Assembly (NCBI GenBank): GCA_937872175.1
Contig: CALMPI010000010.1
Coordinates: forward strand, 186,001 to 250,000
Length of the DNA: 64,000 nucleotides
Direction: 5' to 3'
Source of the DNA: an uncultured Flavobacteriales bacterium
Lineage (GTDB): Bacteria; Bacteroidota; Bacteroidia; Flavobacteriales_F; PHOS-HE28
The notes below the pieces were generated by a model. That model made no database searches and had not been told where the DNA came from. It saw only the letters and a program-made list of their open reading frames with translations. The position numbers were made by a program, and so were the translations under genes. Positions within the stretch are counted from its first letter, which is position 1, and each line of letters opens with the position of its first letter. This document shows positions 1 to 64,000 of this stretch, piece by piece.

Positions 1-1
1 G

Positions 2-3000
2 AGCCTGAGCGGTGACCAGGGCCAGGGCTGGTTCCTGACCCCGAACCTCGACCATGCCTACACCGGCACCCAGGTGCGGTACCGCGTGCGCGGGATCTCG
101 GGCAGCAGCTTCACCAGCGACATGGCCTTCGACTACTTCTGCGTAAGCGAGGGCCCGGCCTGCATCGCGCCGACGGCTACCGCGGCCGTGGTGGAGAACT
201 GCCTGGCGGGCACCTTCACCGTGGAGGTGACGGTGACCAGCACCGGCAGCGGCCTCGATGTGAACTTGTTGAGCGACCTGAACGGTGTGGAATACGTCAA
301 CGTGCCTGCGTGGGCCACCCCGTACGTGATGGGCCCCTACACGGTGGGCCAGACGGTGGTGATCACCATGGAGCATGGCAGCAACGTGGATTGCAACGTG
401 GTCCTGGGCAGCTTTGCGAGCCTCTGCCCGCCGGTGGTGAACACCTACCCCTATTGCGAGGACTTCGAGGGCGCGACCCTGTGCCAGCCGTCGTCCTGCA
501 CCACCGTGCTGGCCTGCACGGGCACCGCTCTTGAGGCCTTGGGCTGGGACAACAGCGAGGCGGACGGCACCGGCAACTGGAGCGTGGACGAGGGCGGCAC
601 CAGTTCCACGGCCACCGGTCCGGGCAACGGCTCGGGCACTGGTCAAGCGGACTATGTCCCCGGCACCACCACCGGCAACTACGTGTATATGGAATCCGGC
701 TCCTGCGCGGGCAACACCATCGACGCCCTTTCGCCGGTGTTCGACGTGACGGGCATGGTGAACGGCAGCATCCGCGCCCGCATGGCCTACAGCATGTACG
801 GCGCCACCATGGGCACCATGAGCGTGGAGATCGAGGACCCCGCCCTGAGCAACAACTGGACGACGCTGTGGACCTTGAGCGGCGACCAGGGCCAGGGCTG
901 GTTCCTGACGCCGAACATGGACCACATCTTCACGGGTCCTGCGGTGCGCTACCGCGTCCGTGGCGTGTCCGGTTCGAGCTTCACCAGCGACATGGCCTTC
1001 GACTACTTCTGCGTGCGTCCCACGCCGTTGTGCACCGACCCGGTGGCCACGGTGACGAGCGCCACACCGAGCTGCGCGACCGGCAACCTGGTCGTGGAGG
1101 TGGATGTGACCAACATCGGCACGGCCGCCAGCGTGGCGGTGGAAGCCTCGGTGAACAACGGACCGTATGCCCCGGTGTGCTCCTTGAACGCACCAGGCCA
1201 ATGCACCATCACCGTGAGCGTGGCCGACGTAGTGGCCGTGCGGGTGAGGAACGAACAGGACGGCGATTGCGTGATCAACCTGGGCGAGTACGATGCCGGT
1301 GCCTTGAACTGCATCACCTGCGGTGCCCTGCCGACCGTGAGCAATTACTGCTACGTGGCGAACGACAACCAGAGCTGGTTGTACTCCGCCAGCGGTTCCG
1401 GCACGCTGCGTCTGTTCTTCACGCGTGGCACGGTGGAGACCAACTCCTTCGATGACCTGATCATCTACGACGGTCCGGACGCCACCTTCCCGGTGCTCTT
1501 CGCCAACCCGGCCAACACCGGCAACCTGGGCCTGCCGGGCAGCGGCATCCTGACGACCGATCCGGACTACTTCAGCGTGGACGTGACGGCCTCGGGCAAC
1601 TTCATCTACATGACCTTCACCAGCGACGGCAGCGTGCAGTGCGCCACCAGCACCACCTACGACCCCTGGGAGTGGTCGGTGGTGTGCTTCGACTGCACCT
1701 TCCCGGTGGCCAGCGCCACGGTGAACGACAACTGCGGCGCGGGCACCTTCACCATCACGGTGGACGTGACCGACGCGACCAATGCCGGAGCGGTGGACAT
1801 CACCACGGACTTCGTGGGTGATGCCGAGCCGAACAACGTGGGTGTGGGCCAGTACGTGCTGGGTCCCTACCCGAGCGGCACCCTGGTGGATGTGACGGTA
1901 TCGCACCCGAGCGAAGCGTTCTGTGCGCTGACCTTCCCGGACCAGAACAGCTGCTGCAACGGGGATTGCTCCGGCGCGGTGGCGGCGGTGGTGGGCATCA
2001 ACACCCACGGACCGATCAACTGCGGAACGGCGACCGAAGCCCTCGTGAACGGCACGGTGCCCACGGGCGCCCGCTGGTGGAGCTACACCCTGCCGGCCGA
2101 CGGCAAGGTGCGCGTGAGCGCATGCGACCCGCCGAACACCACCAACGACGACACCTTCGTGACGATCCACGAAGGCGTATGCGGTTCGCTGGTGCCGTAC
2201 AGCGGTGACGATGACGGCTGCACGACCTTCAACTTCGCCTCGGACGTGACCTTCACGGGCACGGCGGGCCAGACCTTCTTCATCGAGTGGGACAACCGGT
2301 GGAACGGCAACGGCCACGACTGGAACCTGGAGTTCACCCCGTGCACGCCGCCGGTGAACGACCTGTGCGCCACCTTGAACCCGGCCGCCAACCCGCTGAG
2401 CATCGGTGTTCCGCTGGTGTTCAACGGCACGCGCGACTGCGCCACCAAGGACGGCACCCTGGAGAACATCCGCTTCTGGGACGGGGTGGACGAGGACGTG
2501 AGCGGCTGGGTGTGGGAGAGCTTCCTGCTCACCGAGTGCGCCAACGTGCAGATCAACTACTGCGGCTCGCCGGTCTCGGGCATCGTATCGCTGAACATGT
2601 ACGGCGATTGCGGCAGCCTGTTCGTGAACTCGCAGAGCTTCGACTTCACCACCTGCGCGCCGAACGCCACCATCAACTTCGCCAACCTGGCGCCCGGCAC
2701 CTACTACTACCCGGTGCTGTGGGATGCGCGTCGTGCGAGCGGACCGTACACGTTGAACGTGATCGCGACGGCCCCGACGATCCCCTGCGTGGCCAACATC
2801 GTGTGCTCCGGCGCCATCCCCCTGAGCTGCCCCGGCTCGGTGATCGGCAACACGGACAACAAGCTGCCCACCCTGCCCGCCAACGCCTGCCCCTTCACCA
2901 ACAGCGCGGTGAGCGGTGGTTCGCTGTGGTACAGCTACACGGCCGCCTCGGATGAGAACATCATCCTGAGCACCTGCGGCCTGGGCACCGCGTTCGACAC

Positions 3001-5254
3001 GCGCATCAGTGTGTTCACCGGACCGGACTGCAACACCCTGAGCTGCTACACGATGAGCGACGACTTCGGCGGCGCCTGCACCAACCGCAGCCAGCTGGAG
3101 TTCTTCGCCCAGAGCGGACAGACCTACTACATCGCCGTGCACAGCCCCTCGCCCTTCGCGGACGGCCAGTTCGAGCTGCAGATCGGCTGCGGTGCGGTAT
3201 GCCCGCGCCCGATCAACGACGACTGCGTGAACGCCACGCCGATCATCAGCTATCCGGAGGACGGCAGCGGCATCTCCACCACGGGCGACAACAGCTGCGC
3301 GCAGAACGATGCGTACACCACCTGCACCCCGGTGCTGAACAACCAGGGCGTGTGGTACACCTTCAACAGCGGTGTGAACACCCTGCACCGGCTGACCCTG
3401 CTGGGCAATGAGCAGAGCGGCGGCCTCACCGCCAGCCAGCTCAACTACGCCCTGTTCAGCGGCAGCTGCGGCAACCTGGGCGCCGCCGGCGAGGAGATCT
3501 GCGTGCAGGACGGTGACGGGTACGACATCCTGCTCACCGGCCTCAGCACGGGCACGGACTACCTGGTGTACATCTACAACCCCGGCAGCACGGGCTTCGA
3601 GGGCACCTTCGAACTGCTGCTGGAGCACCCGGGCGTGAACGATGCCGGCATCACCGACATCATCGAGCCGACCGGTCTGGTCTGCACCTCCTTCCTGACG
3701 CCGAAGGTGGCCCTCACCAACTTCGGCGAGGCCACCCTCACCAGCGTGGACATCGTGTACGACCTGAACGGTGGCGGACCGGGCCAGGGCCCCTTCGTGT
3801 ACACCTGGACGGGCAGCCTGCCCTTCGAGGACACCCTGGTGGTGGACCTGCCGGGCTTCACGGCGCCCTACGGCACGCACACCCTGAACGTGACGGTGCA
3901 GAACCCGAACGGCCAGCCGGACGACATCGCCACCAACAGCAGCCTGAGCGAGCCCAACATCGACGTGACGGGTGAGACGGTGGTGGTGGAGATCACCACG
4001 GACAACGACCCGAGCGGCATCTTCTGGGAGATCCAGGACCAGGCCTTCCAGAGCGTGGCCATCTCACCGTTCTACAACACGGCGAACACCACCGAGACGC
4101 TGCCGATCTGCCTGAGCACGTTGAACGGCAACTGCTTCAGCTTCTACCTGTTCGACTTCCTGGGCGACGGCCTCAGCGGAACGGGCAACGGCAACGGCAG
4201 CTGGCGCCTGCGCACCACCGATGGCCGCACCCTGCTGGGTGACTCCTTCGACGGCACCATCAACGGTGTGCTGACCCCCAACAGCCCGCCGGCGACCTCC
4301 GGCTATGTGAGCGGCCACGAGTTCTGCCTGCCGGCCGGCCCGAGCCAGCCCCTGGCGGCCGAGTGCGGCGTGTTCACCAACCTGCTGCAGAGCAAGGTGT
4401 TCACCAGCATCGTGCCCGGCGTCACCACCTACCAGTTCGAGTTCAGCGACCCCGACGCCGGCTTCCGCCGCCGCATCGCCGTGCCGCGCAACTGGGTGAA
4501 GTTCTCCGAGATGGTGACCAGCCCGCTGTTGCCCGGTGTGCGCTACTTCACCCGCGTCCGTGTGGACCAGGGTGCGTCCGGCCTCACCGACGACCGCTTC
4601 GGCACGGGTTGCGAGATGGGTCTTGACCCGACCGCCGTGCCGGGCTGCACCGGCCTGGTGGACGACATCGGCTTCCCGGCCCACAGCTGCGGCGTGATCA
4701 AGACCTTCGGAGGTTCCGACAAGGTCTTCGCGCAGCCTGTGGTGGGGGCCACGCAGTACCGCTTCCGCTTCGAGAACATCAACGAAGGCTACCTGCGTAC
4801 GATCATCCGTCCCAACTACATCTGCCCGCTGAGCTGGGTGACCCTGCCCCTGCAGAACGGTGTCACCTACGACGTGAGCGTGGAGGTGCTGTACAACGGC
4901 CAGTGGAGCGGCTACTGCGGCCCGGTGTGCCAGGTGACCATCCTGAACCCGCCGGCCATGGCCCAGCAGCGTAATGCCGAGGTGGTGACCAACAGCGGTC
5001 TGCAGGCCTGGCCCAACCCGGTGCGCGACGGCGTGGTGAACCTCCGCCTGGACGGCCTCACCGCCGGCACCCAGCGCGTGACCCTCGAGGTGTTCGACCT
5101 CACCGGCAAGCGCGTGGTGAACCAGGAGATGGAGAACAGCGGCCCCGTGTTCAACACGGTGCTTGAGCTCGACGGCTTCGCCGGTGGCGTGTACATGGTC
5201 CACCTCAACGTGGACGGTGCCATCCATCAGCAGCGCATCAGCGTGGTGAAGTAG
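2..5254 (+). CDS. giant T9SS-secreted multidomain surface protein (5' end outside window)
   Basis: The reading frame is open from the first bases, so the start lies upstream; 1750 codons are visible. Domains by visible codon: the tail of a MAM-like domain (1-51), an Ig-like linker, a complete second MAM-like copy (about 146-338), a CUB-like domain with a YDGPD motif (about 436-560), several pre-peptidase C-like beta domains with paired cysteines (about 650-1210), a CARDB-like domain (about 1215-1320), the two-repeat cassette shared with the next paralogues (about 1325-1650), and a T9SS type A sorting domain containing WPNPV and FDLTGKRV (about 1655-1750). The family expectation is export by T9SS and anchoring or release at the cell surface. 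No catalytic motif is visible, so adhesion or matrix function is inference. Confidence 0.85.
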   Translation, partial: SLSGDQGQGWFLTPNLDHAYTGTQVRYRVRGISGSSFTSDMAFDYFCVSEGPACIAPTATAAVVENCLAGTFTVEVTVTSTGSGLDVNLLSDLNGVEYVNVPAWATPYVMGPYTVGQTVVITMEHGSNVDCNVVLGSFASLCPPVVNTYPYCEDFEGATLCQPSSCTTVLACTGTALEALGWDNSEADGTGNWSVDEGGTSSTATGPGNGSGTGQADYVPGTTTGNYVYMESGSCAGNTIDALSPVFDVTGMVNGSIRARMAYSMYGATMGTMSVEIEDPALSNNWTTLWTLSGDQGQGWFLTPNMDHIFTGPAVRYRVRGVSGSSFTSDMAFDYFCVRPTPLCTDPVATVTSATPSCATGNLVVEVDVTNIGTAASVAVEASVNNGPYAPVCSLNAPGQCTITVSVADVVAVRVRNEQDGDCVINLGEYDAGALNCITCGALPTVSNYCYVANDNQSWLYSASGSGTLRLFFTRGTVETNSFDDLIIYDGPDATFPVLFANPANTGNLGLPGSGILTTDPDYFSVDVTASGNFIYMTFTSDGSVQCATSTTYDPWEWSVVCFDCTFPVASATVNDNCGAGTFTITVDVTDATNAGAVDITTDFVGDAEPNNVGVGQYVLGPYPSGTLVDVTVSHPSEAFCALTFPDQNSCCNGDCSGAVAAVVGINTHGPINCGTATEALVNGTVPTGARWWSYTLPADGKVRVSACDPPNTTNDDTFVTIHEGVCGSLVPYSGDDDGCTTFNFASDVTFTGTAGQTFFIEWDNRWNGNGHDWNLEFTPCTPPVNDLCATLNPAANPLSIGVPLVFNGTRDCATKDGTLENIRFWDGVDEDVSGWVWESFLLTECANVQINYCGSPVSGIVSLNMYGDCGSLFVNSQSFDFTTCAPNATINFANLAPGTYYYPVLWDARRASGPYTLNVIATAPTIPCVANIVCSGAIPLSCPGSVIGNTDNKLPTLPANACPFTNSAVSGGSLWYSYTAASDENIILSTCGLGTAFDTRISVFTGPDCNTLSCYTMSDDFGGACTNRSQLEFFAQSGQTYYIAVHSPSPFADGQFELQIGCGAVCPRPINDDCVNATPIISYPEDGSGISTTGDNSCAQNDAYTTCTPVLNNQGVWYTFNSGVNTLHRLTLLGNEQSGGLTASQLNYALFSGSCGNLGAAGEEICVQDGDGYDILLTGLSTGTDYLVYIYNPGSTGFEGTFELLLEHPGVNDAGITDIIEPTGLVCTSFLTPKVALTNFGEATLTSVDIVYDLNGGGPGQGPFVYTWTGSLPFEDTLVVDLPGFTAPYGTHTLNVTVQNPNGQPDDIATNSSLSEPNIDVTGETVVVEITTDNDPSGIFWEIQDQAFQSVAISPFYNTANTTETLPICLSTLNGNCFSFYLFDFLGDGLSGTGNGNGSWRLRTTDGRTLLGDSFDGTINGVLTPNSPPATSGYVSGHEFCLPAGPSQPLAAECGVFTNLLQSKVFTSIVPGVTTYQFEFSDPDAGFRRRIAVPRNWVKFSEMVTSPLLPGVRYFTRVRVDQGASGLTDDRFGTGCEMGLDPTAVPGCTGLVDDIGFPAHSCGVIKTFGGSDKVFAQPVVGATQYRFRFENINEGYLRTIIRPNYICPLSWVTLPLQNGVTYDVSVEVLYNGQWSGYCGPVCQVTILNPPAMAQQRNAEVVTNSGLQAWPNPVRDGVVNLRLDGLTAGTQRVTLEVFDLTGKRVVNQEMENSGPVFNTVLELDGFAGGVYMVHLNVDGAIHQQRISVVK
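14..1014 (+). repeat. tandem MAM-like repeat, 870-nt period
   Basis: The segment from about nt 9 to 153 recurs at about nt 879 to 1014. Identical stretches include the codons for GDQGQGWFLTPN and the codons for FTSDMAFDYFCV. The offset is 870 nt, or 290 codons. The window therefore opens inside an upstream copy of the MAM-plus-Ig-like unit, and more copies may lie to the left. Confidence 0.8.
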
Positions 5255-5277
5255 GCCCGCTGAACCAACGAAATGCG

Positions 5278-5307
5278 AAAGCCCCCCGCTCCGGCGGGGG
5301 GCTTTTT
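5278..5307 (+). terminator. intrinsic terminator after the first giant gene
   Basis: A perfect 9-bp GC stem (5281-5289 with 5294-5302) with loop TCCG is preceded by AAA and followed directly by TTTTT. It starts 23 nt after the stop codon. This is the strongest intrinsic terminator in the window. Confidence 0.9.
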
Positions 5308-5385
5308 CGTGGCCGGAACGGCCGCACCTGTTGATAACTCATTCCGACGAACGGACGACTTTGCCCGACCAAGTGACAAAACCGC

Positions 5386-5415
5386 TTGTCGATCGGGAAG
5401 GGTTGCCTACATTTC
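5386..5415 (+). promoter_or_regulatory. candidate Bacteroidota-type promoter
   Basis: TTG at 5386-5388 is followed, after exactly 19 nt, by TACATTTC (5408-5415). This matches the Bacteroidota TTTG-N19-TAnnTTTG consensus except for the last base and the first T. An AT-richer patch lies upstream at about 5330-5365. It would give the next gene a leader of roughly 170 nt. The rest of the 5255-5593 gap holds only the terminator just upstream. Confidence 0.5.
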
Positions 5416-5593
5416 ACGTCCACTTAACCAACACCACGCACCACCGCGTGACGGGCCGTGGCCCGGAGCGCACCTGTGAAGAGGATCCCGAGCGCCTTAC
5501 CACCCTGAGCCCCAGCCTGCGGGCTGCACCCACCGGACCATGGCCCGGCACCGCCATCCCCACGAACCGAACCCTTACCAAAACCCTACACTC

Positions 5594-8500
5594 ATGAATT
5601 GTCGACCCTACTCGACATCGCCCCGGCGCCAGCGCTGGTGGCAGCGTGGTGCCCTTGCCCTGGGCACCGCCGCATTGCTCGGCCTGCCCGCCGTTCAGGC
5701 CCAGTTCGTCATCATCGGCACGGACGCGGTGTCCACCGCAGGGACCGGAAGTGACCCGGTGGATGATTACTTCAACTTCATGCGGTATCAGACGGTGTAC
5801 ACCGCCGCCGAACTCTCCGGTGCGGGCATGCCTGCCGGTGCCCAGATCTCGGCCCTCGGCTTCTCCGTAATCGAGGACAACGGTCCCGCCTTCCCGACCT
5901 ACACGATCCGGATGGCCCACACCACGGCGACGAACAGCGCTGCGCACGATGCGGCCGCGCTGACGACGGTCTTCGGTCCGGCGAGCTACGACGCGGTCAC
6001 CACGCTGGCCGGTTCGCACGACATGATCAGCTTCAGCAGCAACTTCACGTGGAACGGCGTGGACAACATCCTGGTGGACATCTGCACGGGAACGAGCTCC
6101 ATGCCCTATGCGTCCCCCTACGGGGGTGTGCGCGGCGCCACGGTGACGAATGGCTCGCGGCGTGTCCGTTGCGACGGATGCGGCACCCAGTGCAGCATCA
6201 ATACCAACACGACCAATACCGTCCGCCCGCAGATCCGCTTCAACTACCTGGCCTTGAGCTGCACGCAGCCGGCGGCCACGGGCACGGTGAGCGCGTTCTC
6301 CTGCGCCAGCCCGAACTATACGGTGGACGTGAACCTGACGAGCCTGGGCGATGCGCCCACAGTGGACATCGTGAGCAGCGTGCACGGCATCATCGCCGAT
6401 GATGTGAGCGCCCTCACCGTGTACACCACACCTTCCACGCCCTGGGGCACGCCCCAGACGATCACCGTGCTGCACAACGGCGACAACACCTGCGACATCG
6501 TGGTGGGCACCTTCAACCAGACCGACAATGACGATGTGTGCCATGCGGCCAGCACCTTCCCCATCCCGGACAACGGCTGTGCGACCCTGAACTACCGGGA
6601 TGTGGCGTTCTGCGTGAGCGACCCCGGCACGGTCCTGGGCACCGACGTGTATGTGAGCAGCGTGGACCTGATCATCGCCCACACCTGGAACGATGACATG
6701 GACATCCAGCTGATCAACCCGAACGGCACGGCGGTGAACCTGGTGCTGGACCGGTTCGGCAGCGGCGACAACCTGGGCAACCCGGCGCTGTGCCCGGCGG
6801 GCCTCTTCACCCTGCAGGACGGCGGCGCGGCGTTGACCGTCACGGCCACCAGCAACGTGGTAGGCACATACAACCCCGAGCAGCCGCTGACCACCTTGCA
6901 CGACGGCAGCAACCCCAACGGGGTGTGGACCCTGCGGGTGTGCGATGACGCCATCGGCGACCTGGGCGATGTGCGCTTCGTGAAGGTGAACCTGATCCCC
7001 TGCCTGGCGCCCACGGCCACCAGCAGCAGCACCAACGATTGCGGCACCGGCACCTACACGGCCAGCGTGAACGTGACCGCCCTGGGCACGAGCGCGAGCG
7101 TGGACATCACGAGCAGCGTGCACGGCACCCTGTTCAGCGGGGTGGGCACGGGCGTGTATGCCAGCAACCCCACGGCCTTGGGCACGCCCGAGACCATCAC
7201 CGTGGTGGCGAGCAACCCGGCCTGCAACCTCACCTACAACTTCACCAACGCGGATAACGACGAGGTGTGCCACCCGATCACCAGTTTCCCGGTGAGCGCC
7301 ACCTTCCCCATCACCAACGTGCCGTTCTGCGTGAGCGACCCGGGCACGGCCCTGGGTACGGATGCCTTCGTACAGAGCGTGGACCTGATCATCAGCCACA
7401 CGTGGAACGAGGACATGGACGTTCAACTCATCAACGCGAACGGCACCATCGTGAACCTGGTGTTCGATCGCTTCGGCAGCGGCGACAACCTGGGCGACCC
7501 GTCGCTCTGCCCCGGCGGCCTCTTCACCCTGCAGGCCGGTGGCACCGCGCTCAACAACACCATCACCAGCAACGTGGTGGGCACCTACGCGCCCGAGCAG
7601 CCGCTGAGCACCCTGCACGATGGCAGCGACCCGAACGGGACCTGGATCCTGCGCGTAACGGATGATACCGGTGGCGATGATGGCGGCGTACGGTACGTCG
7701 GTGTGAACATCGTGCCCTGCGAGGCCCCGGTGGCCGGTGGCCAGACGATCGTGCCCGCCTGCGGCACGAACGAGTACTTCATCGACGTGAACCTGTCCAG
7801 CCTGGGCAGCAGCGCCAGCGTGGACCTGAGCAACGACTTCAATGCGAACGTGGTGACGGCGAACGCACCCGGCGTGTGGCAGGTGGGCCCCTTCCCCACC
7901 GGTACCACGGTGACCGTGACGTTGGAGGCCAGCAACGCCCTGTGCGATGTGAGCCTGGCGCCGCAGACCTACAACTGCCCGCCGCCGAACGACGATTGCA
8001 GCGGTGCCATCGCGGTGAACTGCAACAGCATCACGAACGGCAACACGCAGTTCGCCACGCTGGATGCGGTGGGCACCTGCACCACGGCGCTGAACACGGC
8101 CCCGGGTGTGTGGTACACCGTGACCGGTACGGGCGGCGAGATCAAGATCGCCCTGTGCGGCTCGGCCTACGACACCAAATTGGGCGTCTTCACCGGCAGC
8201 TGCGGCACGCTGACCTGCCTGGAGGGCAATGACGACGACAACGGCACGAACGGCCTGGATGTGTGCGCCAACAACCTGCACAGCAGCCTGAGCTTCCCGA
8301 GCACCTTCGGCACCACCTACTACGTGCTGGTGACGGGCTACCTCACGAACGCGGGCGCCTTCAGCATGGAGGTGACCTGCGCGGGCAACAACCTGCCGCC
8401 CTGCCAGGACAATGAAGTGACGCTGAACCTGCGCACGGACGACTTCGGCTCCGAAACGAGCTGGAACATCGTGCCCTTCGGCAACACGCTGCCGGTGTGC

Positions 8501-9721
8501 AGCGGTTCGGGCTACCCGAACAACGCCGATGTGACGGTGTCCTGCTGCCTGATCGATGGCTGCTACGACCTGAACGTGTTCGACAGCTTCGGTGACGGTC
8601 TGAGCCTGAGCACCCCGGCCGGCCTCGGCGGATACAGCCTGGTGGATGCCAATGGCAACCGCATCATCGACAACACGGCCGATGGGGATGACTTCACCTT
8701 CACGAGCAGCGCGGCTTCACCGTTCTGCCTGCCGCTGGGCACGGACAAGCTGCTGTTCAGCAGCTGCGACCGCGAGGACTGGACCCCGAACGAGTTCGTG
8801 GTGGCGGCCGAGAACGCGGCCGTGAGCGCCCAGTGGCTCGTGGGTGACCAGACCGACGACGGCTACCAGTTCTGGTTCTTCAACCCCGATGGTGTGTACA
8901 ACCGCCGCATCTTCCGCAACCACGCCACCAGCGGCGGCTTCGGTCCCCCGAGCGCCACGCGTGCGTGCCACGTGAAGATCAGCAGCATGGTGACCGCCCC
9001 GGTGCCCTACGATGTGCTGCTGAACGTGCGCGTGCGCAGCCGTGTGAACGGCGTGTACAGCGAGTTCGGTCCGGCCTGCCGCTTCCTGATGCCCACCACG
9101 CCGCCGGCCTGCCCGCCGACCAGCCTGGTGAACAACCCGAACAACCCGAACTTCAGCTGCGGGGTCATCAAGACCTTCGGCGGTTCGGACAAGGTGTACG
9201 CCAACCCGGTGACGGGGGCCAACAAGTACCGCTGGCGCTTTGAGCGTGATGGCGGCGGCTTCACCCGCGTGATCTCCAGCAACACCGCCACCCTGGTGCT
9301 GAACTGGCTGACGCAACCGCTGGTGGACGGCGACACCTACAACGTGACGGTGGCGGCCAGCTTCGACAACGGCGCCAACTACTGCCCCTACGGCCTGAGC
9401 TGCCAGGTGACGATCGACAACTCGCCCGCCGCCCAGGCGCGCGCGATGGAGACCGCCAGCGGCTTCAGCCTGTACCCCAACCCGAACCGCGGCGACCAGG
9501 TGGTGCTGAACATCACCGACCTGCCCGAGAGCGAGGTGCTGGTGACCGTGGACATCGTGGACGTGTTCGGCAAGCGCGTGATGAGCATGACCGAGGGCGC
9601 CCAGAACGGCAGCCTCAACCTGGTGCTTGCGCTTGACAACAGCCTGGTCAGCGGCATGTACACCGTGCAGGTGACCGCCGGCGAACAGACCTTCACCGAG
9701 CGCTTGGTGATCAACAAGTAA
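5594..9721 (+). CDS. T9SS-secreted protein with two P-domains and the shared C-terminal cassette
   Basis: This is a predicted secreted protein of 1375 aa. The ATG at 5594 is preferred over the in-frame 5540 because it gives a compact signal peptide: an RRQRWWQR n-region, then a hydrophobic core ending AVQA. An N-terminal beta-rich domain is followed by two proprotein-convertase P-domain-like units (about residues 336-470 and 573-708) with the motif LDRFGSGDNLGNP or close variants. Ig-like linkers and a PPC-like domain (about 796-936) follow. The C-terminal cassette is at about 940-1290 and the T9SS type A sorting domain at about 1295-1375 (LYPNPNRGD, DVFGKRV). P-domains usually accompany proteases, but no protease domain is visible here. 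A role as surface or matrix protein is inference. Confidence 0.88.
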   Translation: MNCRPYSTSPRRQRWWQRGALALGTAALLGLPAVQAQFVIIGTDAVSTAGTGSDPVDDYFNFMRYQTVYTAAELSGAGMPAGAQISALGFSVIEDNGPAFPTYTIRMAHTTATNSAAHDAAALTTVFGPASYDAVTTLAGSHDMISFSSNFTWNGVDNILVDICTGTSSMPYASPYGGVRGATVTNGSRRVRCDGCGTQCSINTNTTNTVRPQIRFNYLALSCTQPAATGTVSAFSCASPNYTVDVNLTSLGDAPTVDIVSSVHGIIADDVSALTVYTTPSTPWGTPQTITVLHNGDNTCDIVVGTFNQTDNDDVCHAASTFPIPDNGCATLNYRDVAFCVSDPGTVLGTDVYVSSVDLIIAHTWNDDMDIQLINPNGTAVNLVLDRFGSGDNLGNPALCPAGLFTLQDGGAALTVTATSNVVGTYNPEQPLTTLHDGSNPNGVWTLRVCDDAIGDLGDVRFVKVNLIPCLAPTATSSSTNDCGTGTYTASVNVTALGTSASVDITSSVHGTLFSGVGTGVYASNPTALGTPETITVVASNPACNLTYNFTNADNDEVCHPITSFPVSATFPITNVPFCVSDPGTALGTDAFVQSVDLIISHTWNEDMDVQLINANGTIVNLVFDRFGSGDNLGDPSLCPGGLFTLQAGGTALNNTITSNVVGTYAPEQPLSTLHDGSDPNGTWILRVTDDTGGDDGGVRYVGVNIVPCEAPVAGGQTIVPACGTNEYFIDVNLSSLGSSASVDLSNDFNANVVTANAPGVWQVGPFPTGTTVTVTLEASNALCDVSLAPQTYNCPPPNDDCSGAIAVNCNSITNGNTQFATLDAVGTCTTALNTAPGVWYTVTGTGGEIKIALCGSAYDTKLGVFTGSCGTLTCLEGNDDDNGTNGLDVCANNLHSSLSFPSTFGTTYYVLVTGYLTNAGAFSMEVTCAGNNLPPCQDNEVTLNLRTDDFGSETSWNIVPFGNTLPVCSGSGYPNNADVTVSCCLIDGCYDLNVFDSFGDGLSLSTPAGLGGYSLVDANGNRIIDNTADGDDFTFTSSAASPFCLPLGTDKLLFSSCDREDWTPNEFVVAAENAAVSAQWLVGDQTDDGYQFWFFNPDGVYNRRIFRNHATSGGFGPPSATRACHVKISSMVTAPVPYDVLLNVRVRSRVNGVYSEFGPACRFLMPTTPPACPPTSLVNNPNNPNFSCGVIKTFGGSDKVYANPVTGANKYRWRFERDGGGFTRVISSNTATLVLNWLTQPLVDGDTYNVTVAASFDNGANYCPYGLSCQVTIDNSPAAQARAMETASGFSLYPNPNRGDQVVLNITDLPESEVLVTVDIVDVFGKRVMSMTEGAQNGSLNLVLALDNSLVSGMYTVQVTAGEQTFTERLVINK
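6595..7720 (+). repeat. tandem P-domain repeat, 717-nt period
   Basis: Two P-domain copies lie 717 nt (239 codons) apart. For example, the codons for FCVSDPGT begin near 6608 and again near 7325. Both copies keep the SGDNLG and PEQPL(T/S)TLHDGS blocks. An in-frame duplication within the gene is the simplest reading. Confidence 0.75.
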
Positions 9722-9743
9722 GGAGCCCGCTCCTTCCGATGGG

Positions 9744-9773
9744 GAAGCCCCGGCCGATGGCCGGGGCTTCTTC
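9744..9773 (+). terminator. GC-rich terminator hairpin
   Basis: A perfect 12-bp stem (9744-9755 with 9759-9770) has a 3-nt loop GAT and is followed by a short T-containing tail. It lies 22 nt after the stop codon. The GCCCCGGCC core is shared with the terminators of the following paralogues. Confidence 0.8.
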
Positions 9774-10011
9774 GTTGGGGGACCATGGTGGTCGTGAGGT
9801 CTTGCGGGCGCATTCCACGTAACCTTCTCATATTCAGAATATTATTAGCGGACCTGCCCGAGTGCGGAGCCGATCCCGTCGGACGAGCTCAGGGGTTTCA
9901 TCGAAGGCTTTTGGCCATTCGTCGACGAAAAAACTTGACAAGCCCGAACGATGGGGGCCAGTTTTGTCGGCCGGTTACGACATCCGATCGGACCGGACCA
10001 AACGAACGCTC
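9774..10011 (+). other. intergenic region with an AT-rich patch
   Basis: This stretch of about 240 nt sits between the terminator and the next start. It contains an AT-rich segment at about 9826-9848, unusual in this GC-rich block, plus TTGACA at 9935-9940 and TTTTG at 9962-9966. No element with correct Bacteroidota spacing was found, so a promoter is likely but not located. Confidence 0.3.
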
Positions 10012-13000
10012 ATGGCACACTCTGCACTCCTTTCCCGACCGGTGCTCCGGTCCTTGCGGTCGCTGCTGGCGATCGCCGCGTGGCTGCTGCCCACCTGGTG
10101 GGCGGCGGCGCAGGTCGCACAGACCTTCAACACCTCCGGCAGCTTCGTCCCACCCGCCGGGGTCACCCAGGTGCTGGTGGAATGCTGGGGCGGTGGCGGC
10201 CGCGGTGGCACGCGCACCACGAACGGCCAGGGCGGTGGCGGTGGCGGCGGGGCTTACTCCCGCGCCCTGGTGCCGGTGACCCCCGGCACCCCGTACACGG
10301 TGAACGTCGGTGAAGGCAGCACCTCGACCGCACCGGGCGGCGACTCCTGGTTCGGCACGGCCGGCACGGTGATGGCCGAGGGCGGCAGCAGCTCCGGCAA
10401 CAACAGCACCACCGGCGCGACGGGTGGCACGGCCGCGGCCTCTGTAGGCACGGTGAAGTTCAGCGGCGGCAACGGCGCGAACGGTGGTTCGATCATCTTC
10501 ACCCGCTGGGGCGGAGGCGGCGGCTCCAGCGCGGGCTACGCTGCGGCGGGCGCGAACGGGTTGTTCGGCACGGCCGGCACGGCCCCCACGGGAGGCGGCA
10601 ACGGCGGCAACGGCCCCAGCAGCCAGGCCAACGGCACGGCCGGCAGCGCTCCGGGCGGTGGCGGCGGCGGTGCCGTCCGCACCAGCAGCGGAACCCGCAC
10701 CGGTGGTGCGGGAGGCGATGGTCAGGTGATCGTGACCTACTACGAAGGCGGCGCCTGCATCAGCGGCACGACCGGGTTCAACAGCATCCCGGACAACGCC
10801 TGTGGAAGCAACACCTACATGCATGCGCCGATGCGCGTGACCGGTCTGCCCACGACCCTGGGCACCAACCCCGGCAATGCCCGCCTCACCAGCGTGGAGC
10901 TCATCGTGGCCCACACGTACAACAGCGACCTGCGCATCACCCTCACCTCCCCGGCCGGCACCACGCGCAACCTGGTGCTGAACCGTTTCGGCAACGGCGA
11001 CAACCTGGGCAACCCGGGCGCCTGCCCCGGCACGGTGCTCACCCTCACCGACGGCGCCGCCGCCCTGGTGAACACCAACACCAGCAACGTGGCGGGCACC
11101 TTCGCTCCGGAGCAGACCCTGGCCGGCTTCACCGGCGACCCCAACGGGGCCTGGGTGCTCAACATCTGCGACAACGCGAACGCGGACGTCGGCCGCCTGG
11201 TGATGGCGCGGTTGAACTTCTGCACCGTTCCGCTGATCACCGGCTTCGGCTCCAACGGCCCGATCTGCGCCGGGCAGACCCTGGACCTGACCTCGGCCGC
11301 CACGGGTGATGCGCCACTGGCCTACACGTGGTCCGGCACGGGCACCTTCGCCCCCGACAATACCAGCGCCAACGTCTCCGTGACCGGTGCGGCCACGGGC
11401 AACTACACGGTGACGGTGAGCAACGCCTGCGGCTCGGCGCAGCAGGTGATCCCGGTGACGGTGAACCCGCTGCCCGTGATGAGCTGCCCGGCGGACATCA
11501 CCGGCGTGTGCAGCGCGGACGCACCCTTCGCCCTCAGTGGAGCGACACCGCTCGGCGGCACATACAGCGGTCCGGGCGTGAGCGGTGGCAGCTTCGACCC
11601 CGGCGCGGCCGGAGCGGGCACGCACCTCATCACCTACAGCTACACCGATGGCAACTCCTGCTCGAACAGCTGCACCTTCACCATCGATGTCACCCTGGCC
11701 ACCACCTGGTACAGTGACCTGGCGGACGGCGACGGCCTGGGGGATCCCGGCAGCCCGCTGCTGGCGTGCAGCCAGCCCGTGGGCTACGTGGCCGACAACA
11801 CGGACGGATGCCCGGCGGTGAGCGGCACGGTGGGTGATGCGTGCAACGACGGCAACCCCTTCACCACGGGCGACGTGCTGAACGGCAGCTGCGTCTGCGC
11901 CGGCACCCCGGCCCCCTGCACCAACTGGAACCTCGCGATCACCACGGACGCCAACGGTGCTGACGTGAGCTGGCAGCTGAAGGACGCCAACAGCCCCTTC
12001 ATTCTGGCCAGCGGCAGCGGCCTGCCGGACAACACGACGGTGAACAGCTCCTTCTGCGTGCCGGTGGGCGCGTGCTTCGAACTGACGGTGAACGACGCTG
12101 GAAGCAACGGCATCGCCGGAGGCGGCTGGGTGCTCACCGACGACCAGGGCGAGCGCGTGATCGACAACACGGGCAATGGCGGCTGCTTCGGCGGCAGCAG
12201 CACCTCGGTGAGCGAGAGCATCTGCAACGCGATCGGCACCGACAAGCTGATGTTCAGTGACTGCGACAAGGAGGACCACCAGCCCGGAGGCAACGTGTTC
12301 GCCAGCGAGAATCCGGCGGTGAGCGCGCAGTGGGGCGTGGGCGACCAGACGGACGACGGCTACCAGTTCTGGTTCTACGACCCCTGCAGCGGGTACAGCC
12401 GCAGGATCTTCCGCAACCACGCCACCAGCGGCGGCTTCGGCCCGGCCAACGCGCAGCGCGCCACCAAACTGGCCCTGGCCAGCATCGTCACCAACCCGCT
12501 GCCGCAGAACACCCTGCTGAACGTGCGGGTGCGCAGCCGGGTGAACGGGGTGGACCGCGATTGGGGTCCGGCCTGCCGCTTCCGGATCGCCACGGCGGCC
12601 TGTCCGCAGACCAAGCTCATCGACACGCCGAACCACATCAACTACAGCTGCGATGTGACGCGCACCTTCGGCGGCAGCGACAAGGTGAGCTGCTTCCCGG
12701 TGGCCGGTGCGAACAAATACCGCTTCCGCTTCGAGAACATCGGCGAAGGCTACCTGCGCAACGTGACCAGCAACAGCGCCACGCTGGTGCTCAACTGGCT
12801 GACCCTGCCGCTGCAGAACGGGGTGAGCTACGACGTGCAGGCGCAGGCCAGCTTCGACGGAGGCCTCACCTACTGCCCGCTGGGCGCCGTCTGCGTGGTG
12901 ACGATCCTGAACCCGCCGGGCCAGGGCGGCCAGCGTGCGCTGGAGATCACCGCCGGGGTGGACGAGCTCGCGATGTGGCCGAACCCGACCGCGGACGGCG

Positions 13001-13221
13001 CCTTCGACATCCGATGGAGCGGACGGCCCGAGGAGGTGAGCACGGTGGAACTGGCCGTGATCGACCTGAGCGGCCGCGTGATGCAGCAGCAGCAACTGCC
13101 GGTGGCCGACGGGCTGCTGACGGCCCGGATCGCCCCCGGCACGCCCCTCACCAGTGGTCTGTACTTCGTCCGCCTCACCGCCGGTGAACTTCAACGCACC
13201 GAACGCCTCGTGGTGCGCTGA
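10012..13221 (+). CDS. T9SS-secreted glycine-rich/P-domain protein with shared C-terminal cassette
   Basis: This is a predicted secreted protein of 1069 aa. ATG 10012 (MAHSALLSRP) is chosen because it begins a signal peptide ending near WWAAAQ; the longer frame from 9862 adds a non-signal extension. Residues about 35-245 form a very glycine-rich domain (ECWGGGGRGG, GGGGGGGAYS). A single P-domain-like unit (about 253-402), a PKD/Ig-like segment and a short thrombospondin-3-like remnant follow. The constant cassette is at about 640-985. The T9SS type A sorting domain (MWPNPTADG, LSGRVMQ) ends the protein. Its layout matches its two neighbours, which points to a paralogous family with exchanged N-termini. 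Function is not known. Confidence 0.87.
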   Translation: MAHSALLSRPVLRSLRSLLAIAAWLLPTWWAAAQVAQTFNTSGSFVPPAGVTQVLVECWGGGGRGGTRTTNGQGGGGGGGAYSRALVPVTPGTPYTVNVGEGSTSTAPGGDSWFGTAGTVMAEGGSSSGNNSTTGATGGTAAASVGTVKFSGGNGANGGSIIFTRWGGGGGSSAGYAAAGANGLFGTAGTAPTGGGNGGNGPSSQANGTAGSAPGGGGGGAVRTSSGTRTGGAGGDGQVIVTYYEGGACISGTTGFNSIPDNACGSNTYMHAPMRVTGLPTTLGTNPGNARLTSVELIVAHTYNSDLRITLTSPAGTTRNLVLNRFGNGDNLGNPGACPGTVLTLTDGAAALVNTNTSNVAGTFAPEQTLAGFTGDPNGAWVLNICDNANADVGRLVMARLNFCTVPLITGFGSNGPICAGQTLDLTSAATGDAPLAYTWSGTGTFAPDNTSANVSVTGAATGNYTVTVSNACGSAQQVIPVTVNPLPVMSCPADITGVCSADAPFALSGATPLGGTYSGPGVSGGSFDPGAAGAGTHLITYSYTDGNSCSNSCTFTIDVTLATTWYSDLADGDGLGDPGSPLLACSQPVGYVADNTDGCPAVSGTVGDACNDGNPFTTGDVLNGSCVCAGTPAPCTNWNLAITTDANGADVSWQLKDANSPFILASGSGLPDNTTVNSSFCVPVGACFELTVNDAGSNGIAGGGWVLTDDQGERVIDNTGNGGCFGGSSTSVSESICNAIGTDKLMFSDCDKEDHQPGGNVFASENPAVSAQWGVGDQTDDGYQFWFYDPCSGYSRRIFRNHATSGGFGPANAQRATKLALASIVTNPLPQNTLLNVRVRSRVNGVDRDWGPACRFRIATAACPQTKLIDTPNHINYSCDVTRTFGGSDKVSCFPVAGANKYRFRFENIGEGYLRNVTSNSATLVLNWLTLPLQNGVSYDVQAQASFDGGLTYCPLGAVCVVTILNPPGQGGQRALEITAGVDELAMWPNPTADGAFDIRWSGRPEEVSTVELAVIDLSGRVMQQQQLPVADGLLTARIAPGTPLTSGLYFVRLTAGELQRTERLVVR

Positions 13222-13244
13222 GCATCCGGTCCGATCGCATGCAG

Positions 13245-13273
13245 GAGCCCCGGCCGAACGGCCGGGGCTCTTT
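13245..13273 (+). terminator. GC-rich terminator hairpin
   Basis: An 11-bp stem (13245-13255 with 13260-13270) has a GAAC loop and is followed by TTT. It begins 23 nt after the stop codon and has the same GAGCCCCGGCC core as the other terminators in this cluster. Confidence 0.8.
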
Positions 13274-13395
13274 GCGTGTGCAGGCACCGGAAGTGCGGTC
13301 GAAACCCGTGCAGGGCCGTCGGCGTAGAAGGCCTGCCCGGAGGACCCATGCCTGTTCGGCAACAACGGCCACCGGACCACGCAAACCAGCCTGCC

Positions 13396-16300
13396 ATGGC
13401 ACACATTCCCCCCGTCGGAACTCGGTCGCACCGTCGCTTGCGCCCTGCCCTGCTGCCGGCCATCCTATGGGTGGCCTGCATCCCGTTGAACCTGGCGGCC
13501 CAGGTGTCCACGAGCTACACCTTCAGCCAATCGGCCGGAAGCTACACGGAGATCACCGGAGGCACCCAGTTGTTCGGCGGGTTCTTCGGATCGTACGACA
13601 ACCAGGTCTCCAGCGCCCAGACGATCCCCGGCTTCAACTACGCCGGCACGGTGTTCACCGAGATGTATGTGTCCGCGAACGGCTTCATCACGTTCGGATC
13701 GGCGCCCTCCGGAACGAACTTCACCCCATTGAGCAGCGGTGAGAGCTACTCGGGTGCGATCAGCGCGTTCGGCGCCGATATCGAGCACAGCACGGCGAGC
13801 TTCACGCGCACGGTCCGCTGGCAGCAGGTCGGGAATGAGGTCATTGTGCAGTGGAAGAGCGCGCGCAGGCAGAACGAGACCGAGAACTTCGACTTCCAGA
13901 TCCGGTTGAACACGAGCACGAACGCCATCGCGATCGTGTACGGTCCGCGCAGCACACCGGACAACGCGACCACGAACCTGCCGCAGGTGGGTCTGCGCGG
14001 CGCGAACAACCTGCTCCTGAGCAACCTGAACAACCGGCGCGTGGAGACGGGAACGGAGAACTGGGACACCAGCCTTCCCGGCAACGCGTTCAACAACACC
14101 ATGCGTTACACCAGTTCGGGAAGTCCGGACAAGGTGTGGACCAGCGGGCTCACCTATACCTGGTCGCCCTGCGCGGCACCGACGGTGAGCGTGACGCCAT
14201 CGGCCCCCTCCTACTGCCCGGGCGGCAGTGTGGCCCTTTCGGCCTCCGGAGCGAACACCTACACCTGGTCACCCGCCACGGGCCTGAGCGGCACCAGCGG
14301 GGCCAACGTCACCGCCGACCCGACCACCACCACGACCTACACGATCACCGGGCTCAACGGTGGGTGTCCCTTCCCGGGCACGGCGAACGTGACGGTGACC
14401 GTGCTGGACGGACCGACCGGGGTCAGCGCCAACAGCTCGGCCGCCAGTGCGTGTATGAACGGCACGGTGGACCTGACGGCGACCGGCAGCTACCCCGGCA
14501 GCATCCTGAGCCAGGACTTCAACAGCGGAGCCGGCGGTTGGACCACGACGAACAGCTCGACCGGTGGCAATCCGGCCGATGCCGCCTGGACGCTGCGGCC
14601 GGACAACTACTTCTACAATGCCTCGAGCGGCAGCGACCCCACCTTCAGCAGCAACGACGACAGCCAGTTCTTCCTCAGCAACAGCGACGACCAGGGCAGC
14701 GGCGGCGTCACGGCCACCACGCTGGTCTCCCCCGCGTTCAGCCTCGTCGGGTACACCACGGCGAGCCTGAGCTATTTCCACCACTACCGCTTCAATTCCG
14801 GTGCGTCGGACCGCGCCTATGTGGAGGTGTCCACAGATGGCACCAACTACTCTCCCCTGGTCACCTACAGCTCCACTCAGGGCGCTGTGAACGGGTTCGT
14901 GCAGGCCACGCACAGCCTGGACGCGGTCGCCGGACAGCCCACGGTGTACGTCCGCTTCCGCTACACGGCCACCTACGACTGGTGGTGGGCGGTGGACAAC
15001 GTGAGCATCACCGGCGTGGGCAGCGCCCCGTTGACCTGGGCCTGGACCTCCACGCCCGCCGGCTTCACCTCCAGCACGCAGAACCCGACCGGTGTGGTGG
15101 TGGACCAGACCCGCACCTACACCGTGACGGCCACCGCGCCGAACGGGTGCTTCGCACAGGCGACCACCGGTACGGTGACGGCCGTGACGCCGCCCAACGC
15201 GGGGACCAATGGATCCGCGACCGTGTGCAGCAACGACGCTCCGATCAGCCTGTTCGCACAACTCGGTGGCACGCCTGACGGGGGCGGCACCTGGAGCGGT
15301 CCGAGCGTGGTGGTGGGCGGCAACTACGACCCCGCCACGATGGACCCCGGTGTGTACACCTACACGGTGAGCGCCCCGCCCTGCACGGACGCGCAGGCCA
15401 CGGTGACGGTGACGGAGAACACGGCCACCACCTGGTACGCGGATGCGGACGGCGACGGCCTGGGCGATCCGGGCATGTCGCAGCTGGCCTGCTCGCAACC
15501 GGTGGGCTACGTGGCCGACAACACGGACAACTGCCCGGCCACGCCCGGTGTGATCGGCAGCGCCTGCAACGACGGCAACGACTGCACCATCAACGATGTG
15601 ATCGATGGATCCTGCACCTGCGCAGGCACCTTCCAGGACACGGACGGTGACACGGTCTGCGATGCGAACGACAACTGCCCGTCGGTACCGGGTCAGATCG
15701 GCAGCGCGTGCGATGACAACAACGACTGCACCCTCAACGACGTGCTCGACGGCTCGTGCAATTGCGCCGGCACGTATGCGGACACCGATGGCGATGGCAC
15801 CTGCGACGGTGAGGACGGCTGCCCCACGGACCCGAACAAGACCTGGGAGGGCATCTGCGGCTGCGGCAACCCCGATGTGGACAGCGATGGAGACACGGTG
15901 ATGGACTGCCTGGACGGCTGTCCGAACGATCCCAACAAGTTCGCGCCCGGCATCTGCGGCTGCGGCACGCCGGACATCGACACCGATGGGGACGGCACGG
16001 CCGACTGCAACGACCTGTGCCCGATGGACCCGAACAAGACCGCTCCGGGCAGCTGCGGCTGCGGACAAGCGGAACCGGGCTCGGCCTGCGATGACGGCAA
16101 CCCCAACACCGGCAACGATGTGGTGAACGCCAGCTGCCAGTGCATGGGCCAGCCGCTGGATTGCGCGGGCACGCCGGGTGGTCCGGCCCTGCCGGGCACC
16201 GCCTGCGACGACAGCGATGCGAACACGGTGAACGATGTGTACGATGCGAACTGCACCTGTGCGGGCACGCCAACGGGCCAGACCGTCGGTCTGACGCTGA

Positions 16301-17595
16301 ACACCGATGCGAACGGCGGCCAGACGAGCTGGGAGATCATCCCGCAGGGCGGCGGAGCGCCCCTGTGCAGTGGTTCGGGCTATGCGAACAACGCCACCGT
16401 ACCCTTGAGCTGCCCGCTGCCCGATGGGTGCTATGAGCTCCGCGTGATGGACAGCTTCGGCGACGGCATGACCACGGGTGGTTATGTGCTGCGCGACGGC
16501 CACGCCCAGCGCATCATCGACAACCACAATGATGGGGCCTTCGGATCGGAGAGCCGGATCGCGAACAACGGTGGGTTCTGCCTGCCGCTGGGCAACGACC
16601 GCATCCGCCCGAGCCGCTGCGACCTGGAGACCCTGCTGCCCACGGATTGGATCGCCGCCGAGGAGAACCCCGCGGTGAGCGCCCAGTTCGGCGTGGGCAA
16701 CCAGGCCGACGATGGCTACCAGTTCTGGTTCTTCAACCCCGATGGTGGATACAGCCGCCGGGTGCTGATGACGCACGCCACCAACAACTACCTCTTCCCC
16801 TGGGGCCCCGGGCGCTGCAGCTACCTGCGCCTGAGCAACCTCACCACCTCGCCGCTGCCGCACAACCAGCTGCTGAACGTGCGGGTGCGCAGCATGGTGA
16901 ACGGGGTGTACACCGCCTTCGGTCCGGCCTGCCGCCTGAAGATCGACCTGGTGAGCCAGTGCCCGACCACCCAGCTGGTGGACGACATCAACAGCAGCCT
17001 GCACTCCTGCGGCATCACCGACGTGGTGCTCGACGGATCGCAGTACATCCACACAGCGTACGTGGCCAATGTGGTGACCTACCAGTGGGAGTTCGACGAC
17101 ATCAACAGCGCCTACCTGCGCCGCACCACCAGCAGCGGCAGCGCCCTGCGGCTGAGCGCGTGGGCCACCCTGCCCCTGCAGTACAACACCACGTACAACG
17201 TACGGGTGCGGGTGAGCTACGATGGCGGAGCGAACTACTGCCCCTGGGGCACGGCGTGCACCATCACCACGGCCCCGGTGCCTCCGGGCCAAGGCCAGGG
17301 CCGCGGCGTCACCGCCGTGATCGAGAGCCCGGTGACCGAATTCCGGCTGTGGCCGAACCCGAACCGCGGCGATGTGGTGAACGTCCTGGCCGATGGGCTG
17401 CCGGTGGAAGCCACCACGGCCGACCTGTCCATCACCGACCTCTTCGGCAAGCAGGTGTACAACGGGCAGGTGCCCTTGGCCGATGGTGTGGTGCGGCAGG
17501 TGATCGACCTCAGCGGCCGCGCCGCATCGGGTGTCTACCTGGTGGTGCTGCGCACCGGCGAGCACGAACGCATCCAGCGCTTGGTGATCGAATAG
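13396..17595 (+). CDS. T9SS-secreted protein with choice-of-anchor domain, thrombospondin-3 repeats and shared cassette
   Basis: This is a predicted secreted protein of 1399 aa. ATG 13396 (MAHIPPVG) starts a basic n-region and a hydrophobic core ending NLAAQ, and it resembles the start of the preceding paralogue. An N-terminal beta domain (about 36-255) is followed by Ig-like segments (CPGGSVALSASGANTYTW type). A choice-of-anchor J/MAM-like domain lies at about 370-540, with more Ig-like segments after it. Thrombospondin-3-like Asp-rich repeats (DTDGDGTCDGEDGCP and similar) span about 680-960 and probably bind calcium. The constant cassette (about 965-1300) and the sorting domain (LWPNPNRGDV, ITDLFGKQVYNG) finish it. 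Its last part is almost identical to the end of the 3381-aa protein downstream. Confidence 0.88.
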   Translation: MAHIPPVGTRSHRRLRPALLPAILWVACIPLNLAAQVSTSYTFSQSAGSYTEITGGTQLFGGFFGSYDNQVSSAQTIPGFNYAGTVFTEMYVSANGFITFGSAPSGTNFTPLSSGESYSGAISAFGADIEHSTASFTRTVRWQQVGNEVIVQWKSARRQNETENFDFQIRLNTSTNAIAIVYGPRSTPDNATTNLPQVGLRGANNLLLSNLNNRRVETGTENWDTSLPGNAFNNTMRYTSSGSPDKVWTSGLTYTWSPCAAPTVSVTPSAPSYCPGGSVALSASGANTYTWSPATGLSGTSGANVTADPTTTTTYTITGLNGGCPFPGTANVTVTVLDGPTGVSANSSAASACMNGTVDLTATGSYPGSILSQDFNSGAGGWTTTNSSTGGNPADAAWTLRPDNYFYNASSGSDPTFSSNDDSQFFLSNSDDQGSGGVTATTLVSPAFSLVGYTTASLSYFHHYRFNSGASDRAYVEVSTDGTNYSPLVTYSSTQGAVNGFVQATHSLDAVAGQPTVYVRFRYTATYDWWWAVDNVSITGVGSAPLTWAWTSTPAGFTSSTQNPTGVVVDQTRTYTVTATAPNGCFAQATTGTVTAVTPPNAGTNGSATVCSNDAPISLFAQLGGTPDGGGTWSGPSVVVGGNYDPATMDPGVYTYTVSAPPCTDAQATVTVTENTATTWYADADGDGLGDPGMSQLACSQPVGYVADNTDNCPATPGVIGSACNDGNDCTINDVIDGSCTCAGTFQDTDGDTVCDANDNCPSVPGQIGSACDDNNDCTLNDVLDGSCNCAGTYADTDGDGTCDGEDGCPTDPNKTWEGICGCGNPDVDSDGDTVMDCLDGCPNDPNKFAPGICGCGTPDIDTDGDGTADCNDLCPMDPNKTAPGSCGCGQAEPGSACDDGNPNTGNDVVNASCQCMGQPLDCAGTPGGPALPGTACDDSDANTVNDVYDANCTCAGTPTGQTVGLTLNTDANGGQTSWEIIPQGGGAPLCSGSGYANNATVPLSCPLPDGCYELRVMDSFGDGMTTGGYVLRDGHAQRIIDNHNDGAFGSESRIANNGGFCLPLGNDRIRPSRCDLETLLPTDWIAAEENPAVSAQFGVGNQADDGYQFWFFNPDGGYSRRVLMTHATNNYLFPWGPGRCSYLRLSNLTTSPLPHNQLLNVRVRSMVNGVYTAFGPACRLKIDLVSQCPTTQLVDDINSSLHSCGITDVVLDGSQYIHTAYVANVVTYQWEFDDINSAYLRRTTSSGSALRLSAWATLPLQYNTTYNVRVRVSYDGGANYCPWGTACTITTAPVPPGQGQGRGVTAVIESPVTEFRLWPNPNRGDVVNVLADGLPVEATTADLSITDLFGKQVYNGQVPLADGVVRQVIDLSGRAASGVYLVVLRTGEHERIQRLVIE
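15420..16280 (+). repeat. thrombospondin-3-like Asp/Cys repeats
   Basis: Repeated in-frame units carry the pattern D-x-D-x-D-G-D, followed by DPNK or similar and CGCG. Such repeats bind calcium in the thrombospondin type 3 family. From 15817 onward the array is closely related at DNA level to 27199 onward. Confidence 0.7.
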
Positions 17596-17664
17596 CGCGA
17601 CACCGGCCCTCGCATCGGAGCCCCGGCCGACCTGCAGCAGCAGGGGCCGGGGCTTCGTGCGTTC
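17386..17664 (+). repeat. 279-bp direct repeat, copy 1 (sorting-domain end plus terminator)
   Basis: By eye, this segment matches 28738-29016 with five mismatches and no gaps (constant offset 11,352 nt). The last roughly 180 nt, covering the stop codon and the terminator, are identical. It encodes the end of the T9SS sorting domain. Confidence 0.95.
17620..17656 (+). terminator. two-part GC-rich terminator hairpin
   Basis: A 9-bp stem (17620-17628 with 17645-17653) is extended by an inner CCTGC/GCAGG stem (17631-17635 with 17640-17644) and followed by a weak T tail. The identical hairpin occurs at 28972. Confidence 0.75.
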
Positions 17665-17718
17665 TGTTCATGTTCACCACACAAGGATCCACTATCCTCG
17701 CGATCACATCGTACGACC

Positions 17719-18537
17719 ATGATCGAAGGATACCGCGAATGGAGCCCCGAAGCGGGAAGCGCCTTGCATCCCTTCGTGCACCGGATGGCGTACGGCTACT
17801 TCCCCATGCCGCTACCGCCGGAGCAATTGGCACCGGACAGCTACATCAAATGGGCGCTGATCCTGGACGGTGAACCGCAGTACTTCGACCGGGACGGACG
17901 GATGGACTGGCACGACGGGTTCTGCGGCCATGTTCCCCCGGAGCGTGGCATCATCGCTACATCGGAAGGTCCGGTGCGCTGCGTGATGGTGAACTTCTTC
18001 CCCAGCGGCTTCCACAAGCTCCTCGGCAAGGACATCGAGACCTTCAACGGTCGCATGGTCCGCCCGCAGCTTGTCATCGGCGACACCATCGACGACCTCT
18101 ACGCCGCCATGCGCGCGGGCCGCGAACCGGACATCATGTTCGAGGTGCTGCAGCGGTACATCGAAGGACTCACCGTGGCTCCAGCCGTAAAGGGCTCCTC
18201 GCTGATCATGGACCTGGAGCGCCGGATCCGCGAAGCGAAGGGCATGCTACCGATCAACGATCTGGCGAGCGGGGCAGGTCTGAGCGAGCGGCAGTTGCAG
18301 CGGCGGTTCAATCGCGAGGTGGGCCTGCCCCCGAAGGAGTTCAGCTCCGTGGTGCGCTTCAACCATGTGTACAGCCACATGCAGCGTGCGCGCAAGCTCG
18401 ACCTTGACATCGCCCTGCAGTGCGGCTACTTCGACGAGAGCCACATGCTGAGGGACCTGCGCTACTACCTAGGCGAGGCACCGAAACGGTTCGCGGGGCT
18501 GATCCGGCCGATGGTGGACACCAGCCTCGGGCACTGA
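17719..18537 (+). CDS. AraC-family transcriptional regulator
   Basis: This is a 272-aa cytoplasmic DNA-binding protein. The N-terminal part (about 1-160) is a cupin-like sensor of the type seen in AraC regulators. The C-terminal part (about 165-262) has the two helix-turn-helix units: INDLASGAGLSERQLQRRF forms the first, and CGYFDESHMLRDLRYYLGEA the second, with the usual terminal PKRF. It is the only regulator inside the giant-protein block, between the fourth and fifth paralogues. It is preceded by the terminator at 17620 and so probably has its own promoter. Its target and ligand cannot be read from the sequence. Control of the adjacent 3381-aa gene is an inference from position. The 264-nt gap after it shows no recognisable element. 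Confidence 0.85.
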   Translation: MIEGYREWSPEAGSALHPFVHRMAYGYFPMPLPPEQLAPDSYIKWALILDGEPQYFDRDGRMDWHDGFCGHVPPERGIIATSEGPVRCVMVNFFPSGFHKLLGKDIETFNGRMVRPQLVIGDTIDDLYAAMRAGREPDIMFEVLQRYIEGLTVAPAVKGSSLIMDLERRIREAKGMLPINDLASGAGLSERQLQRRFNREVGLPPKEFSSVVRFNHVYSHMQRARKLDLDIALQCGYFDESHMLRDLRYYLGEAPKRFAGLIRPMVDTSLGH

Positions 18538-18801
18538 CCGGGGGCGGTGCACGAAAGGGGCACCATCGCCCCGGCGACCGATCACCACGAAAGGGTTATT
18601 GCCCGCCCGCAAGCATGGGGGCAGCTTCGTACTGCCCGAACACGTGGTCCCTCGGGTGCCTGTTCAACCGCCAACCGGCGCGGGATGTCGCATTCTTCCT
18701 TGAACCGCAAGGCACAGGTCCCAAGATTCGACCACTGACGGAACGATCACCCCACACTGCTTCCTCCGCAGTGGTTCTCCACCGCCCCTCACTCCACACC
18801 C

Positions 18802-21800
18802 ATGAAGTCAAGTTCCCTCGTTCTGCTCTGCGTCGCCTACCTATCGCCTGCAGCCCTCACACAAGCCCAGACGGTCGAACCCCATTGGTGGGTCCCCAAC
18901 GGCGCGGTGAACGCGATCGAACGCGACTCCCTGACCGGTACGGTATACCTGGGAGGCGACTTCACTTCGGTCGGTGCGCCAGTGCCGTTCGGTGCCTGGT
19001 TGGACCCCGTCACGGGCACACCCGACGTGAACTGGGCACAGCCCGGCGGTACGGTGTATAACGGGATCCCGGACGGCTCCGGCGGCTGGTTCATCTGTGG
19101 CAGCTTCACGCAGGTCGGCGACCTGCCGCGCACCCGGGTGGCCCGGCTGAACAGTGCCGGAAGCGTCACGGGGTTCAACGTCGACATTCCCTCTGGCATC
19201 GTGCGACGCTTACTGCTGAGCGGTGACACCTTGTACATGGGCGGAGAATTCACGGCTGCGAACAACCAGCGCAACCTCCTGGCGGTGAACGCCACCTCGG
19301 GTGCACTCCTCAACCTGTTCCCAGGCGGCCTCAACGGGATCGTGCGCGCTTTGGAGAAAAGCGGCAACACCCTGTGGGCGGGCGGCAACTTCACCCGAAC
19401 GAACGGTGATGGGCCCAAGCTGAGCCAGATGGACAAGACCTCGGCTGTTACGGATTGGCACTTCGTGAAGCCCAATGGCGACGTCCGCTGCTCTGCACCG
19501 GACGGTGCAGGAGGTTGGTACATCGGCGGAACCTTCACCACGGTGGGCGGGGTGGCACGGCAACGGGCCGCACGCATCAATGCCGATGGGACGCTGCATG
19601 CCTGGGACCCGAACGTGAACGCCGATGTGAACAGCATTGAAGTGGACGGAGGTACCGTTTACCTCGGTGGCACCTTCACGACCGTGGGGGGCCAGGCCCG
19701 CGGTCGGTTGGCCGCCGTGGACGCGAGCACCGGGGCCGTGCTGCCCTTTTTCGCGGGGCAGGGCATCTCGCCGGGTTACAACGTGAACGACCTGGTGGTG
19801 AACGGCACCGACCTGATCGTGGGCGGGCGTTTCTCCTTCGTGGGCACGCCGGAACCCTTTGGCGCAAAGCTCGACATCGCCACAGGCGCAGCCGACGCCA
19901 ATTACGTGAACCCCAACCTTCCGGTGTTCACATCGGTGCCGGATGGCAGCGGTGGATGGTTCATCGGCGGCACCTTCACGCAGGTGAACGGAACGGCTCG
20001 GCGCGGGGTCGCCCGCATCAATGCCGATGGCACCCTGAACGCCTGGAACCCGGTATGCAATGGCGACGTGCTGGCCCTTCACTACGACGGGACCACGCTC
20101 CACATGGGCGGTACGTTCACCACCGTTGGCGGGCAACCACGGCGTTTGGTCTCCGCAGTGGACGGTACCACGGGTGCGCTGCTTCCCTTCAACGCGAACA
20201 ACGTCTCGGGGACATCCGTGAACGCTGTGCACAAGGCAGGCCCGGCGCTCTACGTGGGCGGCACCTTCCAGGACATGGGGGGGACCACCCGACAGAACCT
20301 GGCCGCCTTGGATGCCACTACCGGTGCGATATTGCCCGGTTGGAAATACGTGACCAACGTCGGTGTCCGGGCAATGACCAGCAACGGCACCGACGTGTTC
20401 ACGGGTGGGGACTTCACCCTGGTCGGACTGGACCGGCCCAGCGGCACCGCCGTGGATCCCGTGACCGGCGAACCGGACTTCAGCTACCTGGAGCCGAACA
20501 GTACGATCTACGCCGCGATCCCGGACGGCAGCGGTGGTTGGTACGTCGGCGGGAGCTTCGACAAGATCGGGTTCACGGCGCGCAGCCGCATCGCGCGGAT
20601 CAACGCCGACGGCAGCGTTCACCCCTGGAACCCGGGCGCGAACAACATCGTGCGCTGCCTGCTGTTGCACGGCGGCGTGCTCTACGCAGGCGGCGACTTC
20701 ACCCAGCTGGGCGGACAGACACGCAACTACATCGGCGCGGTGGATGTCGTGACGGGAACCGCCACCACCTGGAACCCGAACCTGAACGCTGCCGTGCTCA
20801 GCCTCGGCACCGATGGCACCAACATCGTGGCCGGCGGTTCCTTCACCACGTTGGCCGGCAACTACCAGCCCAACTTCGTTTCCCTGAACCCGGCCACAGG
20901 CCTGCGGGCATACGACGTGGCCACGAACAATACGGTGAGCGCGGTGAAGGGCGACGGCACTGCCCTCTACATGGGCGGGTCCTTCACGAATGTTGGCCGG
21001 GCCATCCGGTACGGTGCCGTGCTGACGACGAGCAGCAGCATCGCCCTGCCTGATGTGGTGATGCCGAACAACGAGGTCCATTGCTCCATGCCCGATGGCG
21101 CCGGGGGCTGGTACATCGGTGGCAGGTTCACCACGGTGAACGGTGTGACACGGAACCATGCCGCCCGCATCAACGCCGATGGAACGCTGCATGCGTGGAA
21201 CCCCAACGCGAACAGCGTGGTGTACAGCATGGCCATGGGTGCGGGTGTGGTGTACCTGGGCGGTAGCTTCACCACTATGGGTGGAAGCACCAGGAACCGC
21301 ATCGCCGCGGTGGATGGGACCACCGGTGTGGCCACGGCGTGGAACCCCAACGCCAACGACCAGGTACTGGCCCTCGTTGTGGACGGCCCGAACGTGTACG
21401 CGGGAGGCCGTTTCAGCACCATCGGTGGACAAACACGCCAGAAGCTGGCGCAGTTGGATGCCACCACGGGACTGGCCAGCACGTGGAACGCCAGCATGGC
21501 GAGCGGTACAAGTGCATTCGTCACCGGACTGGAATTGTCCGGTGCGGGAACCCTGTACGTGGCCGGCGAGTATGGCAGTTTGGGCGGTGCGGCGAGGATA
21601 CGCGCAGGTGAGATCAGCCTGGCCACCGCCGTGGCCACATCCTGGGCGCCTTCAGGTATCGGCGGCACCACGAACTGCATCCGGGTGAACGACGCCAACA
21701 GCGTGTTCATCGGACAGACGGGCGGGCCGGGCATCACCAAATGGAACCGCAGCACGAGTGCACAGATCACCAGCTGGAACGCGCTCGTCTCGGGCTCGGC

Positions 21801-24800
21801 CATCGACATCCGCGTGGATGCAGGCGTGGTGTACTTCGGCGGTCAGTTCACCTCGGCCGGCGGTCAAGTGCGCCACCACGCCGCAGCGCTGGACGCGAGC
21901 ACCGCTGCACCCCTGCCGTGGAACCCGATGCTCAACACATACTTCCTCCGCAGCATCTCCATCGCGGGCGGCAACATCTTCATCGGTGGGGGGTTCACGT
22001 TTGTGAACGTGGTGCCGCGCAACCGACTTGTTGAGCTGACCCCTGTGACCGGGGCCATCACCGCATGGGACCCGAACGTGGCCGGCAACGTGCTCGCGCT
22101 GGAGTTCGACGCCACCACGGTTTACGCCGGTGGGGCCTTCACCACCGTGAACGGATCCACCGGGCGCAACAGGATCGCCGCCCTCGACCGCACCACCGGC
22201 CTCGCCACCAGCTGGTCGCCCAACGCGGACAGCGATGTGGCCGCGCTCTGGAAAAAGGATGCCAGCACGATCTACGTCGGTGGCTACTTCAACAACATCG
22301 GTGGAGCCGTTCGCTCAAGACTTGCGGAGATCGACCTGACCATCGGGCTCGCCACGGCCTGGGACCCCTCCCCGGAGAACGGCGGCACCCACGTGAAGAC
22401 AGTGGCGTACGATGGCACGCGGGCCTATGTGGGTGGTCAGTTCCAGTACATGAAGGCCGTGACACGGAACTATGCGGCCGCGTTCGACCTGGGCACCCAT
22501 GACCGCACGACCTGGAACCCCAACGGCGGGAACTCGGTGCACGCGCTGACCATGAACGGATCCCATGTGCTTGCGGGTGGGGATTTCACAAGCTTCGGCG
22601 GAGCCGTGCGGAACCGGGTGGCCGAAGTGGACGCCAGCACCGGTGCGGCCACGCCATGGGACCCGAACGTGAACAGCACCGTATATGCCATCCAAGCGAA
22701 CGGTGGGAGCGTTTACCTCGGTGGGGCGTTCACCACCGTCGCCGGCACTGAGCGCTACCGGTTGGCCGCCGTGGACGGCAGCACCGGGGCACTGTTGCCG
22801 TGGGATCCCGGGGCGGATGCCACCGTACGCACGCTGTCCGCACAAGGCTCCGACCTGTACGTCGGCGGCGACTTCCAGCTGATCAGCGGCAAACCCCGCT
22901 CCGGCTTGATGGCGGTGGATCGCACCACTTCCGCGATCACCGCGTGGGATCCGCGCGTAAGCAGCTTGAACAGCATCCATCAGATGTTCATCGATGGAGG
23001 TCTCCTTTACGTTGGTGGCTTCTTCGGCAACATCAAAGGCGTCTCCCGCGCCAACCTGGCGGCGGTGGACCTGGTCACGGGGGTACCGAGTGGTTGGAAC
23101 CCCGGTGCCAACTCGGAGGTGTACACCTTGACCAAGCAGGGTTCCACCGTCTACTGCGGGGGCGTCTTCACCACACTGGCCGGCCAGCCGCGCGCCAACA
23201 TGGGTGCCGTGGATGCGACCACGGGCACGATCGTCAGCTGGAACCCCGCTCCGAACGGTGCGGTGCGAACGCTCGTGGTCGATGGGACCACGCTGTACAT
23301 CGGCGGTGCGTTCACGAACCTGATGAGCACCGCGCGCAATCGCGCCGCATCGGTGGACCTCTCCAGCTTCACCCTGAACGCTTGGGACCCCAATGCGGAC
23401 GGTGAGGTCAGCGACATCGCGGTGGTGGGCGGCAAGGCGTTGCTGACCGGGGTGTTCAACAACATCGGCGGAGCGGCGCGGAGCTCGCTGGCCTCCTGGA
23501 ACGTGGCCACCGGGGCGATCAACAGCTTCAACCCCGGTGCGAACAACGATGTGCACGATCTGGTGATCAACGGCAGCACCTTGTACGTGGCCGGCGAGTT
23601 CAACAGCCTTTCCGCCAACACACGGAATCGCATCGGTGCCGTGAACGGCTCAACGGGCGCCATCACCACGTGGAACCCCAACGCCAGCACCACGGTCACG
23701 GACATCGAGCTCGCTGGATCCACGATGTACGCCTGCGGGCCGTTCACGACCATCGGCGGTGCATCCCGTTCGCGGCTGGCGGAGCTGAACCTGGCCTCCA
23801 ACACGGCCACCGCGTGGAACCCCGGCCTCTCAGGCGGCACGGCCACCCCGAACCGGTTGACCCTGACACCGACCAGCGTGATCGTCACCGGGGCCTTCAC
23901 CACGGCGGGCGGTCAACCGCGGGTGAACCTGGCCGAGCTCGACCGCACGACCGGCCTGGCCACGGGATGGAACCCCGACCCGAACGCCACGCTGCAGACG
24001 GTAGTGTACGACGGCACCCATGTGTTCGCCGGGGGCAGCTACACGGTGATCGGCAACCAACCCCGCGCGCGACTGGCCGCCCTGGACGCCAGCGGAACGC
24101 TCACCGCCTGGAACCCGGGTGCCGGCAGCACGGTGCGGGCCCTCGCCTTGGATGCGAACAACGTGTACGTGGGCGGCGACTTCACCACGGCCGGTGGCCA
24201 GCCGCGCAACCGCATCGCAGCCATCGATCGGTCCACCGGCCTGGCCACCGCCTGGAACCCGAACAGCAATGGCGCGGTGCACGCGTTGCACCTGGGCCAG
24301 GGGGGCTTGTATGCCGGTGGGGCCTTCGCCACCATCGGGGGTTCATCACGGCTTCGGATCGCGCAGCTCGACCTGGGCACCGGCCTCGCCACCAGCTGGG
24401 CGCCCTCGGTGACCGGCACACAGGTATCGACCATCAAGCGCCAGGGCAACACCGTGTGGCTGGGCGGCTCCTTCTCGGACGTGAACGTGACAGCCCGCTC
24501 GAACATCGCCAGTGTGGACGCCACGACCGGCTTGCTCACCCCCTTCAACCCCAACGCCAACGGCGCGGTGAACACCTTGCTCGTGGACGGCAATGACGTG
24601 TATGCCGGGGGCACCTTCCAGATCATCGGCGGGCAGGGCCGAAACCGCTTCGCGAAGTTGAACGCCACCACGGGCGTGGTGGACGCCAGCGATGCACTGG
24701 CCAGCAATCCCGTGCTGGGCATGGCGCACAGTGGCACCAAGCTGATCACGGGCGGCAGCTTCACCTCCATCGGTGGTGCCGCGCGCGAGCGCACGGCGGT

Positions 24801-27800
24801 GCTGGACAAGTCCAACCTCGGCGCAACCGGCTGGGACATCGGTGCCACGAACAACAATGTGACCGGGGTGGCCACCGACGGTGTGCGGGCCTACTTCGGC
24901 GGGCTCTTCACCTCGTTCGGAGGAACGAACCGCAGCTACTTCGGTGTGGCCACGCTCTGCCCCACCCCATCCACCTACTACCGCGACAACGACGGCGACG
25001 GCTTCGGGAACCCGCTGGCGAGCGTGCAGCTCTGCGAGCAGGTGCCCGGCGTGGTGACGGACAACACCGACTGCAACGACAACGATGCGGCACAATACCC
25101 CGCCGCACCCTGTGACGACCTCAACGCCTGCACCACGAGCGACGCCTACGACGCCACCTGCACCTGCGTGGGCGCTCCCCTGCCCGACGGTGATGGCGAC
25201 GGCACCTGCGATGCGCAGGACGGCTGCCCCGTGGACCCGCTGAAGATCGCTCCGGGCCAGTGTGGCTGCGGAAACCCGGACACGGATACGGACGGCGACC
25301 TGACGGCCGACTGCAACGACCTATGCCGGATGGACCCCTTGAAGGTGGCCCCCGGCGTCTGCGGATGCGGCGCACCGGATACGGACACCGATGGTGACCT
25401 CACCGCCGACTGCAACGATGGCTGCCCGGCCGACCCGCTGAAGATCGCCCCGGGCCAGTGCGGCTGCGGGAACCCCGACACGGACACGGACGGCGACGCC
25501 ACGGCGGACTGCAATGACGGGTGCCCGCTGGATCCGCTGAAGACCGCGGCAGGCCAGTGCGGGTGCGGCGCTCCGGATACGGACACGGATGGGGATGGCA
25601 TTGCGGATTGCCTGGACACCTGTCCATCCCTTGCCGGCCAGATCGGGGATGCCTGTGATGATGGCAACGCGGTGACCAGTGGGGACACGATCTCCACATC
25701 GTGCACCTGCGCAGGTGCATTCACGCTCCCGGTAGGCTATCCCCACCGACCAGGAAGTGGAACGCGCGCATGGATCAGAGGTATTGACGGATATCGTGCG
25801 TCGATCGCTTCGGCTCCACAGATCACGCCAGGAACGGGTGACTGGAGCCTGGAACTATGGATCAGGAACCTGACCGGGGGATCAACCGGGAACCCGATGA
25901 TCCTCGCGATGAACGGCAGCGGTGGGATCGGTGGAGGGCCTGGGGGCGTGGAGAACGACTACTTCTTTCTCGCACGCGGAGGTGGATCAACACCGTTCTA
26001 CGCGTTCCATTTCAGGGACTCCACAGGTACGCTCCAGATCATCAACACCGGACCTACGGAGTACGGCACGTGGCATCACCTGACCATCGTACGGGACTCC
26101 TCGGCCAACACGCTCAGGGCGTACGTGGATGGAACGCTTCGCGCAACGCAGAGCATCACATTCGGTGACGTGTCGCCCATGAACCCGCTCATCATCGGTG
26201 GCGTCGAGAGCGCCGGAAGCAATGGCTATTCTCAGCACTGGTCCGGTTACGTGGACGAGCTCCGCATTTGGGGAACAGCGCTGAGCGCAAGCGCCATCCG
26301 CGATCACATGTGCAAGAAGGACCTTTCCCAACATCCGGCGTTGGCTGACCTGCACGCGTACTACCGGTTCGACGAGGGTGCAGGGAACAGCTTGATCGAT
26401 ATCGCCGGACAGGACAACAACGGCGTTCTTCCCTTGGTGTCGTGGGGCCGCAGCGAAGCGCCCATCGGCGATATCAGCGCCTACAACTACGGTGGCGGAA
26501 GCGCCAGCATCAACGATGGTACGATCTTCACCTCAAGCGCTCCACAGAACGCATTCGTCACCCATGTGTTCAAGGTCAGGGAGGCACCGAACACCAGTGT
26601 CTTCACGGGTCTGACGGAGGCTGACACCAGTGAATACCATGGTGTTTTCATATCCGCGCCGAATTCGGCTCTTGCCACGAGTACGATCACCTGGGATTAC
26701 AGTGCGGACACCGTCCTGAACGGAGCGGTCGGGGAACCTCAGTTGCGGCTTGCGCGTCGAACGCACGCCATGGCGGATTTCACAACCGCTGGTGTGCTGA
26801 ACTTCAGCATCGACACGGCGAACAACACGCTCACGGTCAGCGGCATGGAGTGGCAGGAGTACATCGCCGGATTCAACTGTTCCGGAAGCTGCGACGATGG
26901 CGACCCCTGCACGGTCAGTGATTCCGTGGATCCCAATTGCGGGTGCGTTGGTCTATCGGCACCGGATAGCGATAGCGATGGAACTTGCGATCCGATCGAC
27001 GGCTGCCCGGCCGACCCGCTCAAGACAGCGCCTGGCCAATGCGGTTGCGGCATGCTGGACACGGACACCGACGGAGACCTCACCGCCGACTGCAACGATG
27101 GTTGCCCGAACGATCCGCTGAAGATCGCACCCGGTGCTTGCGGATGCGGCGAGTTGGACACCGACACGGACAATGACCTCACGGCCGACTGCAACGACGG
27201 CTGCCCCACGGACCCGAACAAGACCTGGGAGGGCATTTGCGGCTGCGGCACCCCCGACGTGGACAGCGATGGCGACACGGTGATGGACTGCCTCGACGGC
27301 TGTCCCACGGATCCGAACAAGCTCGCGCCAGGCATCTGTGGCTGCGGCACCCCGGACAGCGACACCGATGGCGACGGTACGGCCGACTGCAACGACCTAT
27401 GCCCGATGGACCCGAACAAGACCGCCCCGGGCAGCTGCGGCTGCGGCCAGGCGGAGCCGGGCACGGTGTGCAATGACGGCGACCCCAACACGGGCAACGA
27501 TGTGGTGAACGCCAGCTGCCAGTGCGAGGGCCTGCCGATGGACTGCCTCGGAGTTCCGGGTGGCACTGCCCTGCCGGGCACCACTTGCGACGACGGCGAT
27601 GGGAACACGGTGAACGATGCCTACGACGCCAACTGCGTCTGCTCCGGAACGCCGGCCAACGCTGGTGTGCAGCTCACCCTCACCACGGACGGCGGAGCCG
27701 CGCAGACCAGCTGGGAGATCATCCCACAGGGCGGCGGCGCATCGATCTGCAGCGGAGCGGGTTATGCGAACAACAGCACCTTTGTGTTGACCTGCCCCAT

Positions 27801-28947
27801 CGTCGCCGGGTGCTACGAGCTGCGCGTGCTGGACAGCTTCGGCGACGGCATGAGCACCGGTGGCTACGCGTTGCGCGATGCCAACGGCCAGCGCATCATC
27901 GACAATGCCGGCGACGGGGTGTTCACCTTCGAGAGCCGCATCGCCAACAGCGGCGGCTTCTGCCTGCCCCTGGGCACCGACCGCCTGCGCAGCAGCCGCT
28001 GCGATCTGGAAACGATGCTGCCCACCGATTGGGTCGCCGCGGAAGAGAACGCGACCGTCAGCGCCCAATACGGAACAGGTGCGCAGAACGACGACGGGTA
28101 CCAGTTCTGGTTCTTCAACCCCGATGGTGGGTATAGCCGACGGATCCTGGTCACCCATGCCAGCGCCAGCTACCTCTTCCCGGCCGGACCGGCACGGGCC
28201 TGCCACATCGCCTTCTCCGGCATCATCACCAACCCCCTGCCGCAGCAACAGCTGCTGAACGTGCGGGTGCGGAGCATGGTCAACGGCGTCTACGCCCCCT
28301 TCGGTCCGGCCTGCCGGATGCGCATCGCGCCGTTGTGCGCCACCACCCAGTTGAACAATGACCCCATGAGCACGGAATACTCGTGCGGGGTGACCCGGGT
28401 GTTCGGTGCCATGGACAAGGTGCATGCGCAGGCTGTCACCGGGGCGAACCGGTACCGGTTCCGCTTCGAACGCACGGGCGGTGGGTTCACGCGCGTGATC
28501 GCCAGCACCACACGCAGCTTGCAGCTCAAGTGGCTCACGCTCCCGCTCGTGGCGGGGGACAGCTACACGGTCACCGTGGCACCCAGCTACGACGGCGGGG
28601 CCACCTACTGCCCCTATGGGGCGGCCTGCACCCTGGCGATCGTGGCGCCGGCCACTGCACAGGCGCGTTCCGCGCCCATGGTGCAGGGCGACCTGCTCCT
28701 GTTCCCGAACCCGAATCAGGATGGACGTCTGAACGTGCTGGCCGATGGGCTGCCGGTGGAAGCCACCACGGCCGACCTCTCGATCACCGACCTCTTCGGC
28801 AGGCAGGTGTACAACGGGCAGGTGCCCGTGGCCGATGGCGTGGTGCGGCAGGTGATCGACCTCAGCGGCCGCGCCGCATCGGGTGTCTACCTGGTGGTGC
28901 TGCGCACCGGCGAGCACGAACGCATCCAGCGCTTGGTGATCGAATAG
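18802..28947 (+). CDS. 3381-aa T9SS-secreted propeller-repeat/LamG adhesin-like protein
   Basis: This is the largest gene in the window. A clear signal peptide (SSSLVLLCVAYLSPAALTQA) starts it. Residues about 24-2050 are about 42 repeats of roughly 45-50 aa with the pattern VYxGGxFTTxGGxxRxxxAxxD, close to delta-60/DUF5122 beta-propeller blades. A thrombospondin-3-like array covers about 2055-2310. A LamG/concanavalin-like domain (about 2312-2560: WSLELWIRN, YGTWHHLTIVRD, YVDELRIWG) and an adjoining beta segment to about 2690 follow. A second thrombospondin-3-like array covers about 2693-2950. The constant cassette (about 2955-3285) and the T9SS type A sorting domain (LLFPNPNQDG, ITDLFGRQVYNG) end it. 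No enzyme motif is visible. A surface adhesin or matrix fibre that binds glycans through LamG is inference. Confidence 0.9.
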   Translation: MKSSSLVLLCVAYLSPAALTQAQTVEPHWWVPNGAVNAIERDSLTGTVYLGGDFTSVGAPVPFGAWLDPVTGTPDVNWAQPGGTVYNGIPDGSGGWFICGSFTQVGDLPRTRVARLNSAGSVTGFNVDIPSGIVRRLLLSGDTLYMGGEFTAANNQRNLLAVNATSGALLNLFPGGLNGIVRALEKSGNTLWAGGNFTRTNGDGPKLSQMDKTSAVTDWHFVKPNGDVRCSAPDGAGGWYIGGTFTTVGGVARQRAARINADGTLHAWDPNVNADVNSIEVDGGTVYLGGTFTTVGGQARGRLAAVDASTGAVLPFFAGQGISPGYNVNDLVVNGTDLIVGGRFSFVGTPEPFGAKLDIATGAADANYVNPNLPVFTSVPDGSGGWFIGGTFTQVNGTARRGVARINADGTLNAWNPVCNGDVLALHYDGTTLHMGGTFTTVGGQPRRLVSAVDGTTGALLPFNANNVSGTSVNAVHKAGPALYVGGTFQDMGGTTRQNLAALDATTGAILPGWKYVTNVGVRAMTSNGTDVFTGGDFTLVGLDRPSGTAVDPVTGEPDFSYLEPNSTIYAAIPDGSGGWYVGGSFDKIGFTARSRIARINADGSVHPWNPGANNIVRCLLLHGGVLYAGGDFTQLGGQTRNYIGAVDVVTGTATTWNPNLNAAVLSLGTDGTNIVAGGSFTTLAGNYQPNFVSLNPATGLRAYDVATNNTVSAVKGDGTALYMGGSFTNVGRAIRYGAVLTTSSSIALPDVVMPNNEVHCSMPDGAGGWYIGGRFTTVNGVTRNHAARINADGTLHAWNPNANSVVYSMAMGAGVVYLGGSFTTMGGSTRNRIAAVDGTTGVATAWNPNANDQVLALVVDGPNVYAGGRFSTIGGQTRQKLAQLDATTGLASTWNASMASGTSAFVTGLELSGAGTLYVAGEYGSLGGAARIRAGEISLATAVATSWAPSGIGGTTNCIRVNDANSVFIGQTGGPGITKWNRSTSAQITSWNALVSGSAIDIRVDAGVVYFGGQFTSAGGQVRHHAAALDASTAAPLPWNPMLNTYFLRSISIAGGNIFIGGGFTFVNVVPRNRLVELTPVTGAITAWDPNVAGNVLALEFDATTVYAGGAFTTVNGSTGRNRIAALDRTTGLATSWSPNADSDVAALWKKDASTIYVGGYFNNIGGAVRSRLAEIDLTIGLATAWDPSPENGGTHVKTVAYDGTRAYVGGQFQYMKAVTRNYAAAFDLGTHDRTTWNPNGGNSVHALTMNGSHVLAGGDFTSFGGAVRNRVAEVDASTGAATPWDPNVNSTVYAIQANGGSVYLGGAFTTVAGTERYRLAAVDGSTGALLPWDPGADATVRTLSAQGSDLYVGGDFQLISGKPRSGLMAVDRTTSAITAWDPRVSSLNSIHQMFIDGGLLYVGGFFGNIKGVSRANLAAVDLVTGVPSGWNPGANSEVYTLTKQGSTVYCGGVFTTLAGQPRANMGAVDATTGTIVSWNPAPNGAVRTLVVDGTTLYIGGAFTNLMSTARNRAASVDLSSFTLNAWDPNADGEVSDIAVVGGKALLTGVFNNIGGAARSSLASWNVATGAINSFNPGANNDVHDLVINGSTLYVAGEFNSLSANTRNRIGAVNGSTGAITTWNPNASTTVTDIELAGSTMYACGPFTTIGGASRSRLAELNLASNTATAWNPGLSGGTATPNRLTLTPTSVIVTGAFTTAGGQPRVNLAELDRTTGLATGWNPDPNATLQTVVYDGTHVFAGGSYTVIGNQPRARLAALDASGTLTAWNPGAGSTVRALALDANNVYVGGDFTTAGGQPRNRIAAIDRSTGLATAWNPNSNGAVHALHLGQGGLYAGGAFATIGGSSRLRIAQLDLGTGLATSWAPSVTGTQVSTIKRQGNTVWLGGSFSDVNVTARSNIASVDATTGLLTPFNPNANGAVNTLLVDGNDVYAGGTFQIIGGQGRNRFAKLNATTGVVDASDALASNPVLGMAHSGTKLITGGSFTSIGGAARERTAVLDKSNLGATGWDIGATNNNVTGVATDGVRAYFGGLFTSFGGTNRSYFGVATLCPTPSTYYRDNDGDGFGNPLASVQLCEQVPGVVTDNTDCNDNDAAQYPAAPCDDLNACTTSDAYDATCTCVGAPLPDGDGDGTCDAQDGCPVDPLKIAPGQCGCGNPDTDTDGDLTADCNDLCRMDPLKVAPGVCGCGAPDTDTDGDLTADCNDGCPADPLKIAPGQCGCGNPDTDTDGDATADCNDGCPLDPLKTAAGQCGCGAPDTDTDGDGIADCLDTCPSLAGQIGDACDDGNAVTSGDTISTSCTCAGAFTLPVGYPHRPGSGTRAWIRGIDGYRASIASAPQITPGTGDWSLELWIRNLTGGSTGNPMILAMNGSGGIGGGPGGVENDYFFLARGGGSTPFYAFHFRDSTGTLQIINTGPTEYGTWHHLTIVRDSSANTLRAYVDGTLRATQSITFGDVSPMNPLIIGGVESAGSNGYSQHWSGYVDELRIWGTALSASAIRDHMCKKDLSQHPALADLHAYYRFDEGAGNSLIDIAGQDNNGVLPLVSWGRSEAPIGDISAYNYGGGSASINDGTIFTSSAPQNAFVTHVFKVREAPNTSVFTGLTEADTSEYHGVFISAPNSALATSTITWDYSADTVLNGAVGEPQLRLARRTHAMADFTTAGVLNFSIDTANNTLTVSGMEWQEYIAGFNCSGSCDDGDPCTVSDSVDPNCGCVGLSAPDSDSDGTCDPIDGCPADPLKTAPGQCGCGMLDTDTDGDLTADCNDGCPNDPLKIAPGACGCGELDTDTDNDLTADCNDGCPTDPNKTWEGICGCGTPDVDSDGDTVMDCLDGCPTDPNKLAPGICGCGTPDSDTDGDGTADCNDLCPMDPNKTAPGSCGCGQAEPGTVCNDGDPNTGNDVVNASCQCEGLPMDCLGVPGGTALPGTTCDDGDGNTVNDAYDANCVCSGTPANAGVQLTLTTDGGAAQTSWEIIPQGGGASICSGAGYANNSTFVLTCPIVAGCYELRVLDSFGDGMSTGGYALRDANGQRIIDNAGDGVFTFESRIANSGGFCLPLGTDRLRSSRCDLETMLPTDWVAAEENATVSAQYGTGAQNDDGYQFWFFNPDGGYSRRILVTHASASYLFPAGPARACHIAFSGIITNPLPQQQLLNVRVRSMVNGVYAPFGPACRMRIAPLCATTQLNNDPMSTEYSCGVTRVFGAMDKVHAQAVTGANRYRFRFERTGGGFTRVIASTTRSLQLKWLTLPLVAGDSYTVTVAPSYDGGATYCPYGAACTLAIVAPATAQARSAPMVQGDLLLFPNPNQDGRLNVLADGLPVEATTADLSITDLFGRQVYNGQVPVADGVVRQVIDLSGRAASGVYLVVLRTGEHERIQRLVIE
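18870..24955 (+). repeat. array of about 42 delta-60-like blade repeats
   Basis: I counted 42 occurrences of the GG-x-F (or slightly degenerate) core over about 6.1 kb. Every fourth or so blade in the first half begins with PDGSGGW or PDGAGGW, a super-repeat. The second half uses the simpler TGLATxWNPN link. All repeats stay in one frame, so this is a protein repeat and not a CRISPR or satellite. Confidence 0.85.
24968..27660 (+). repeat. two thrombospondin-3-like arrays flanking a LamG-like insert
   Basis: Units of the type DTDTDGDLTADCNDGCPADP plus APGQCGCG recur from 24968 to about 25734 and again from about 26881 to 27660. The interval 25735-26880 has a different composition: two 60-nt lines I counted are 60% and 53% GC, against 78% in one line of the propeller array. 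It encodes a LamG-like domain. The 3' array from 27199 is closely related to 15817-16140. Confidence 0.75.
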
Positions 28948-29016
28948 CGCGACACCGGCCCTCGCATCGGAGCCCCGGCCGACCTGCAGCAGCAGGGGCC
29001 GGGGCTTCGTGCGTTC
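28738..29016 (+). repeat. 279-bp direct repeat, copy 2
   Basis: Partner of 17386-17664: five mismatches, all near the 5' end, then identity through the stop codon and terminator up to GTGCGTTC. The DNA diverges immediately after. Confidence 0.95.
28972..29008 (+). terminator. two-part GC-rich terminator hairpin (copy 2)
   Basis: Sequence-identical to the hairpin at 17620: outer stem 28972-28980 with 28997-29005 and an inner CCTGC/GCAGG stem. It begins 25 nt after the stop codon of the 3381-aa gene. Confidence 0.75.
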
Positions 29017-29167
29017 CCTGGCCGACGGCCGCCTCTCGCGCGCATGGAATCATTGGAACCAATGAGCCCGCGCAACGGCGTGCCGGATATCCTTGCAACA
29101 CACGGTCGGGCATCGTCAGCGCCTCGAAGTGAGGGCTCTCCGATCCTGACCTTGCACCAACGCGGAC

Positions 29168-31450
29168 ATGTGTTCATCCATCCCCCGGACCGGCCACGCG
29201 GCGCAGCCCACGAACGAACCACCCAAGGCCGTCCGGTACGGCCTTTCGCTCCTTCGGCTTCCTCCGCACCTGTTGACCATCTTCCTGCTTCCGGCTGTGA
29301 TGCATGCGTTCCTTGTTGCGCTGCCTGTCGCGGGCCAGAGCCGGGCAGGCACGAGCGCGGTCTGCTTGTCGGAGGTCGGCACGGTGGGCACGGCCAACGC
29401 CCCCAGGCAGATCGCCGTTCACGGGAACCTGCTCTGTGCGGTGACCCACGGAGGCAACATGCTCCAGGTGTTCGACATCAGCACACCGGGATCACCGGTG
29501 CTTTCGGGTCAAGCCCCGACCGCATCGGGGGCCTCCTCCGTGTTCATCGACGGCGCTGGTACGAACGCCTATGTGCTTGCGCAGACCAGCGCCAAGCTCC
29601 AGGTGTTCGACATCAGTGATCCGGCCAACCCGGACCTTCTGGGCCAGTTCACCACGGACGCCCAACCGACCGGACTGCACATCCACAACGGCACGGCCTA
29701 CGTGACCTGCCAGGGCACGCAGAAGCTGCAGGTGCTGGATGTGACCGACCCTGGCGCAATGACCCAGCTCGGTTCGGTGGCCACCTCGGCCGGCCCCAAA
29801 GGAGTGGCCCTCCTGGGCGACCATGCCGTGGTGGTGAACGCGCTCGGGAACATGTTGGAGGTGTTCTCGGTGGTCAACCCGTCCTCGCCCGCCCTGGCCG
29901 GATCGGTCAGCACCGGCCTGCAACCATCAGCGGTGGCGGTGAGCGGGAATTCCGCCTATGTGACCCTGTCCACGGGCGACAGCCTCCAGGTCTTCGACCT
30001 GAGCGTACCGGGCAACCCCGTCCCCATCGGTGCGAGCGCCACCGCGGATGCGCCGAACGCGCTGGCCATCAGCGGCGACCGGTGCTACGTGGTCGCCCGC
30101 GGCGGAAATGCCGTGGAGGTGTTCGATATCGTCGATCCGAGCGACCCGGTCGCCATCGGCTCGGCCGGCACGCTAAGCACCCCGTGGTCCGTGGCGACCG
30201 GGAACGGTCACGTCTTCATCACCAGCAACCTGGCGAACACGCTTCAGGTGTTCGAGCCCCGCGGTCCCGGGGATGCGTGCGATGATGGCGATCCGGCCAC
30301 GGGGAACGACGTGTTCGATGGGAGCTGCAGCTGCGCCGGTGTGCTGATCGACTGCCTGGGCGTTGTCGGTGGAGCGGCCGTGCCCGGCAGCCCCTGCGAT
30401 GATGGCGACGCGGATACCGGTAACGATGTATATGGTGCGAACTGCCAGTGCGGTGGTGCGCTCCTGGACTGCATGGGGATCGCCGGAGGAGTTGCCCTGC
30501 CCGGTACCGCCTGCGACGATGGTGACCCCGGCACCGGAAGTGATCTGTACGATGCCAACTGCGTCTGTGTGGGCACCGTGAACGACTGCCTGGGGGTGCC
30601 GGGCGGCGTATCGGGTCCCGGAACGCCCTGTGACGATGGGAACCCGAACACCCAGTTGGACGTCTACGATGCGAACTGCGTGTGCGCCGGACAATTCGTG
30701 GATTGCCTGGGTGTGCCGGGCGGTGGGGCCGTGTCAGGGGCGCCCTGCAATGATGGGGACCCGACGACCGGTGATGACGTCTGGCTGGCGGATTGCATCT
30801 GCGCCGGCGAGTTGATCGATTGCCTGGGCGATCCGGGTGGGGCCGTGCTGCCGGGAACGCCCTGCGACGACCTCAACGCATGCACCACGAACGATGCGTG
30901 GAACCCGTTCTGCGAATGCATCGGCGATCCGATCCTGATGGCAGGGATCACCGGGCCCGCCACAGTTCAGGGCTGGGAGCCCGTGACCTATTCGATCCCT
31001 CCGGTGCCCGGCGCGCAAGCCTACCTGTGGGACCTGCCCGAGGACTGGTCCACCACCGACATGACCCCGGATGAGGTGATCCAGACCACGACCTACAACG
31101 AGGCCGGAACCGTGCAGGTGTGCGTGGGTGTGGACATGGGCTCCTGTCTGGCGACGACCTGTTTGAGCGTGGAGGTGGCGCTCTCGATCGGCATGGCGGA
31201 GGACGATGCGGATATCGGCCTCATCGTCCGTCCCAATCCGTGCACTGGCGCGTTCGACCTTGTCCACACCGGGACCGGGCCCATCGAAGTGTCGGTGCTG
31301 GACGTGTCGGGCAGGCTGGTGATCGCCCCGTTCCTCACCGGTGCGGGGATCACACGGATCGCGATGAGCGACGCGGGACCCGGGACCTATCTCGTGCGGG
31401 TGGTCGGTGCCGGGGAGATGCGCACCCTTCCCTTGCTCGTCGGGTTCTGA
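29168..31450 (+). CDS. T9SS-sorted LVIVD-propeller protein with Cys/Asp repeats
   Basis: This is a predicted secreted protein of up to 760 aa. The start is uncertain. ATG 29168 gives a long basic n-region before a hydrophobic stretch (LLTIFLLPAVMHAFLVALPV) and a GQS cleavage area; ATG 29300 would give a short signal. Residues about 60-368 hold seven LVIVD-type blades (LQVFDIS, LQVLDVT, VEVFDIV and similar), enough for one closed seven-blade propeller. Residues about 370-590 hold six 39-aa repeats (CDDGDPxTGNDVYDANCxC). A PKD-like domain (about 593-675) and a T9SS type A sorting domain (VRPNPCTGAF, VLDVSGRLV) end it. It is first in a tightly packed four-gene set and lacks the C-terminal cassette of the upstream giants. 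Confidence 0.85.
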   Translation: MCSSIPRTGHAAQPTNEPPKAVRYGLSLLRLPPHLLTIFLLPAVMHAFLVALPVAGQSRAGTSAVCLSEVGTVGTANAPRQIAVHGNLLCAVTHGGNMLQVFDISTPGSPVLSGQAPTASGASSVFIDGAGTNAYVLAQTSAKLQVFDISDPANPDLLGQFTTDAQPTGLHIHNGTAYVTCQGTQKLQVLDVTDPGAMTQLGSVATSAGPKGVALLGDHAVVVNALGNMLEVFSVVNPSSPALAGSVSTGLQPSAVAVSGNSAYVTLSTGDSLQVFDLSVPGNPVPIGASATADAPNALAISGDRCYVVARGGNAVEVFDIVDPSDPVAIGSAGTLSTPWSVATGNGHVFITSNLANTLQVFEPRGPGDACDDGDPATGNDVFDGSCSCAGVLIDCLGVVGGAAVPGSPCDDGDADTGNDVYGANCQCGGALLDCMGIAGGVALPGTACDDGDPGTGSDLYDANCVCVGTVNDCLGVPGGVSGPGTPCDDGNPNTQLDVYDANCVCAGQFVDCLGVPGGGAVSGAPCNDGDPTTGDDVWLADCICAGELIDCLGDPGGAVLPGTPCDDLNACTTNDAWNPFCECIGDPILMAGITGPATVQGWEPVTYSIPPVPGAQAYLWDLPEDWSTTDMTPDEVIQTTTYNEAGTVQVCVGVDMGSCLATTCLSVEVALSIGMAEDDADIGLIVRPNPCTGAFDLVHTGTGPIEVSVLDVSGRLVIAPFLTGAGITRIAMSDAGPGTYLVRVVGAGEMRTLPLLVGF
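30278..30930 (+). repeat. six in-frame 117-nt (39-aa) Cys/Asp repeats
   Basis: Each unit starts C-D/N-D-G-D/N, has D-V-Y/F-D-A-N-C-x-C in the middle and D-C-L-G-V-x-G-G near the end; the sixth is shortened. The same unit occurs once or twice in the giants at about 16081-16270 and 27463-27650. It is therefore a mobile protein module within this locus. Confidence 0.75.
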
Positions 31451-31475
31451 TCCCGTGCATCGAACCTCCACGCCC

Positions 31476-32051
31476 ATGCCCCTCGGACCTCGATCCCGAC
31501 CCACCTCCGGCACCGGCCCGGCAGGCCGGCCCTGCGTTGAACGGAGCGGCCGGCGGGTGTTCCCCACCGTGGTCCTGGTGACCCTGTTCCTTCTGCCCGG
31601 CACCCTGAGCGCCCAATCCGTAATGGTCCGTTCGACGGTCGGCGCGGGGGGAGGATCATCCGTCTCCGATGCCCGGTCGGGCACGAACTACATGCAGGTG
31701 GCGGTCGGCCAGGCCAGTGTCGCGGGGTCGTACCCCGCGGATGGCCGGTACTACAATCAGGGATTCGTGCAGCCCCTCCACGCGGCACGGGTCTCCGTGT
31801 CGAACGTGCTGGAGGCAAGGGTCTTCCCGAACCCGTTCCTCGACCGGTTCGACATCACGCTCACCGACCCCTCCACGGAACCCGTGCGAGTCAGGCTCTT
31901 CAGCATCACCGGCCGGTTGATCCTGGACCGGGAACACGCTCCCGCGCAGCGGATCACCATGACCACCGGGCTCCTGGCATCAGGGGCGTACATCATCCGG
32001 GTCGATTCCGACGACCGTCACTACATCGGCCATCTCCAATGCATCCACTGA
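31476..32051 (+). CDS. small T9SS-sorted secreted protein
   Basis: This is a 191-aa predicted secreted protein. ATG 31476 follows the previous stop by 25 nt and begins a basic n-region with a hydrophobic core (FPTVVLVTLFLLPGTLSAQ). About 60 residues of unknown fold (SDARSGTNYMQVAVGQASVA) precede a T9SS type A sorting domain (VFPNPFLDRFDITL, LFSITGRLI). Small proteins that are little more than a sorting domain are common in T9SS genomes. It overlaps or abuts the next start, which suggests translational coupling. Function unknown. Confidence 0.75.
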   Translation: MPLGPRSRPTSGTGPAGRPCVERSGRRVFPTVVLVTLFLLPGTLSAQSVMVRSTVGAGGGSSVSDARSGTNYMQVAVGQASVAGSYPADGRYYNQGFVQPLHAARVSVSNVLEARVFPNPFLDRFDITLTDPSTEPVRVRLFSITGRLILDREHAPAQRITMTTGLLASGAYIIRVDSDDRHYIGHLQCIH

Positions 32052-32053
32052 TC

Positions 32054-32746
32054 ATGCGCACCCTCCTGTTCCTGCTGCTCGCATCACTGATCAGCGTCCC
32101 GGCCCAAGGGCAGCAGATCCATGTGCAGGCCGGCATGCTGCGCAGCGAGTTCCTCTACAAGGACAGCAAAGGCCAGCGGCTGGAAGGCCTGGTGCCGCTG
32201 AAGAACTTCGCGATGTCGGCCGGCATCCGAAGACCGTTCAAGCGGTTCGACTCCAAATGGTTCTACCTGTTGGGCGCCACCTACGAGGTGTATGCGACGA
32301 GGGGGACCAGCCAAGATGCCTATCAGAACTACTACGAGTGGAAAGCGACCTACGCCGGCATCTCCGCAGGCATTGAGCGCGACCTGCTGACCATCCGGAG
32401 CCGGCGCAAGAACAACAAGGGCACCACCCTGTTCGCCCGTGCGGCGGTGAACCCCGCCTTCCTGATCAAGGGGTCGCAGACACTGAACAACGAGGTGTTC
32501 GACCTGCGGGGGACCGAGCAGTTCAACGCACCGTATCTGTTCGGCCGGGCCACCGTCGGTGCGAACTATTGTGTGTCGAACCGCGTGGCCGTAATCGCCG
32601 AGTACACGTTCGCACAGGGCCTCCGCATGCCGATCAATGTGGGGGATGATGAGGAGAAGCTGGGGTACCGCGCCCACGTCTTCACCACCGGGATCCTGAT
32701 CGCCCTGAACAATTGCCGCTATTGCCTCACTCAATTCGCCAAGTGA
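32054..32746 (+). CDS. predicted outer-membrane beta-barrel-like protein
   Basis: This is a 230-aa protein. ATG 32054 starts a typical signal peptide (MRTLLFLLLASLISVPAQG); an in-frame ATG at 32039 would overlap the preceding stop. The mature part alternates polar and aromatic/hydrophobic residues (SKWFYLLGATYEVYAT, NYCVSNRVAVIAEYTFA), as in small outer-membrane barrels of Bacteroidota. No specific family is recognised. It lies in a same-strand set whose spacing (2 nt on each side) suggests one operon. A role in handling or displaying the neighbouring secreted proteins is possible but only inferred from position. Confidence 0.65.
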   Translation: MRTLLFLLLASLISVPAQGQQIHVQAGMLRSEFLYKDSKGQRLEGLVPLKNFAMSAGIRRPFKRFDSKWFYLLGATYEVYATRGTSQDAYQNYYEWKATYAGISAGIERDLLTIRSRRKNNKGTTLFARAAVNPAFLIKGSQTLNNEVFDLRGTEQFNAPYLFGRATVGANYCVSNRVAVIAEYTFAQGLRMPINVGDDEEKLGYRAHVFTTGILIALNNCRYCLTQFAK

Positions 32747-32748
32747 CC

Positions 32749-35124
32749 ATGAGCCGCGACCTCCTTCGCCATCTGCTTCTGTTCGTGACGTTGGGCATCA
32801 CGGGCATCGCCATGGGCCAATCCCACGGGCTCACCTTCCAGGCCGTGATCCTGAACAGGCCCGACAACAACACGGAGATCCCCGGCGTGGACGTGCCCGG
32901 CGGCAGCTACCTGTCCGACCAGCAACTGGATATCCGGTTCACCATCCACAATGAGGATGGCGACATCGACTACCAGGAGGAGCACACCACGACGACGGAC
33001 CGGTATGGCCTCATCTCCGTGATCATCGGGGACGGGACCATGACGGCCGAGAGCCCCGACGTCTTCAAGGAGATCAGCTGGGACGGTACGCCCAAGGAGC
33101 TTGTGGTGGAGGTGAACATCCCCGAACCGTTCGGATTCGGCATGTTCGTGGAGTTCAGCCGCCAGAAGCTCGTCTTCGCACCCTACGCCTACCACCGGAA
33201 CATCACGGCCACGGGCACCATGGACATCGACGGGGCCACGAACCTCAACAGCTCATTGAGCGTGAACAACGGCAGCCCGACGCTGCTCACCGGCACCCTG
33301 ACGGTGGATGGATGCGTGTATCTCCACGACTGCCTCGTTGTGGATGGGACCACCGACCTCAACAATGGGTTGAACGTGAACTACAACACTCCCACGGACC
33401 TCAGTGGCACCCTGAACGTCGATGGTGCGACCACGATGAACAGCACGCTGGATGTGGACGGGGCCACCACGCTGAACCTTACGCTCGATGTGGACGGGGC
33501 GACGACCTTGAACAGCACCCTGGACGTGGACGGCAGCACCACGCTGAACAGCACCCTGGATGTGGACGGCGCGACCACCCTGCACAACACCTTGAACGTG
33601 GCCGGGGCCACCACCATCAACAACACGCTGACGGTGGCCGGGAACACCACCCTGCAGAGCGACCTGTTCGTGGAGGGTAGCGCGGAGATCGGCGAGAGCC
33701 TCCGCCTGGGCCGCACCGCGGACCTTGGGCAGCTTCAGGTGAACACGGACGGCTACGCGAACGAGACCACCACGTTGAAAGCACGCCAGGGGGATATCTC
33801 GATCCTTGGTGCGGAGAGCGCCGATGGGACCGCGCGTGCCCTGGTATGGGACGATGGCCTGATCGAGATGTTCCCGGGTACGCGCCAGGTGCGGATCGAC
33901 GGCCAGGCCAGTGGCGGGGCCACGAACAACACCGGCTCCTATCCGCTGTATGTCAAGGGCGCCCAGCAGGGCATCGCTGTGAAGCTGAACACGAGCGCGG
34001 TGAACTCCGGGAACAACTTCCTCTACTTCTCGGACAACAGCTACATCCGCGGCAGTGTGCAAGGCCAGACCTTGAGCGAGCTCCACAACAGCTTCGAGTA
34101 CATCTGGTTCAACAGCATGGCTGTCCTCGATGAGGCGTTCATCCTTGCGGAAGGCGTGGCGTGCGGAGCCCAATTGGACCTCGGCGAGGCCGGCGTCATG
34201 GCGGCCAATGCGATCCTCATCCTTGCCCAATGGGCTGAAGAGTTCTACCACATGGAGACCGAGGTCGGGGTCGTCTATCAGTCGAACTCGGCCGACTACG
34301 CGGAGTGGCTGCAACGCGATGCGGGTGTGGAGGACCTCGCCCCCGGGACCATCGTGGGGGTGAACGGCGGCCGGATCTCCACCAGGACCGAAGGAGCGCG
34401 TCAGCTCATGGTGGTGTCCACCGCACCCCTGGTGCTCGGCAACACGCCTCCGGCGGGCGAAGAGGCGAACTACGAGAAGGTGGCCTTCCTCGGTCAGGTG
34501 CCCGTGCAGGTCCGTGGGGTGGTGAACGTCGGCGACTACGTGCTGGCCTCGGGCCTGAACGATGGAACGGGCATCGGCAAGGCCCCGGCGGACATGACGC
34601 TGGCGGACTACGACCGGATCGTGGGCGTGGCCTGGTCCCGGGCCCTGTTCCCCAACGGCACCTCCCAGGTGAACACGGCGGTGGGCATGAACCAAGGCGC
34701 GATCAACGACCAGCTGAAGCGGCAGAAGCAGGAGCTGGACGCCCTGAAGGGCACCATGCAGGAGGTGTTGAGCTACCTCAGGGCGAAGGACCCTTCGTTC
34801 CCGGTGGACCTTCCCGGTGCGGCCGCTCAACCCGCTGCCGCTCCCCCAGCGGTCGCTGCAGCGCCGGCACGCACCCCGGTGGTCCGCGATCGGAAGGAGG
34901 TGGAGGCCCTGCTCCGCAGCCATCCGGAGATCCTCGAACGGACGCTCGCCGGGGCCAGGTCCCTGTTGGCCGCCAAGGGCTATCCGGTGGACCAGGAACC
35001 GCTCGCGCAGTGCTTCAATACGGAGGCCTTCTTCGCCCGGCTCAACAGGTCGGCTCCGGTACCGGATCGGACCCCTCGACCGGTGGTTCCGGACGTGCCC
35101 CGGTCCGACCAGAGGATCCGCTGA
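32749..35124 (+). CDS. stalk-like repeat protein with tail-fibre/G2-peptidase-like C-terminal region
   Basis: This is a 791-aa predicted exported protein. ATG 32749 comes 2 nt after the previous stop and gives a signal peptide ending AMGQS. Residues about 20-140 resemble the N-terminal domain of Bacteroidota tail-fibre-like proteins (LTFQAVILN...VFAPYAY). Residues about 150-320 are 12-residue repeats (TLNSTLDVDGAT). The later part has NSADYAEWLQRD and a hydrophobic block around it, reminiscent of the G2/IMC autoproteolytic chaperone domain of phage fibres. A coiled-coil-prone segment (about 645-690) and an Ala/Pro-rich tail follow. No T9SS sorting domain is present. An outer-surface trimeric stalk is inference. 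Confidence 0.65.
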   Translation: MSRDLLRHLLLFVTLGITGIAMGQSHGLTFQAVILNRPDNNTEIPGVDVPGGSYLSDQQLDIRFTIHNEDGDIDYQEEHTTTTDRYGLISVIIGDGTMTAESPDVFKEISWDGTPKELVVEVNIPEPFGFGMFVEFSRQKLVFAPYAYHRNITATGTMDIDGATNLNSSLSVNNGSPTLLTGTLTVDGCVYLHDCLVVDGTTDLNNGLNVNYNTPTDLSGTLNVDGATTMNSTLDVDGATTLNLTLDVDGATTLNSTLDVDGSTTLNSTLDVDGATTLHNTLNVAGATTINNTLTVAGNTTLQSDLFVEGSAEIGESLRLGRTADLGQLQVNTDGYANETTTLKARQGDISILGAESADGTARALVWDDGLIEMFPGTRQVRIDGQASGGATNNTGSYPLYVKGAQQGIAVKLNTSAVNSGNNFLYFSDNSYIRGSVQGQTLSELHNSFEYIWFNSMAVLDEAFILAEGVACGAQLDLGEAGVMAANAILILAQWAEEFYHMETEVGVVYQSNSADYAEWLQRDAGVEDLAPGTIVGVNGGRISTRTEGARQLMVVSTAPLVLGNTPPAGEEANYEKVAFLGQVPVQVRGVVNVGDYVLASGLNDGTGIGKAPADMTLADYDRIVGVAWSRALFPNGTSQVNTAVGMNQGAINDQLKRQKQELDALKGTMQEVLSYLRAKDPSFPVDLPGAAAQPAAAPPAVAAAPARTPVVRDRKEVEALLRSHPEILERTLAGARSLLAAKGYPVDQEPLAQCFNTEAFFARLNRSAPVPDRTPRPVVPDVPRSDQRIR
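33410..33710 (+). repeat. 36-nt in-frame repeats (12-aa stalk repeat)
   Basis: About seven consecutive 12-codon units of the pattern T-(L/M/I)-x-x-T-L-D-V-D-G-A-T occur here, with looser copies upstream. The DNA repeats are imperfect and coding, so this is a protein stalk repeat. Confidence 0.8.
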
Positions 35125-35154
35125 CAACGACCGGGCCCACCGGGAAGCAAGGGC

Positions 35155-36387
35155 TCAAGGACCTTCCGGATAGAGCAGGTACCTCACCCGCACCGCCCGG
35201 AACGCTTCCAACGCCGGCTTCCAGGAAGCCCGGATGAGCTCCTCCGACTCGCCACGCCGGATGCGTTCCCGCAGATCCGGACCGCCGGCCAGCTTGTCGA
35301 AGAAGGGGGTGAAGAAGCCGTCCTTGTCCGCTGCGGCCTCGTACATGCCGATGAGCCAGCCCAGGTGGAGCCGCGGATCGAGCCGGCTGTAGAACGTTCC
35401 GTACTCACTGAGATCGAGGCCTGTGCATTCCCTGCCGTGGTAGGGAGGGTCCTTGGCGCCCGGCATGGGCCGGGGGGTGAACCGGTACGCCCCCAGCGTG
35501 CAGCCCGGGAAGCCGATGCACTGGAACGGGGCATCCGTTCCGCGCCCCACACTGACCACGGTGCCCTCGAACAGTCCGAGCGCCGGATACAGCATCACGG
35601 CGGAGAGGTTGGGCAGATTGGGGCTGGGACGCACCGGAGGCGCATAGGCCATGCGATGGTCGTAGCCGGCACAGGCGATCACCGTGAGCGCGACCTGGCG
35701 GTCTCCACCGAGCCAGCCTTCCCCGACGATCATCATGGCGAACTCCCCCACCGTCATGCCATGCACGAGCGGCACGGGATGCATGCCCACGAACGAACGA
35801 TGTGCGGGATCCAGTACCGGACCGTCCACATAGAAGCCGTTCGGGTTGGGACGGTCCAGCACCACCACGGGCAGCTTCGCATCGGCCGCCGCCTCCATCA
35901 CGTAATGCAGGGTGCCGATGTAGGTGTAGAACCGGACGCCCACGTCCTGGATGTCGAACAGCAGCACGTCCACGTCCTGCAGCTGTTCAGGCTTCGGTCT
36001 CTTGTTCTCCCCGTAGAGGGAGACCAGCGGCAGGCCCGTGCGCGCGTCGCGGCCGTCCTTCACGTGCTCACCGGCGTCAGCATCGCCGCGGAAGCCGTGC
36101 TCGGGGGCGAAGACCTTGGTGATGCGGACACCCAGGCTCATAAGCGTGTCCACCAGATGCGCGCGCCCCACGCGCCCGGTCTGGTTGGTGATCACGGCCA
36201 CGCGCTTGTCCTTCAGCAGCGGCAGGTACTCCGCCATGCGTTCGGCCCCCACGCGGAGCGCCTCGGGTCCTGGCTTCGGAAGCGGGTCCACCTGGGCGGG
36301 CATCTTCGCCGAGCAGGCGGAGAGCAGGACGAAGCCAAGCACGTACGGGAACAGCATGGGCATCACGGGGCGATCGGGTGGGGTCAT
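35155..36387 (-). CDS. namZ: DUF1343 lipoprotein, NamZ-like exo-beta-N-acetylmuramidase
   Basis: This protein of about 410 aa matches the DUF1343/NamZ family, which removes terminal N-acetylmuramic acid from peptidoglycan fragments in cell-wall turnover. Visible family blocks are VAVITNQTGR, KVFAPEHGFRGDADAGEHV, LPLVSLYG, LLFDIQDVGVRFYTYI, VVLDRPNPNG and EGTVVSVGRGTDAPFQ. A lipoprotein signal (VLGFVLLSAC) predicts anchoring in the periplasm. ATGs at 36387, 36363 and 36357 are all possible starts. It converges with the stalk-protein gene, with only 30 nt between stops, and diverges from the permease gene. The symbol rests on family membership. Confidence 0.85.
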   Translation of the reverse strand: MTPPDRPVMPMLFPYVLGFVLLSACSAKMPAQVDPLPKPGPEALRVGAERMAEYLPLLKDKRVAVITNQTGRVGRAHLVDTLMSLGVRITKVFAPEHGFRGDADAGEHVKDGRDARTGLPLVSLYGENKRPKPEQLQDVDVLLFDIQDVGVRFYTYIGTLHYVMEAAADAKLPVVVLDRPNPNGFYVDGPVLDPAHRSFVGMHPVPLVHGMTVGEFAMMIVGEGWLGGDRQVALTVIACAGYDHRMAYAPPVRPSPNLPNLSAVMLYPALGLFEGTVVSVGRGTDAPFQCIGFPGCTLGAYRFTPRPMPGAKDPPYHGRECTGLDLSEYGTFYSRLDPRLHLGWLIGMYEAAADKDGFFTPFFDKLAGGPDLRERIRRGESEELIRASWKPALEAFRAVRVRYLLYPEGP

Positions 36388-36408
36388 CTACGAACGATGC
36401 AACGAGGG

Positions 36409-36416
36409 CGAAAGTA
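36409..36416 (-). promoter_or_regulatory. candidate -7 box for the NamZ-like gene
   Basis: On the minus strand this reads TACTTTCG in the context GGGCTACTTTCGCCC, 21 nt before ATG 36387. It resembles the Bacteroidota TAnnTTTG element; no TTG is found at the expected 19-nt spacing. Confidence 0.35.
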
Positions 36417-36434
36417 GCCCGGTGCGGGCCGCGC

Positions 36435-36442
36435 TACCTTGC
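36435..36442 (+). promoter_or_regulatory. candidate -7 box for the permease gene
   Basis: TACCTTGC ends only 6 nt before ATG 36449. If used, the transcript would be leaderless or nearly so. It is divergent from the element at 36409-36416, so the two promoters would overlap in their -33 regions. Confidence 0.35.
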
Positions 36443-36448
36443 GCCGAC

Positions 36449-37957
36449 ATGGGCCTCGCCTCCTTCGTCGCGCGTCGCATCCTGGCCGACCCCGACCGGC
36501 AGGACCGGCTCTCACGGCCGATCGTGCTCATCGCGATGATCGGCATCGTGCTGGGCATGGCGGTGATGGTGCTCACCGTGGGGATCACGCGTGGGTTCCA
36601 GCGCGAGATCCGGGCCAAGGTGGTGGGCATCGGTGGCCACCTGCAGCTCACCGCCATCGCGCAGAACGATCCCAAGGAGACCCCGCGCATGGTGTACGAC
36701 CCCGCCCAGGCCGGGGCGTTGCGCGCCCTGCCCGGTGTGGCCCATGTGCAGACCTACGCCACCAAGCCCGGTATTGTGGAGACCGACGGCGACATCGAAG
36801 GCGTGGTGGTGCGCGGGCTGGGCGGCGACCTCGACCCCTCCTACCTCACGCGCCATCTGGTGGAAGGCCGGCTGCCTGTGCTGGGCGCCGCCGAGCGGCC
36901 GAACGAAGTGCTCATCAGCGCCTACCTCGCCGAACGGCTGCGCATCGCCGTGGGCGATACGATCACCATCTATCTGGTGAAGGACCGCGACGACATCCGG
37001 CCGCGCAAGTTCACCGTCACCGGCACCTATCGCACCGGCCTCGAGCAGGTGGACCACCAGGTGGTGGTGGTGGACATCGGCCACCTCCAGCGCTTCGCCC
37101 AATGGGGACTGACCGCCGAGATCCTGCTGGACACGGTGAACGGCGTGCCGACCGTGGAAGGGCTCGGCTTCGGGGGCGACCGCGACCACCTCTTCGAATG
37201 GTCGGTGCCCGGCTGGACCGGCAAAGGCCCGCATCCCGTTGACCCCGCGCTGATGCAGGAGCTGAAGGGGCGGGTGCTCTCGCTCGTGGTCTCCGATGCC
37301 AGCGGCACGCTGCCGGACACGGCCTGGCTGCGCTTCTCCCCGGTGGACGGCTTCGTGCAACGCGGAGGCGGACGGGGCAGCCACCATCATTACGTGGGCG
37401 GCATCGAGGTGGACCTCACCTCCTTCGACCGGCTGGAGGCGTTGGAGGAGCAGGTGCACGCCCATGTGCTCGAGCCCGACCAACGGCTCACCACGGTGCG
37501 GGAGCGCAGCCCGGAGATCTTCGCCTGGCTGGAACTGCTGGACACCAACGTGGCCGTGGTGATCGTGCTGATGGTGGTGGTCGCTGTCATCAACATGACC
37601 AGCGCGCTGCTGCTCATCATCCTGGAGCGCACGACGATGATCGGTGTGCTGAAGGCCCTCGGCGCCACCAACGGCCAGGTGCGCCGCATCTTCCTGCTGG
37701 ACGGCGCCTACATCCTGGGCCTCGGGATCCTGGGCGGTGATGTGTTGGGCGTTGTGCTGGCCCTGGTGCAGCGCTGGACCGGGTGGGTGCGCCTGCCCGT
37801 GGAGAGCTACTACGTGGACGTGGTGCCGGTCGACCTGGACCTGTGGCCCATTCTCCTGTTGAACCTGGGTACCCTTGGCGTCTGCGTGGCGGCCCTGGTG
37901 CTTCCCAGCATGCTGGTGACGCGCATCGCACCGGCCCGCGCCATCCGCTTCGACTAG
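36449..37957 (+). CDS. LolC/LolE-type FtsX-family ABC transporter permease
   Basis: This is a 502-aa inner-membrane protein. ATG 36449 begins MGLASFVARRIL, the typical start of this family. One membrane segment lies near the N-terminus (PIVLIAMIGIVLGMAVMVLT). A large periplasmic MacB-like domain (about 55-365) follows. Three C-terminal segments (VAVVIVLMVVVAVINMTSAL, AYILGLGILGGDVLGVVLAL, LWPILLLNLGTLGVCVAALV) make up the FtsX domain with the conserved MIGVLKALGATN loop. LolC/E proteins extract lipoproteins for transfer to the outer membrane. The partner ATPase gene is not in this window, so the precise substrate is uncertain. Confidence 0.85.
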   Translation: MGLASFVARRILADPDRQDRLSRPIVLIAMIGIVLGMAVMVLTVGITRGFQREIRAKVVGIGGHLQLTAIAQNDPKETPRMVYDPAQAGALRALPGVAHVQTYATKPGIVETDGDIEGVVVRGLGGDLDPSYLTRHLVEGRLPVLGAAERPNEVLISAYLAERLRIAVGDTITIYLVKDRDDIRPRKFTVTGTYRTGLEQVDHQVVVVDIGHLQRFAQWGLTAEILLDTVNGVPTVEGLGFGGDRDHLFEWSVPGWTGKGPHPVDPALMQELKGRVLSLVVSDASGTLPDTAWLRFSPVDGFVQRGGGRGSHHHYVGGIEVDLTSFDRLEALEEQVHAHVLEPDQRLTTVRERSPEIFAWLELLDTNVAVVIVLMVVVAVINMTSALLLIILERTTMIGVLKALGATNGQVRRIFLLDGAYILGLGILGGDVLGVVLALVQRWTGWVRLPVESYYVDVVPVDLDLWPILLLNLGTLGVCVAALVLPSMLVTRIAPARAIRFD

Positions 37958-37984
37958 GCGCACTGCGGGCCCGGAAGGCCGGGC

Positions 37985-37992
37985 TACCTTCG
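37985..37992 (+). promoter_or_regulatory. candidate -7 box upstream of cystathionine beta-synthase
   Basis: TACCTTCG in the context GGGCTACCTTCGC ends 7 nt before the ATG of a tiny leader ORF (38000) and 39 nt before the main start. Confidence 0.35.
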
Positions 37993-37999
37993 CGGAGCC

Positions 38000-38035
38000 A
38001 TGCCCGCGCAAAAGGCCGCGGCACCCCCAGAATGA
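38000..38035 (+). CDS. possible 11-aa leader peptide overlapping the CBS start
   Basis: ATG 38000 opens an 11-codon frame (MPAQKAAAPPE) whose TGA overlaps the ATG of the following gene (ATGA, 38032-38035). Its start lies 7 nt after the -7-like box. Such an overlap would allow translational coupling. It could be chance; no cysteine or methionine run suggests attenuation. Confidence 0.25.
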   Translation: MPAQKAAAPPE

Positions 38036-39387
38036 AGATCCACGAGAACATCCTCACCACCATCGGCAACACCCCGCTGGTGAAGCTCAACCGCATTACC
38101 AAGGACGTACCCGGCACCGTGCTCGCCAAGGTGGAGACCTTCAACCCCGGCAACAGCATCAAGGACCGTATGGCCCTGAAGATGGTGGAGGATGCCGAAA
38201 AGGCCGGTCTGCTCAAGCCCGGCGGCACCATCATCGAAGGCACCAGCGGCAACACCGGCATGGGCCTGGCCATCGCGGCCATCATCAAGGGCTACAAGTG
38301 CATCTTCACCACCACGGACAAGCAGAGCAAGGAGAAGGTGGACGCCCTGCGCGCCTTCGGCGCCGAAGTGATCGTGTGCCCCACCAACGTGGATCCGGAG
38401 GACCCCCGCTCCTACTACAGCGTAAGCAGCCGCCTGGTGAACGAGACGCCCAACAGCTGGAAGGCCAACCAGTACGACAACCCCAGCAATGCCCAGGCGC
38501 ATTACGAGACCACCGGCCCGGAGATCTGGGACCAGACCAACGGCAGGATCACGCACCTCGTGGTGGGCGTAGGGACCGGCGGCACCATCTGCGGCACGGG
38601 CCGCTACCTGAAGGAGAAGAACCCCGGCATCAAGATCTGGGGCATCGACACCTATGGCTCGGTGTTCAAGAAGCTGAAGGAGACGGGCCTCTTCGACAAG
38701 AACGAGATCTACCCCTACATCACCGAGGGCATCGGCGAGGACTTCGTGCCCCAGAACGTGGACATGGACCTCATCGACCTGTTCGAGAAGGTCACGGACC
38801 GCGATGCCGCCATCTACACGCGGAAGATCGTGAAGGATGAGGGCATTTTCGTGGGGAACAGTGCCGGCGCGGCCATGGCCGGGCTGATCCAGCTGAAGGA
38901 CAAGTTGAAACCCTCCGATGTGGTGGTGGTGATCTTCCACGACCACGGCACGCGCTACCTGGGCAAGATGTTCAACGACGACTGGATGCGTGAGCGCGGT
39001 TTCCTCGTGGAGGAGAAGCCCACCGCCGGCGACCTGCTGAAGGGCAAGGACCTCGCACTGCTGAGCGTGGAGGCCGAGGAGCCGGTGCTCGCCGCGATCG
39101 ACAAGATGCGCAAGCACAACATCGACCAGCTGCCGGTCTTCGAAGGCGGGAAGCCCGTGGGCACGATCACCGATGCACGGTTGTTCGATGCGATCCTGGA
39201 GGACGCCGACGTACGCACGCAGAAGGCCCGCGTGGTGATGGGTGCGGCCCTGCCCGTGGTGAAGGTGGACGCCACGCTGGACGAGGTGGCCACCAAGCTG
39301 GGCAACGGCTCGCCCGCGGTGCTGGTGGAGCAACCGAACGGGTTCGGGATCCTGACGAAACAGGATATCATCGGGAAATTGCGGTAA
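38032..39387 (+). CDS. cystathionine beta-synthase with C-terminal CBS domain pair
   Basis: This is a 451-aa cytoplasmic PLP enzyme that condenses serine with homocysteine in transsulfuration, or acts as a closely related beta-replacement enzyme. The fold-type II catalytic domain (about 1-325) shows the PLP lysine motif NPGNSIKDRMA, the substrate loop GTSGNTG and the phosphate loop GVGTGGTICGTG. Two CBS domains follow (about 335-451: KHNIDQLPVFEGGKPVGTIT). The CBS tail distinguishes it from plain cysteine synthases. The start MKIHENILTTIGNTPLVKLN is typical. The small TA-like pair follows 11 nt after the stop. Confidence 0.88.
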   Translation: MKIHENILTTIGNTPLVKLNRITKDVPGTVLAKVETFNPGNSIKDRMALKMVEDAEKAGLLKPGGTIIEGTSGNTGMGLAIAAIIKGYKCIFTTTDKQSKEKVDALRAFGAEVIVCPTNVDPEDPRSYYSVSSRLVNETPNSWKANQYDNPSNAQAHYETTGPEIWDQTNGRITHLVVGVGTGGTICGTGRYLKEKNPGIKIWGIDTYGSVFKKLKETGLFDKNEIYPYITEGIGEDFVPQNVDMDLIDLFEKVTDRDAAIYTRKIVKDEGIFVGNSAGAAMAGLIQLKDKLKPSDVVVVIFHDHGTRYLGKMFNDDWMRERGFLVEEKPTAGDLLKGKDLALLSVEAEEPVLAAIDKMRKHNIDQLPVFEGGKPVGTITDARLFDAILEDADVRTQKARVVMGAALPVVKVDATLDEVATKLGNGSPAVLVEQPNGFGILTKQDIIGKLR

Positions 39388-39398
39388 ACCCTTGGGCT

Positions 39399-39659
39399 AT
39401 GCCTGAACTCTGCCGCTTCTATGGGATCATCATCCGGATGTATTTCATGGACCACAACCCGCCGCATTTCCACGCGGAATACCAAGGGCAGCGGGCGGAG
39501 TTCGACATCAGGACCCTCGAGCTGATCGCGGGCGGTCTGCCGAGCCGTGCGCATGCTTTGGTCCTGGAATGGGCCGCATTGCATCGGCAGGAACTGCTGG
39601 CCAATTGGAAGCTCGCTGTCGAAGGAGAACTGCCTTCGCCCATCGATCCGCTACCTTAG
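39399..39659 (+). CDS. DUF4160 family protein
   Basis: This is an 86-aa protein with the DUF4160 signature: MPELCRFYGIIIRMYFMDHN and HFHAEYQG. Genes of this family commonly sit next to DUF2442 genes, as here, and the pair has been regarded as a possible toxin-antitoxin-like unit. Biochemistry is not established. The stop is 5 nt from the next start. Confidence 0.8.
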   Translation: MPELCRFYGIIIRMYFMDHNPPHFHAEYQGQRAEFDIRTLELIAGGLPSRAHALVLEWAALHRQELLANWKLAVEGELPSPIDPLP

Positions 39660-39664
39660 TGGAC

Positions 39665-39913
39665 ATGAACACCGTCGTCAAGGTCGAGGCACTGCCGTCG
39701 GAACGGTTGAAGTTGACCTTTGCGGATGGCTTCCAGGCCGAGGTGGACCTGAAACCTCTGCTCACCAAGGGCATGGCCTTGCAGGTGGCGTCGCCTGACC
39801 TCTTCGCCCAGGTGACCACGGAGCCGGGTGGCGGCATTTCCTGGCCGAACGGTTTCGATCTGTGCCCGGAATTCCTGCGGGAATTGGCCGAGAAGCGGCA
39901 GGCGGCCGCCTGA
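39665..39913 (+). CDS. DUF2442 family protein
   Basis: This is an 82-aa protein. ATG 39665 (MNTVVKVEALPSERLKLTFA) is preferred over the longer frame from 39569 because the family starts with this beta hairpin, and the longer form would overlap the upstream gene. The motif GxxxEVDLKPLL and the end SWPNGFDLCPEFL are family features. It is partner to the adjacent DUF4160 gene. TACCTTAG (39652-39659) precedes it by 5 nt but also spans the stop codon of the neighbour, so the two are probably co-transcribed. Confidence 0.8.
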   Translation: MNTVVKVEALPSERLKLTFADGFQAEVDLKPLLTKGMALQVASPDLFAQVTTEPGGGISWPNGFDLCPEFLRELAEKRQAAA

Positions 39914-39979
39914 ACACGAGCGATGGCCCGAGCGGTTTGCTCCTTGGGAACCGCATCCGGCACATAAAGGGTCTGAAGG

Positions 39980-40792
39980 ATGCCCATGGACCGGATCGGA
40001 GATGCTGTTCAAGGTCTGATCAACCTGCTCGATATGATCGGCGGTCTGGTCCGAAAGGCATTGATCCGTAAGAAGATCCGCCTCAACGAAGAGTTCAGGT
40101 CAAGGGATAACACCTGGTTAGGCGCGGCAACGCTGCTTGTACTTGGGCTGTTCGTCCTCTTCCTGTTCAGCTGCGGCCAGAAAGCTGGCCAGAACAGCCC
40201 CTACAATGCTTCGGGTTTCGACACAGCCAAGGACGAGGCCGCAGTACAGGATACGGTTCAACAGGCACGGACCGGAGGCGTTCCTGTCACTGCGGACGAT
40301 CTTGCCGAAGCATACATGGCCAGCCACCACGTGTCCGACCTGGCTCGTTCTGTTGCGCATGGCAACAAGATCGACCTGAACAAGGACATGGATTGCCTGA
40401 TCCTCCTTGACAGCATGCATAATGGTATCCTCCCGGATACCCGTTCGTTCTACTTCTGGGTCGTATCGAAGTCGTTGAAGTGGTCTGATGGCTACTATGC
40501 AGAAGGGGTAGGAAACACGGCCACATCCTATTTGTTCGATCGGCCAGCCGAATTTCTTTCGTACTGGTCGCACCTCATCGGTCATGAGGAACGTGACCTT
40601 TGGGCCTATTCACTAGCCGGTGAACAAGCGATCGAGACGGAAGGCTACCCTGCTGATACGGTCATGCTCGTCTTTTCGGACCGATTGAGGTCAACGATGA
40701 GAAGAGACGATCAAGAGTCGAGGCGCGCTGGTGATTTGCTCATTGCCAAGGTTGACAGCACTCTTCGGTTGTTGAAGCAAGAATTGCCTTAG
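39980..40792 (+). CDS. membrane-anchored protein of unknown function, low GC
   Basis: This is a 270-aa protein not assigned to a family. A basic cytoplasmic N-terminus (about 1-47, RKKIRLNEEFRSRD) precedes one hydrophobic segment (WLGAATLLVLGLFVLFLFSC). The segment ends with a cysteine that resembles, but does not fit, a lipobox. The rest (about 70-270) is soluble and acidic (GGVPVTADDLAEAYMASHHV, RSFYFWVVSKSLKWSDGYYA). Base composition differs from its surroundings: the 60-nt line 40441-40500 is 50% GC. That fits recent acquisition. It follows the DUF4160/DUF2442 pair and ends 5 nt before the metal-receptor gene. Confidence 0.6.
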   Translation: MPMDRIGDAVQGLINLLDMIGGLVRKALIRKKIRLNEEFRSRDNTWLGAATLLVLGLFVLFLFSCGQKAGQNSPYNASGFDTAKDEAAVQDTVQQARTGGVPVTADDLAEAYMASHHVSDLARSVAHGNKIDLNKDMDCLILLDSMHNGILPDTRSFYFWVVSKSLKWSDGYYAEGVGNTATSYLFDRPAEFLSYWSHLIGHEERDLWAYSLAGEQAIETEGYPADTVMLVFSDRLRSTMRRDDQESRRAGDLLIAKVDSTLRLLKQELP

Positions 40793-40797
40793 AGCAG

Positions 40798-41589
40798 ATG
40801 CGCTCCGTCACCGACCAAATGCACCGCACTATCCAAGTGCCCGCCCCCCCCCAACGCATCATCTCCCTCGTCCCCTCCCAGACCGAACTGCTCCACGACC
40901 TCGGCCTCGGCGACCGCGTTGTGGGCATCACCAAGTTCTGCATTCACCCGGATGCCTGGTTCCGCAGCAAGCCGCGCGTGGGAGGGACGAAGAAGGTGGA
41001 CATGGACATGGTCCGTGCGCTCAGGCCCGATCTGATCATCGGCAACAAGGAGGAGAACGCACAGGCCGACATCGAGGCCCTGGAGACGGAGTTCCCGGTG
41101 TGGATGAGCGATGTGCGCGACCTGGAAAGTGCGCTCGACATGATCCGCCGCGTGGGCACCCTCACCGGCAGCGACAGCAAGGCCGCCGGACTGATCGCCG
41201 GTATCGAACAGGCCTTCTCTTCGCTCCGGTCGCACTCCCCGCCCCTCTCCGCCGCCTACCTCATCTGGCACGCGCCCATGATGGTGGCCGGGGCCGACAC
41301 CTTCGTGAACGACATGTTGGGGCGCTGCGGTCTTACCAACGCCTTCGCCCACCGGCCGGAGCGCTACCCGGAGGTCTCCCCGGCCGAGCTCGCCGTCGCC
41401 GATCCGGATGTGATCCTGCTCTCCTCCGAGCCTTTCCCCTTCGCCGAAAGGCACATCCTGCACTACAACGCTCTTTGCCCGGGCGCCCCCGTGCACCTGG
41501 TGGACGGCGAGCTCTTCAGCTGGTACGGCGGCCGGCTGCTGAAGGCCCCGGCCTATTTCAGCGGTCTGTTGGCCGGATGGCCGGCCTGA
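40798..41589 (+). CDS. BtuF/FecB-like helical-backbone metal receptor
   Basis: This 263-aa protein is similar to substrate-binding proteins of cobalamin or iron-siderophore ABC importers. Visible features are RIISLVPSQTELLHDLGLGD near the start, KVDMDMVRALRPDLIIGNKE, and a C-terminal lobe with PDVILLSSEPFPF. No signal peptide precedes the domain, which is common for the cytoplasmic-looking Bacteroidota members of this family. No permease or ATPase is adjacent, so ligand and transport role remain open. A run of nine C (40844-40852) lies 16 codons into the gene. Confidence 0.75.
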   Translation: MRSVTDQMHRTIQVPAPPQRIISLVPSQTELLHDLGLGDRVVGITKFCIHPDAWFRSKPRVGGTKKVDMDMVRALRPDLIIGNKEENAQADIEALETEFPVWMSDVRDLESALDMIRRVGTLTGSDSKAAGLIAGIEQAFSSLRSHSPPLSAAYLIWHAPMMVAGADTFVNDMLGRCGLTNAFAHRPERYPEVSPAELAVADPDVILLSSEPFPFAERHILHYNALCPGAPVHLVDGELFSWYGGRLLKAPAYFSGLLAGWPA

Positions 41590-41608
41590 GCGCCGGGAAC
41601 GGGCGGGC

Positions 41609-41616
41609 TACTTTTG
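41609..41616 (+). promoter_or_regulatory. candidate -7 box for the patatin gene
   Basis: TACTTTTG is an exact match to TAnnTTTG and lies 10 nt before ATG 41627, in the context GGGCTACTTTTGC. No TTG is found at the -33 distance. Confidence 0.45.
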
Positions 41617-41626
41617 CCCATCCACC

Positions 41627-43906
41627 ATGCGCGCACGGCTTCTGCACCTGCTTCTGCTGCTGCTGCCCTTCGGGGGCCAGGCCCAGACCGTGGGCGTGGT
41701 GCTCAGCGGCGGCGGTGCCTCGGCCATGACGCACATCGGCGTGCTGATGGCCTTGGAGGACCACGGCATCCCCATCGACTTCATCACCGGCAGCAGCATG
41801 GGGGCGCTGGTGGGCGCGATGTACGCCGCCGGCTATTCGCCGCACGAGATCGACAGCCTGTTCCGGACGGATCTCTACCGCACGATGGCGGAGGGTGGCG
41901 TGGAGGACCGCTACACGTACTTCTTCAAGCACGACCAGCCGGACGCCTCGGTGATCAACGTGAAGATCGATCTGGACACGCTGCTGCAGACCTCCCTGCC
42001 CACCAACCTCCGCAGCCCCGTGCTGATCGATTTCGAGCAGATGCGGGGCTTCGCCGGTGCCAGTGCGGCCAGCGGCCACGACATGGACAGCCTCTTCGTG
42101 CCCTACCGCTGCGTGGCGAGCGACATCACGGCCCAGCGGCCGGTGCTGTTCCGTCGTGGCGACCTGGCGCGGGCCGTGCGCGCCAGCATGAGCTATCCGT
42201 TCTACTTCAAGCCCATCCGGGTGGACGGGCACCTGATGATGGACGGGGGCCTCTACAACAACTTCCCCAGCGACATCATGTACGAGGAGTTCCTGCCCGA
42301 TGTGATCATCGGCAGCAACGTGGCCAGCAACTCCGCACCGCCCAACGAGGATGACCTGCTGAGCCAGTTGAAGGCGATGTTGCAGGAACCGACCGATTAC
42401 TCGGTGCGGTGCGACAACGGGCTCATCATCGAACCGCGCACCAGCACGGGCCTCTTCGATTTCAGCCGCATCGGTCCCACGATCGAGGAGGGCTATGCCG
42501 CTGCCATGGAATGGATGCCGGAGATCGAGGCGCTCATCACCCGGCGCACCGATGCCGCGGAGGTGGCCGCGCGGCGTGCGGCCTTCCGGGCCCGCTGGCC
42601 ACAGCTCCGGTTCGGCGCCCTGCAGGTCACCGGTCTGCGCAAGGGGCGAGCACGCTACGTGGAACGGATGCTCACGGACCGGGATGGGCGCATCGACGAG
42701 CGCCGGCTCAAGAGCCTGTACTTCAGGCTCCACGACGACGACAACATCGGGCGCCTCTACCCGTCCGCGTACTACCGGCCCGAACGGGGCGACTTCGACC
42801 TGCGCGTGGACGTGGGTGCCGAGAAGGATCTGCACGCCCGGTTCGGTGGCATGTTCTCGTCACGGCCCATCAACACAGGCATGGTGGGTCTGCGCTACAA
42901 CCTCTTCGGCCGCTGGAGCTCGTCGCTGCAGGCGCTCTCGTGGTTCGGCAAGTTCTATGCGGCCGGTCAGGTGCGCCTGCGCGCCGACCTGCCCACTGCG
43001 GCCCCGATCTACCTCGAGCCCCTGTTCACCATCCACCGCATGGACCACTTCCGCAGTTTCGCCACCTTCTTCGACGAAGTGCGGCCCTCCTTCGTGGTGC
43101 TGCGTGAGACGTGGGGCGGCGTGAACGCCGGGCTGGGCCTGGGCAACAAGGGCCGCTTGCGGGTCGATGTGAAATATGGCCAGACACGGGACAGCTACTA
43201 CCAGCGTGTCGATTTCAGCCCCACCGATACGGCGGACGTCACCGAGCTCTCCCACTGGACGAGCGGGCTCATCGCCGAGCGGAACTCGCTGAACCGCAAG
43301 CAGCACGCCAACGCGGGGGAGCAGTTGAAGTTCGAGGCGCGGTATGTCACCGGTCAGGAGCGCACCGAGCCGGGATCGACGAACGCCCAGCGCGACCTCG
43401 TTCGGGACCAGCACGATTGGTTCTTCCTGAAGGCGACGTTGGACAAGTACTTCCTGCCTCGCGGTATGTTCAAGTTCGGCGGACTGGTGGAGGCGCTGTA
43501 CAGCAACTACCCCTTCTTCGCGAACTACACGGCCACGGTGGCCCGTGCCCCGGTGTTCCAACCCACGCCGGAGAGCAGGACCTATTTCCTGGAGAACTTC
43601 CGGGCCCAGCAGTACATCGCGGGCGGGCTGCGCACCATCATCGCCGTGGCGCGCAACCGGTTCGACCTCCGGCTGGAGGGGTACGTGTTCCAGCCCTACC
43701 GGGCCATCCTGCGCACGGCGGACGACGAGCCCCAGGCGGGCCTGGCCGTGAGCGACCGGGCCTACCTGGCCTCCGGCTCGCTGATCTACCAGAGCCCGGT
43801 GGGCCCCATCTGGTTCAACACCAGCTACATCGACGGCCTGCCCGAGCCGTGGGCCTTCAGCCTCAATTTCGGCTACGTGATCTTCGCCCAGCGCAGCTGG
43901 GAATGA
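41627..43906 (+). CDS. patatin-like phospholipase fused to an outer-membrane barrel
   Basis: This is a 759-aa protein. A signal peptide (RLLHLLLLLLPFGGQAQ) is followed by a patatin domain (about 21-300) with oxyanion loop SGGGA, nucleophile motif GSSMG (Ser57) and DGG (Asp206), the complete Ser-Asp dyad of phospholipase A-type patatins. A POTRA-like segment (about 320-400) and a C-terminal 16-strand-type barrel (about 405-759) ending in FAQRSW-E follow. This is the layout of PlpD/type Vd-like proteins and of their Bacteroidota homologues. The lipase is expected to sit at the outer membrane. Whether it is secreted through or held by the barrel cannot be read from the sequence. Confidence 0.88.
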   Translation: MRARLLHLLLLLLPFGGQAQTVGVVLSGGGASAMTHIGVLMALEDHGIPIDFITGSSMGALVGAMYAAGYSPHEIDSLFRTDLYRTMAEGGVEDRYTYFFKHDQPDASVINVKIDLDTLLQTSLPTNLRSPVLIDFEQMRGFAGASAASGHDMDSLFVPYRCVASDITAQRPVLFRRGDLARAVRASMSYPFYFKPIRVDGHLMMDGGLYNNFPSDIMYEEFLPDVIIGSNVASNSAPPNEDDLLSQLKAMLQEPTDYSVRCDNGLIIEPRTSTGLFDFSRIGPTIEEGYAAAMEWMPEIEALITRRTDAAEVAARRAAFRARWPQLRFGALQVTGLRKGRARYVERMLTDRDGRIDERRLKSLYFRLHDDDNIGRLYPSAYYRPERGDFDLRVDVGAEKDLHARFGGMFSSRPINTGMVGLRYNLFGRWSSSLQALSWFGKFYAAGQVRLRADLPTAAPIYLEPLFTIHRMDHFRSFATFFDEVRPSFVVLRETWGGVNAGLGLGNKGRLRVDVKYGQTRDSYYQRVDFSPTDTADVTELSHWTSGLIAERNSLNRKQHANAGEQLKFEARYVTGQERTEPGSTNAQRDLVRDQHDWFFLKATLDKYFLPRGMFKFGGLVEALYSNYPFFANYTATVARAPVFQPTPESRTYFLENFRAQQYIAGGLRTIIAVARNRFDLRLEGYVFQPYRAILRTADDEPQAGLAVSDRAYLASGSLIYQSPVGPIWFNTSYIDGLPEPWAFSLNFGYVIFAQRSWE

Positions 43907-43932
43907 CAAAGCCCCGGGTGACCGGGGCCTTG
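43907..43932 (+). terminator. hairpin between convergent genes
   Basis: GCCCCGG (43911-43917) pairs with CCGGGGC (43922-43928) around a TGAC-type loop, with extra CAA/TTG pairing outside one mismatch. It follows the patatin stop directly and precedes the convergent DUF3467 stop by 20 nt, so it can serve both directions. Confidence 0.7.
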
Positions 43933-43951
43933 TCCACAGGGATCGCCGGGC

Positions 43952-44272
43952 TCAGGCCTGCGCCGTGGGCCCTCCGAAGTTCATGGGCACCTCCGGCATC
44001 TCGCTCTCGCGGATGGGGCCGTGCACCTGCTCGAACTTCTGCACGTTGTCCGCCAGGGCGCGCATGAGCCGTTTGGCGTGCTGCGGGGTGAGCAGGATCC
44101 GGGCCCGCACCTTGGCCTTGGGCACACCGGGCATCACGCGCACGAAATCGAGCACGAACTCCGAGTTGCTGTGGGTGATGATGGCGAGGTTGCTGTACAC
44201 ACCGTCCGCCACCTCCTCGCTGATCTCGATGTTCAGCTGGTTGGGACGGGGTTGGTCCTTGGGGTCTGACAT
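43952..44272 (-). CDS. DUF3467 family protein
   Basis: This is a 106-aa protein (LNIEISEEVADGVYSNLAII, SEFVLDFVRVMPGVPKAKVR, LTPQHAKRLMRALADNV). The family is usually encoded next to rpoC in Bacteroidota, as here (80 nt downstream). Function is not established. Conserved position suggests a link to transcription or translation genes, but that is inference. Confidence 0.85.
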   Translation of the reverse strand: MSDPKDQPRPNQLNIEISEEVADGVYSNLAIITHSNSEFVLDFVRVMPGVPKAKVRARILLTPQHAKRLMRALADNVQKFEQVHGPIRESEMPEVPMNFGGPTAQA

Positions 44273-44299
44273 GATCTTCGGAATGTGGACGCTGAGGGG

Positions 44300-44330
44300 G
44301 CTGAACGAGGAATGAGCTTCCTCGTTCAGC
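44300..44330 (-). terminator. 13-bp hairpin between rpoC and the DUF3467 gene
   Basis: A perfect inverted repeat (44300-44312 with 44318-44330, loop of 5 nt) lies downstream of rpoC. The transcript continues into a C-rich rather than U-rich tract. It may be a partial attenuator or a 3'-end stabiliser rather than a full terminator. Confidence 0.5.
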
Positions 44331-44352
44331 GCTCCCGGTTCAGCGTTCGGCG

Positions 44353-48648
<4,296 letters not shown>

Positions 48649-48695
48649 GGTTGACTAGGCAAGGCGTTCGACGTTGGGTGACCGCATGGCGCTCC

Positions 48696-52517
<3,822 letters not shown>

Positions 52518-52610
52518 GGGTTGCGATCGGGGAAAGGGAACGGGAAGGGACCGGGGAACTTCGGGTGCGGCCGGGCGCTGGGCGCCGGGCGGTGCACATC
52601 AGGGCGGGGA

Positions 52611-52684
52611 ACGACGTGCGACCACGACGCATCCGATCAGGCCCCGCAAGGGGTCTGTCCGGAGCGCCGTGGTCGTTGCGTCGT
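52611..52684 (-). promoter_or_regulatory. structured leader between rplL and rpoB
   Basis: On the transcript strand an 8-bp arm (52668-52675 with 52619-52626) and a 6-bp outer arm (52679-52684 with 52611-52616) enclose an inner 6-bp GC hairpin (52650-52655 with 52640-52645, TTGC loop). In other bacteria this position holds an attenuator and an RNase III processing site. A similar role here is inference. Confidence 0.55.
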
Positions 52685-52692
52685 CAGGGGCT

Positions 52693-53073
52693 TTACTTGA
52701 CCTCGACCTCTGCGCCGGCCTCCGTGAGCTGCTGCTTGATGGACTCGGCCTCCTCCTTGGAGACGCCCTCCTTCAGCGGCTTGGGAGCGCCGTCCACCAG
52801 GTCCTTGGCCTCCTTCAGGCCGAGGCCCGAAAGCTCCTTCACCAGTTTCACCACGGCGAGCTTGTTCTGCCCGCCGGATTTCAGGACCACGTCGAAGCTG
52901 GTCTTGGCGGGAGCGGCCTCGCCACCACCGGCGGCGGCGCCACCGGCGGCCACGGCCACAGCTGCGGCGGCGGGCTCGATCTTGTATTCATCCTTCAGGT
53001 AGTTGGCGAGTTCGCTCACCTCCTTCACGGTGAGGCTGACGAGCTGGTCGCCAAGGGCTTTGATATCTGCCAT
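52693..53073 (-). CDS. rplL: 50S ribosomal protein L7/L12
   Basis: This is a 126-aa acidic stalk protein of the ribosome. The N-terminal dimerisation helix is followed by an Ala/Gly-rich hinge ([17 protein letters not shown]) and the conserved C-terminal domain ([20 protein letters not shown]). It forms the ribosomal stalk with L10 from the preceding gene. Confidence 0.97.
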
Positions 53074-53137
53074 TGTTCGGGGTTGTTACAGTGAGTTCGT
53101 GGAAGCGACTGTGCGTAACGCGTTTGGTCTTGTTGGT

Positions 53138-53671
53138 TCAGGCCTGGGCGCGCTCCTCCAGCGCCTTCACCAGTCCTGCGATCTTGTGTCCGCCACCGCC
53201 CTGCAGGGCACCGATCACATTCTTGATCGGGCTCTGGAGCAGAGCGATGATGTCGCCGATGAGCTCCTCCTTGCCCTTGAGCGTGGCCAGAACGGCCACC
53301 TGGTCATCACCGACGAACACGGCTTCGTCGATCCAGGCGCTCTTGAGCACCGGCTTCTTGTGGGTCTTGCGGAAATCCTGGATCAGCTTCGCGGGGGCGT
53401 TGCCCTTCTCGGCGAACAGGATCGACGTCTGACCTTTCAGCGAGCCCACCAGTCCGCTGTAATCGCGGTCCTCGATGCGCTCCATCGCCTTCTGCAGCAG
53501 GGTGTTCTTCACCACCTTCATGCGGATGCCGGCCTTGTGGCAGCTGCGGCGCAGGTTGCTGGTGGCCTCGGCCGTCAGTTCGCTCGTGTCAGCCAGATAC
53601 AGCACGTTGGTCGCCTTGATCTCCTCGATCAGGTCGGCGATCGCCTGGTCCTTTTCGGTACGGGTTGCCAT
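53138..53671 (-). CDS. rplJ: 50S ribosomal protein L10
   Basis: This 177-aa protein anchors L7/L12 dimers to the ribosome. Visible features are KATNVLYLADTSELTAE, the conserved block GIRMKVVKNTLLQKAM, and a C-terminal helix for L12 binding. It starts 19 nt after rplA; the short gap leaves little room for a classic L10 leader. Confidence 0.97.
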   Translation of the reverse strand: MATRTEKDQAIADLIEEIKATNVLYLADTSELTAEATSNLRRSCHKAGIRMKVVKNTLLQKAMERIEDRDYSGLVGSLKGQTSILFAEKGNAPAKLIQDFRKTHKKPVLKSAWIDEAVFVGDDQVAVLATLKGKEELIGDIIALLQSPIKNVIGALQGGGGHKIAGLVKALEERAQA

Positions 53672-53690
53672 GGTTCTCGGGGATCTGGGG

Positions 53691-54383
53691 TTACTGCACG
53701 CTGCGGGTGTCCACCTTGACCCCCGGGCTCATCGTGCTGCTGATGGCGATGCTCTTGATGTACGCACCCTTCGCGGTGCTGGGCTTCAGCTTGATCAGGG
53801 TCTGGATCAGCTCGTGGGCGTTCTCGCTCAGCTTCTGGGCGTCGAACGAGGCCTTGCCGATCACCGCATGGATGATGCCCGCCTTGTCCACCTTGAAGTC
53901 GATCTTACCCGCCTTCACCTCCTTCACGGCCTTGGCCACGTCCATGGTCACCGTGCCGGTCTTGGGGTTGGGCATCAGGCCGCGGGGACCGAGCACGCGG
54001 CCCAGCGCACCCACCTTGGCCATCACGTTGGGCGTGCAGATGATCACATCCACGTCCGTCCATCCGCCCTTGATCTTCTCCACGAACTCGTCGAGGCCGG
54101 CCATGTCGGCGCCGGCGGCGGTGGCCTCCTCGCACTTGGCGGGGTCGGCCAGCACCAGCACGCGCACGTCGCGGCCCGTCCCGTGGGGCAGGCTCACCGT
54201 GCCACGCACCATCTCGGTGCTCTTCTTGGGGTCCACCCCGAGGCGCACGGCGATGTCCACCGTGGCGTCGAACTTGGTGTTGCTGATCTGCTTGACGATG
54301 GAGGCCGCCTCCTTGAGCTCATAGCTCTTGGTGGCGTCGTACTTGGCCATCGCGGCCTTGCGTTTCTTGGTCAGGGTCGCCAT
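53691..54383 (-). CDS. rplA: 50S ribosomal protein L1
   Basis: This is a 230-aa protein. ATG 54383 ([16 protein letters not shown]) is chosen over an upstream in-frame ATG at 54401 that would overlap rplK. Typical L1 blocks are [36 protein letters not shown] and [17 protein letters not shown]. Confidence 0.97.
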
Positions 54384-54387
54384 GGCA

Positions 54388-54834
54388 TCAAGCGTTCTCA
54401 AAGGGGTTCGTACCGGTCACCGTCACACCCATGCTGCGGGCCGTACCGGCCACCATGCTCATGGCGCTCTGCAGCGTGAAGCAGTTCAGGTCGGGCATCT
54501 TGTCCTCGGCGATGGCCTTCACCTGGTCCCAGGTGATGCTGCCCACCTTCTTGGTGTGCGGAACACCGCTGCCGCCCTTGATCTTGGCCTGCTCGATGAT
54601 CTGCACGGCCGCGGGCGGGGTCTTGATGATGAAGTCGAAGCTCTTGTCGCTGTACACGGTGATCACCACGGGCAGCACCTTGCCGGCCTTGTCCTGCGTG
54701 CGCGCGTTGAACTGCTTGCAGAACTCCATGATGTTCACGCCCTTGGCGCCGAGCGCCGGGCCGATGGGGGGCGAGGGGTTCGCCGCCCCTCCTTTCACCT
54801 GGAGCTTGATCAGCCCCGATACTTCCTTGGCCAT
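54388..54834 (-). CDS. rplK: 50S ribosomal protein L11
   Basis: This is a 148-aa protein of the ribosomal GTPase centre. ATG 54834 ([20 protein letters not shown]) is the usual family start. The N-terminal [19 protein letters not shown] and the C-terminal RNA-binding domain are intact. It ends 4 nt before rplA. The 143-nt gap upstream contains a small GCGAC/GTCGC hairpin (54909-54924). Confidence 0.97.
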
Positions 54835-54977
54835 TTCTCTGGTTTTGTGTCCTGATGGCGTCCCGCACATGAGGCGGAACTCGGACGGGTTTTCCTTCTA
54901 TCGTTCGGGCGACGGTCGCGTCGCTTCTTCGTGTTCGTTCGTTCCTTGACCGGTGAGGGTTGAGGCATGCGCCATCC

Positions 54978-55535
54978 CTACACCTCCTTTTCAACCTGCA
55001 TGAAGCTCAGTTCCAGCGGGGTCTTCCTTCCGAAGATCTTCACCATCACCTTCAGCTTCTTCTTCTCCTCGTTGATCTCCTCGATCACGCCGTTGAAGCC
55101 GTTGAAGGGACCGTCGATCACCTTCACGCCTTCGCCCACGTGGTAGGGGTTGTGGATGGCCTCCTCGGTCTCGGCCAGTTCGTCCACCGTGCCCAGGATG
55201 CGGTTCACCTCGCTCTGGCGCAGGGGCACCGGATCGCCACCCTTCTCGGCCCCGAGGAAGCCGATCACATCGGGCAGGTTCTTGATGCTGTGAGCGATCT
55301 CGCCGGTGAGGTCGGCCTCCATCAGCACGTAGCCGGGGAAGAAGTTGCGCTCCTTGCTCACCTTCTTGCCGTCGCGGATCTGGTAGAACTTCTCGGTGGG
55401 GATGAGCACCTGGGTGATGTACGTGCCCATGTTGGAGCGCTTCACCTCGCTCTCGATCCGCTCCTTCACCTTCTTCTCCTTTCCGGAGATGGCGCGGATG
55501 ACATACCACTTGCGGTTGGCGGTCGCTACGGCCAT
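54978..55535 (-). CDS. nusG: transcription termination/antitermination factor NusG
   Basis: This is a 185-aa protein. The NGN domain (KWYVIRAISGKEKKVKERIE, NFFPGYVLMEADL) is followed by a C-terminal KOW domain (VGEGVKVIDGPFNGFNGVIE). It acts with RNA polymerase, couples transcription to translation and modulates termination. It is 2 nt from secE, the conserved arrangement. Confidence 0.97.
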   Translation of the reverse strand: MAVATANRKWYVIRAISGKEKKVKERIESEVKRSNMGTYITQVLIPTEKFYQIRDGKKVSKERNFFPGYVLMEADLTGEIAHSIKNLPDVIGFLGAEKGGDPVPLRQSEVNRILGTVDELAETEEAIHNPYHVGEGVKVIDGPFNGFNGVIEEINEEKKKLKVMVKIFGRKTPLELSFMQVEKEV

Positions 55536-55537
55536 GG

Positions 55538-55765
55538 TCAGCTCATCAATTTGTAGATGAAACCGAGGATCCCCTTCCAGAAGGAGGTGTTGGTCATGTT
55601 GTGCACGCCGAACACGTAGTCCATCACGAACACCACCAGGCTGATGATGAGCGCGGTGACGAGCACCACGATGGCGCTGCCCTGAAGCTCCTTCCAGGTG
55701 GGCCAGGAGACCTTGTTGACGAGCTCGTTGTAGCTCTCGCTCAGGTATGTCTTGAAGCTTGCCAC
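55538..55765 (-). CDS. secE: preprotein translocase subunit SecE
   Basis: This is a small inner-membrane subunit of the Sec translocon. A conserved cytoplasmic amphipathic segment (YNELVNKVSWPTWKELQ) precedes one membrane helix (AIVVLVTALIISLVVFVMDY). No ATG is suitably placed. GTG 55765 (75 aa, ASFKTYLSES) is preferred because the longer GTG start at 55786 would overlap the 3' end of tRNA-Trp. Confidence 0.9.
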   Translation of the reverse strand: MASFKTYLSESYNELVNKVSWPTWKELQGSAIVVLVTALIISLVVFVMDYVFGVHNMTNTSFWKGILGFIYKLMS

Positions 55766-55783
55766 GTTGATCGCTTGCTTGGG

Positions 55784-55856
55784 CACGGGTGGCAGGAATC
55801 GAACCCGCAGCCTACGGTTTTGGAGACCGTCGCTCTACCAATTGAGCTACACCCGT
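55784..55856 (-). tRNA. tRNA-Trp (CCA)
   Basis: A complete cloverleaf: acceptor ACGGGTG with CACCCGT, anticodon loop CTCCAAA giving CCA, and a TTCGATT T-loop. The 3' CCA is not encoded. It lies between tuf and secE, as in many Bacteroidota. Confidence 0.96.
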
Positions 55857-55931
55857 TCGTTGTGTCCGTTTTCGGCGGCGAAGGCCGGTCCACCTTGCGG
55901 CGGACCGGCCCGGCCACCAGGGTCGTTGTGC

Positions 55932-57119
<1,188 letters not shown>

Positions 57120-57221
57120 TGTCGTTCGGTCGTTATGGGTGTTCTGTTGTCGATCTGTCCGTTCACCTGTCGCACGTGCCTCCCCGCTTGGGGCGGGATG
57201 GAGCCGCAGCCGGTCCGGCGG

Positions 57222-57293
<72 letters not shown>

Positions 57294-57356
57294 CGATGTT
57301 CTGGTCGGAGGGGGTTCGGGGCCTTGCGGCGCCCTGACCTCCTCTGATCGTGGAAG

Positions 57357-57429
57357 AGCGGGAGACGAGACTCGAACCCGCGACATTCAGCTTGGAAGGC
57401 TGATGCTCTACCAACTGAGCTACTCCCGC
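57357..57429 (-). tRNA. tRNA-Gly (TCC)
   Basis: Acceptor GCGGGAG with CTCCCGC, anticodon loop CTTCCAA giving TCC, and a TTCGAGT T-loop. CCA is not encoded. Confidence 0.95.
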
Positions 57430-57487
57430 TTGAAAGGAAGGCCGATCGGAGAGGCAGGCCGGTATCCCTGGCTCCGTGAGTGAGTGG

Positions 57488-57570
57488 TGGGGAGAGCAGG
57501 ATTCGAACCTACGAAGCTGTGAAGCAGCAGATTTACAGTCTGCCCCCGTTGGCCACTTGGGTATCTCCCC
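57488..57570 (-). tRNA. tRNA-Tyr (GTA)
   Basis: A class II tRNA of 83 nt with a long variable arm. Acceptor GGGGAGA pairs with TCTCCCC, and the anticodon loop CTGTAAA gives GTA. Confidence 0.95.
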
Positions 57571-57584
57571 TGTTCCGATCACGG

Positions 57585-57657
57585 AGCCAATGGACGGATT
57601 CGAACCCCCGACCTGCTGATTACAAATCAGCTGCTCTACCAGCTGAGCTACATTGGC
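57585..57657 (-). tRNA. tRNA-Thr (TGT)
   Basis: Acceptor GCCAATG with CATTGGC, anticodon loop TTTGTAA giving TGT, and a TTCGAAT T-loop. First tRNA of the cluster, about 60 nt downstream of the promoter at 57725-57755. Confidence 0.95.
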
Positions 57658-57724
57658 ACGTACAGCAAGCGAAAGAACGCCTTTCACCCACCTCCCGGAG
57701 AGGCCTCCCCGGGAATTGGGCCTG

Positions 57725-57755
57725 CAAATGTAGGAAACTTCCCGGCACCTCCAAA
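57725..57755 (-). promoter_or_regulatory. consensus promoter of the tRNA-tuf operon
   Basis: On the minus strand TTTG (57755-57752), exactly 19 nt, then TACATTTG (57732-57725) matches the Bacteroidota vegetative consensus perfectly. It faces the tRNA-Thr/Tyr/Gly/Thr-tuf genes and probably drives them strongly. Confidence 0.85.
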
Positions 57756-57760
57756 CATGC

Positions 57761-57789
57761 GCAGGGCCCCGCTGTCGGCGGAGCCCTGC
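57761..57789 (-). terminator. terminator-like hairpin after hpf
   Basis: A 12-bp stem with one GU pair (57778-57789 with 57761-57772, 5-nt loop) lies about 40 nt downstream of the hpf stop and just upstream of the tRNA promoter. The T-run is weak, but the position separates the two transcription units. Confidence 0.6.
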
Positions 57790-57828
57790 TGATGCGGTGT
57801 GCCGGCCGCAACGACCGGCCCCGCAGGC

Positions 57829-58125
57829 CTATTTGGCACGGAGCTTCGAGCGCTCCAGCTGTCGCCGGATCGCTTCGGCCACCTGGTCGGTGGCCTCCTC
57901 AAAGCTCTTGCTGTTGCGCTTGGCGAAGAGCTCACGGCCGGGCACGGCCATCTTCACCTCCACCACCTTGTTGCGGCGGTCGTCCCCGTCATGCTCCAGC
58001 CTGAGGAAGACCTCGCTGCTGAGGATGCGGTCGTGGAACTGCGTGAGCTTCTGCAGGCGTTCGCGGATGAAGCCGACCAGCTTGATGTCGGCGTCGAAAT
58101 GGATGGAATGCACGTTCACGTTCAT
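57829..58125 (-). CDS. hpf: ribosome hibernation promoting factor (short HPF/RaiA family)
   Basis: This is a 98-aa protein that binds the small subunit of idle ribosomes. ATG 58125 (MNVNVHSIHFDADIKLVGFI) is preferred over the longer frame because family members start there. The beta-alpha-beta fold and the basic C-terminal helix (RNSKSFEEATDQVAEAIRRQ) are visible. There is no long-form C-terminal dimerisation domain. It starts 16 nt after the xerC stop, suggesting co-transcription. Confidence 0.9.
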   Translation of the reverse strand: MNVNVHSIHFDADIKLVGFIRERLQKLTQFHDRILSSEVFLRLEHDGDDRRNKVVEVKMAVPGRELFAKRNSKSFEEATDQVAEAIRRQLERSKLRAK

Positions 58126-58141
58126 GGTCTGCTCAGGTCGT

Positions 58142-59029
58142 TTATGGGGTTCCCTGCCCCCCGCCGCGCGGGTGGGCCTGCGCATGCACCTTGCGGAGCT
58201 TCTCCACCGTGTTGTGGGTGTACACCTGGGTGGCCGCCAGGTTGGCGTGGCCCAGAAGTTCCTTCACGGCGTTGAGGTCGGCCCCGTGCTCCAGAAGGTG
58301 CGTGGCGTAGGTGTGCCGCAGCACGTGGGGGCTTCGTTTCTGTTGTGTCGTCACGGTGGCGAGCACGCGGTGTACCATTCGTTGCACGCTGCGCCGGGCC
58401 AGCGGTCCACCGTGGCGCCCCCTCAGCAGGGGTGCCGCCGGGTCCGTGGTCGGCCGCTGGGAAAGATACGCGCGAACGGCCTCCAGCGTTCCATCCGGCA
58501 GGGGCACGATGCGTTCCTTGTTGCGCTTGCCCAGCACCCGGATGGTGCCCCTGTGCAGGTCCACCGCGCCCACCGTAAGGCCCAGCAGCTCGGCCAGGCG
58601 GATGCCGGTGCCGTACAGCAGCTCCAGCACCAGGCGCTCCTCGGGGCGCAGGTCGGCCGAGGGTCCGGCGGCATCGAACAGGGGCGCCATGCGGGCCTCC
58701 GGCACGAAGGTGGGCAGCCGCCTGGGCTGTTTGGGCGGCTCCACCAGCGCCGTGGGATCGCCCTCCACCGCACCCACCGTGCGGGCGAAGCGGTAATAGG
58801 CCCGCAACGCGCTCAGCTGCCGGTTCACCGTGCGCGCACCGGCACCATCGCTCAACCGCTGCATGATCCACTCCCGCACATCCCCGCCCTGCGCGGCATC
58901 GATCCCCCCGGCCCCCTGGGCGGCCAGGTGGTCGGCGAACTGCCGCAGGTCACGCCGGTAGGCGGACAGGGTGTGGGGACTGCACCGTTTCTCGTAGGCC
59001 AGGTGCTCCAGGAAGCGGTCGATGGACAT
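58142..59029 (-). CDS. xerC: tyrosine recombinase XerC-like
   Basis: This is a 295-aa site-specific recombinase for chromosome dimer resolution. The N-terminal SAM-like core-binding domain (FLEHLAYEKRCSPHTLSAYR) is followed by the catalytic domain. That domain has Arg in LLYGTGIRLAELLGL, a beta-hairpin Lys in VLGKRNKER, HxxR in HVLRHTYATHLL, and the His/Tyr pair in LGHANLAATQVYTH. All five key residues are present. It belongs to housekeeping context (rpsU, hpf), so a mobile-element integrase is unlikely. Confidence 0.92.
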   Translation of the reverse strand: MSIDRFLEHLAYEKRCSPHTLSAYRRDLRQFADHLAAQGAGGIDAAQGGDVREWIMQRLSDGAGARTVNRQLSALRAYYRFARTVGAVEGDPTALVEPPKQPRRLPTFVPEARMAPLFDAAGPSADLRPEERLVLELLYGTGIRLAELLGLTVGAVDLHRGTIRVLGKRNKERIVPLPDGTLEAVRAYLSQRPTTDPAAPLLRGRHGGPLARRSVQRMVHRVLATVTTQQKRSPHVLRHTYATHLLEHGADLNAVKELLGHANLAATQVYTHNTVEKLRKVHAQAHPRGGGQGTP

Positions 59030-59036
59030 CCGGAAA

Positions 59037-59044
59037 GCAAGATA
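59037..59044 (-). promoter_or_regulatory. candidate -7 box for xerC
   Basis: The minus strand reads TATCTTGC, 7 nt before the xerC ATG at 59029. No TTG at the -33 distance. It would give a leaderless or near-leaderless transcript. Confidence 0.4.
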
Positions 59045-59097
59045 GGCGAAAGGTCCTGACGGACCCCTCGCCTATCGGTACGGCGAAGCGTGCGGGC

Positions 59098-59289
59098 TTA
59101 TTGCTCGACGCTGTACGTCTTCAGCTTGTAGGCGGCGCGGATGATCTCCTTGCGGCGCTCCACGGAGGGCTTGGTGAAGCTCTGGCGCTTGCGCAGGGCA
59201 CGCATGGTGCCGGTGCGCTCGAACTTCTTCTTGAACTTCTTGAGCGCCTTATCGATGCTCTCGCCTTCCTTGACGGGGATGATCAGCAT
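59098..59289 (-). CDS. rpsU: 30S ribosomal protein S21
   Basis: This is a 63-aa basic protein (MLIIPVKEGESIDKALKKFK, ERTGTMRALRKRQSFTKPSV). In Bacteroidota, S21 takes part in sequestering the anti-Shine-Dalgarno end of 16S rRNA, and its own gene is often an exception with a strong ribosome-binding site. Directly before this ATG the transcript reads AAAAGGACCCC, compatible with such a site. It has a consensus promoter at 59315-59345. Confidence 0.95.
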   Translation of the reverse strand: MLIIPVKEGESIDKALKKFKKKFERTGTMRALRKRQSFTKPSVERRKEIIRAAYKLKTYSVEQ

Positions 59290-59314
59290 GGGGTCCTTTT
59301 GTTCGAAGGGGGCG

Positions 59315-59345
59315 CAAAGATAGCCACCTCGTTGATCCGTGCAAA
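59315..59345 (-). promoter_or_regulatory. consensus promoter of rpsU
   Basis: On the minus strand TTTG (59345-59342), exactly 19 nt, then TATCTTTG (59322-59315) matches the Bacteroidota consensus perfectly. The predicted start leaves a leader of about 18 nt before the rpsU ATG. Confidence 0.85.
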
Positions 59346-59350
59346 TGGGG

Positions 59351-60493
59351 TCACTTGAGCACCTCCCGGCTGATCACCAGTTTCTGGATCTCGCTGGTGC
59401 CCTCACCGATGGTGCAGAGCTTGCTGTCGCGGTAGAACTTCTCCACGGGGAAGTCCTTGGTGTAGCCGTAGCCGCCGAAGATCTGCACCGCCTCGTTGCT
59501 GGCCCACACGGCCACCTCGCTGGCGTAGTACTTGGCCATGGCGCTCTCCTTGGTCATCCTCTTCCCGCGGTTCTTGAGGTCGGCGGCCTGCTGGGTGAGC
59601 AGTTCGGCGGCCTCGATGCGGGTGGCCATGTCGGCCAGCTTGAAGGAGATGGCCTGGAAGCTGGCGATGGGCTGGCCGAACTGCTGGCGCTCCTTGGCGT
59701 ACTTCACGCTGGCGTCGTAGGCGCCCTTGGCGATGCCCAGGCTGAGCGCCGCGATGCTGATGCGGCCGCCGTCCAGGATCTTCATGGCCTGCTGGAAGCC
59801 CTGCCCCACCTCGCCCAGCACGTTCTCCTGCGGCACGCGGCACTCCTCGAAGATCACCTCGGCCGTTTCGCTGGCGCGCATGCCCAGCTTGTTCTCCTTC
59901 TTGCCGGCCTTCAGGCCCTTGGTGCCCCGCTCGATCACGAAGGCCGTCATGCCCTTGCTGTCCAGCAGCTCGCCCGTGCGCACGATGGCCACCACCACAT
60001 CGCTGCTGATGCCGTGGGTGATCCAGCACTTGGTGCCGTTCAGCACCCACTCGTTGCCCTCCTTGCGCGCCGTGCATTTCATGCGCATGGCGTCGCTGCC
60101 GGTGTTGGGCTCGGTGAGGGCCCAGGCGCCCAGCCACTGCCCGCTCGCCAGCTTGGGCAGCCACCGGCGCTTCTGCTCCTCGTTGCCGAAGGCCAGGATG
60201 TGGCCGGTGCACAGGCTGTTGTGCGCCGCCACGCTGAGGCCCACGCTGCCGCAGATCCGGGCGGTCTCCACGATGGTGTGGATGTACTCGAAATAGCCGA
60301 GCCCCGCACCGCCATAGGCTTCAGGCACCAGCACGCCGAGCATGCCGGCCGGACCGAAGTGCTGCTTGAACAGGTCGATGGGCATGTGCTGCCGCTCGTC
60401 CCAGTCCATCACGTGGGGGCGCAGTTCGCGTTCGCACAGGTCGCGCACGGCCTGCGCGATCATGGTCTGGTTCTCGGTGGTGGTGAATTCCAT
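59351..60493 (-). CDS. acyl-CoA dehydrogenase
   Basis: This is a 380-aa FAD enzyme of fatty-acid or branched-chain acyl-CoA oxidation. Family blocks: [32 protein letters not shown], the substrate loop around WITHGISSD, a [20 protein letters not shown] helix, and the C-terminal [15 protein letters not shown] with IGEGTSEIQ. Chain-length specificity cannot be read. It starts 6 nt after apt and is probably co-transcribed with it, although the functions are unrelated. Confidence 0.92.
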
Positions 60494-60499
60494 GCGGGT

Positions 60500-61030
60500 T
60501 CAGTAGGTCACCAGGCGGATGATGTCCGCGTCGTAGGGACGCAGGCGTTCAACACCCGCCAGGGAGGAGAGTTCAATGACGAAGGTGAAGGCGGCCACAC
60601 GGCCGCCCTGCATGCGCACCAGGTCGGCGGCCGCGGCGGCGGTGCCACCGGTGGCCAGCAGGTCGTCGTGCACCAGCACCTGCATGCCGGGCCGCACCAC
60701 GTCCACGTGCATCTCGATCTCGGCCGTGCCGTACTCGAGGGCATAGCTGGTGCTCACGGTGCGGTGGGGCAGCTTGCCCTTCTTGCGCACGGTGACGAAG
60801 GGGACACCGAGCTTCAAGGCCAGCGGCATGCCATAGAGAAAGCCGCGGCTCTCGATGCCGGCGATGGCATCGATGTGGCGGCCGTCCAGGCGTTCCATGA
60901 AGCCGTCCACCACGGCCTGGCTCAGGGCGGGGTCCTCCATCACCGGGGTGATGTCACGGAACAGGATGCCCGGCTTGGGAAAGTCAGGCACCGCGCGGAT
61001 GGCGGCCTGCAACCGGTCCTGTAGAACCAT
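60500..61030 (-). CDS. apt: adenine phosphoribosyltransferase
   Basis: This 176-aa purine-salvage enzyme converts adenine and PRPP to AMP. The type I PRTase PRPP motif is VLVHDDLLATGGTA. The N-terminal FPKPGILFRDITPVMED and ESRGFLYGMPLALKLGVPFV are characteristic. Its ATG overlaps the stop of the upstream gene by one base (TAATG), which suggests translational coupling. Confidence 0.95.
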   Translation of the reverse strand: MVLQDRLQAAIRAVPDFPKPGILFRDITPVMEDPALSQAVVDGFMERLDGRHIDAIAGIESRGFLYGMPLALKLGVPFVTVRKKGKLPHRTVSTSYALEYGTAEIEMHVDVVRPGMQVLVHDDLLATGGTAAAAADLVRMQGGRVAAFTFVIELSSLAGVERLRPYDADIIRLVTY

Positions 61031-61971
61031 TACTTCACTGAAAAATAGGGCGCGAAAGTACGGAGCGTCCCTTCATCCACCAGCGCACAGCCCCGCAGGT
61101 CGTCCGCCGTGCGGAACGGGCCGTGCTGGCGGCGGTAGGCCACCAGGGCCTTGGCCAGCTTCCACCGCAGGTAGGGGTGCGCCGCCAGCTCCTCCACCGT
61201 GCCGCTGTTCATCGGCACGCGGCGCACCAGGGCGGTGTCCACCGTCAACAAGGTGCGCAACTGGGCCAGCGCCTCGGGCTTGTCCTTCAGCACGTACACC
61301 TCGGCCAATTGGTCCAGGCTGTGGTAGCCGCCCAGCTGGTCGCGGTAGCGCAGGATGCCCCGGGCGAAGGACGGCCCCACCCCCGGCAGGGCCACCAGGG
61401 CGGCGCTGTCGCAGCTGTTCACCTCGAGCGGTGCGCGCTCCGGGCGCGCCGGCCGCTCCGCGCGGGTCCAGGCGCGCGTGCTGTCCCTCGTCCATCGCCG
61501 CTCCGCACGCGCCGCTCCCCCACCCTCCGCCCGGTCGGGCAGTTGCACGTAGGGCAGCAGGCGCGCCACCTGGTCGGGATGCAGGCTGCGCAGGCGGGCC
61601 AGGTCCTGCCGATGTTCGAAGGTGCCGCCATGGGCGATGTAGCTCAGCACCCCGCGCGCCTGCCGTTCGCTCAGGCCCAGGCGCCGCCAGTCCTCGGCCG
61701 TGGCCGTATTGGGATCGAAGGCGAAGAGGCTGTCGGCCGCGGCGGAACGGTCCGTGGCGCCCCGGGTGCGCAGGCTGTCAGCGGCCCGCTGTTCGGCGAG
61801 CCACACGGCCAGTTGGGCTTCCGCAGCGGCCATCAGCGCGGGGTCGGGCGCACGCTGCCGTTTCCACGCGATCCAGCCCCCGAACCCGGCCATGGCCAGC
61901 ACCACCACAAAGAGGCCGCGCCGCTCGGCGCGGTGCATGCTGAAGGCATCCATCCAACGGGCGCGGCGCAT
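61030..61971 (-). CDS. helix-hairpin-helix (ComEA-like) membrane-anchored protein
   Basis: This is a protein of up to 313 aa; ATGs at 61971, 61950 and 61938 are possible. One N-terminal membrane anchor (GLFVVVLAMAGFGGWIAW) precedes a low-complexity region and three helix-hairpin-helix modules. These are about 90-150 (DPNTATAEDWRRLGLSERQA), about 185-235 (VNSCDSAALVALPGVGPSFA) and about 250-310 (MNSGTVEELAAHPYLRWKLA). ComEA-type domains bind DNA in natural transformation. Bacteroidota carry multi-HhH versions of uncertain role. Confidence 0.8.
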   Translation of the reverse strand: MRRARWMDAFSMHRAERRGLFVVVLAMAGFGGWIAWKRQRAPDPALMAAAEAQLAVWLAEQRAADSLRTRGATDRSAAADSLFAFDPNTATAEDWRRLGLSERQARGVLSYIAHGGTFEHRQDLARLRSLHPDQVARLLPYVQLPDRAEGGGAARAERRWTRDSTRAWTRAERPARPERAPLEVNSCDSAALVALPGVGPSFARGILRYRDQLGGYHSLDQLAEVYVLKDKPEALAQLRTLLTVDTALVRRVPMNSGTVEELAAHPYLRWKLAKALVAYRRQHGPFRTADDLRGCALVDEGTLRTFAPYFSVK

Positions 61972-61986
61972 GGTGCTCGATGCGCA

Positions 61987-62016
61987 CCAAGGTAACCGTT
62001 CGGGTCAACCGGCCAA
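61987..62016 (-). promoter_or_regulatory. candidate promoter for the HhH-apt-acyl-CoA dehydrogenase set
   Basis: On the minus strand TTG (62016-62014), 19 nt, then TACCTTGG (61994-61987), 15 nt before ATG 61971. Spacing is exact but the -7 box has two mismatches. Confidence 0.4.
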
Positions 62017-62907
62017 CTGGGCCCGCACCACGGCCAGTCCGGCCTCGAACCCGCGCGGTTCATAGCCCAGCTCGCGGCGCGCCTTGTCCAGCACGAATCC
62101 CGTGCGCGGAGGGCGCCGGGCGGGCTGACCCAGCGTGTTGCTCTTCACGGGAAGCACTCCGTCCACCTTCAGACCGAAGAAGCGGCCCACGCGGTGCACC
62201 AGCTCCAGGATGCTCATGCCATCGGGACCGCTGAGGTGGTAGATGCCGGTGGCCCCCCGCTTGGCGATGCGGATGCAGCCTTCGGCCAGGTCCTCCGCCA
62301 GGGTGGGCATGCGCCATTGGTCATCCACCACGCGGATGGGCTCCCCCTTCTCCAGGGCGCCCTTGGCCCACAGCACCACATTGCTGCGGCTCAGCCCCGG
62401 CGCCACGCCGTACACGATGATGGTGCGGGCGATCGCCCACTTCGCGAGACCGCCTTCGCGCACCACCCGCTCGCTGTCCAGCTTGCTTTGGCCGTACACG
62501 CTCAGCGGCGCGGGGACGTCGTCCTCGCGATAGGGACCCGCCGTTCCATCGAAGATGAAGTCGGTGCTCAGGTGGATGACGTGGCTGCCGTGGCGACGCG
62601 ATGCATGCACCAGGTGCTCGGTGGCCGTCACGTTCTGCAGGCGGCAGGCTTCGGGGTCCAGCTCGCAGGCATCCACATTGGTCATGGCCGCGGTGTGGAT
62701 CACCACCTCGGGGCGTACGGCATCGAACACGGCGTCCACCGCGGCGGCATCGGTGATGTCCAGGGACCTGTAGCGGTCGCCCAAGGGCAGTGGACTGCGG
62801 TCGCCCCCCCGGCTGGTGGCGGTGAGCGCCACGTCGGGGTCGTTCCGCAGGGCGGCCACGAGCTTCTGCCCCAGCAGGCCGTTGCTTCCGGTGATCAGGA
62901 TGCGCAT
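62005..62907 (-). CDS. dTDP-4-dehydrorhamnose reductase-like SDR protein
   Basis: This is a 300-aa extended SDR enzyme of the RmlD/RfbD type, which reduces a 4-keto-deoxysugar nucleotide for surface polysaccharides. ATG 62907 (MRILITGSNGLLGQKLVAAL) places the GxxGxxG Rossmann motif at the N-terminus; the longer frame adds an unrelated extension. The catalytic YGQSK and the STDFIFDGT block are present. No other rml genes are nearby, so substrate specificity is only family-level. Confidence 0.85.
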   Translation of the reverse strand: MRILITGSNGLLGQKLVAALRNDPDVALTATSRGGDRSPLPLGDRYRSLDITDAAAVDAVFDAVRPEVVIHTAAMTNVDACELDPEACRLQNVTATEHLVHASRRHGSHVIHLSTDFIFDGTAGPYREDDVPAPLSVYGQSKLDSERVVREGGLAKWAIARTIIVYGVAPGLSRSNVVLWAKGALEKGEPIRVVDDQWRMPTLAEDLAEGCIRIAKRGATGIYHLSGPDGMSILELVHRVGRFFGLKVDGVLPVKSNTLGQPARRPPRTGFVLDKARRELGYEPRGFEAGLAVVRAQLAG

Positions 62908-62935
62908 GCGCTGCGAAGAAAGCGCCTGGATGGGA

Positions 62936-64000
62936 ATGCAGCGCGCACGCCATTCACGCTGGTGGGCCGACCGCTCGGAGAACACCTACCGCGCCGAGGA
63001 CCGCCAGGGCAACACCCTGTTCACCACCGTCAGCGCGCGGCTGATGCAGCCCTTGCCGCCCATCACCAGCACCCCGATCTTCGACCGCAACGGCGTGCCC
63101 ATGTACAGCAACGAACCGCTGGTGGGCGCCCTGTGGAACGGCGCCACCCTCAGCGCCCAGGTGCCCGGTGAACCGCAGCTCCACTACCTGTTCACCATCG
63201 CCCAGGACGGCAAGCCCTACGCGCACCTCATCGACCTCTCCCGCACCGGCCACGGCTCGCAGGGCGAGGTGGTGGCCGCCAACATCCCCCTGGACGGCGG
63301 CGGACCCCTCACCTACCAGCGCGGCATGGCCGTGGTGGACGACCGCAGCGGCTACGGCCCCACCACCCTCTTTTTGCTGGGCCACAGCGGCACCCAGGCC
63401 CAGCTGCGCGCCCTGTCGGTGGCCGCCTTCCATGCCGACAACGCCACCCCCCAGTGGCACACCCTGGAGACCGTGACGGCCACCCCCGCCATCCTCAAGG
63501 GGCGCCTGCAGCCCAGCCCCGACGGCCGGCGCCTGGCCTACGCCCGCACCACCGGCGGCACCATGGGCCTGCTGCAGTGGGGTGGCAACGAGCTGCGTGT
63601 GCTGTCGCTGGACCCCGGCCGCCTGGCCCTTAGCGGCGCGCCCCTCACGGTCACCGGCCCCACGGGCCGCATCACCGGCTTGGACTTCAGCCCGGCGGCC
63701 GACTACCTTTACTTCACCGTGAGCGGCTTGAGCTACCCCACCACGCAGCGCCTCTACCGCCTGCCCCTGGCCGGCGGCCCCATCGCCCCGGTGGCCACGG
63801 CCGTCACTGATGTGCGGCGCAACGCCCAGCAGGGCGGCACCGGCATGCTGTGCGCCACCACCACCGGCCTGCGCCGCATCGCGCAGCCGGACGATGCCAG
63901 CCCCACGCAGACCACCCATGCGCTGCCCGGCATCCAGCCCGCCCTGGCCCTGCAGCCCGTGCTCATCGGCCCCGACCGCAGCACCAGCACCCGCCACCTG
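62936..64000 (+). CDS. WD40-like/gliding-motility-type propeller protein (3' end outside window)
   Basis: A plus-strand frame is open for 355 codons to the window end and reads as a coherent protein. Features: STPIFDRNGVPMYSNEPLVG, LHYLFTIAQDGKPYAHLIDL, GSQGEVVAANIPLDGG, then WD40/PD40-like blades such as LQPSPDGRRLAYARTTGG and LDFSPAADYLYFTVSG. This matches large secreted Bacteroidota propeller proteins that often carry T9SS sorting domains. Several in-frame ATGs exist (62900, 62906, 62930, 62936). None gives a signal peptide, so the true N-terminus may be missing through truncation, rearrangement or an assembly join. The antisense frame here is only a GC-rich shadow. Confidence 0.7.
   Translation, partial: MQRARHSRWWADRSENTYRAEDRQGNTLFTTVSARLMQPLPPITSTPIFDRNGVPMYSNEPLVGALWNGATLSAQVPGEPQLHYLFTIAQDGKPYAHLIDLSRTGHGSQGEVVAANIPLDGGGPLTYQRGMAVVDDRSGYGPTTLFLLGHSGTQAQLRALSVAAFHADNATPQWHTLETVTATPAILKGRLQPSPDGRRLAYARTTGGTMGLLQWGGNELRVLSLDPGRLALSGAPLTVTGPTGRITGLDFSPAADYLYFTVSGLSYPTTQRLYRLPLAGGPIAPVATAVTDVRRNAQQGGTGMLCATTTGLRRIAQPDDASPTQTTHALPGIQPALALQPVLIGPDRSTSTRHL

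Follow-up and report, generated by a model that had tools for sequence, protein, structure and literature searches.

The gene cluster and its cassette copies

Five large genes on the forward strand of the window, by which we mean the whole 64-kb stretch of DNA analysed in the present study, end in a common C-terminal cassette of ~425-435 aa. Gene 1 (2-5254) extends upstream of the window, its full open frame of 3125 aa being readable in L139, and encodes Ig_7, MAM and other repeats ahead of the cassette. Translation and Pfam scans indicate P-domains in gene 2 (5540-9721, 1393 aa), whose called start may be an internal methionine (MNCRPYS...), and a glycine-rich domain, a P-domain and a PKD-like region in gene 3 (10012-13221, 1069 aa). 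Gene 4 (13396-17595, about 1399 aa) has an Ig/PKD-like region followed by a Cys/Asp-rich calcium-repeat-like region, with no Pfam match to its N-terminal part, and gene 5 (18802-28947, 3381 aa) combines DUF5122 beta-propeller repeats, LamG and Cys/Asp-rich repeats. The original prediction described five tandem genes; the cluster has six members, the sixth (about 2400 aa; L139:2416-9681, corresponding to contig 10, 174416-181681) lying directly upstream of gene 1, and its run is interrupted between genes 4 and 5. The interrupting gene (17719-18537) was recognised by eye as AraC-like and is possibly a local regulator. The genome carrying the window comprises 4.3 Mb in 52 contigs, and a housekeeping block (rpoC, rpoB, ribosomal protein genes, nusG and tuf) can be read by eye on the minus strand at 44353-57263 of the window.

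The predicted recurrence of a ~430-residue cassette at five sites was borne out by translation and alignment, with all five copies stopping one codon short of the stop codon. Each consists of a module of ~100 aa, here called M, two repeats, R1 and R2, and a type A type IX secretion system (T9SS) sorting domain (CTD). Copy 1 occupies 3977-5251 (M 3977-4315, R1 4316-4642, R2 4643-4963, CTD ~5000-5251), copy 2 8411-9718 (M 8411-8716, R1 8717-9112, R2 9113-9430, CTD 9464-9718), copy 3 11920-13218 (M 11920-12213, R1 12214-12600, R2 12601-12927, CTD 12967-13218), copy 4 16279-17592 (M 16279-16569, R1 16570-16959, R2 16960-17292, CTD 17341-17592) and copy 5 27661-28944 (M 27661-27951, R1 27952-28335, R2 28336-28656, CTD 28693-28944), all on the forward strand. 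Identity to the cassette of gene 5 over its full length is 65% for gene 4, 51% for gene 2, 44% for gene 3 and 36% for gene 1, the most divergent of the five, and gene-versus-gene BLAST E-values range from 8e-41 down to 0. A T9SS protein encoded next door (29168-31450) lacks the cassette and has in common with genes 4 and 5 only the Cys/Asp-rich repeat that lies upstream of it; the similarity of the five copies therefore exceeds that expected of any T9SS protein. This neighbour combines LVIVD propeller repeats with Cys/Asp-rich repeats of the form CDDGDPxTxxDxYDAxCxCxG.

Pfam scans identified a mixed set of N-terminal domains across the family, including P-domain, MAM, LamG, beta-propeller, subtilase and galactose-binding-like domains, among others. 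The N-terminal part is presumably the displayed part of these proteins, and any role in recognition or binding is putative. The claim that everything N-terminal of the cassette differs was too strong, given that P-domains are common to genes 2 and 3 and that genes 4 and 5 are 64% identical across their last 696 aa, ~240 aa of which lie upstream of the cassette. The sixth gene likewise has a cassette 93% identical to that of gene 1, and parts of the N-termini are also common to both.

The clearest recent event in the window's own lineage is a gene-conversion-like tract of 287 nt at the ends of genes 4 and 5 (17378-17664 and 28730-29016, forward strand), where the two genes are 98% identical. 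It takes in most of the CTD together with the stop codon and continues for ~69 nt beyond, where there is a GC-rich inverted repeat, while R2 is only 40% identical between the two genes. Within the window itself, this one local tract is the only signal of exchange.

Composition of the cassette and its link to type IX secretion

Two related beta-sandwich repeats and a T9SS domain had been predicted, and these were found, although the description omitted M, which precedes both repeats and carries the motif SWEI...CYELxVxDSFGDG. R1 (~110-130 aa) is marked by YQFWFFNPDGGYSRRI and R2 (~107 aa) by CGVIKTFGGSDKV, and conserved Cys residues are present in the R module. No Pfam or NCBIfam model matches M-R1-R2, the sorting domain alone being detected in the cassettes; specifically, fn3 (PF00041) did not match R1 or R2 at E 0.01 in a Pfam scan of the cassette. 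A PDB sequence search with the cassette returned mainly T9SS tags, the remainder being at chance level.

Structure prediction, proposed alongside the original prediction, supported its beta-sandwich description. An AlphaFold2 model of the cassette based on 96 homologues is predicted to be all-beta with a mean pLDDT of 92.8, and its sole segment below 50 (residues 341-349) falls exactly between R2 and the CTD; in copy 2 this low-confidence linker corresponds to ~9431-9457. Foldseek matched the model to tandem fibronectin type III (FN3) domains at E about 1e-9, with low whole-chain TM-scores (0.17-0.28), as expected when interdomain angles differ. R1 and R2 are thus predicted to form a beta-sandwich tandem with an FN3/Ig-like fold. 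The cassette can also be a protein by itself, since four complete frames (L010, L011, L193 and L100) have little beyond an apparent signal peptide upstream of it.

All five proteins exceed the TIGR04183 cut-off of 23 bits (33.1, 46.4, 40.3 and 32.8 for genes 1-4, and 37.8 for gene 5), and genes 2-5 begin with candidate Sec signal peptides, hydrophobic stretches ending in AQ-type sites as read by eye. SprA, PorV and PorU are all encoded in the genome with scores above their cut-offs, and the PorV family numbers four proteins over its cut-off. The same genome encodes at least 150 type A tags (150 candidates were scored) versus 14 R-type cassettes or cassette fragments. Type A tags are carried by PorV to the PorU sortase, where they are cut and the protein is then linked to A-LPS or released, the cut being expected in the linker before the sorting domain (PMC10202324), and the tag determines localisation (PMC12618676). 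As a separate observation, contig 2 of G000 carries a divergent PorU-like frame of 1823 aa adjoining a second PorV-family gene (117991-124022), whereas the main PorU/PorV pair is located on contig 1; this is possibly a second attachment module.

Distribution and exchange of cassettes among relatives

The cassette was found in all 45 genomes examined of the order, which is represented by one genus, at 3-14 copies each. From 177 distinct frames with R we drew 166 with a complete C-terminus, and in 161 of these the cassette is terminal with a T9SS tag, typically ~95-105 aa after R2; the proposal of a fixed, T9SS-linked and nearly always C-terminal cassette under varied N-termini is therefore supported order-wide. 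About a dozen frames in relatives have a single R and represent a shorter variant. Outside the genus, weak matches were found in only two genomes of an even draw of 395 from the phylum, with up to seven candidates per genome scored. Nine genomes belonging to other families proved on a closer search to contain R-type repeats, for the most part as tandem arrays and usually directly before a T9SS tag. M is common across the class (96 of 198 genomes) and mostly unaccompanied by R. The lineage-specific feature is therefore the fixed M-R1-R2-tag combination, and the cassette, which is indeed unnamed as far as Pfam and NCBIfam are concerned, is built of wider modules that are not special one by one. 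Homologues were collected with profiles built from the window, so that very divergent cassettes are missed. Many of the genomes are draft MAGs, and the main cases of exchange come from assemblies of one to nine contigs (G009, G004, G024 and G041).

To what extent cassettes and N-termini have separate histories was assessed by comparing 167 cassettes and their N-terminal parts separately. Many cassettes within each of six genomes (G004, G009, G024, G037, G041 and JAHBUL) are 80-98% identical to one another. Among 54 within-genome pairs with cassettes at least 80% identical and real N-termini, which are not phylogenetically independent, the N-termini gave no BLAST match in 33 and a match over less than a quarter in a further eight, so that 41 pairs combine near-identical cassettes with N-termini of no or very little similarity. 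Cassettes of a genome also tend to fall together in a FastTree phylogeny, where each of five genomes has one cluster of its own, with 10 of 10 cassettes for G004, 11 of 11 for G024, 5 of 5 for G041, 11 of 14 for G009 and 7 of 9 for G037. Genome labels change 35 times on this tree; when they were shuffled 500 times, the mean was 89 changes and the minimum 81. Taken alone, such clustering on the tree could also come about by lineage-specific duplication.

In most G009 and G024 pairs and in the closest G041 pair, DNA homology starts no more than about 25 nt from the start of M, in some G009 pairs it begins 80-150 nt earlier, and in G004, JAHBUL and part of G037 the onset lies near the M/R1 boundary. 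At the other end, homology is lost close to the stop codon, although in many pairs it persists for a further 50 nt to a few hundred nt. The single contig of G009 provides an example in which six genes, spread over 1.58 to 3.27 Mb, have cassettes 87-98% identical (90-98% at the DNA level); in most pairs the homology sets in 9-14 nt ahead of M. Among their N-termini are a subtilase combined with MopE repeats, an NHL propeller combined with LamG, a galactose-binding-like domain and ephrin-receptor-like repeats.

Exchange is also apparent from comparison of species. The N-termini of L103 in G004 and L085 in JAFDZG are orthologous (86% identity over 1040 aa), and their R2 and CTD are only 50% and 21% identical, respectively, while G004 paralogues match L103 at 94-97% in R2 and 91-92% in the CTD. 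Nearly identical R1-R2 units in G004 are followed by CTDs of very different types, with identities as low as about 20%, which indicates recombination at the R2/CTD boundary as well. The idea that the tag is homogenised throughout a genome was considered and rejected, as the CTDs of G004 cassettes have a median pairwise identity of 26% (up to 94%) and are overall no more uniform than other tags; their separation into quite different groups points to homogenisation by blocks between copies and not of the tag in general.

These data bear directly on plain paralogy, in which ancestral whole-gene duplications would have kept the C-terminal end while the N-terminal halves drifted apart or gained repeats, and high identity within a genome would simply mark recent duplications. 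Some same-genome pairs do have common N-termini as well, for example gene 1 with its upstream neighbour and two G041 genes. The explanation also fits the window's own subclade (G000, G023, G025, G026 and G033), where cassette and N-terminus have evolved together, orthologous cassettes being 78-95% identical and paralogous ones mostly no more than 65%. In G025 and G026, the orthologues of genes 2 and 3 have retained the corresponding cassette (84-94%), which rules out recent shuffling of all five window genes. Because cassettes follow N-termini vertically here, the copies in the window are for the most part old paralogues, and for most of its genes exchange is not a continuing process. The predicted exchange of N-termini on a fixed cassette is directly supported in relatives and for the most part does not describe the recent history of the window's subclade. 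As an account of the whole family, paralogy is nonetheless unlikely: the 41 mismatched pairs, the abrupt stop of DNA homology at a module boundary and the very different tags carried by orthologous N-termini between species argue against it, and largely refute it for G004, G009, G024, G037 and G041.

A putative display stalk

We consider it probable that the cassette serves as a T9SS display stalk specific to this lineage, and that module swapping together with ectopic gene conversion has diversified it. M-R1-R2-CTD would be the base on which large cargo of type IX secretion is displayed, with the type A CTD taking the protein through the T9SS and its removal expected at the flexible linker after R2. 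The M, R1 and R2 beta-sandwiches would then make up a membrane-proximal stalk holding the variable N-terminal part at the surface. The family would diversify because the cassette is an evolutionary unit, to which different N-terminal modules are joined where M (or R1, after M) begins, while copies within a genome are homogenised by recombination with one another. Such exchange at module boundaries and such homogenisation are directly seen in relatives. Export, cleavage and surface anchoring of these proteins are presumed by analogy with the T9SS literature, and the stalk role of M-R1-R2, as well as any selective reason for keeping one cassette, is conjectural. In evolutionary terms, the tail acts as a base for display that is used repeatedly, with different modules plugged into it. 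A stronger version, in which recombination keeps the cassette uniform per genome and captures N-terminal domains at M, bare signal-peptide-plus-cassette genes act as acceptors, and repertoires turn over quickly between species, is speculative and on present evidence improbable.

Equally improbable in our estimation is an extended sorting signal, whereby the export machinery or a dedicated shuttle would have to recognise sequence beyond the ~80 aa tag, as reported for type B CTDs, where >200 residues are required (PMC10202324, PMC12618676). The location of M-R1-R2 directly upstream of the tag, the bare-cassette proteins and the four PorV-family proteins are consistent with such a signal. At least ~136 other type A tags of the same genome, however, work without M-R1-R2, type A tags are described as sufficing by themselves, with a single PorV serving them (PMC12618676), and one R1-R2 type in G004 is found on two very different tag types.

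The cassette might instead be a functional binder attaching varied N-terminal cargo to a common surface or matrix glycan, as the acidic DSFGDG loop in M, the bare-cassette proteins and the best, non-significant structural neighbours of M (CBM60/CBM36-type, that is calcium-dependent carbohydrate-binding, and C2 sandwiches among them) could suggest, but this is the most doubtful reading, as M modelled alone (pLDDT 94) has no Foldseek match reaching E 0.001, which leaves carbohydrate binding as only a lead, and M is common throughout the class, mostly with no R beside it.

The closest precedent is provided by RgpA, Kgp and HagA of Porphyromonas gingivalis, T9SS surface proteins with common C-terminal adhesin modules and tag that have undergone rearrangement and recombination (PMC5266723), and in which repeated C-terminal modules likewise follow different N-terminal parts. 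No cleaved-adhesin or DUF2436 domain was matched by Pfam in any protein scanned, and the present family differs in its many more and more diverse N-termini and in its short, fixed M-R1-R2-tag unit found order-wide. No described T9SS family with a conserved C-terminus and variable N-termini was found in the open-access papers searched, most subscription journals being outside the scope of this search. Module exchange in T9SS surface proteins is cleanly exemplified by the cassette across a whole order, many pairs showing sharp boundaries at the DNA level, and in environmental bacteria as opposed to an oral pathogen. M, R1 and R2 constitute an unannotated common domain set that would improve the annotation of many 'T9SS sorting domain-containing' proteins. 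With the cassette it also becomes possible to test directly if surface presentation depends on what precedes a type A tag, and the cassette could offer a natural scaffold for protein display on Bacteroidota.

Ordinary type A cargo (PF18962/TIGR04183) ends in the same tag as all five window proteins and nearly all relatives, but only that ~75-85 aa tag is common, whereas here ~345 aa upstream (M-R1-R2) are also constant. R1 and R2 resemble FN3 tandem repeats in their predicted beta-sandwich arrangement and best Foldseek matches, and differ from Pfam fn3 in lacking a model match and in having conserved Cys and motifs of their own. The R-type repeats of other Bacteroidia families are homologues of these modules and usually sit just ahead of a type A tag; they occur as one to a dozen tandem copies without the M-R1-R2 layout, in contrast to the M and two diverged repeats present in most genes of this lineage.

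Follow-up and report, generated by a model that had tools for sequence, protein, structure and literature searches.

Proteins that carry several beta-propellers in one chain are already known. Highly repetitive propellers, as described in passages of PMC9218822, include long runs of up to 47 blades, and the WD40 members among them peak at 7 and 14. PorZ, a cargo of the type IX secretion system, has two seven-bladed propellers, and one strand of its second propeller precedes the first in the chain, according to passages of PMC5121618.

Here we describe P0001, a protein of 3381 aa with an array of 42 propeller blades. The window, that is, the whole 64,000-nucleotide stretch of DNA that was analysed, derives from an uncultured Flavobacteriales bacterium. 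The account that we favor, to which we assign a probability of about 0.68, is that the blades form six closed seven-bladed propellers, that the array is old and held at whole rings, and that the protein is a type IX-secreted scaffold for attachment. The main features of the gene are as follows.

18802..28947, + strand: ORF of P0001, 3381 aa (ORF call, translation, family matches)
18802..18870, + strand: putative signal peptide, aa 1-23 (by eye on the translation)
about 18874-24966, + strand: array of 42 propeller blades, aa about 25-2055 (hallmark positions, HMM count, DUF5122)
21700..21828, + strand: degenerate blade 20, aa 967-1009, without the canonical hallmark and interpolated in the HMM count
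25192..25592, + strand: Asp/Cys-rich repeats, 33 aa each (99-base tandem repeat)
25807..26298, + strand: Laminin_G_3/concanavalin-like domain, aa 2336-2499 (74.7 bits, cut-off 27.6)
27185..27447, + strand: second group of Asp/Cys-rich repeats (99-base tandem repeat)
28699..28941, + strand: predicted type IX secretion C-terminal sorting domain, aa 3300-3380 (TIGR04183)

The blade hallmark, (V/L/W)Y.GG.F, is repeated roughly every 48 aa between aa 48 and aa 2030. Hallmark positions and HMM count together give 41 canonical blades and one degenerate blade, which agrees with a preliminary description that had placed about 42 blades at 18870-24955. P0001 belongs to DUF5122 (PF17164), a curated Pfam propeller family, with 153.8 bits over nine stretches (cut-off 27). 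A 48-column HMM built from the array's own blades, and thus self-scored, gives 1894.6 bits on the ORF. Because of these two scores, the array is not a chance resemblance. The Rax2 propeller family (PF12768) scores 23.7 bits, below its cut-off of 28.8, and WD40 is missing from the seven Pfam families listed for P0001 at E <= 1. The best sequence match to a solved structure (50 residues, E 0.059) was dismissed as not credible, and a scan of the second half of the array against viral sequences gave no match.

Blade number in the relatives of this array is quantised in sevens. The searches for relatives used stretches of the P0001 array and, at E 1e-70, one 14-blade protein as queries; these tend to retrieve arrays near the query size, but give no preference to multiples of seven in themselves. 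Before the first count, 72 of 220 ORFs were removed as redundant, and 9 of the other 148 because a contig or locus end truncated them. Of the 139 complete arrays that remained, 96 had an exact multiple of seven blades (7, 14, 21, 28 or 42). With a terminal-blade rule that allows for wear of the final blade, and with six of the 139 arrays left out as having several blocks, the count becomes 109 of 133. In a second set, retrieved afterwards and counted with the models kept frozen (5 of 65 left out), the same rule lowers the number from 55 to 47 of 60, rather than raising it as in the first set. Arrays of high internal identity are multiples of seven in 58 of 64 cases. The zero-phase signal over all counts is 0.77 for period 7 and at most 0.20 for the other periods from 3 to 12. 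Among the 14 arrays longer than 15 blades, the first count gives an exact multiple for only seven, and period 10 scores 0.53, as compared with 0.58 for period 7. The related proteins are not independent: the 139 arrays make up 64 clusters at 45% identity, and the modal count is a multiple of seven in 36 clusters and within one of it in 57. Single-ring members of the family have seven blades, and the P0001 array is the longest of those counted.

The P0001 family thus seems to grow by whole rings. The preliminary description had suggested comparing copy number across related genomes; it does differ, mostly by whole rings, and the homologue most similar in its C-terminal region is a 21-blade protein. 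Selection for folding would be a plausible cause of the quantisation. A whole ring number would be kept because blade edges stay open in a ring that is not complete, and such edges would mean that mostly gains or losses of seven blades survive. The series of 7, 14, 21, 28 and 42 blades is a natural set for asking how repeat proteins grow by whole folds.

The blades of P0001 are old, and no recent DNA duplication underlies them. Tandem Repeats Finder found no blade-length tandem array in the DNA of the gene, mean blade identity within the array is 33-33.5%, and the most similar DNA pair, 122 bases within one blade, is 80% identical. Growth by block duplication, as previously proposed, is therefore not visible in the DNA as a recent event. 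These values, and the mostly whole-ring counts of the relatives, also make it very improbable that the array is recent and still expanding, with copy number varying freely between strains, even though other family members have highly uniform blades (internal identity of up to 81%), so that amplification does occur in the family.

The two halves of the array are built differently, as had been noticed earlier. The mark PDG(S/A)GGW occurs five times, preceding blades 2, 5, 8, 12 and 16, and never in the second half. An initial impression of a super-repeat, with this mark at every fourth or so blade, was correct as to the mark but not as to a strict period of four, because the spacing is 3, 3, 4 and 4. 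These steps speak against a single fixed block as the unit of the super-repeat, as does blade identity, which shows no rise at lag 7. According to position profiles, the blades with the PDG mark belong to copies of a single starter pair, located as follows.

18943..19230, + strand: starter pair 1, blades 1-2 (position profiles)
19372..19656, + strand: starter pair 2, blades 4-5 (position profiles)
19813..20097, + strand: starter pair 3, blades 7-8 (position profiles)
20395..20679, + strand: starter pair 4, blades 11-12 (position profiles)
20965..21249, + strand: starter pair 5, blades 15-16 (position profiles)

The starter pair also opens most 14-blade relatives, at blades 1-2. In 140 of 164 arrays, and in 9 of the 10 with three or more rings, there is one starter fewer than there are rings; P0001 has five starters for six rings. 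A 21-blade relative (G307 contig 21, locus L166) has its starters at blades 1 and 5, and a 28-blade one (locus L049) at 1, 5 and 9. For this rule, a multiple of seven was accepted as a ring count with or without the terminal-blade rule, and the 164 arrays exclude 29 of 193 that fit neither count. Starters always lie near the front of the array, 2-4 blades apart and never seven apart. We found no account of the starter rule in the open literature. The starter blade is a sequence mark that tracks fold number.

AlphaFold models of both array halves contain closed seven-bladed rings that align with solved propellers at Z scores of 28-30 and about 2.2-2.7 Å. Two of these rings are contiguous in the chain.

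20920..21894, + strand: predicted closed seven-blade ring, blades 15-21 (AlphaFold and VIA-align, model residues 686-1010; Z 27.9, 2.7 Å, 272 aligned)
23983..24963, + strand: predicted closed seven-blade ring, blades 36-42 (AlphaFold and VIA-align, model residues 693-1019; Z 29.8, 2.2 Å, 262 aligned)

Further closed rings are predicted at blades 5-11 and 26-32, in a register that follows the aligner's placement of seven-blade relatives. Around these rings, the models leave groups of four and three blades, and a clean split into blades 1-7 and 8-14 is not predicted. The pTM values of the two half-array models are only 0.42 and 0.47. The seven-bladed beta-propeller fold, with seven four-stranded blades in a closed ring, is thus present in prediction. 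Structure prediction was the check proposed at the outset, and it favors closed rings over an open solenoid; with 42 being six times seven and family counts peaking at multiples of seven, the original suggestion of six propellers is supported. The even blade spacing and the lack of linkers between blade groups would also suit a chain laid out as an open solenoid or as an extended string. We nevertheless consider such a form extremely improbable, because the predicted rings closely match seven-bladed propellers, and because an open form would give no reason for quantised lengths. The first ~2,055 residues would accordingly fold into six closed seven-bladed propellers in one chain, with closure of all six extrapolated from the modeled rings.

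The chain order of six closed rings could differ from a simple succession. Possibly, although we doubt it, the rings are nested, each starter opening a new ring before the previous one closes. The last-opened ring would then be contiguous (15-21), the earlier rings would be closed in reverse order by groups 22-24, 25-27, 28-31 and 32-35, and the final seven blades (36-42) would be a plain ring without a starter. The starter rule, the close spacing of starters at the front, the contiguous rings 15-21 and 36-42, the four and three blades around the ring between, and the strand order of PorZ (in the passages of PMC5121618 cited above) all fit this arrangement. However, the four-seven-three pattern may stem from the alignment, the 14-blade arrays seem bordered between blades 7 and 8, so that two-ring members look sequential, and closing blades were not recognised in sequence. 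Covariation across 109 14-blade arrays is dominated by like positions in all blades, and ring-closing pairs are not prominent. Blade spacing, considered as a mark of ring borders, gave no clear signal at 7-8. Blade-type decoding of long arrays was set aside, since it was error-free for only 35 of 109 known 14-blade arrays.

Just as tentatively, the family may follow a bracket grammar, in which starters open rings that are closed in reverse order and several propellers are threaded into one another. Such a grammar would yield one starter fewer than rings, place the starters at the front at distances of 2-4 blades, and give the members multiples of seven. To our knowledge, the simplest case, with two rings, is the only known form of nested multi-propeller architecture. 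If more than two propellers were nested in a chain, multidomain proteins could be built in a new way, and ring order would be readable from sequence.

The lengths of the starter-led blocks, 3+3, 4+4 and a final seven that ends at blade 21, could also indicate sequential rings of mixed size, such as 6+8+7 in the first half, with the first two rings each made of two starter-led halves and the total of 42 arising by coincidence or compensation. We judge this improbable, because seven is the dominant period of the family and single-ring members are seven-bladed.

Returning to six closed propellers in an array kept at a whole ring number, the rest of the chain suggests a role for them. Beyond the array lie stalk-like Asp/Cys-rich repeats, a concanavalin-like (LamG) domain and a sorting tail. 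The repeats have no Pfam match; by eye, we presume them to resemble thrombospondin type 3 repeats. The C-terminus carries a sorting domain by TIGR04183 (31.4 bits, cut-off 23), PF18962 scores 25 bits, under its own cut-off of 27, and the same genome encodes SprA (TIGR04189, 2566 bits), a sign of the secretion system. Judging by these domains, P0001 most probably serves as a surface scaffold or adhesin that is exported by the type IX system and includes a lectin-like domain. This very large protein would be displayed on the surface, where the rings might form a rigid scaffold that binds glycans or other surfaces and so promotes cell attachment. A search of 44 other genomes from the genus gave no close relative of the lectin region (best identity, 31%). 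The LVIVD gene downstream of the blade gene has relatives in genomes G033 (72%) and G005, G024 and G018 (45-48%). No blade gene occurs in the three stretches retrieved around the latter relatives, and the G033 contig ends at its LVIVD relative.

Among known systems, WD40 rings resemble P0001 in fold only, and the C-terminal beta-propeller of Rax2 shows a weak match to aa 1485-1637, a stretch of some three blades. Like P0001, PorZ and the BT4663 sensor contain seven-bladed propellers, two per protein, and BT4663 chains are the top Foldseek matches of the first half-array model. They differ in having two rings, other blade families, and known partners or ligands, as far as passages of PMC5121618 describe them. 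Highly repetitive propellers, in corresponding passages of Pereira and Lupas (2022, PMC9218822), have >60% blade identity by definition and form a continuum of numbers, whereas the family of P0001 has mostly whole rings; its own 33-33.5% lies outside the class, although this value is a mean and the definition uses a median. DUF5122 is matched above its cut-off, best by the second blade of the starter (aa 769-796), but most P0001 blades are of another subtype, run to 42 without interruption, and follow a grammar of starter and cap. The 14-blade relatives from Bacteroidota, many of them in secreted-type proteins, share the blade, the starter pair at blades 1-2 and the cap blade, and differ in having two rings and one starter rather than six and five. 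A G005 protein (7515-13064 in L033) is 66% identical to the C-terminal region of P0001 over 620 aligned positions; it has 21 blades, with starters at 1 and 4, and its blades are far more alike than those of P0001.

The array belongs to a single protein (P0001), organized as follows.

18802-28947, + strand: ORF of the window protein, 3381 aa, within which the whole finding lies
N-terminus: signal peptide, recognized by eye
aa about 25-2055, after the signal peptide: blade array
between the blade array and Laminin_G_3: Asp/Cys-rich 33-aa repeats
aa 2336-2499: Laminin_G_3 domain (74.7 bits)
between Laminin_G_3 and the sorting domain: second group of Asp/Cys-rich repeats
aa 3300-3380: type IX sorting domain (TIGR04183, 31.4 bits; cut-off 23)

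The array comprises 42 units of about 48 aa, preceded by a half-blade; the hallmark is canonical in 41 units and degenerate in one (blade 20), which agrees with the roughly 42 blades of the preliminary description. DUF5122 matches nine stretches of the protein (153.8 bits, cut-off 27). The blades share 33% pairwise identity on average, their best DNA pair is 80% identical over 122 bases, and no blade-length tandem repeat was found in the DNA of the array. From the low identity and the lack of such a repeat, we infer that the array is old and that its collapse or expansion in assembly is unlikely.

AlphaFold was applied to the array in two parts, blades 1-21 (mean pLDDT 75.4, pTM 0.42) and blades 22-42 (mean pLDDT 78.5, pTM 0.47). 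In these models VIA-align located closed rings of seven blades each, namely blades 5-11 (Z 28.9, 2.2 Å, 266 aligned in one example), 15-21 (Z 27.9, 2.7 Å, 272 aligned), 26-32 (Z 29.5, 2.2 Å, 272 aligned) and 36-42 (Z 29.8, 2.2 Å, 262 aligned), the blade numbers being our conversion of its residue ranges. Besides the two rings, four plus three blades remain in each half. Rings 5-11 and 26-32 coincide with the aligner's placement of seven-blade relatives, and their register is therefore given no weight; this effect has little bearing on rings 15-21 and 36-42. Whichever the register, the rings are predicted to close with seven blades, so that the models favor the propellers proposed earlier, with no solenoid.

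A first census covered array ORFs from genomes of the organism's genus, class and phylum, and yielded 148 non-redundant ORFs, of which 139 carry arrays uncut by an end. Counts refer to the largest block of blades per ORF.

Largest-block counts in the 139 arrays (blades: arrays)
Low end: 6: 7; 7: 19; 8: 1; 10: 2; 11: 3; 12: 6; 13: 15
Upper end: 14: 70; 15: 2; 18: 1; 19: 2; 20: 2; 21: 4; 27: 2; 28: 2; 42: 1

Exact multiples of seven account for 96 of the 139, and when array ends were read, many off-multiple arrays proved to carry an extra, worn last blade. A motif rule that adds worn terminal blades to the count lengthens 12 of the 15 arrays at 13 by at least one (two then overshoot to 15), as it does both at 27, one of two at 20 and four of seven at 6. 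It adds none to the 69 arrays at 14, 17 at 7, four at 21 and two at 28, or to the window's 42, and brings multiples of seven to 109/133. A second set, drawn from another class with another query and with models frozen before counting, gave 55/60 exact multiples (six at 7, 49 at 14); the motif rule adds too many blades in this set and lowers the figure to 47/60. Where internal identity is high, the blade number must have been set recently, and such arrays obey sevens as well (58/64). Beyond 15 blades, exact multiples are less frequent (7/14 by the first count). With 42 blades, the window's array exceeds all others among the 199 counted (139 + 60), the runner-up having 28. Blade number differs between relatives, from 6 to 42 and mostly in multiples of seven.

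Position profiles were built from 56 complete 14-blade arrays. In cross-validation on 109 14-blade arrays, selected for a starter at blade 1, blades 1 and 2 form a distinct starter pair (recognized in 0.95 and 0.98) and blade 14 a cap (0.96); interior blades are much alike, except blade 8 (0.61 versus 0.27-0.39). The window's own array has blades of the blade-1 type at positions 1, 4, 7, 11 and 15, which score 41-56 bits against no more than 24 for any other type. A blade of the blade-2 type comes directly after each of them, and the array ends in a cap-type blade (42). These recurring pairs account for the PDG super-repeat of the preliminary description.

A whole ring number was assignable for 164 of 193 arrays, and in 140 of these the starters are one fewer than the rings: zero in 25/26 one-ring arrays, one in 106/128 two-ring arrays, two in 4/5 three-ring arrays, three in 4/4 four-ring arrays, and five in the only six-ring array, that of the window. 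Because only two-ring arrays served to train the starter profile, the cells for at least three rings are independent of training and the two-ring cell is not. In the second set, arrays counted at 14 or 15 have a single starter, at blade 1, in 45/50 cases. Of the longer arrays that fall outside the 164, three of 18-20 blades have one starter, and one shows starters at blades 4 and 5. An array cut at both contig ends (L050, contig 13 of genome G043) has 21 blades, those at 3, 6 and 9 being of the blade-1 type, and for these reasons is probably longer in full.

Starters at 1, 8, 15 and so on, as rings in line would want, were not seen as a rule. Instead, starters cluster near the front of arrays, at steps of two to four blades. 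Of four 28-blade arrays, three have them at 1, 5 and 9 and one at 1, 3 and 5; of five 21-blade arrays, four have them at 1 and 5, 1 and 4, or 1 and 3, and the other at blade 1 only. Genome G736 encodes two different 28-blade arrays (L144 and L151), each with starters at 1, 5 and 9 and a weak blade-8 type at blade 22. Duplication of the N-terminal end could set starters close together, but leaves unexplained why each added starter is accompanied by seven more blades. Both features would be accounted for by a nested chain, in which propellers are threaded into one another; in its simplest form, one ring-2 strand ahead of ring 1, such nesting has been solved in PorZ (PMC5121618). However, the ring border of 14-blade arrays seems to lie at 7-8, and no closing blades were recognized. 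We keep nesting as a rival reading, though a rather unlikely one.

The closest relative is a G005 protein (L033, 7515-13064) whose alignment with the C-terminal region of the window protein (aa 2765-3381) spans 620 positions at 66% identity. It carries 21 blades, blades 1 and 4 being starters, and its gene lies between two further array genes, one with about 21 blades and the other with 7-8. Three neighbors of the window protein match it too (43-53% over 459-761 positions), which leaves it a candidate orthologue only. Seven-blade relatives are also encoded on putative viral IMG/VR contigs (L214, L215 and L216); other putative viral loci have 2-13 blades, often six.

The window genome (4.3 Mb, 52 contigs) encodes the SprA translocon and 150 sorting-domain matches, every match that was scored being counted; such a secretion system points to Bacteroidota. 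The likeliest role, a surface scaffold or adhesin, is suggested by predicted type IX export together with the lectin-like domain, the stalk-like repeats and a propeller fold of a sugar-binding kind (that of BT4663 binds sugars; PMC5121618). The array gene sits in a run of other large genes with sorting tails. Upstream (74-17595) are four successive large ORFs with type IX sorting tails, one just under the Pfam cut-off; two of the four carry P_proprotein domains. Between these and the array gene is an AraC-type regulator (17719-18537), whose sole other match among 45 genomes of the genus is at 31%. The next gene downstream (29168-31450) likely encodes another propeller protein, with LVIVD repeats (70.2 bits) and a tail of sorting type that scores under the Pfam cut-off. 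A tandem repeat with a 36-base unit (33407-33654) lies in the ORF at 32713-35124, which also has a weak Peptidase_G2 autoproteolytic match and is 91% identical over 505 aa to a G033 counterpart; in G033, too, that ORF adjoins the LVIVD gene. Elsewhere in the genome (contig C19, L045), a 5377-aa ORF (2700-18830) carries three distinct blade blocks, each of exactly seven blades, as well as seven relatives of the window protein's LamG region; identity is 38-43% for six of these relatives and 30% for the seventh.

In literature mostly outside subscription journals, we found no account of the whole-ring series or the starter rule of this family. DUF5122 has already been modeled as a repeat protein (PMC8078820). 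Near-identical blades in arrays of up to 47, and WD40 blade numbers that peak at 7 and 14 with a continuum between, have been described (PMC9218822).
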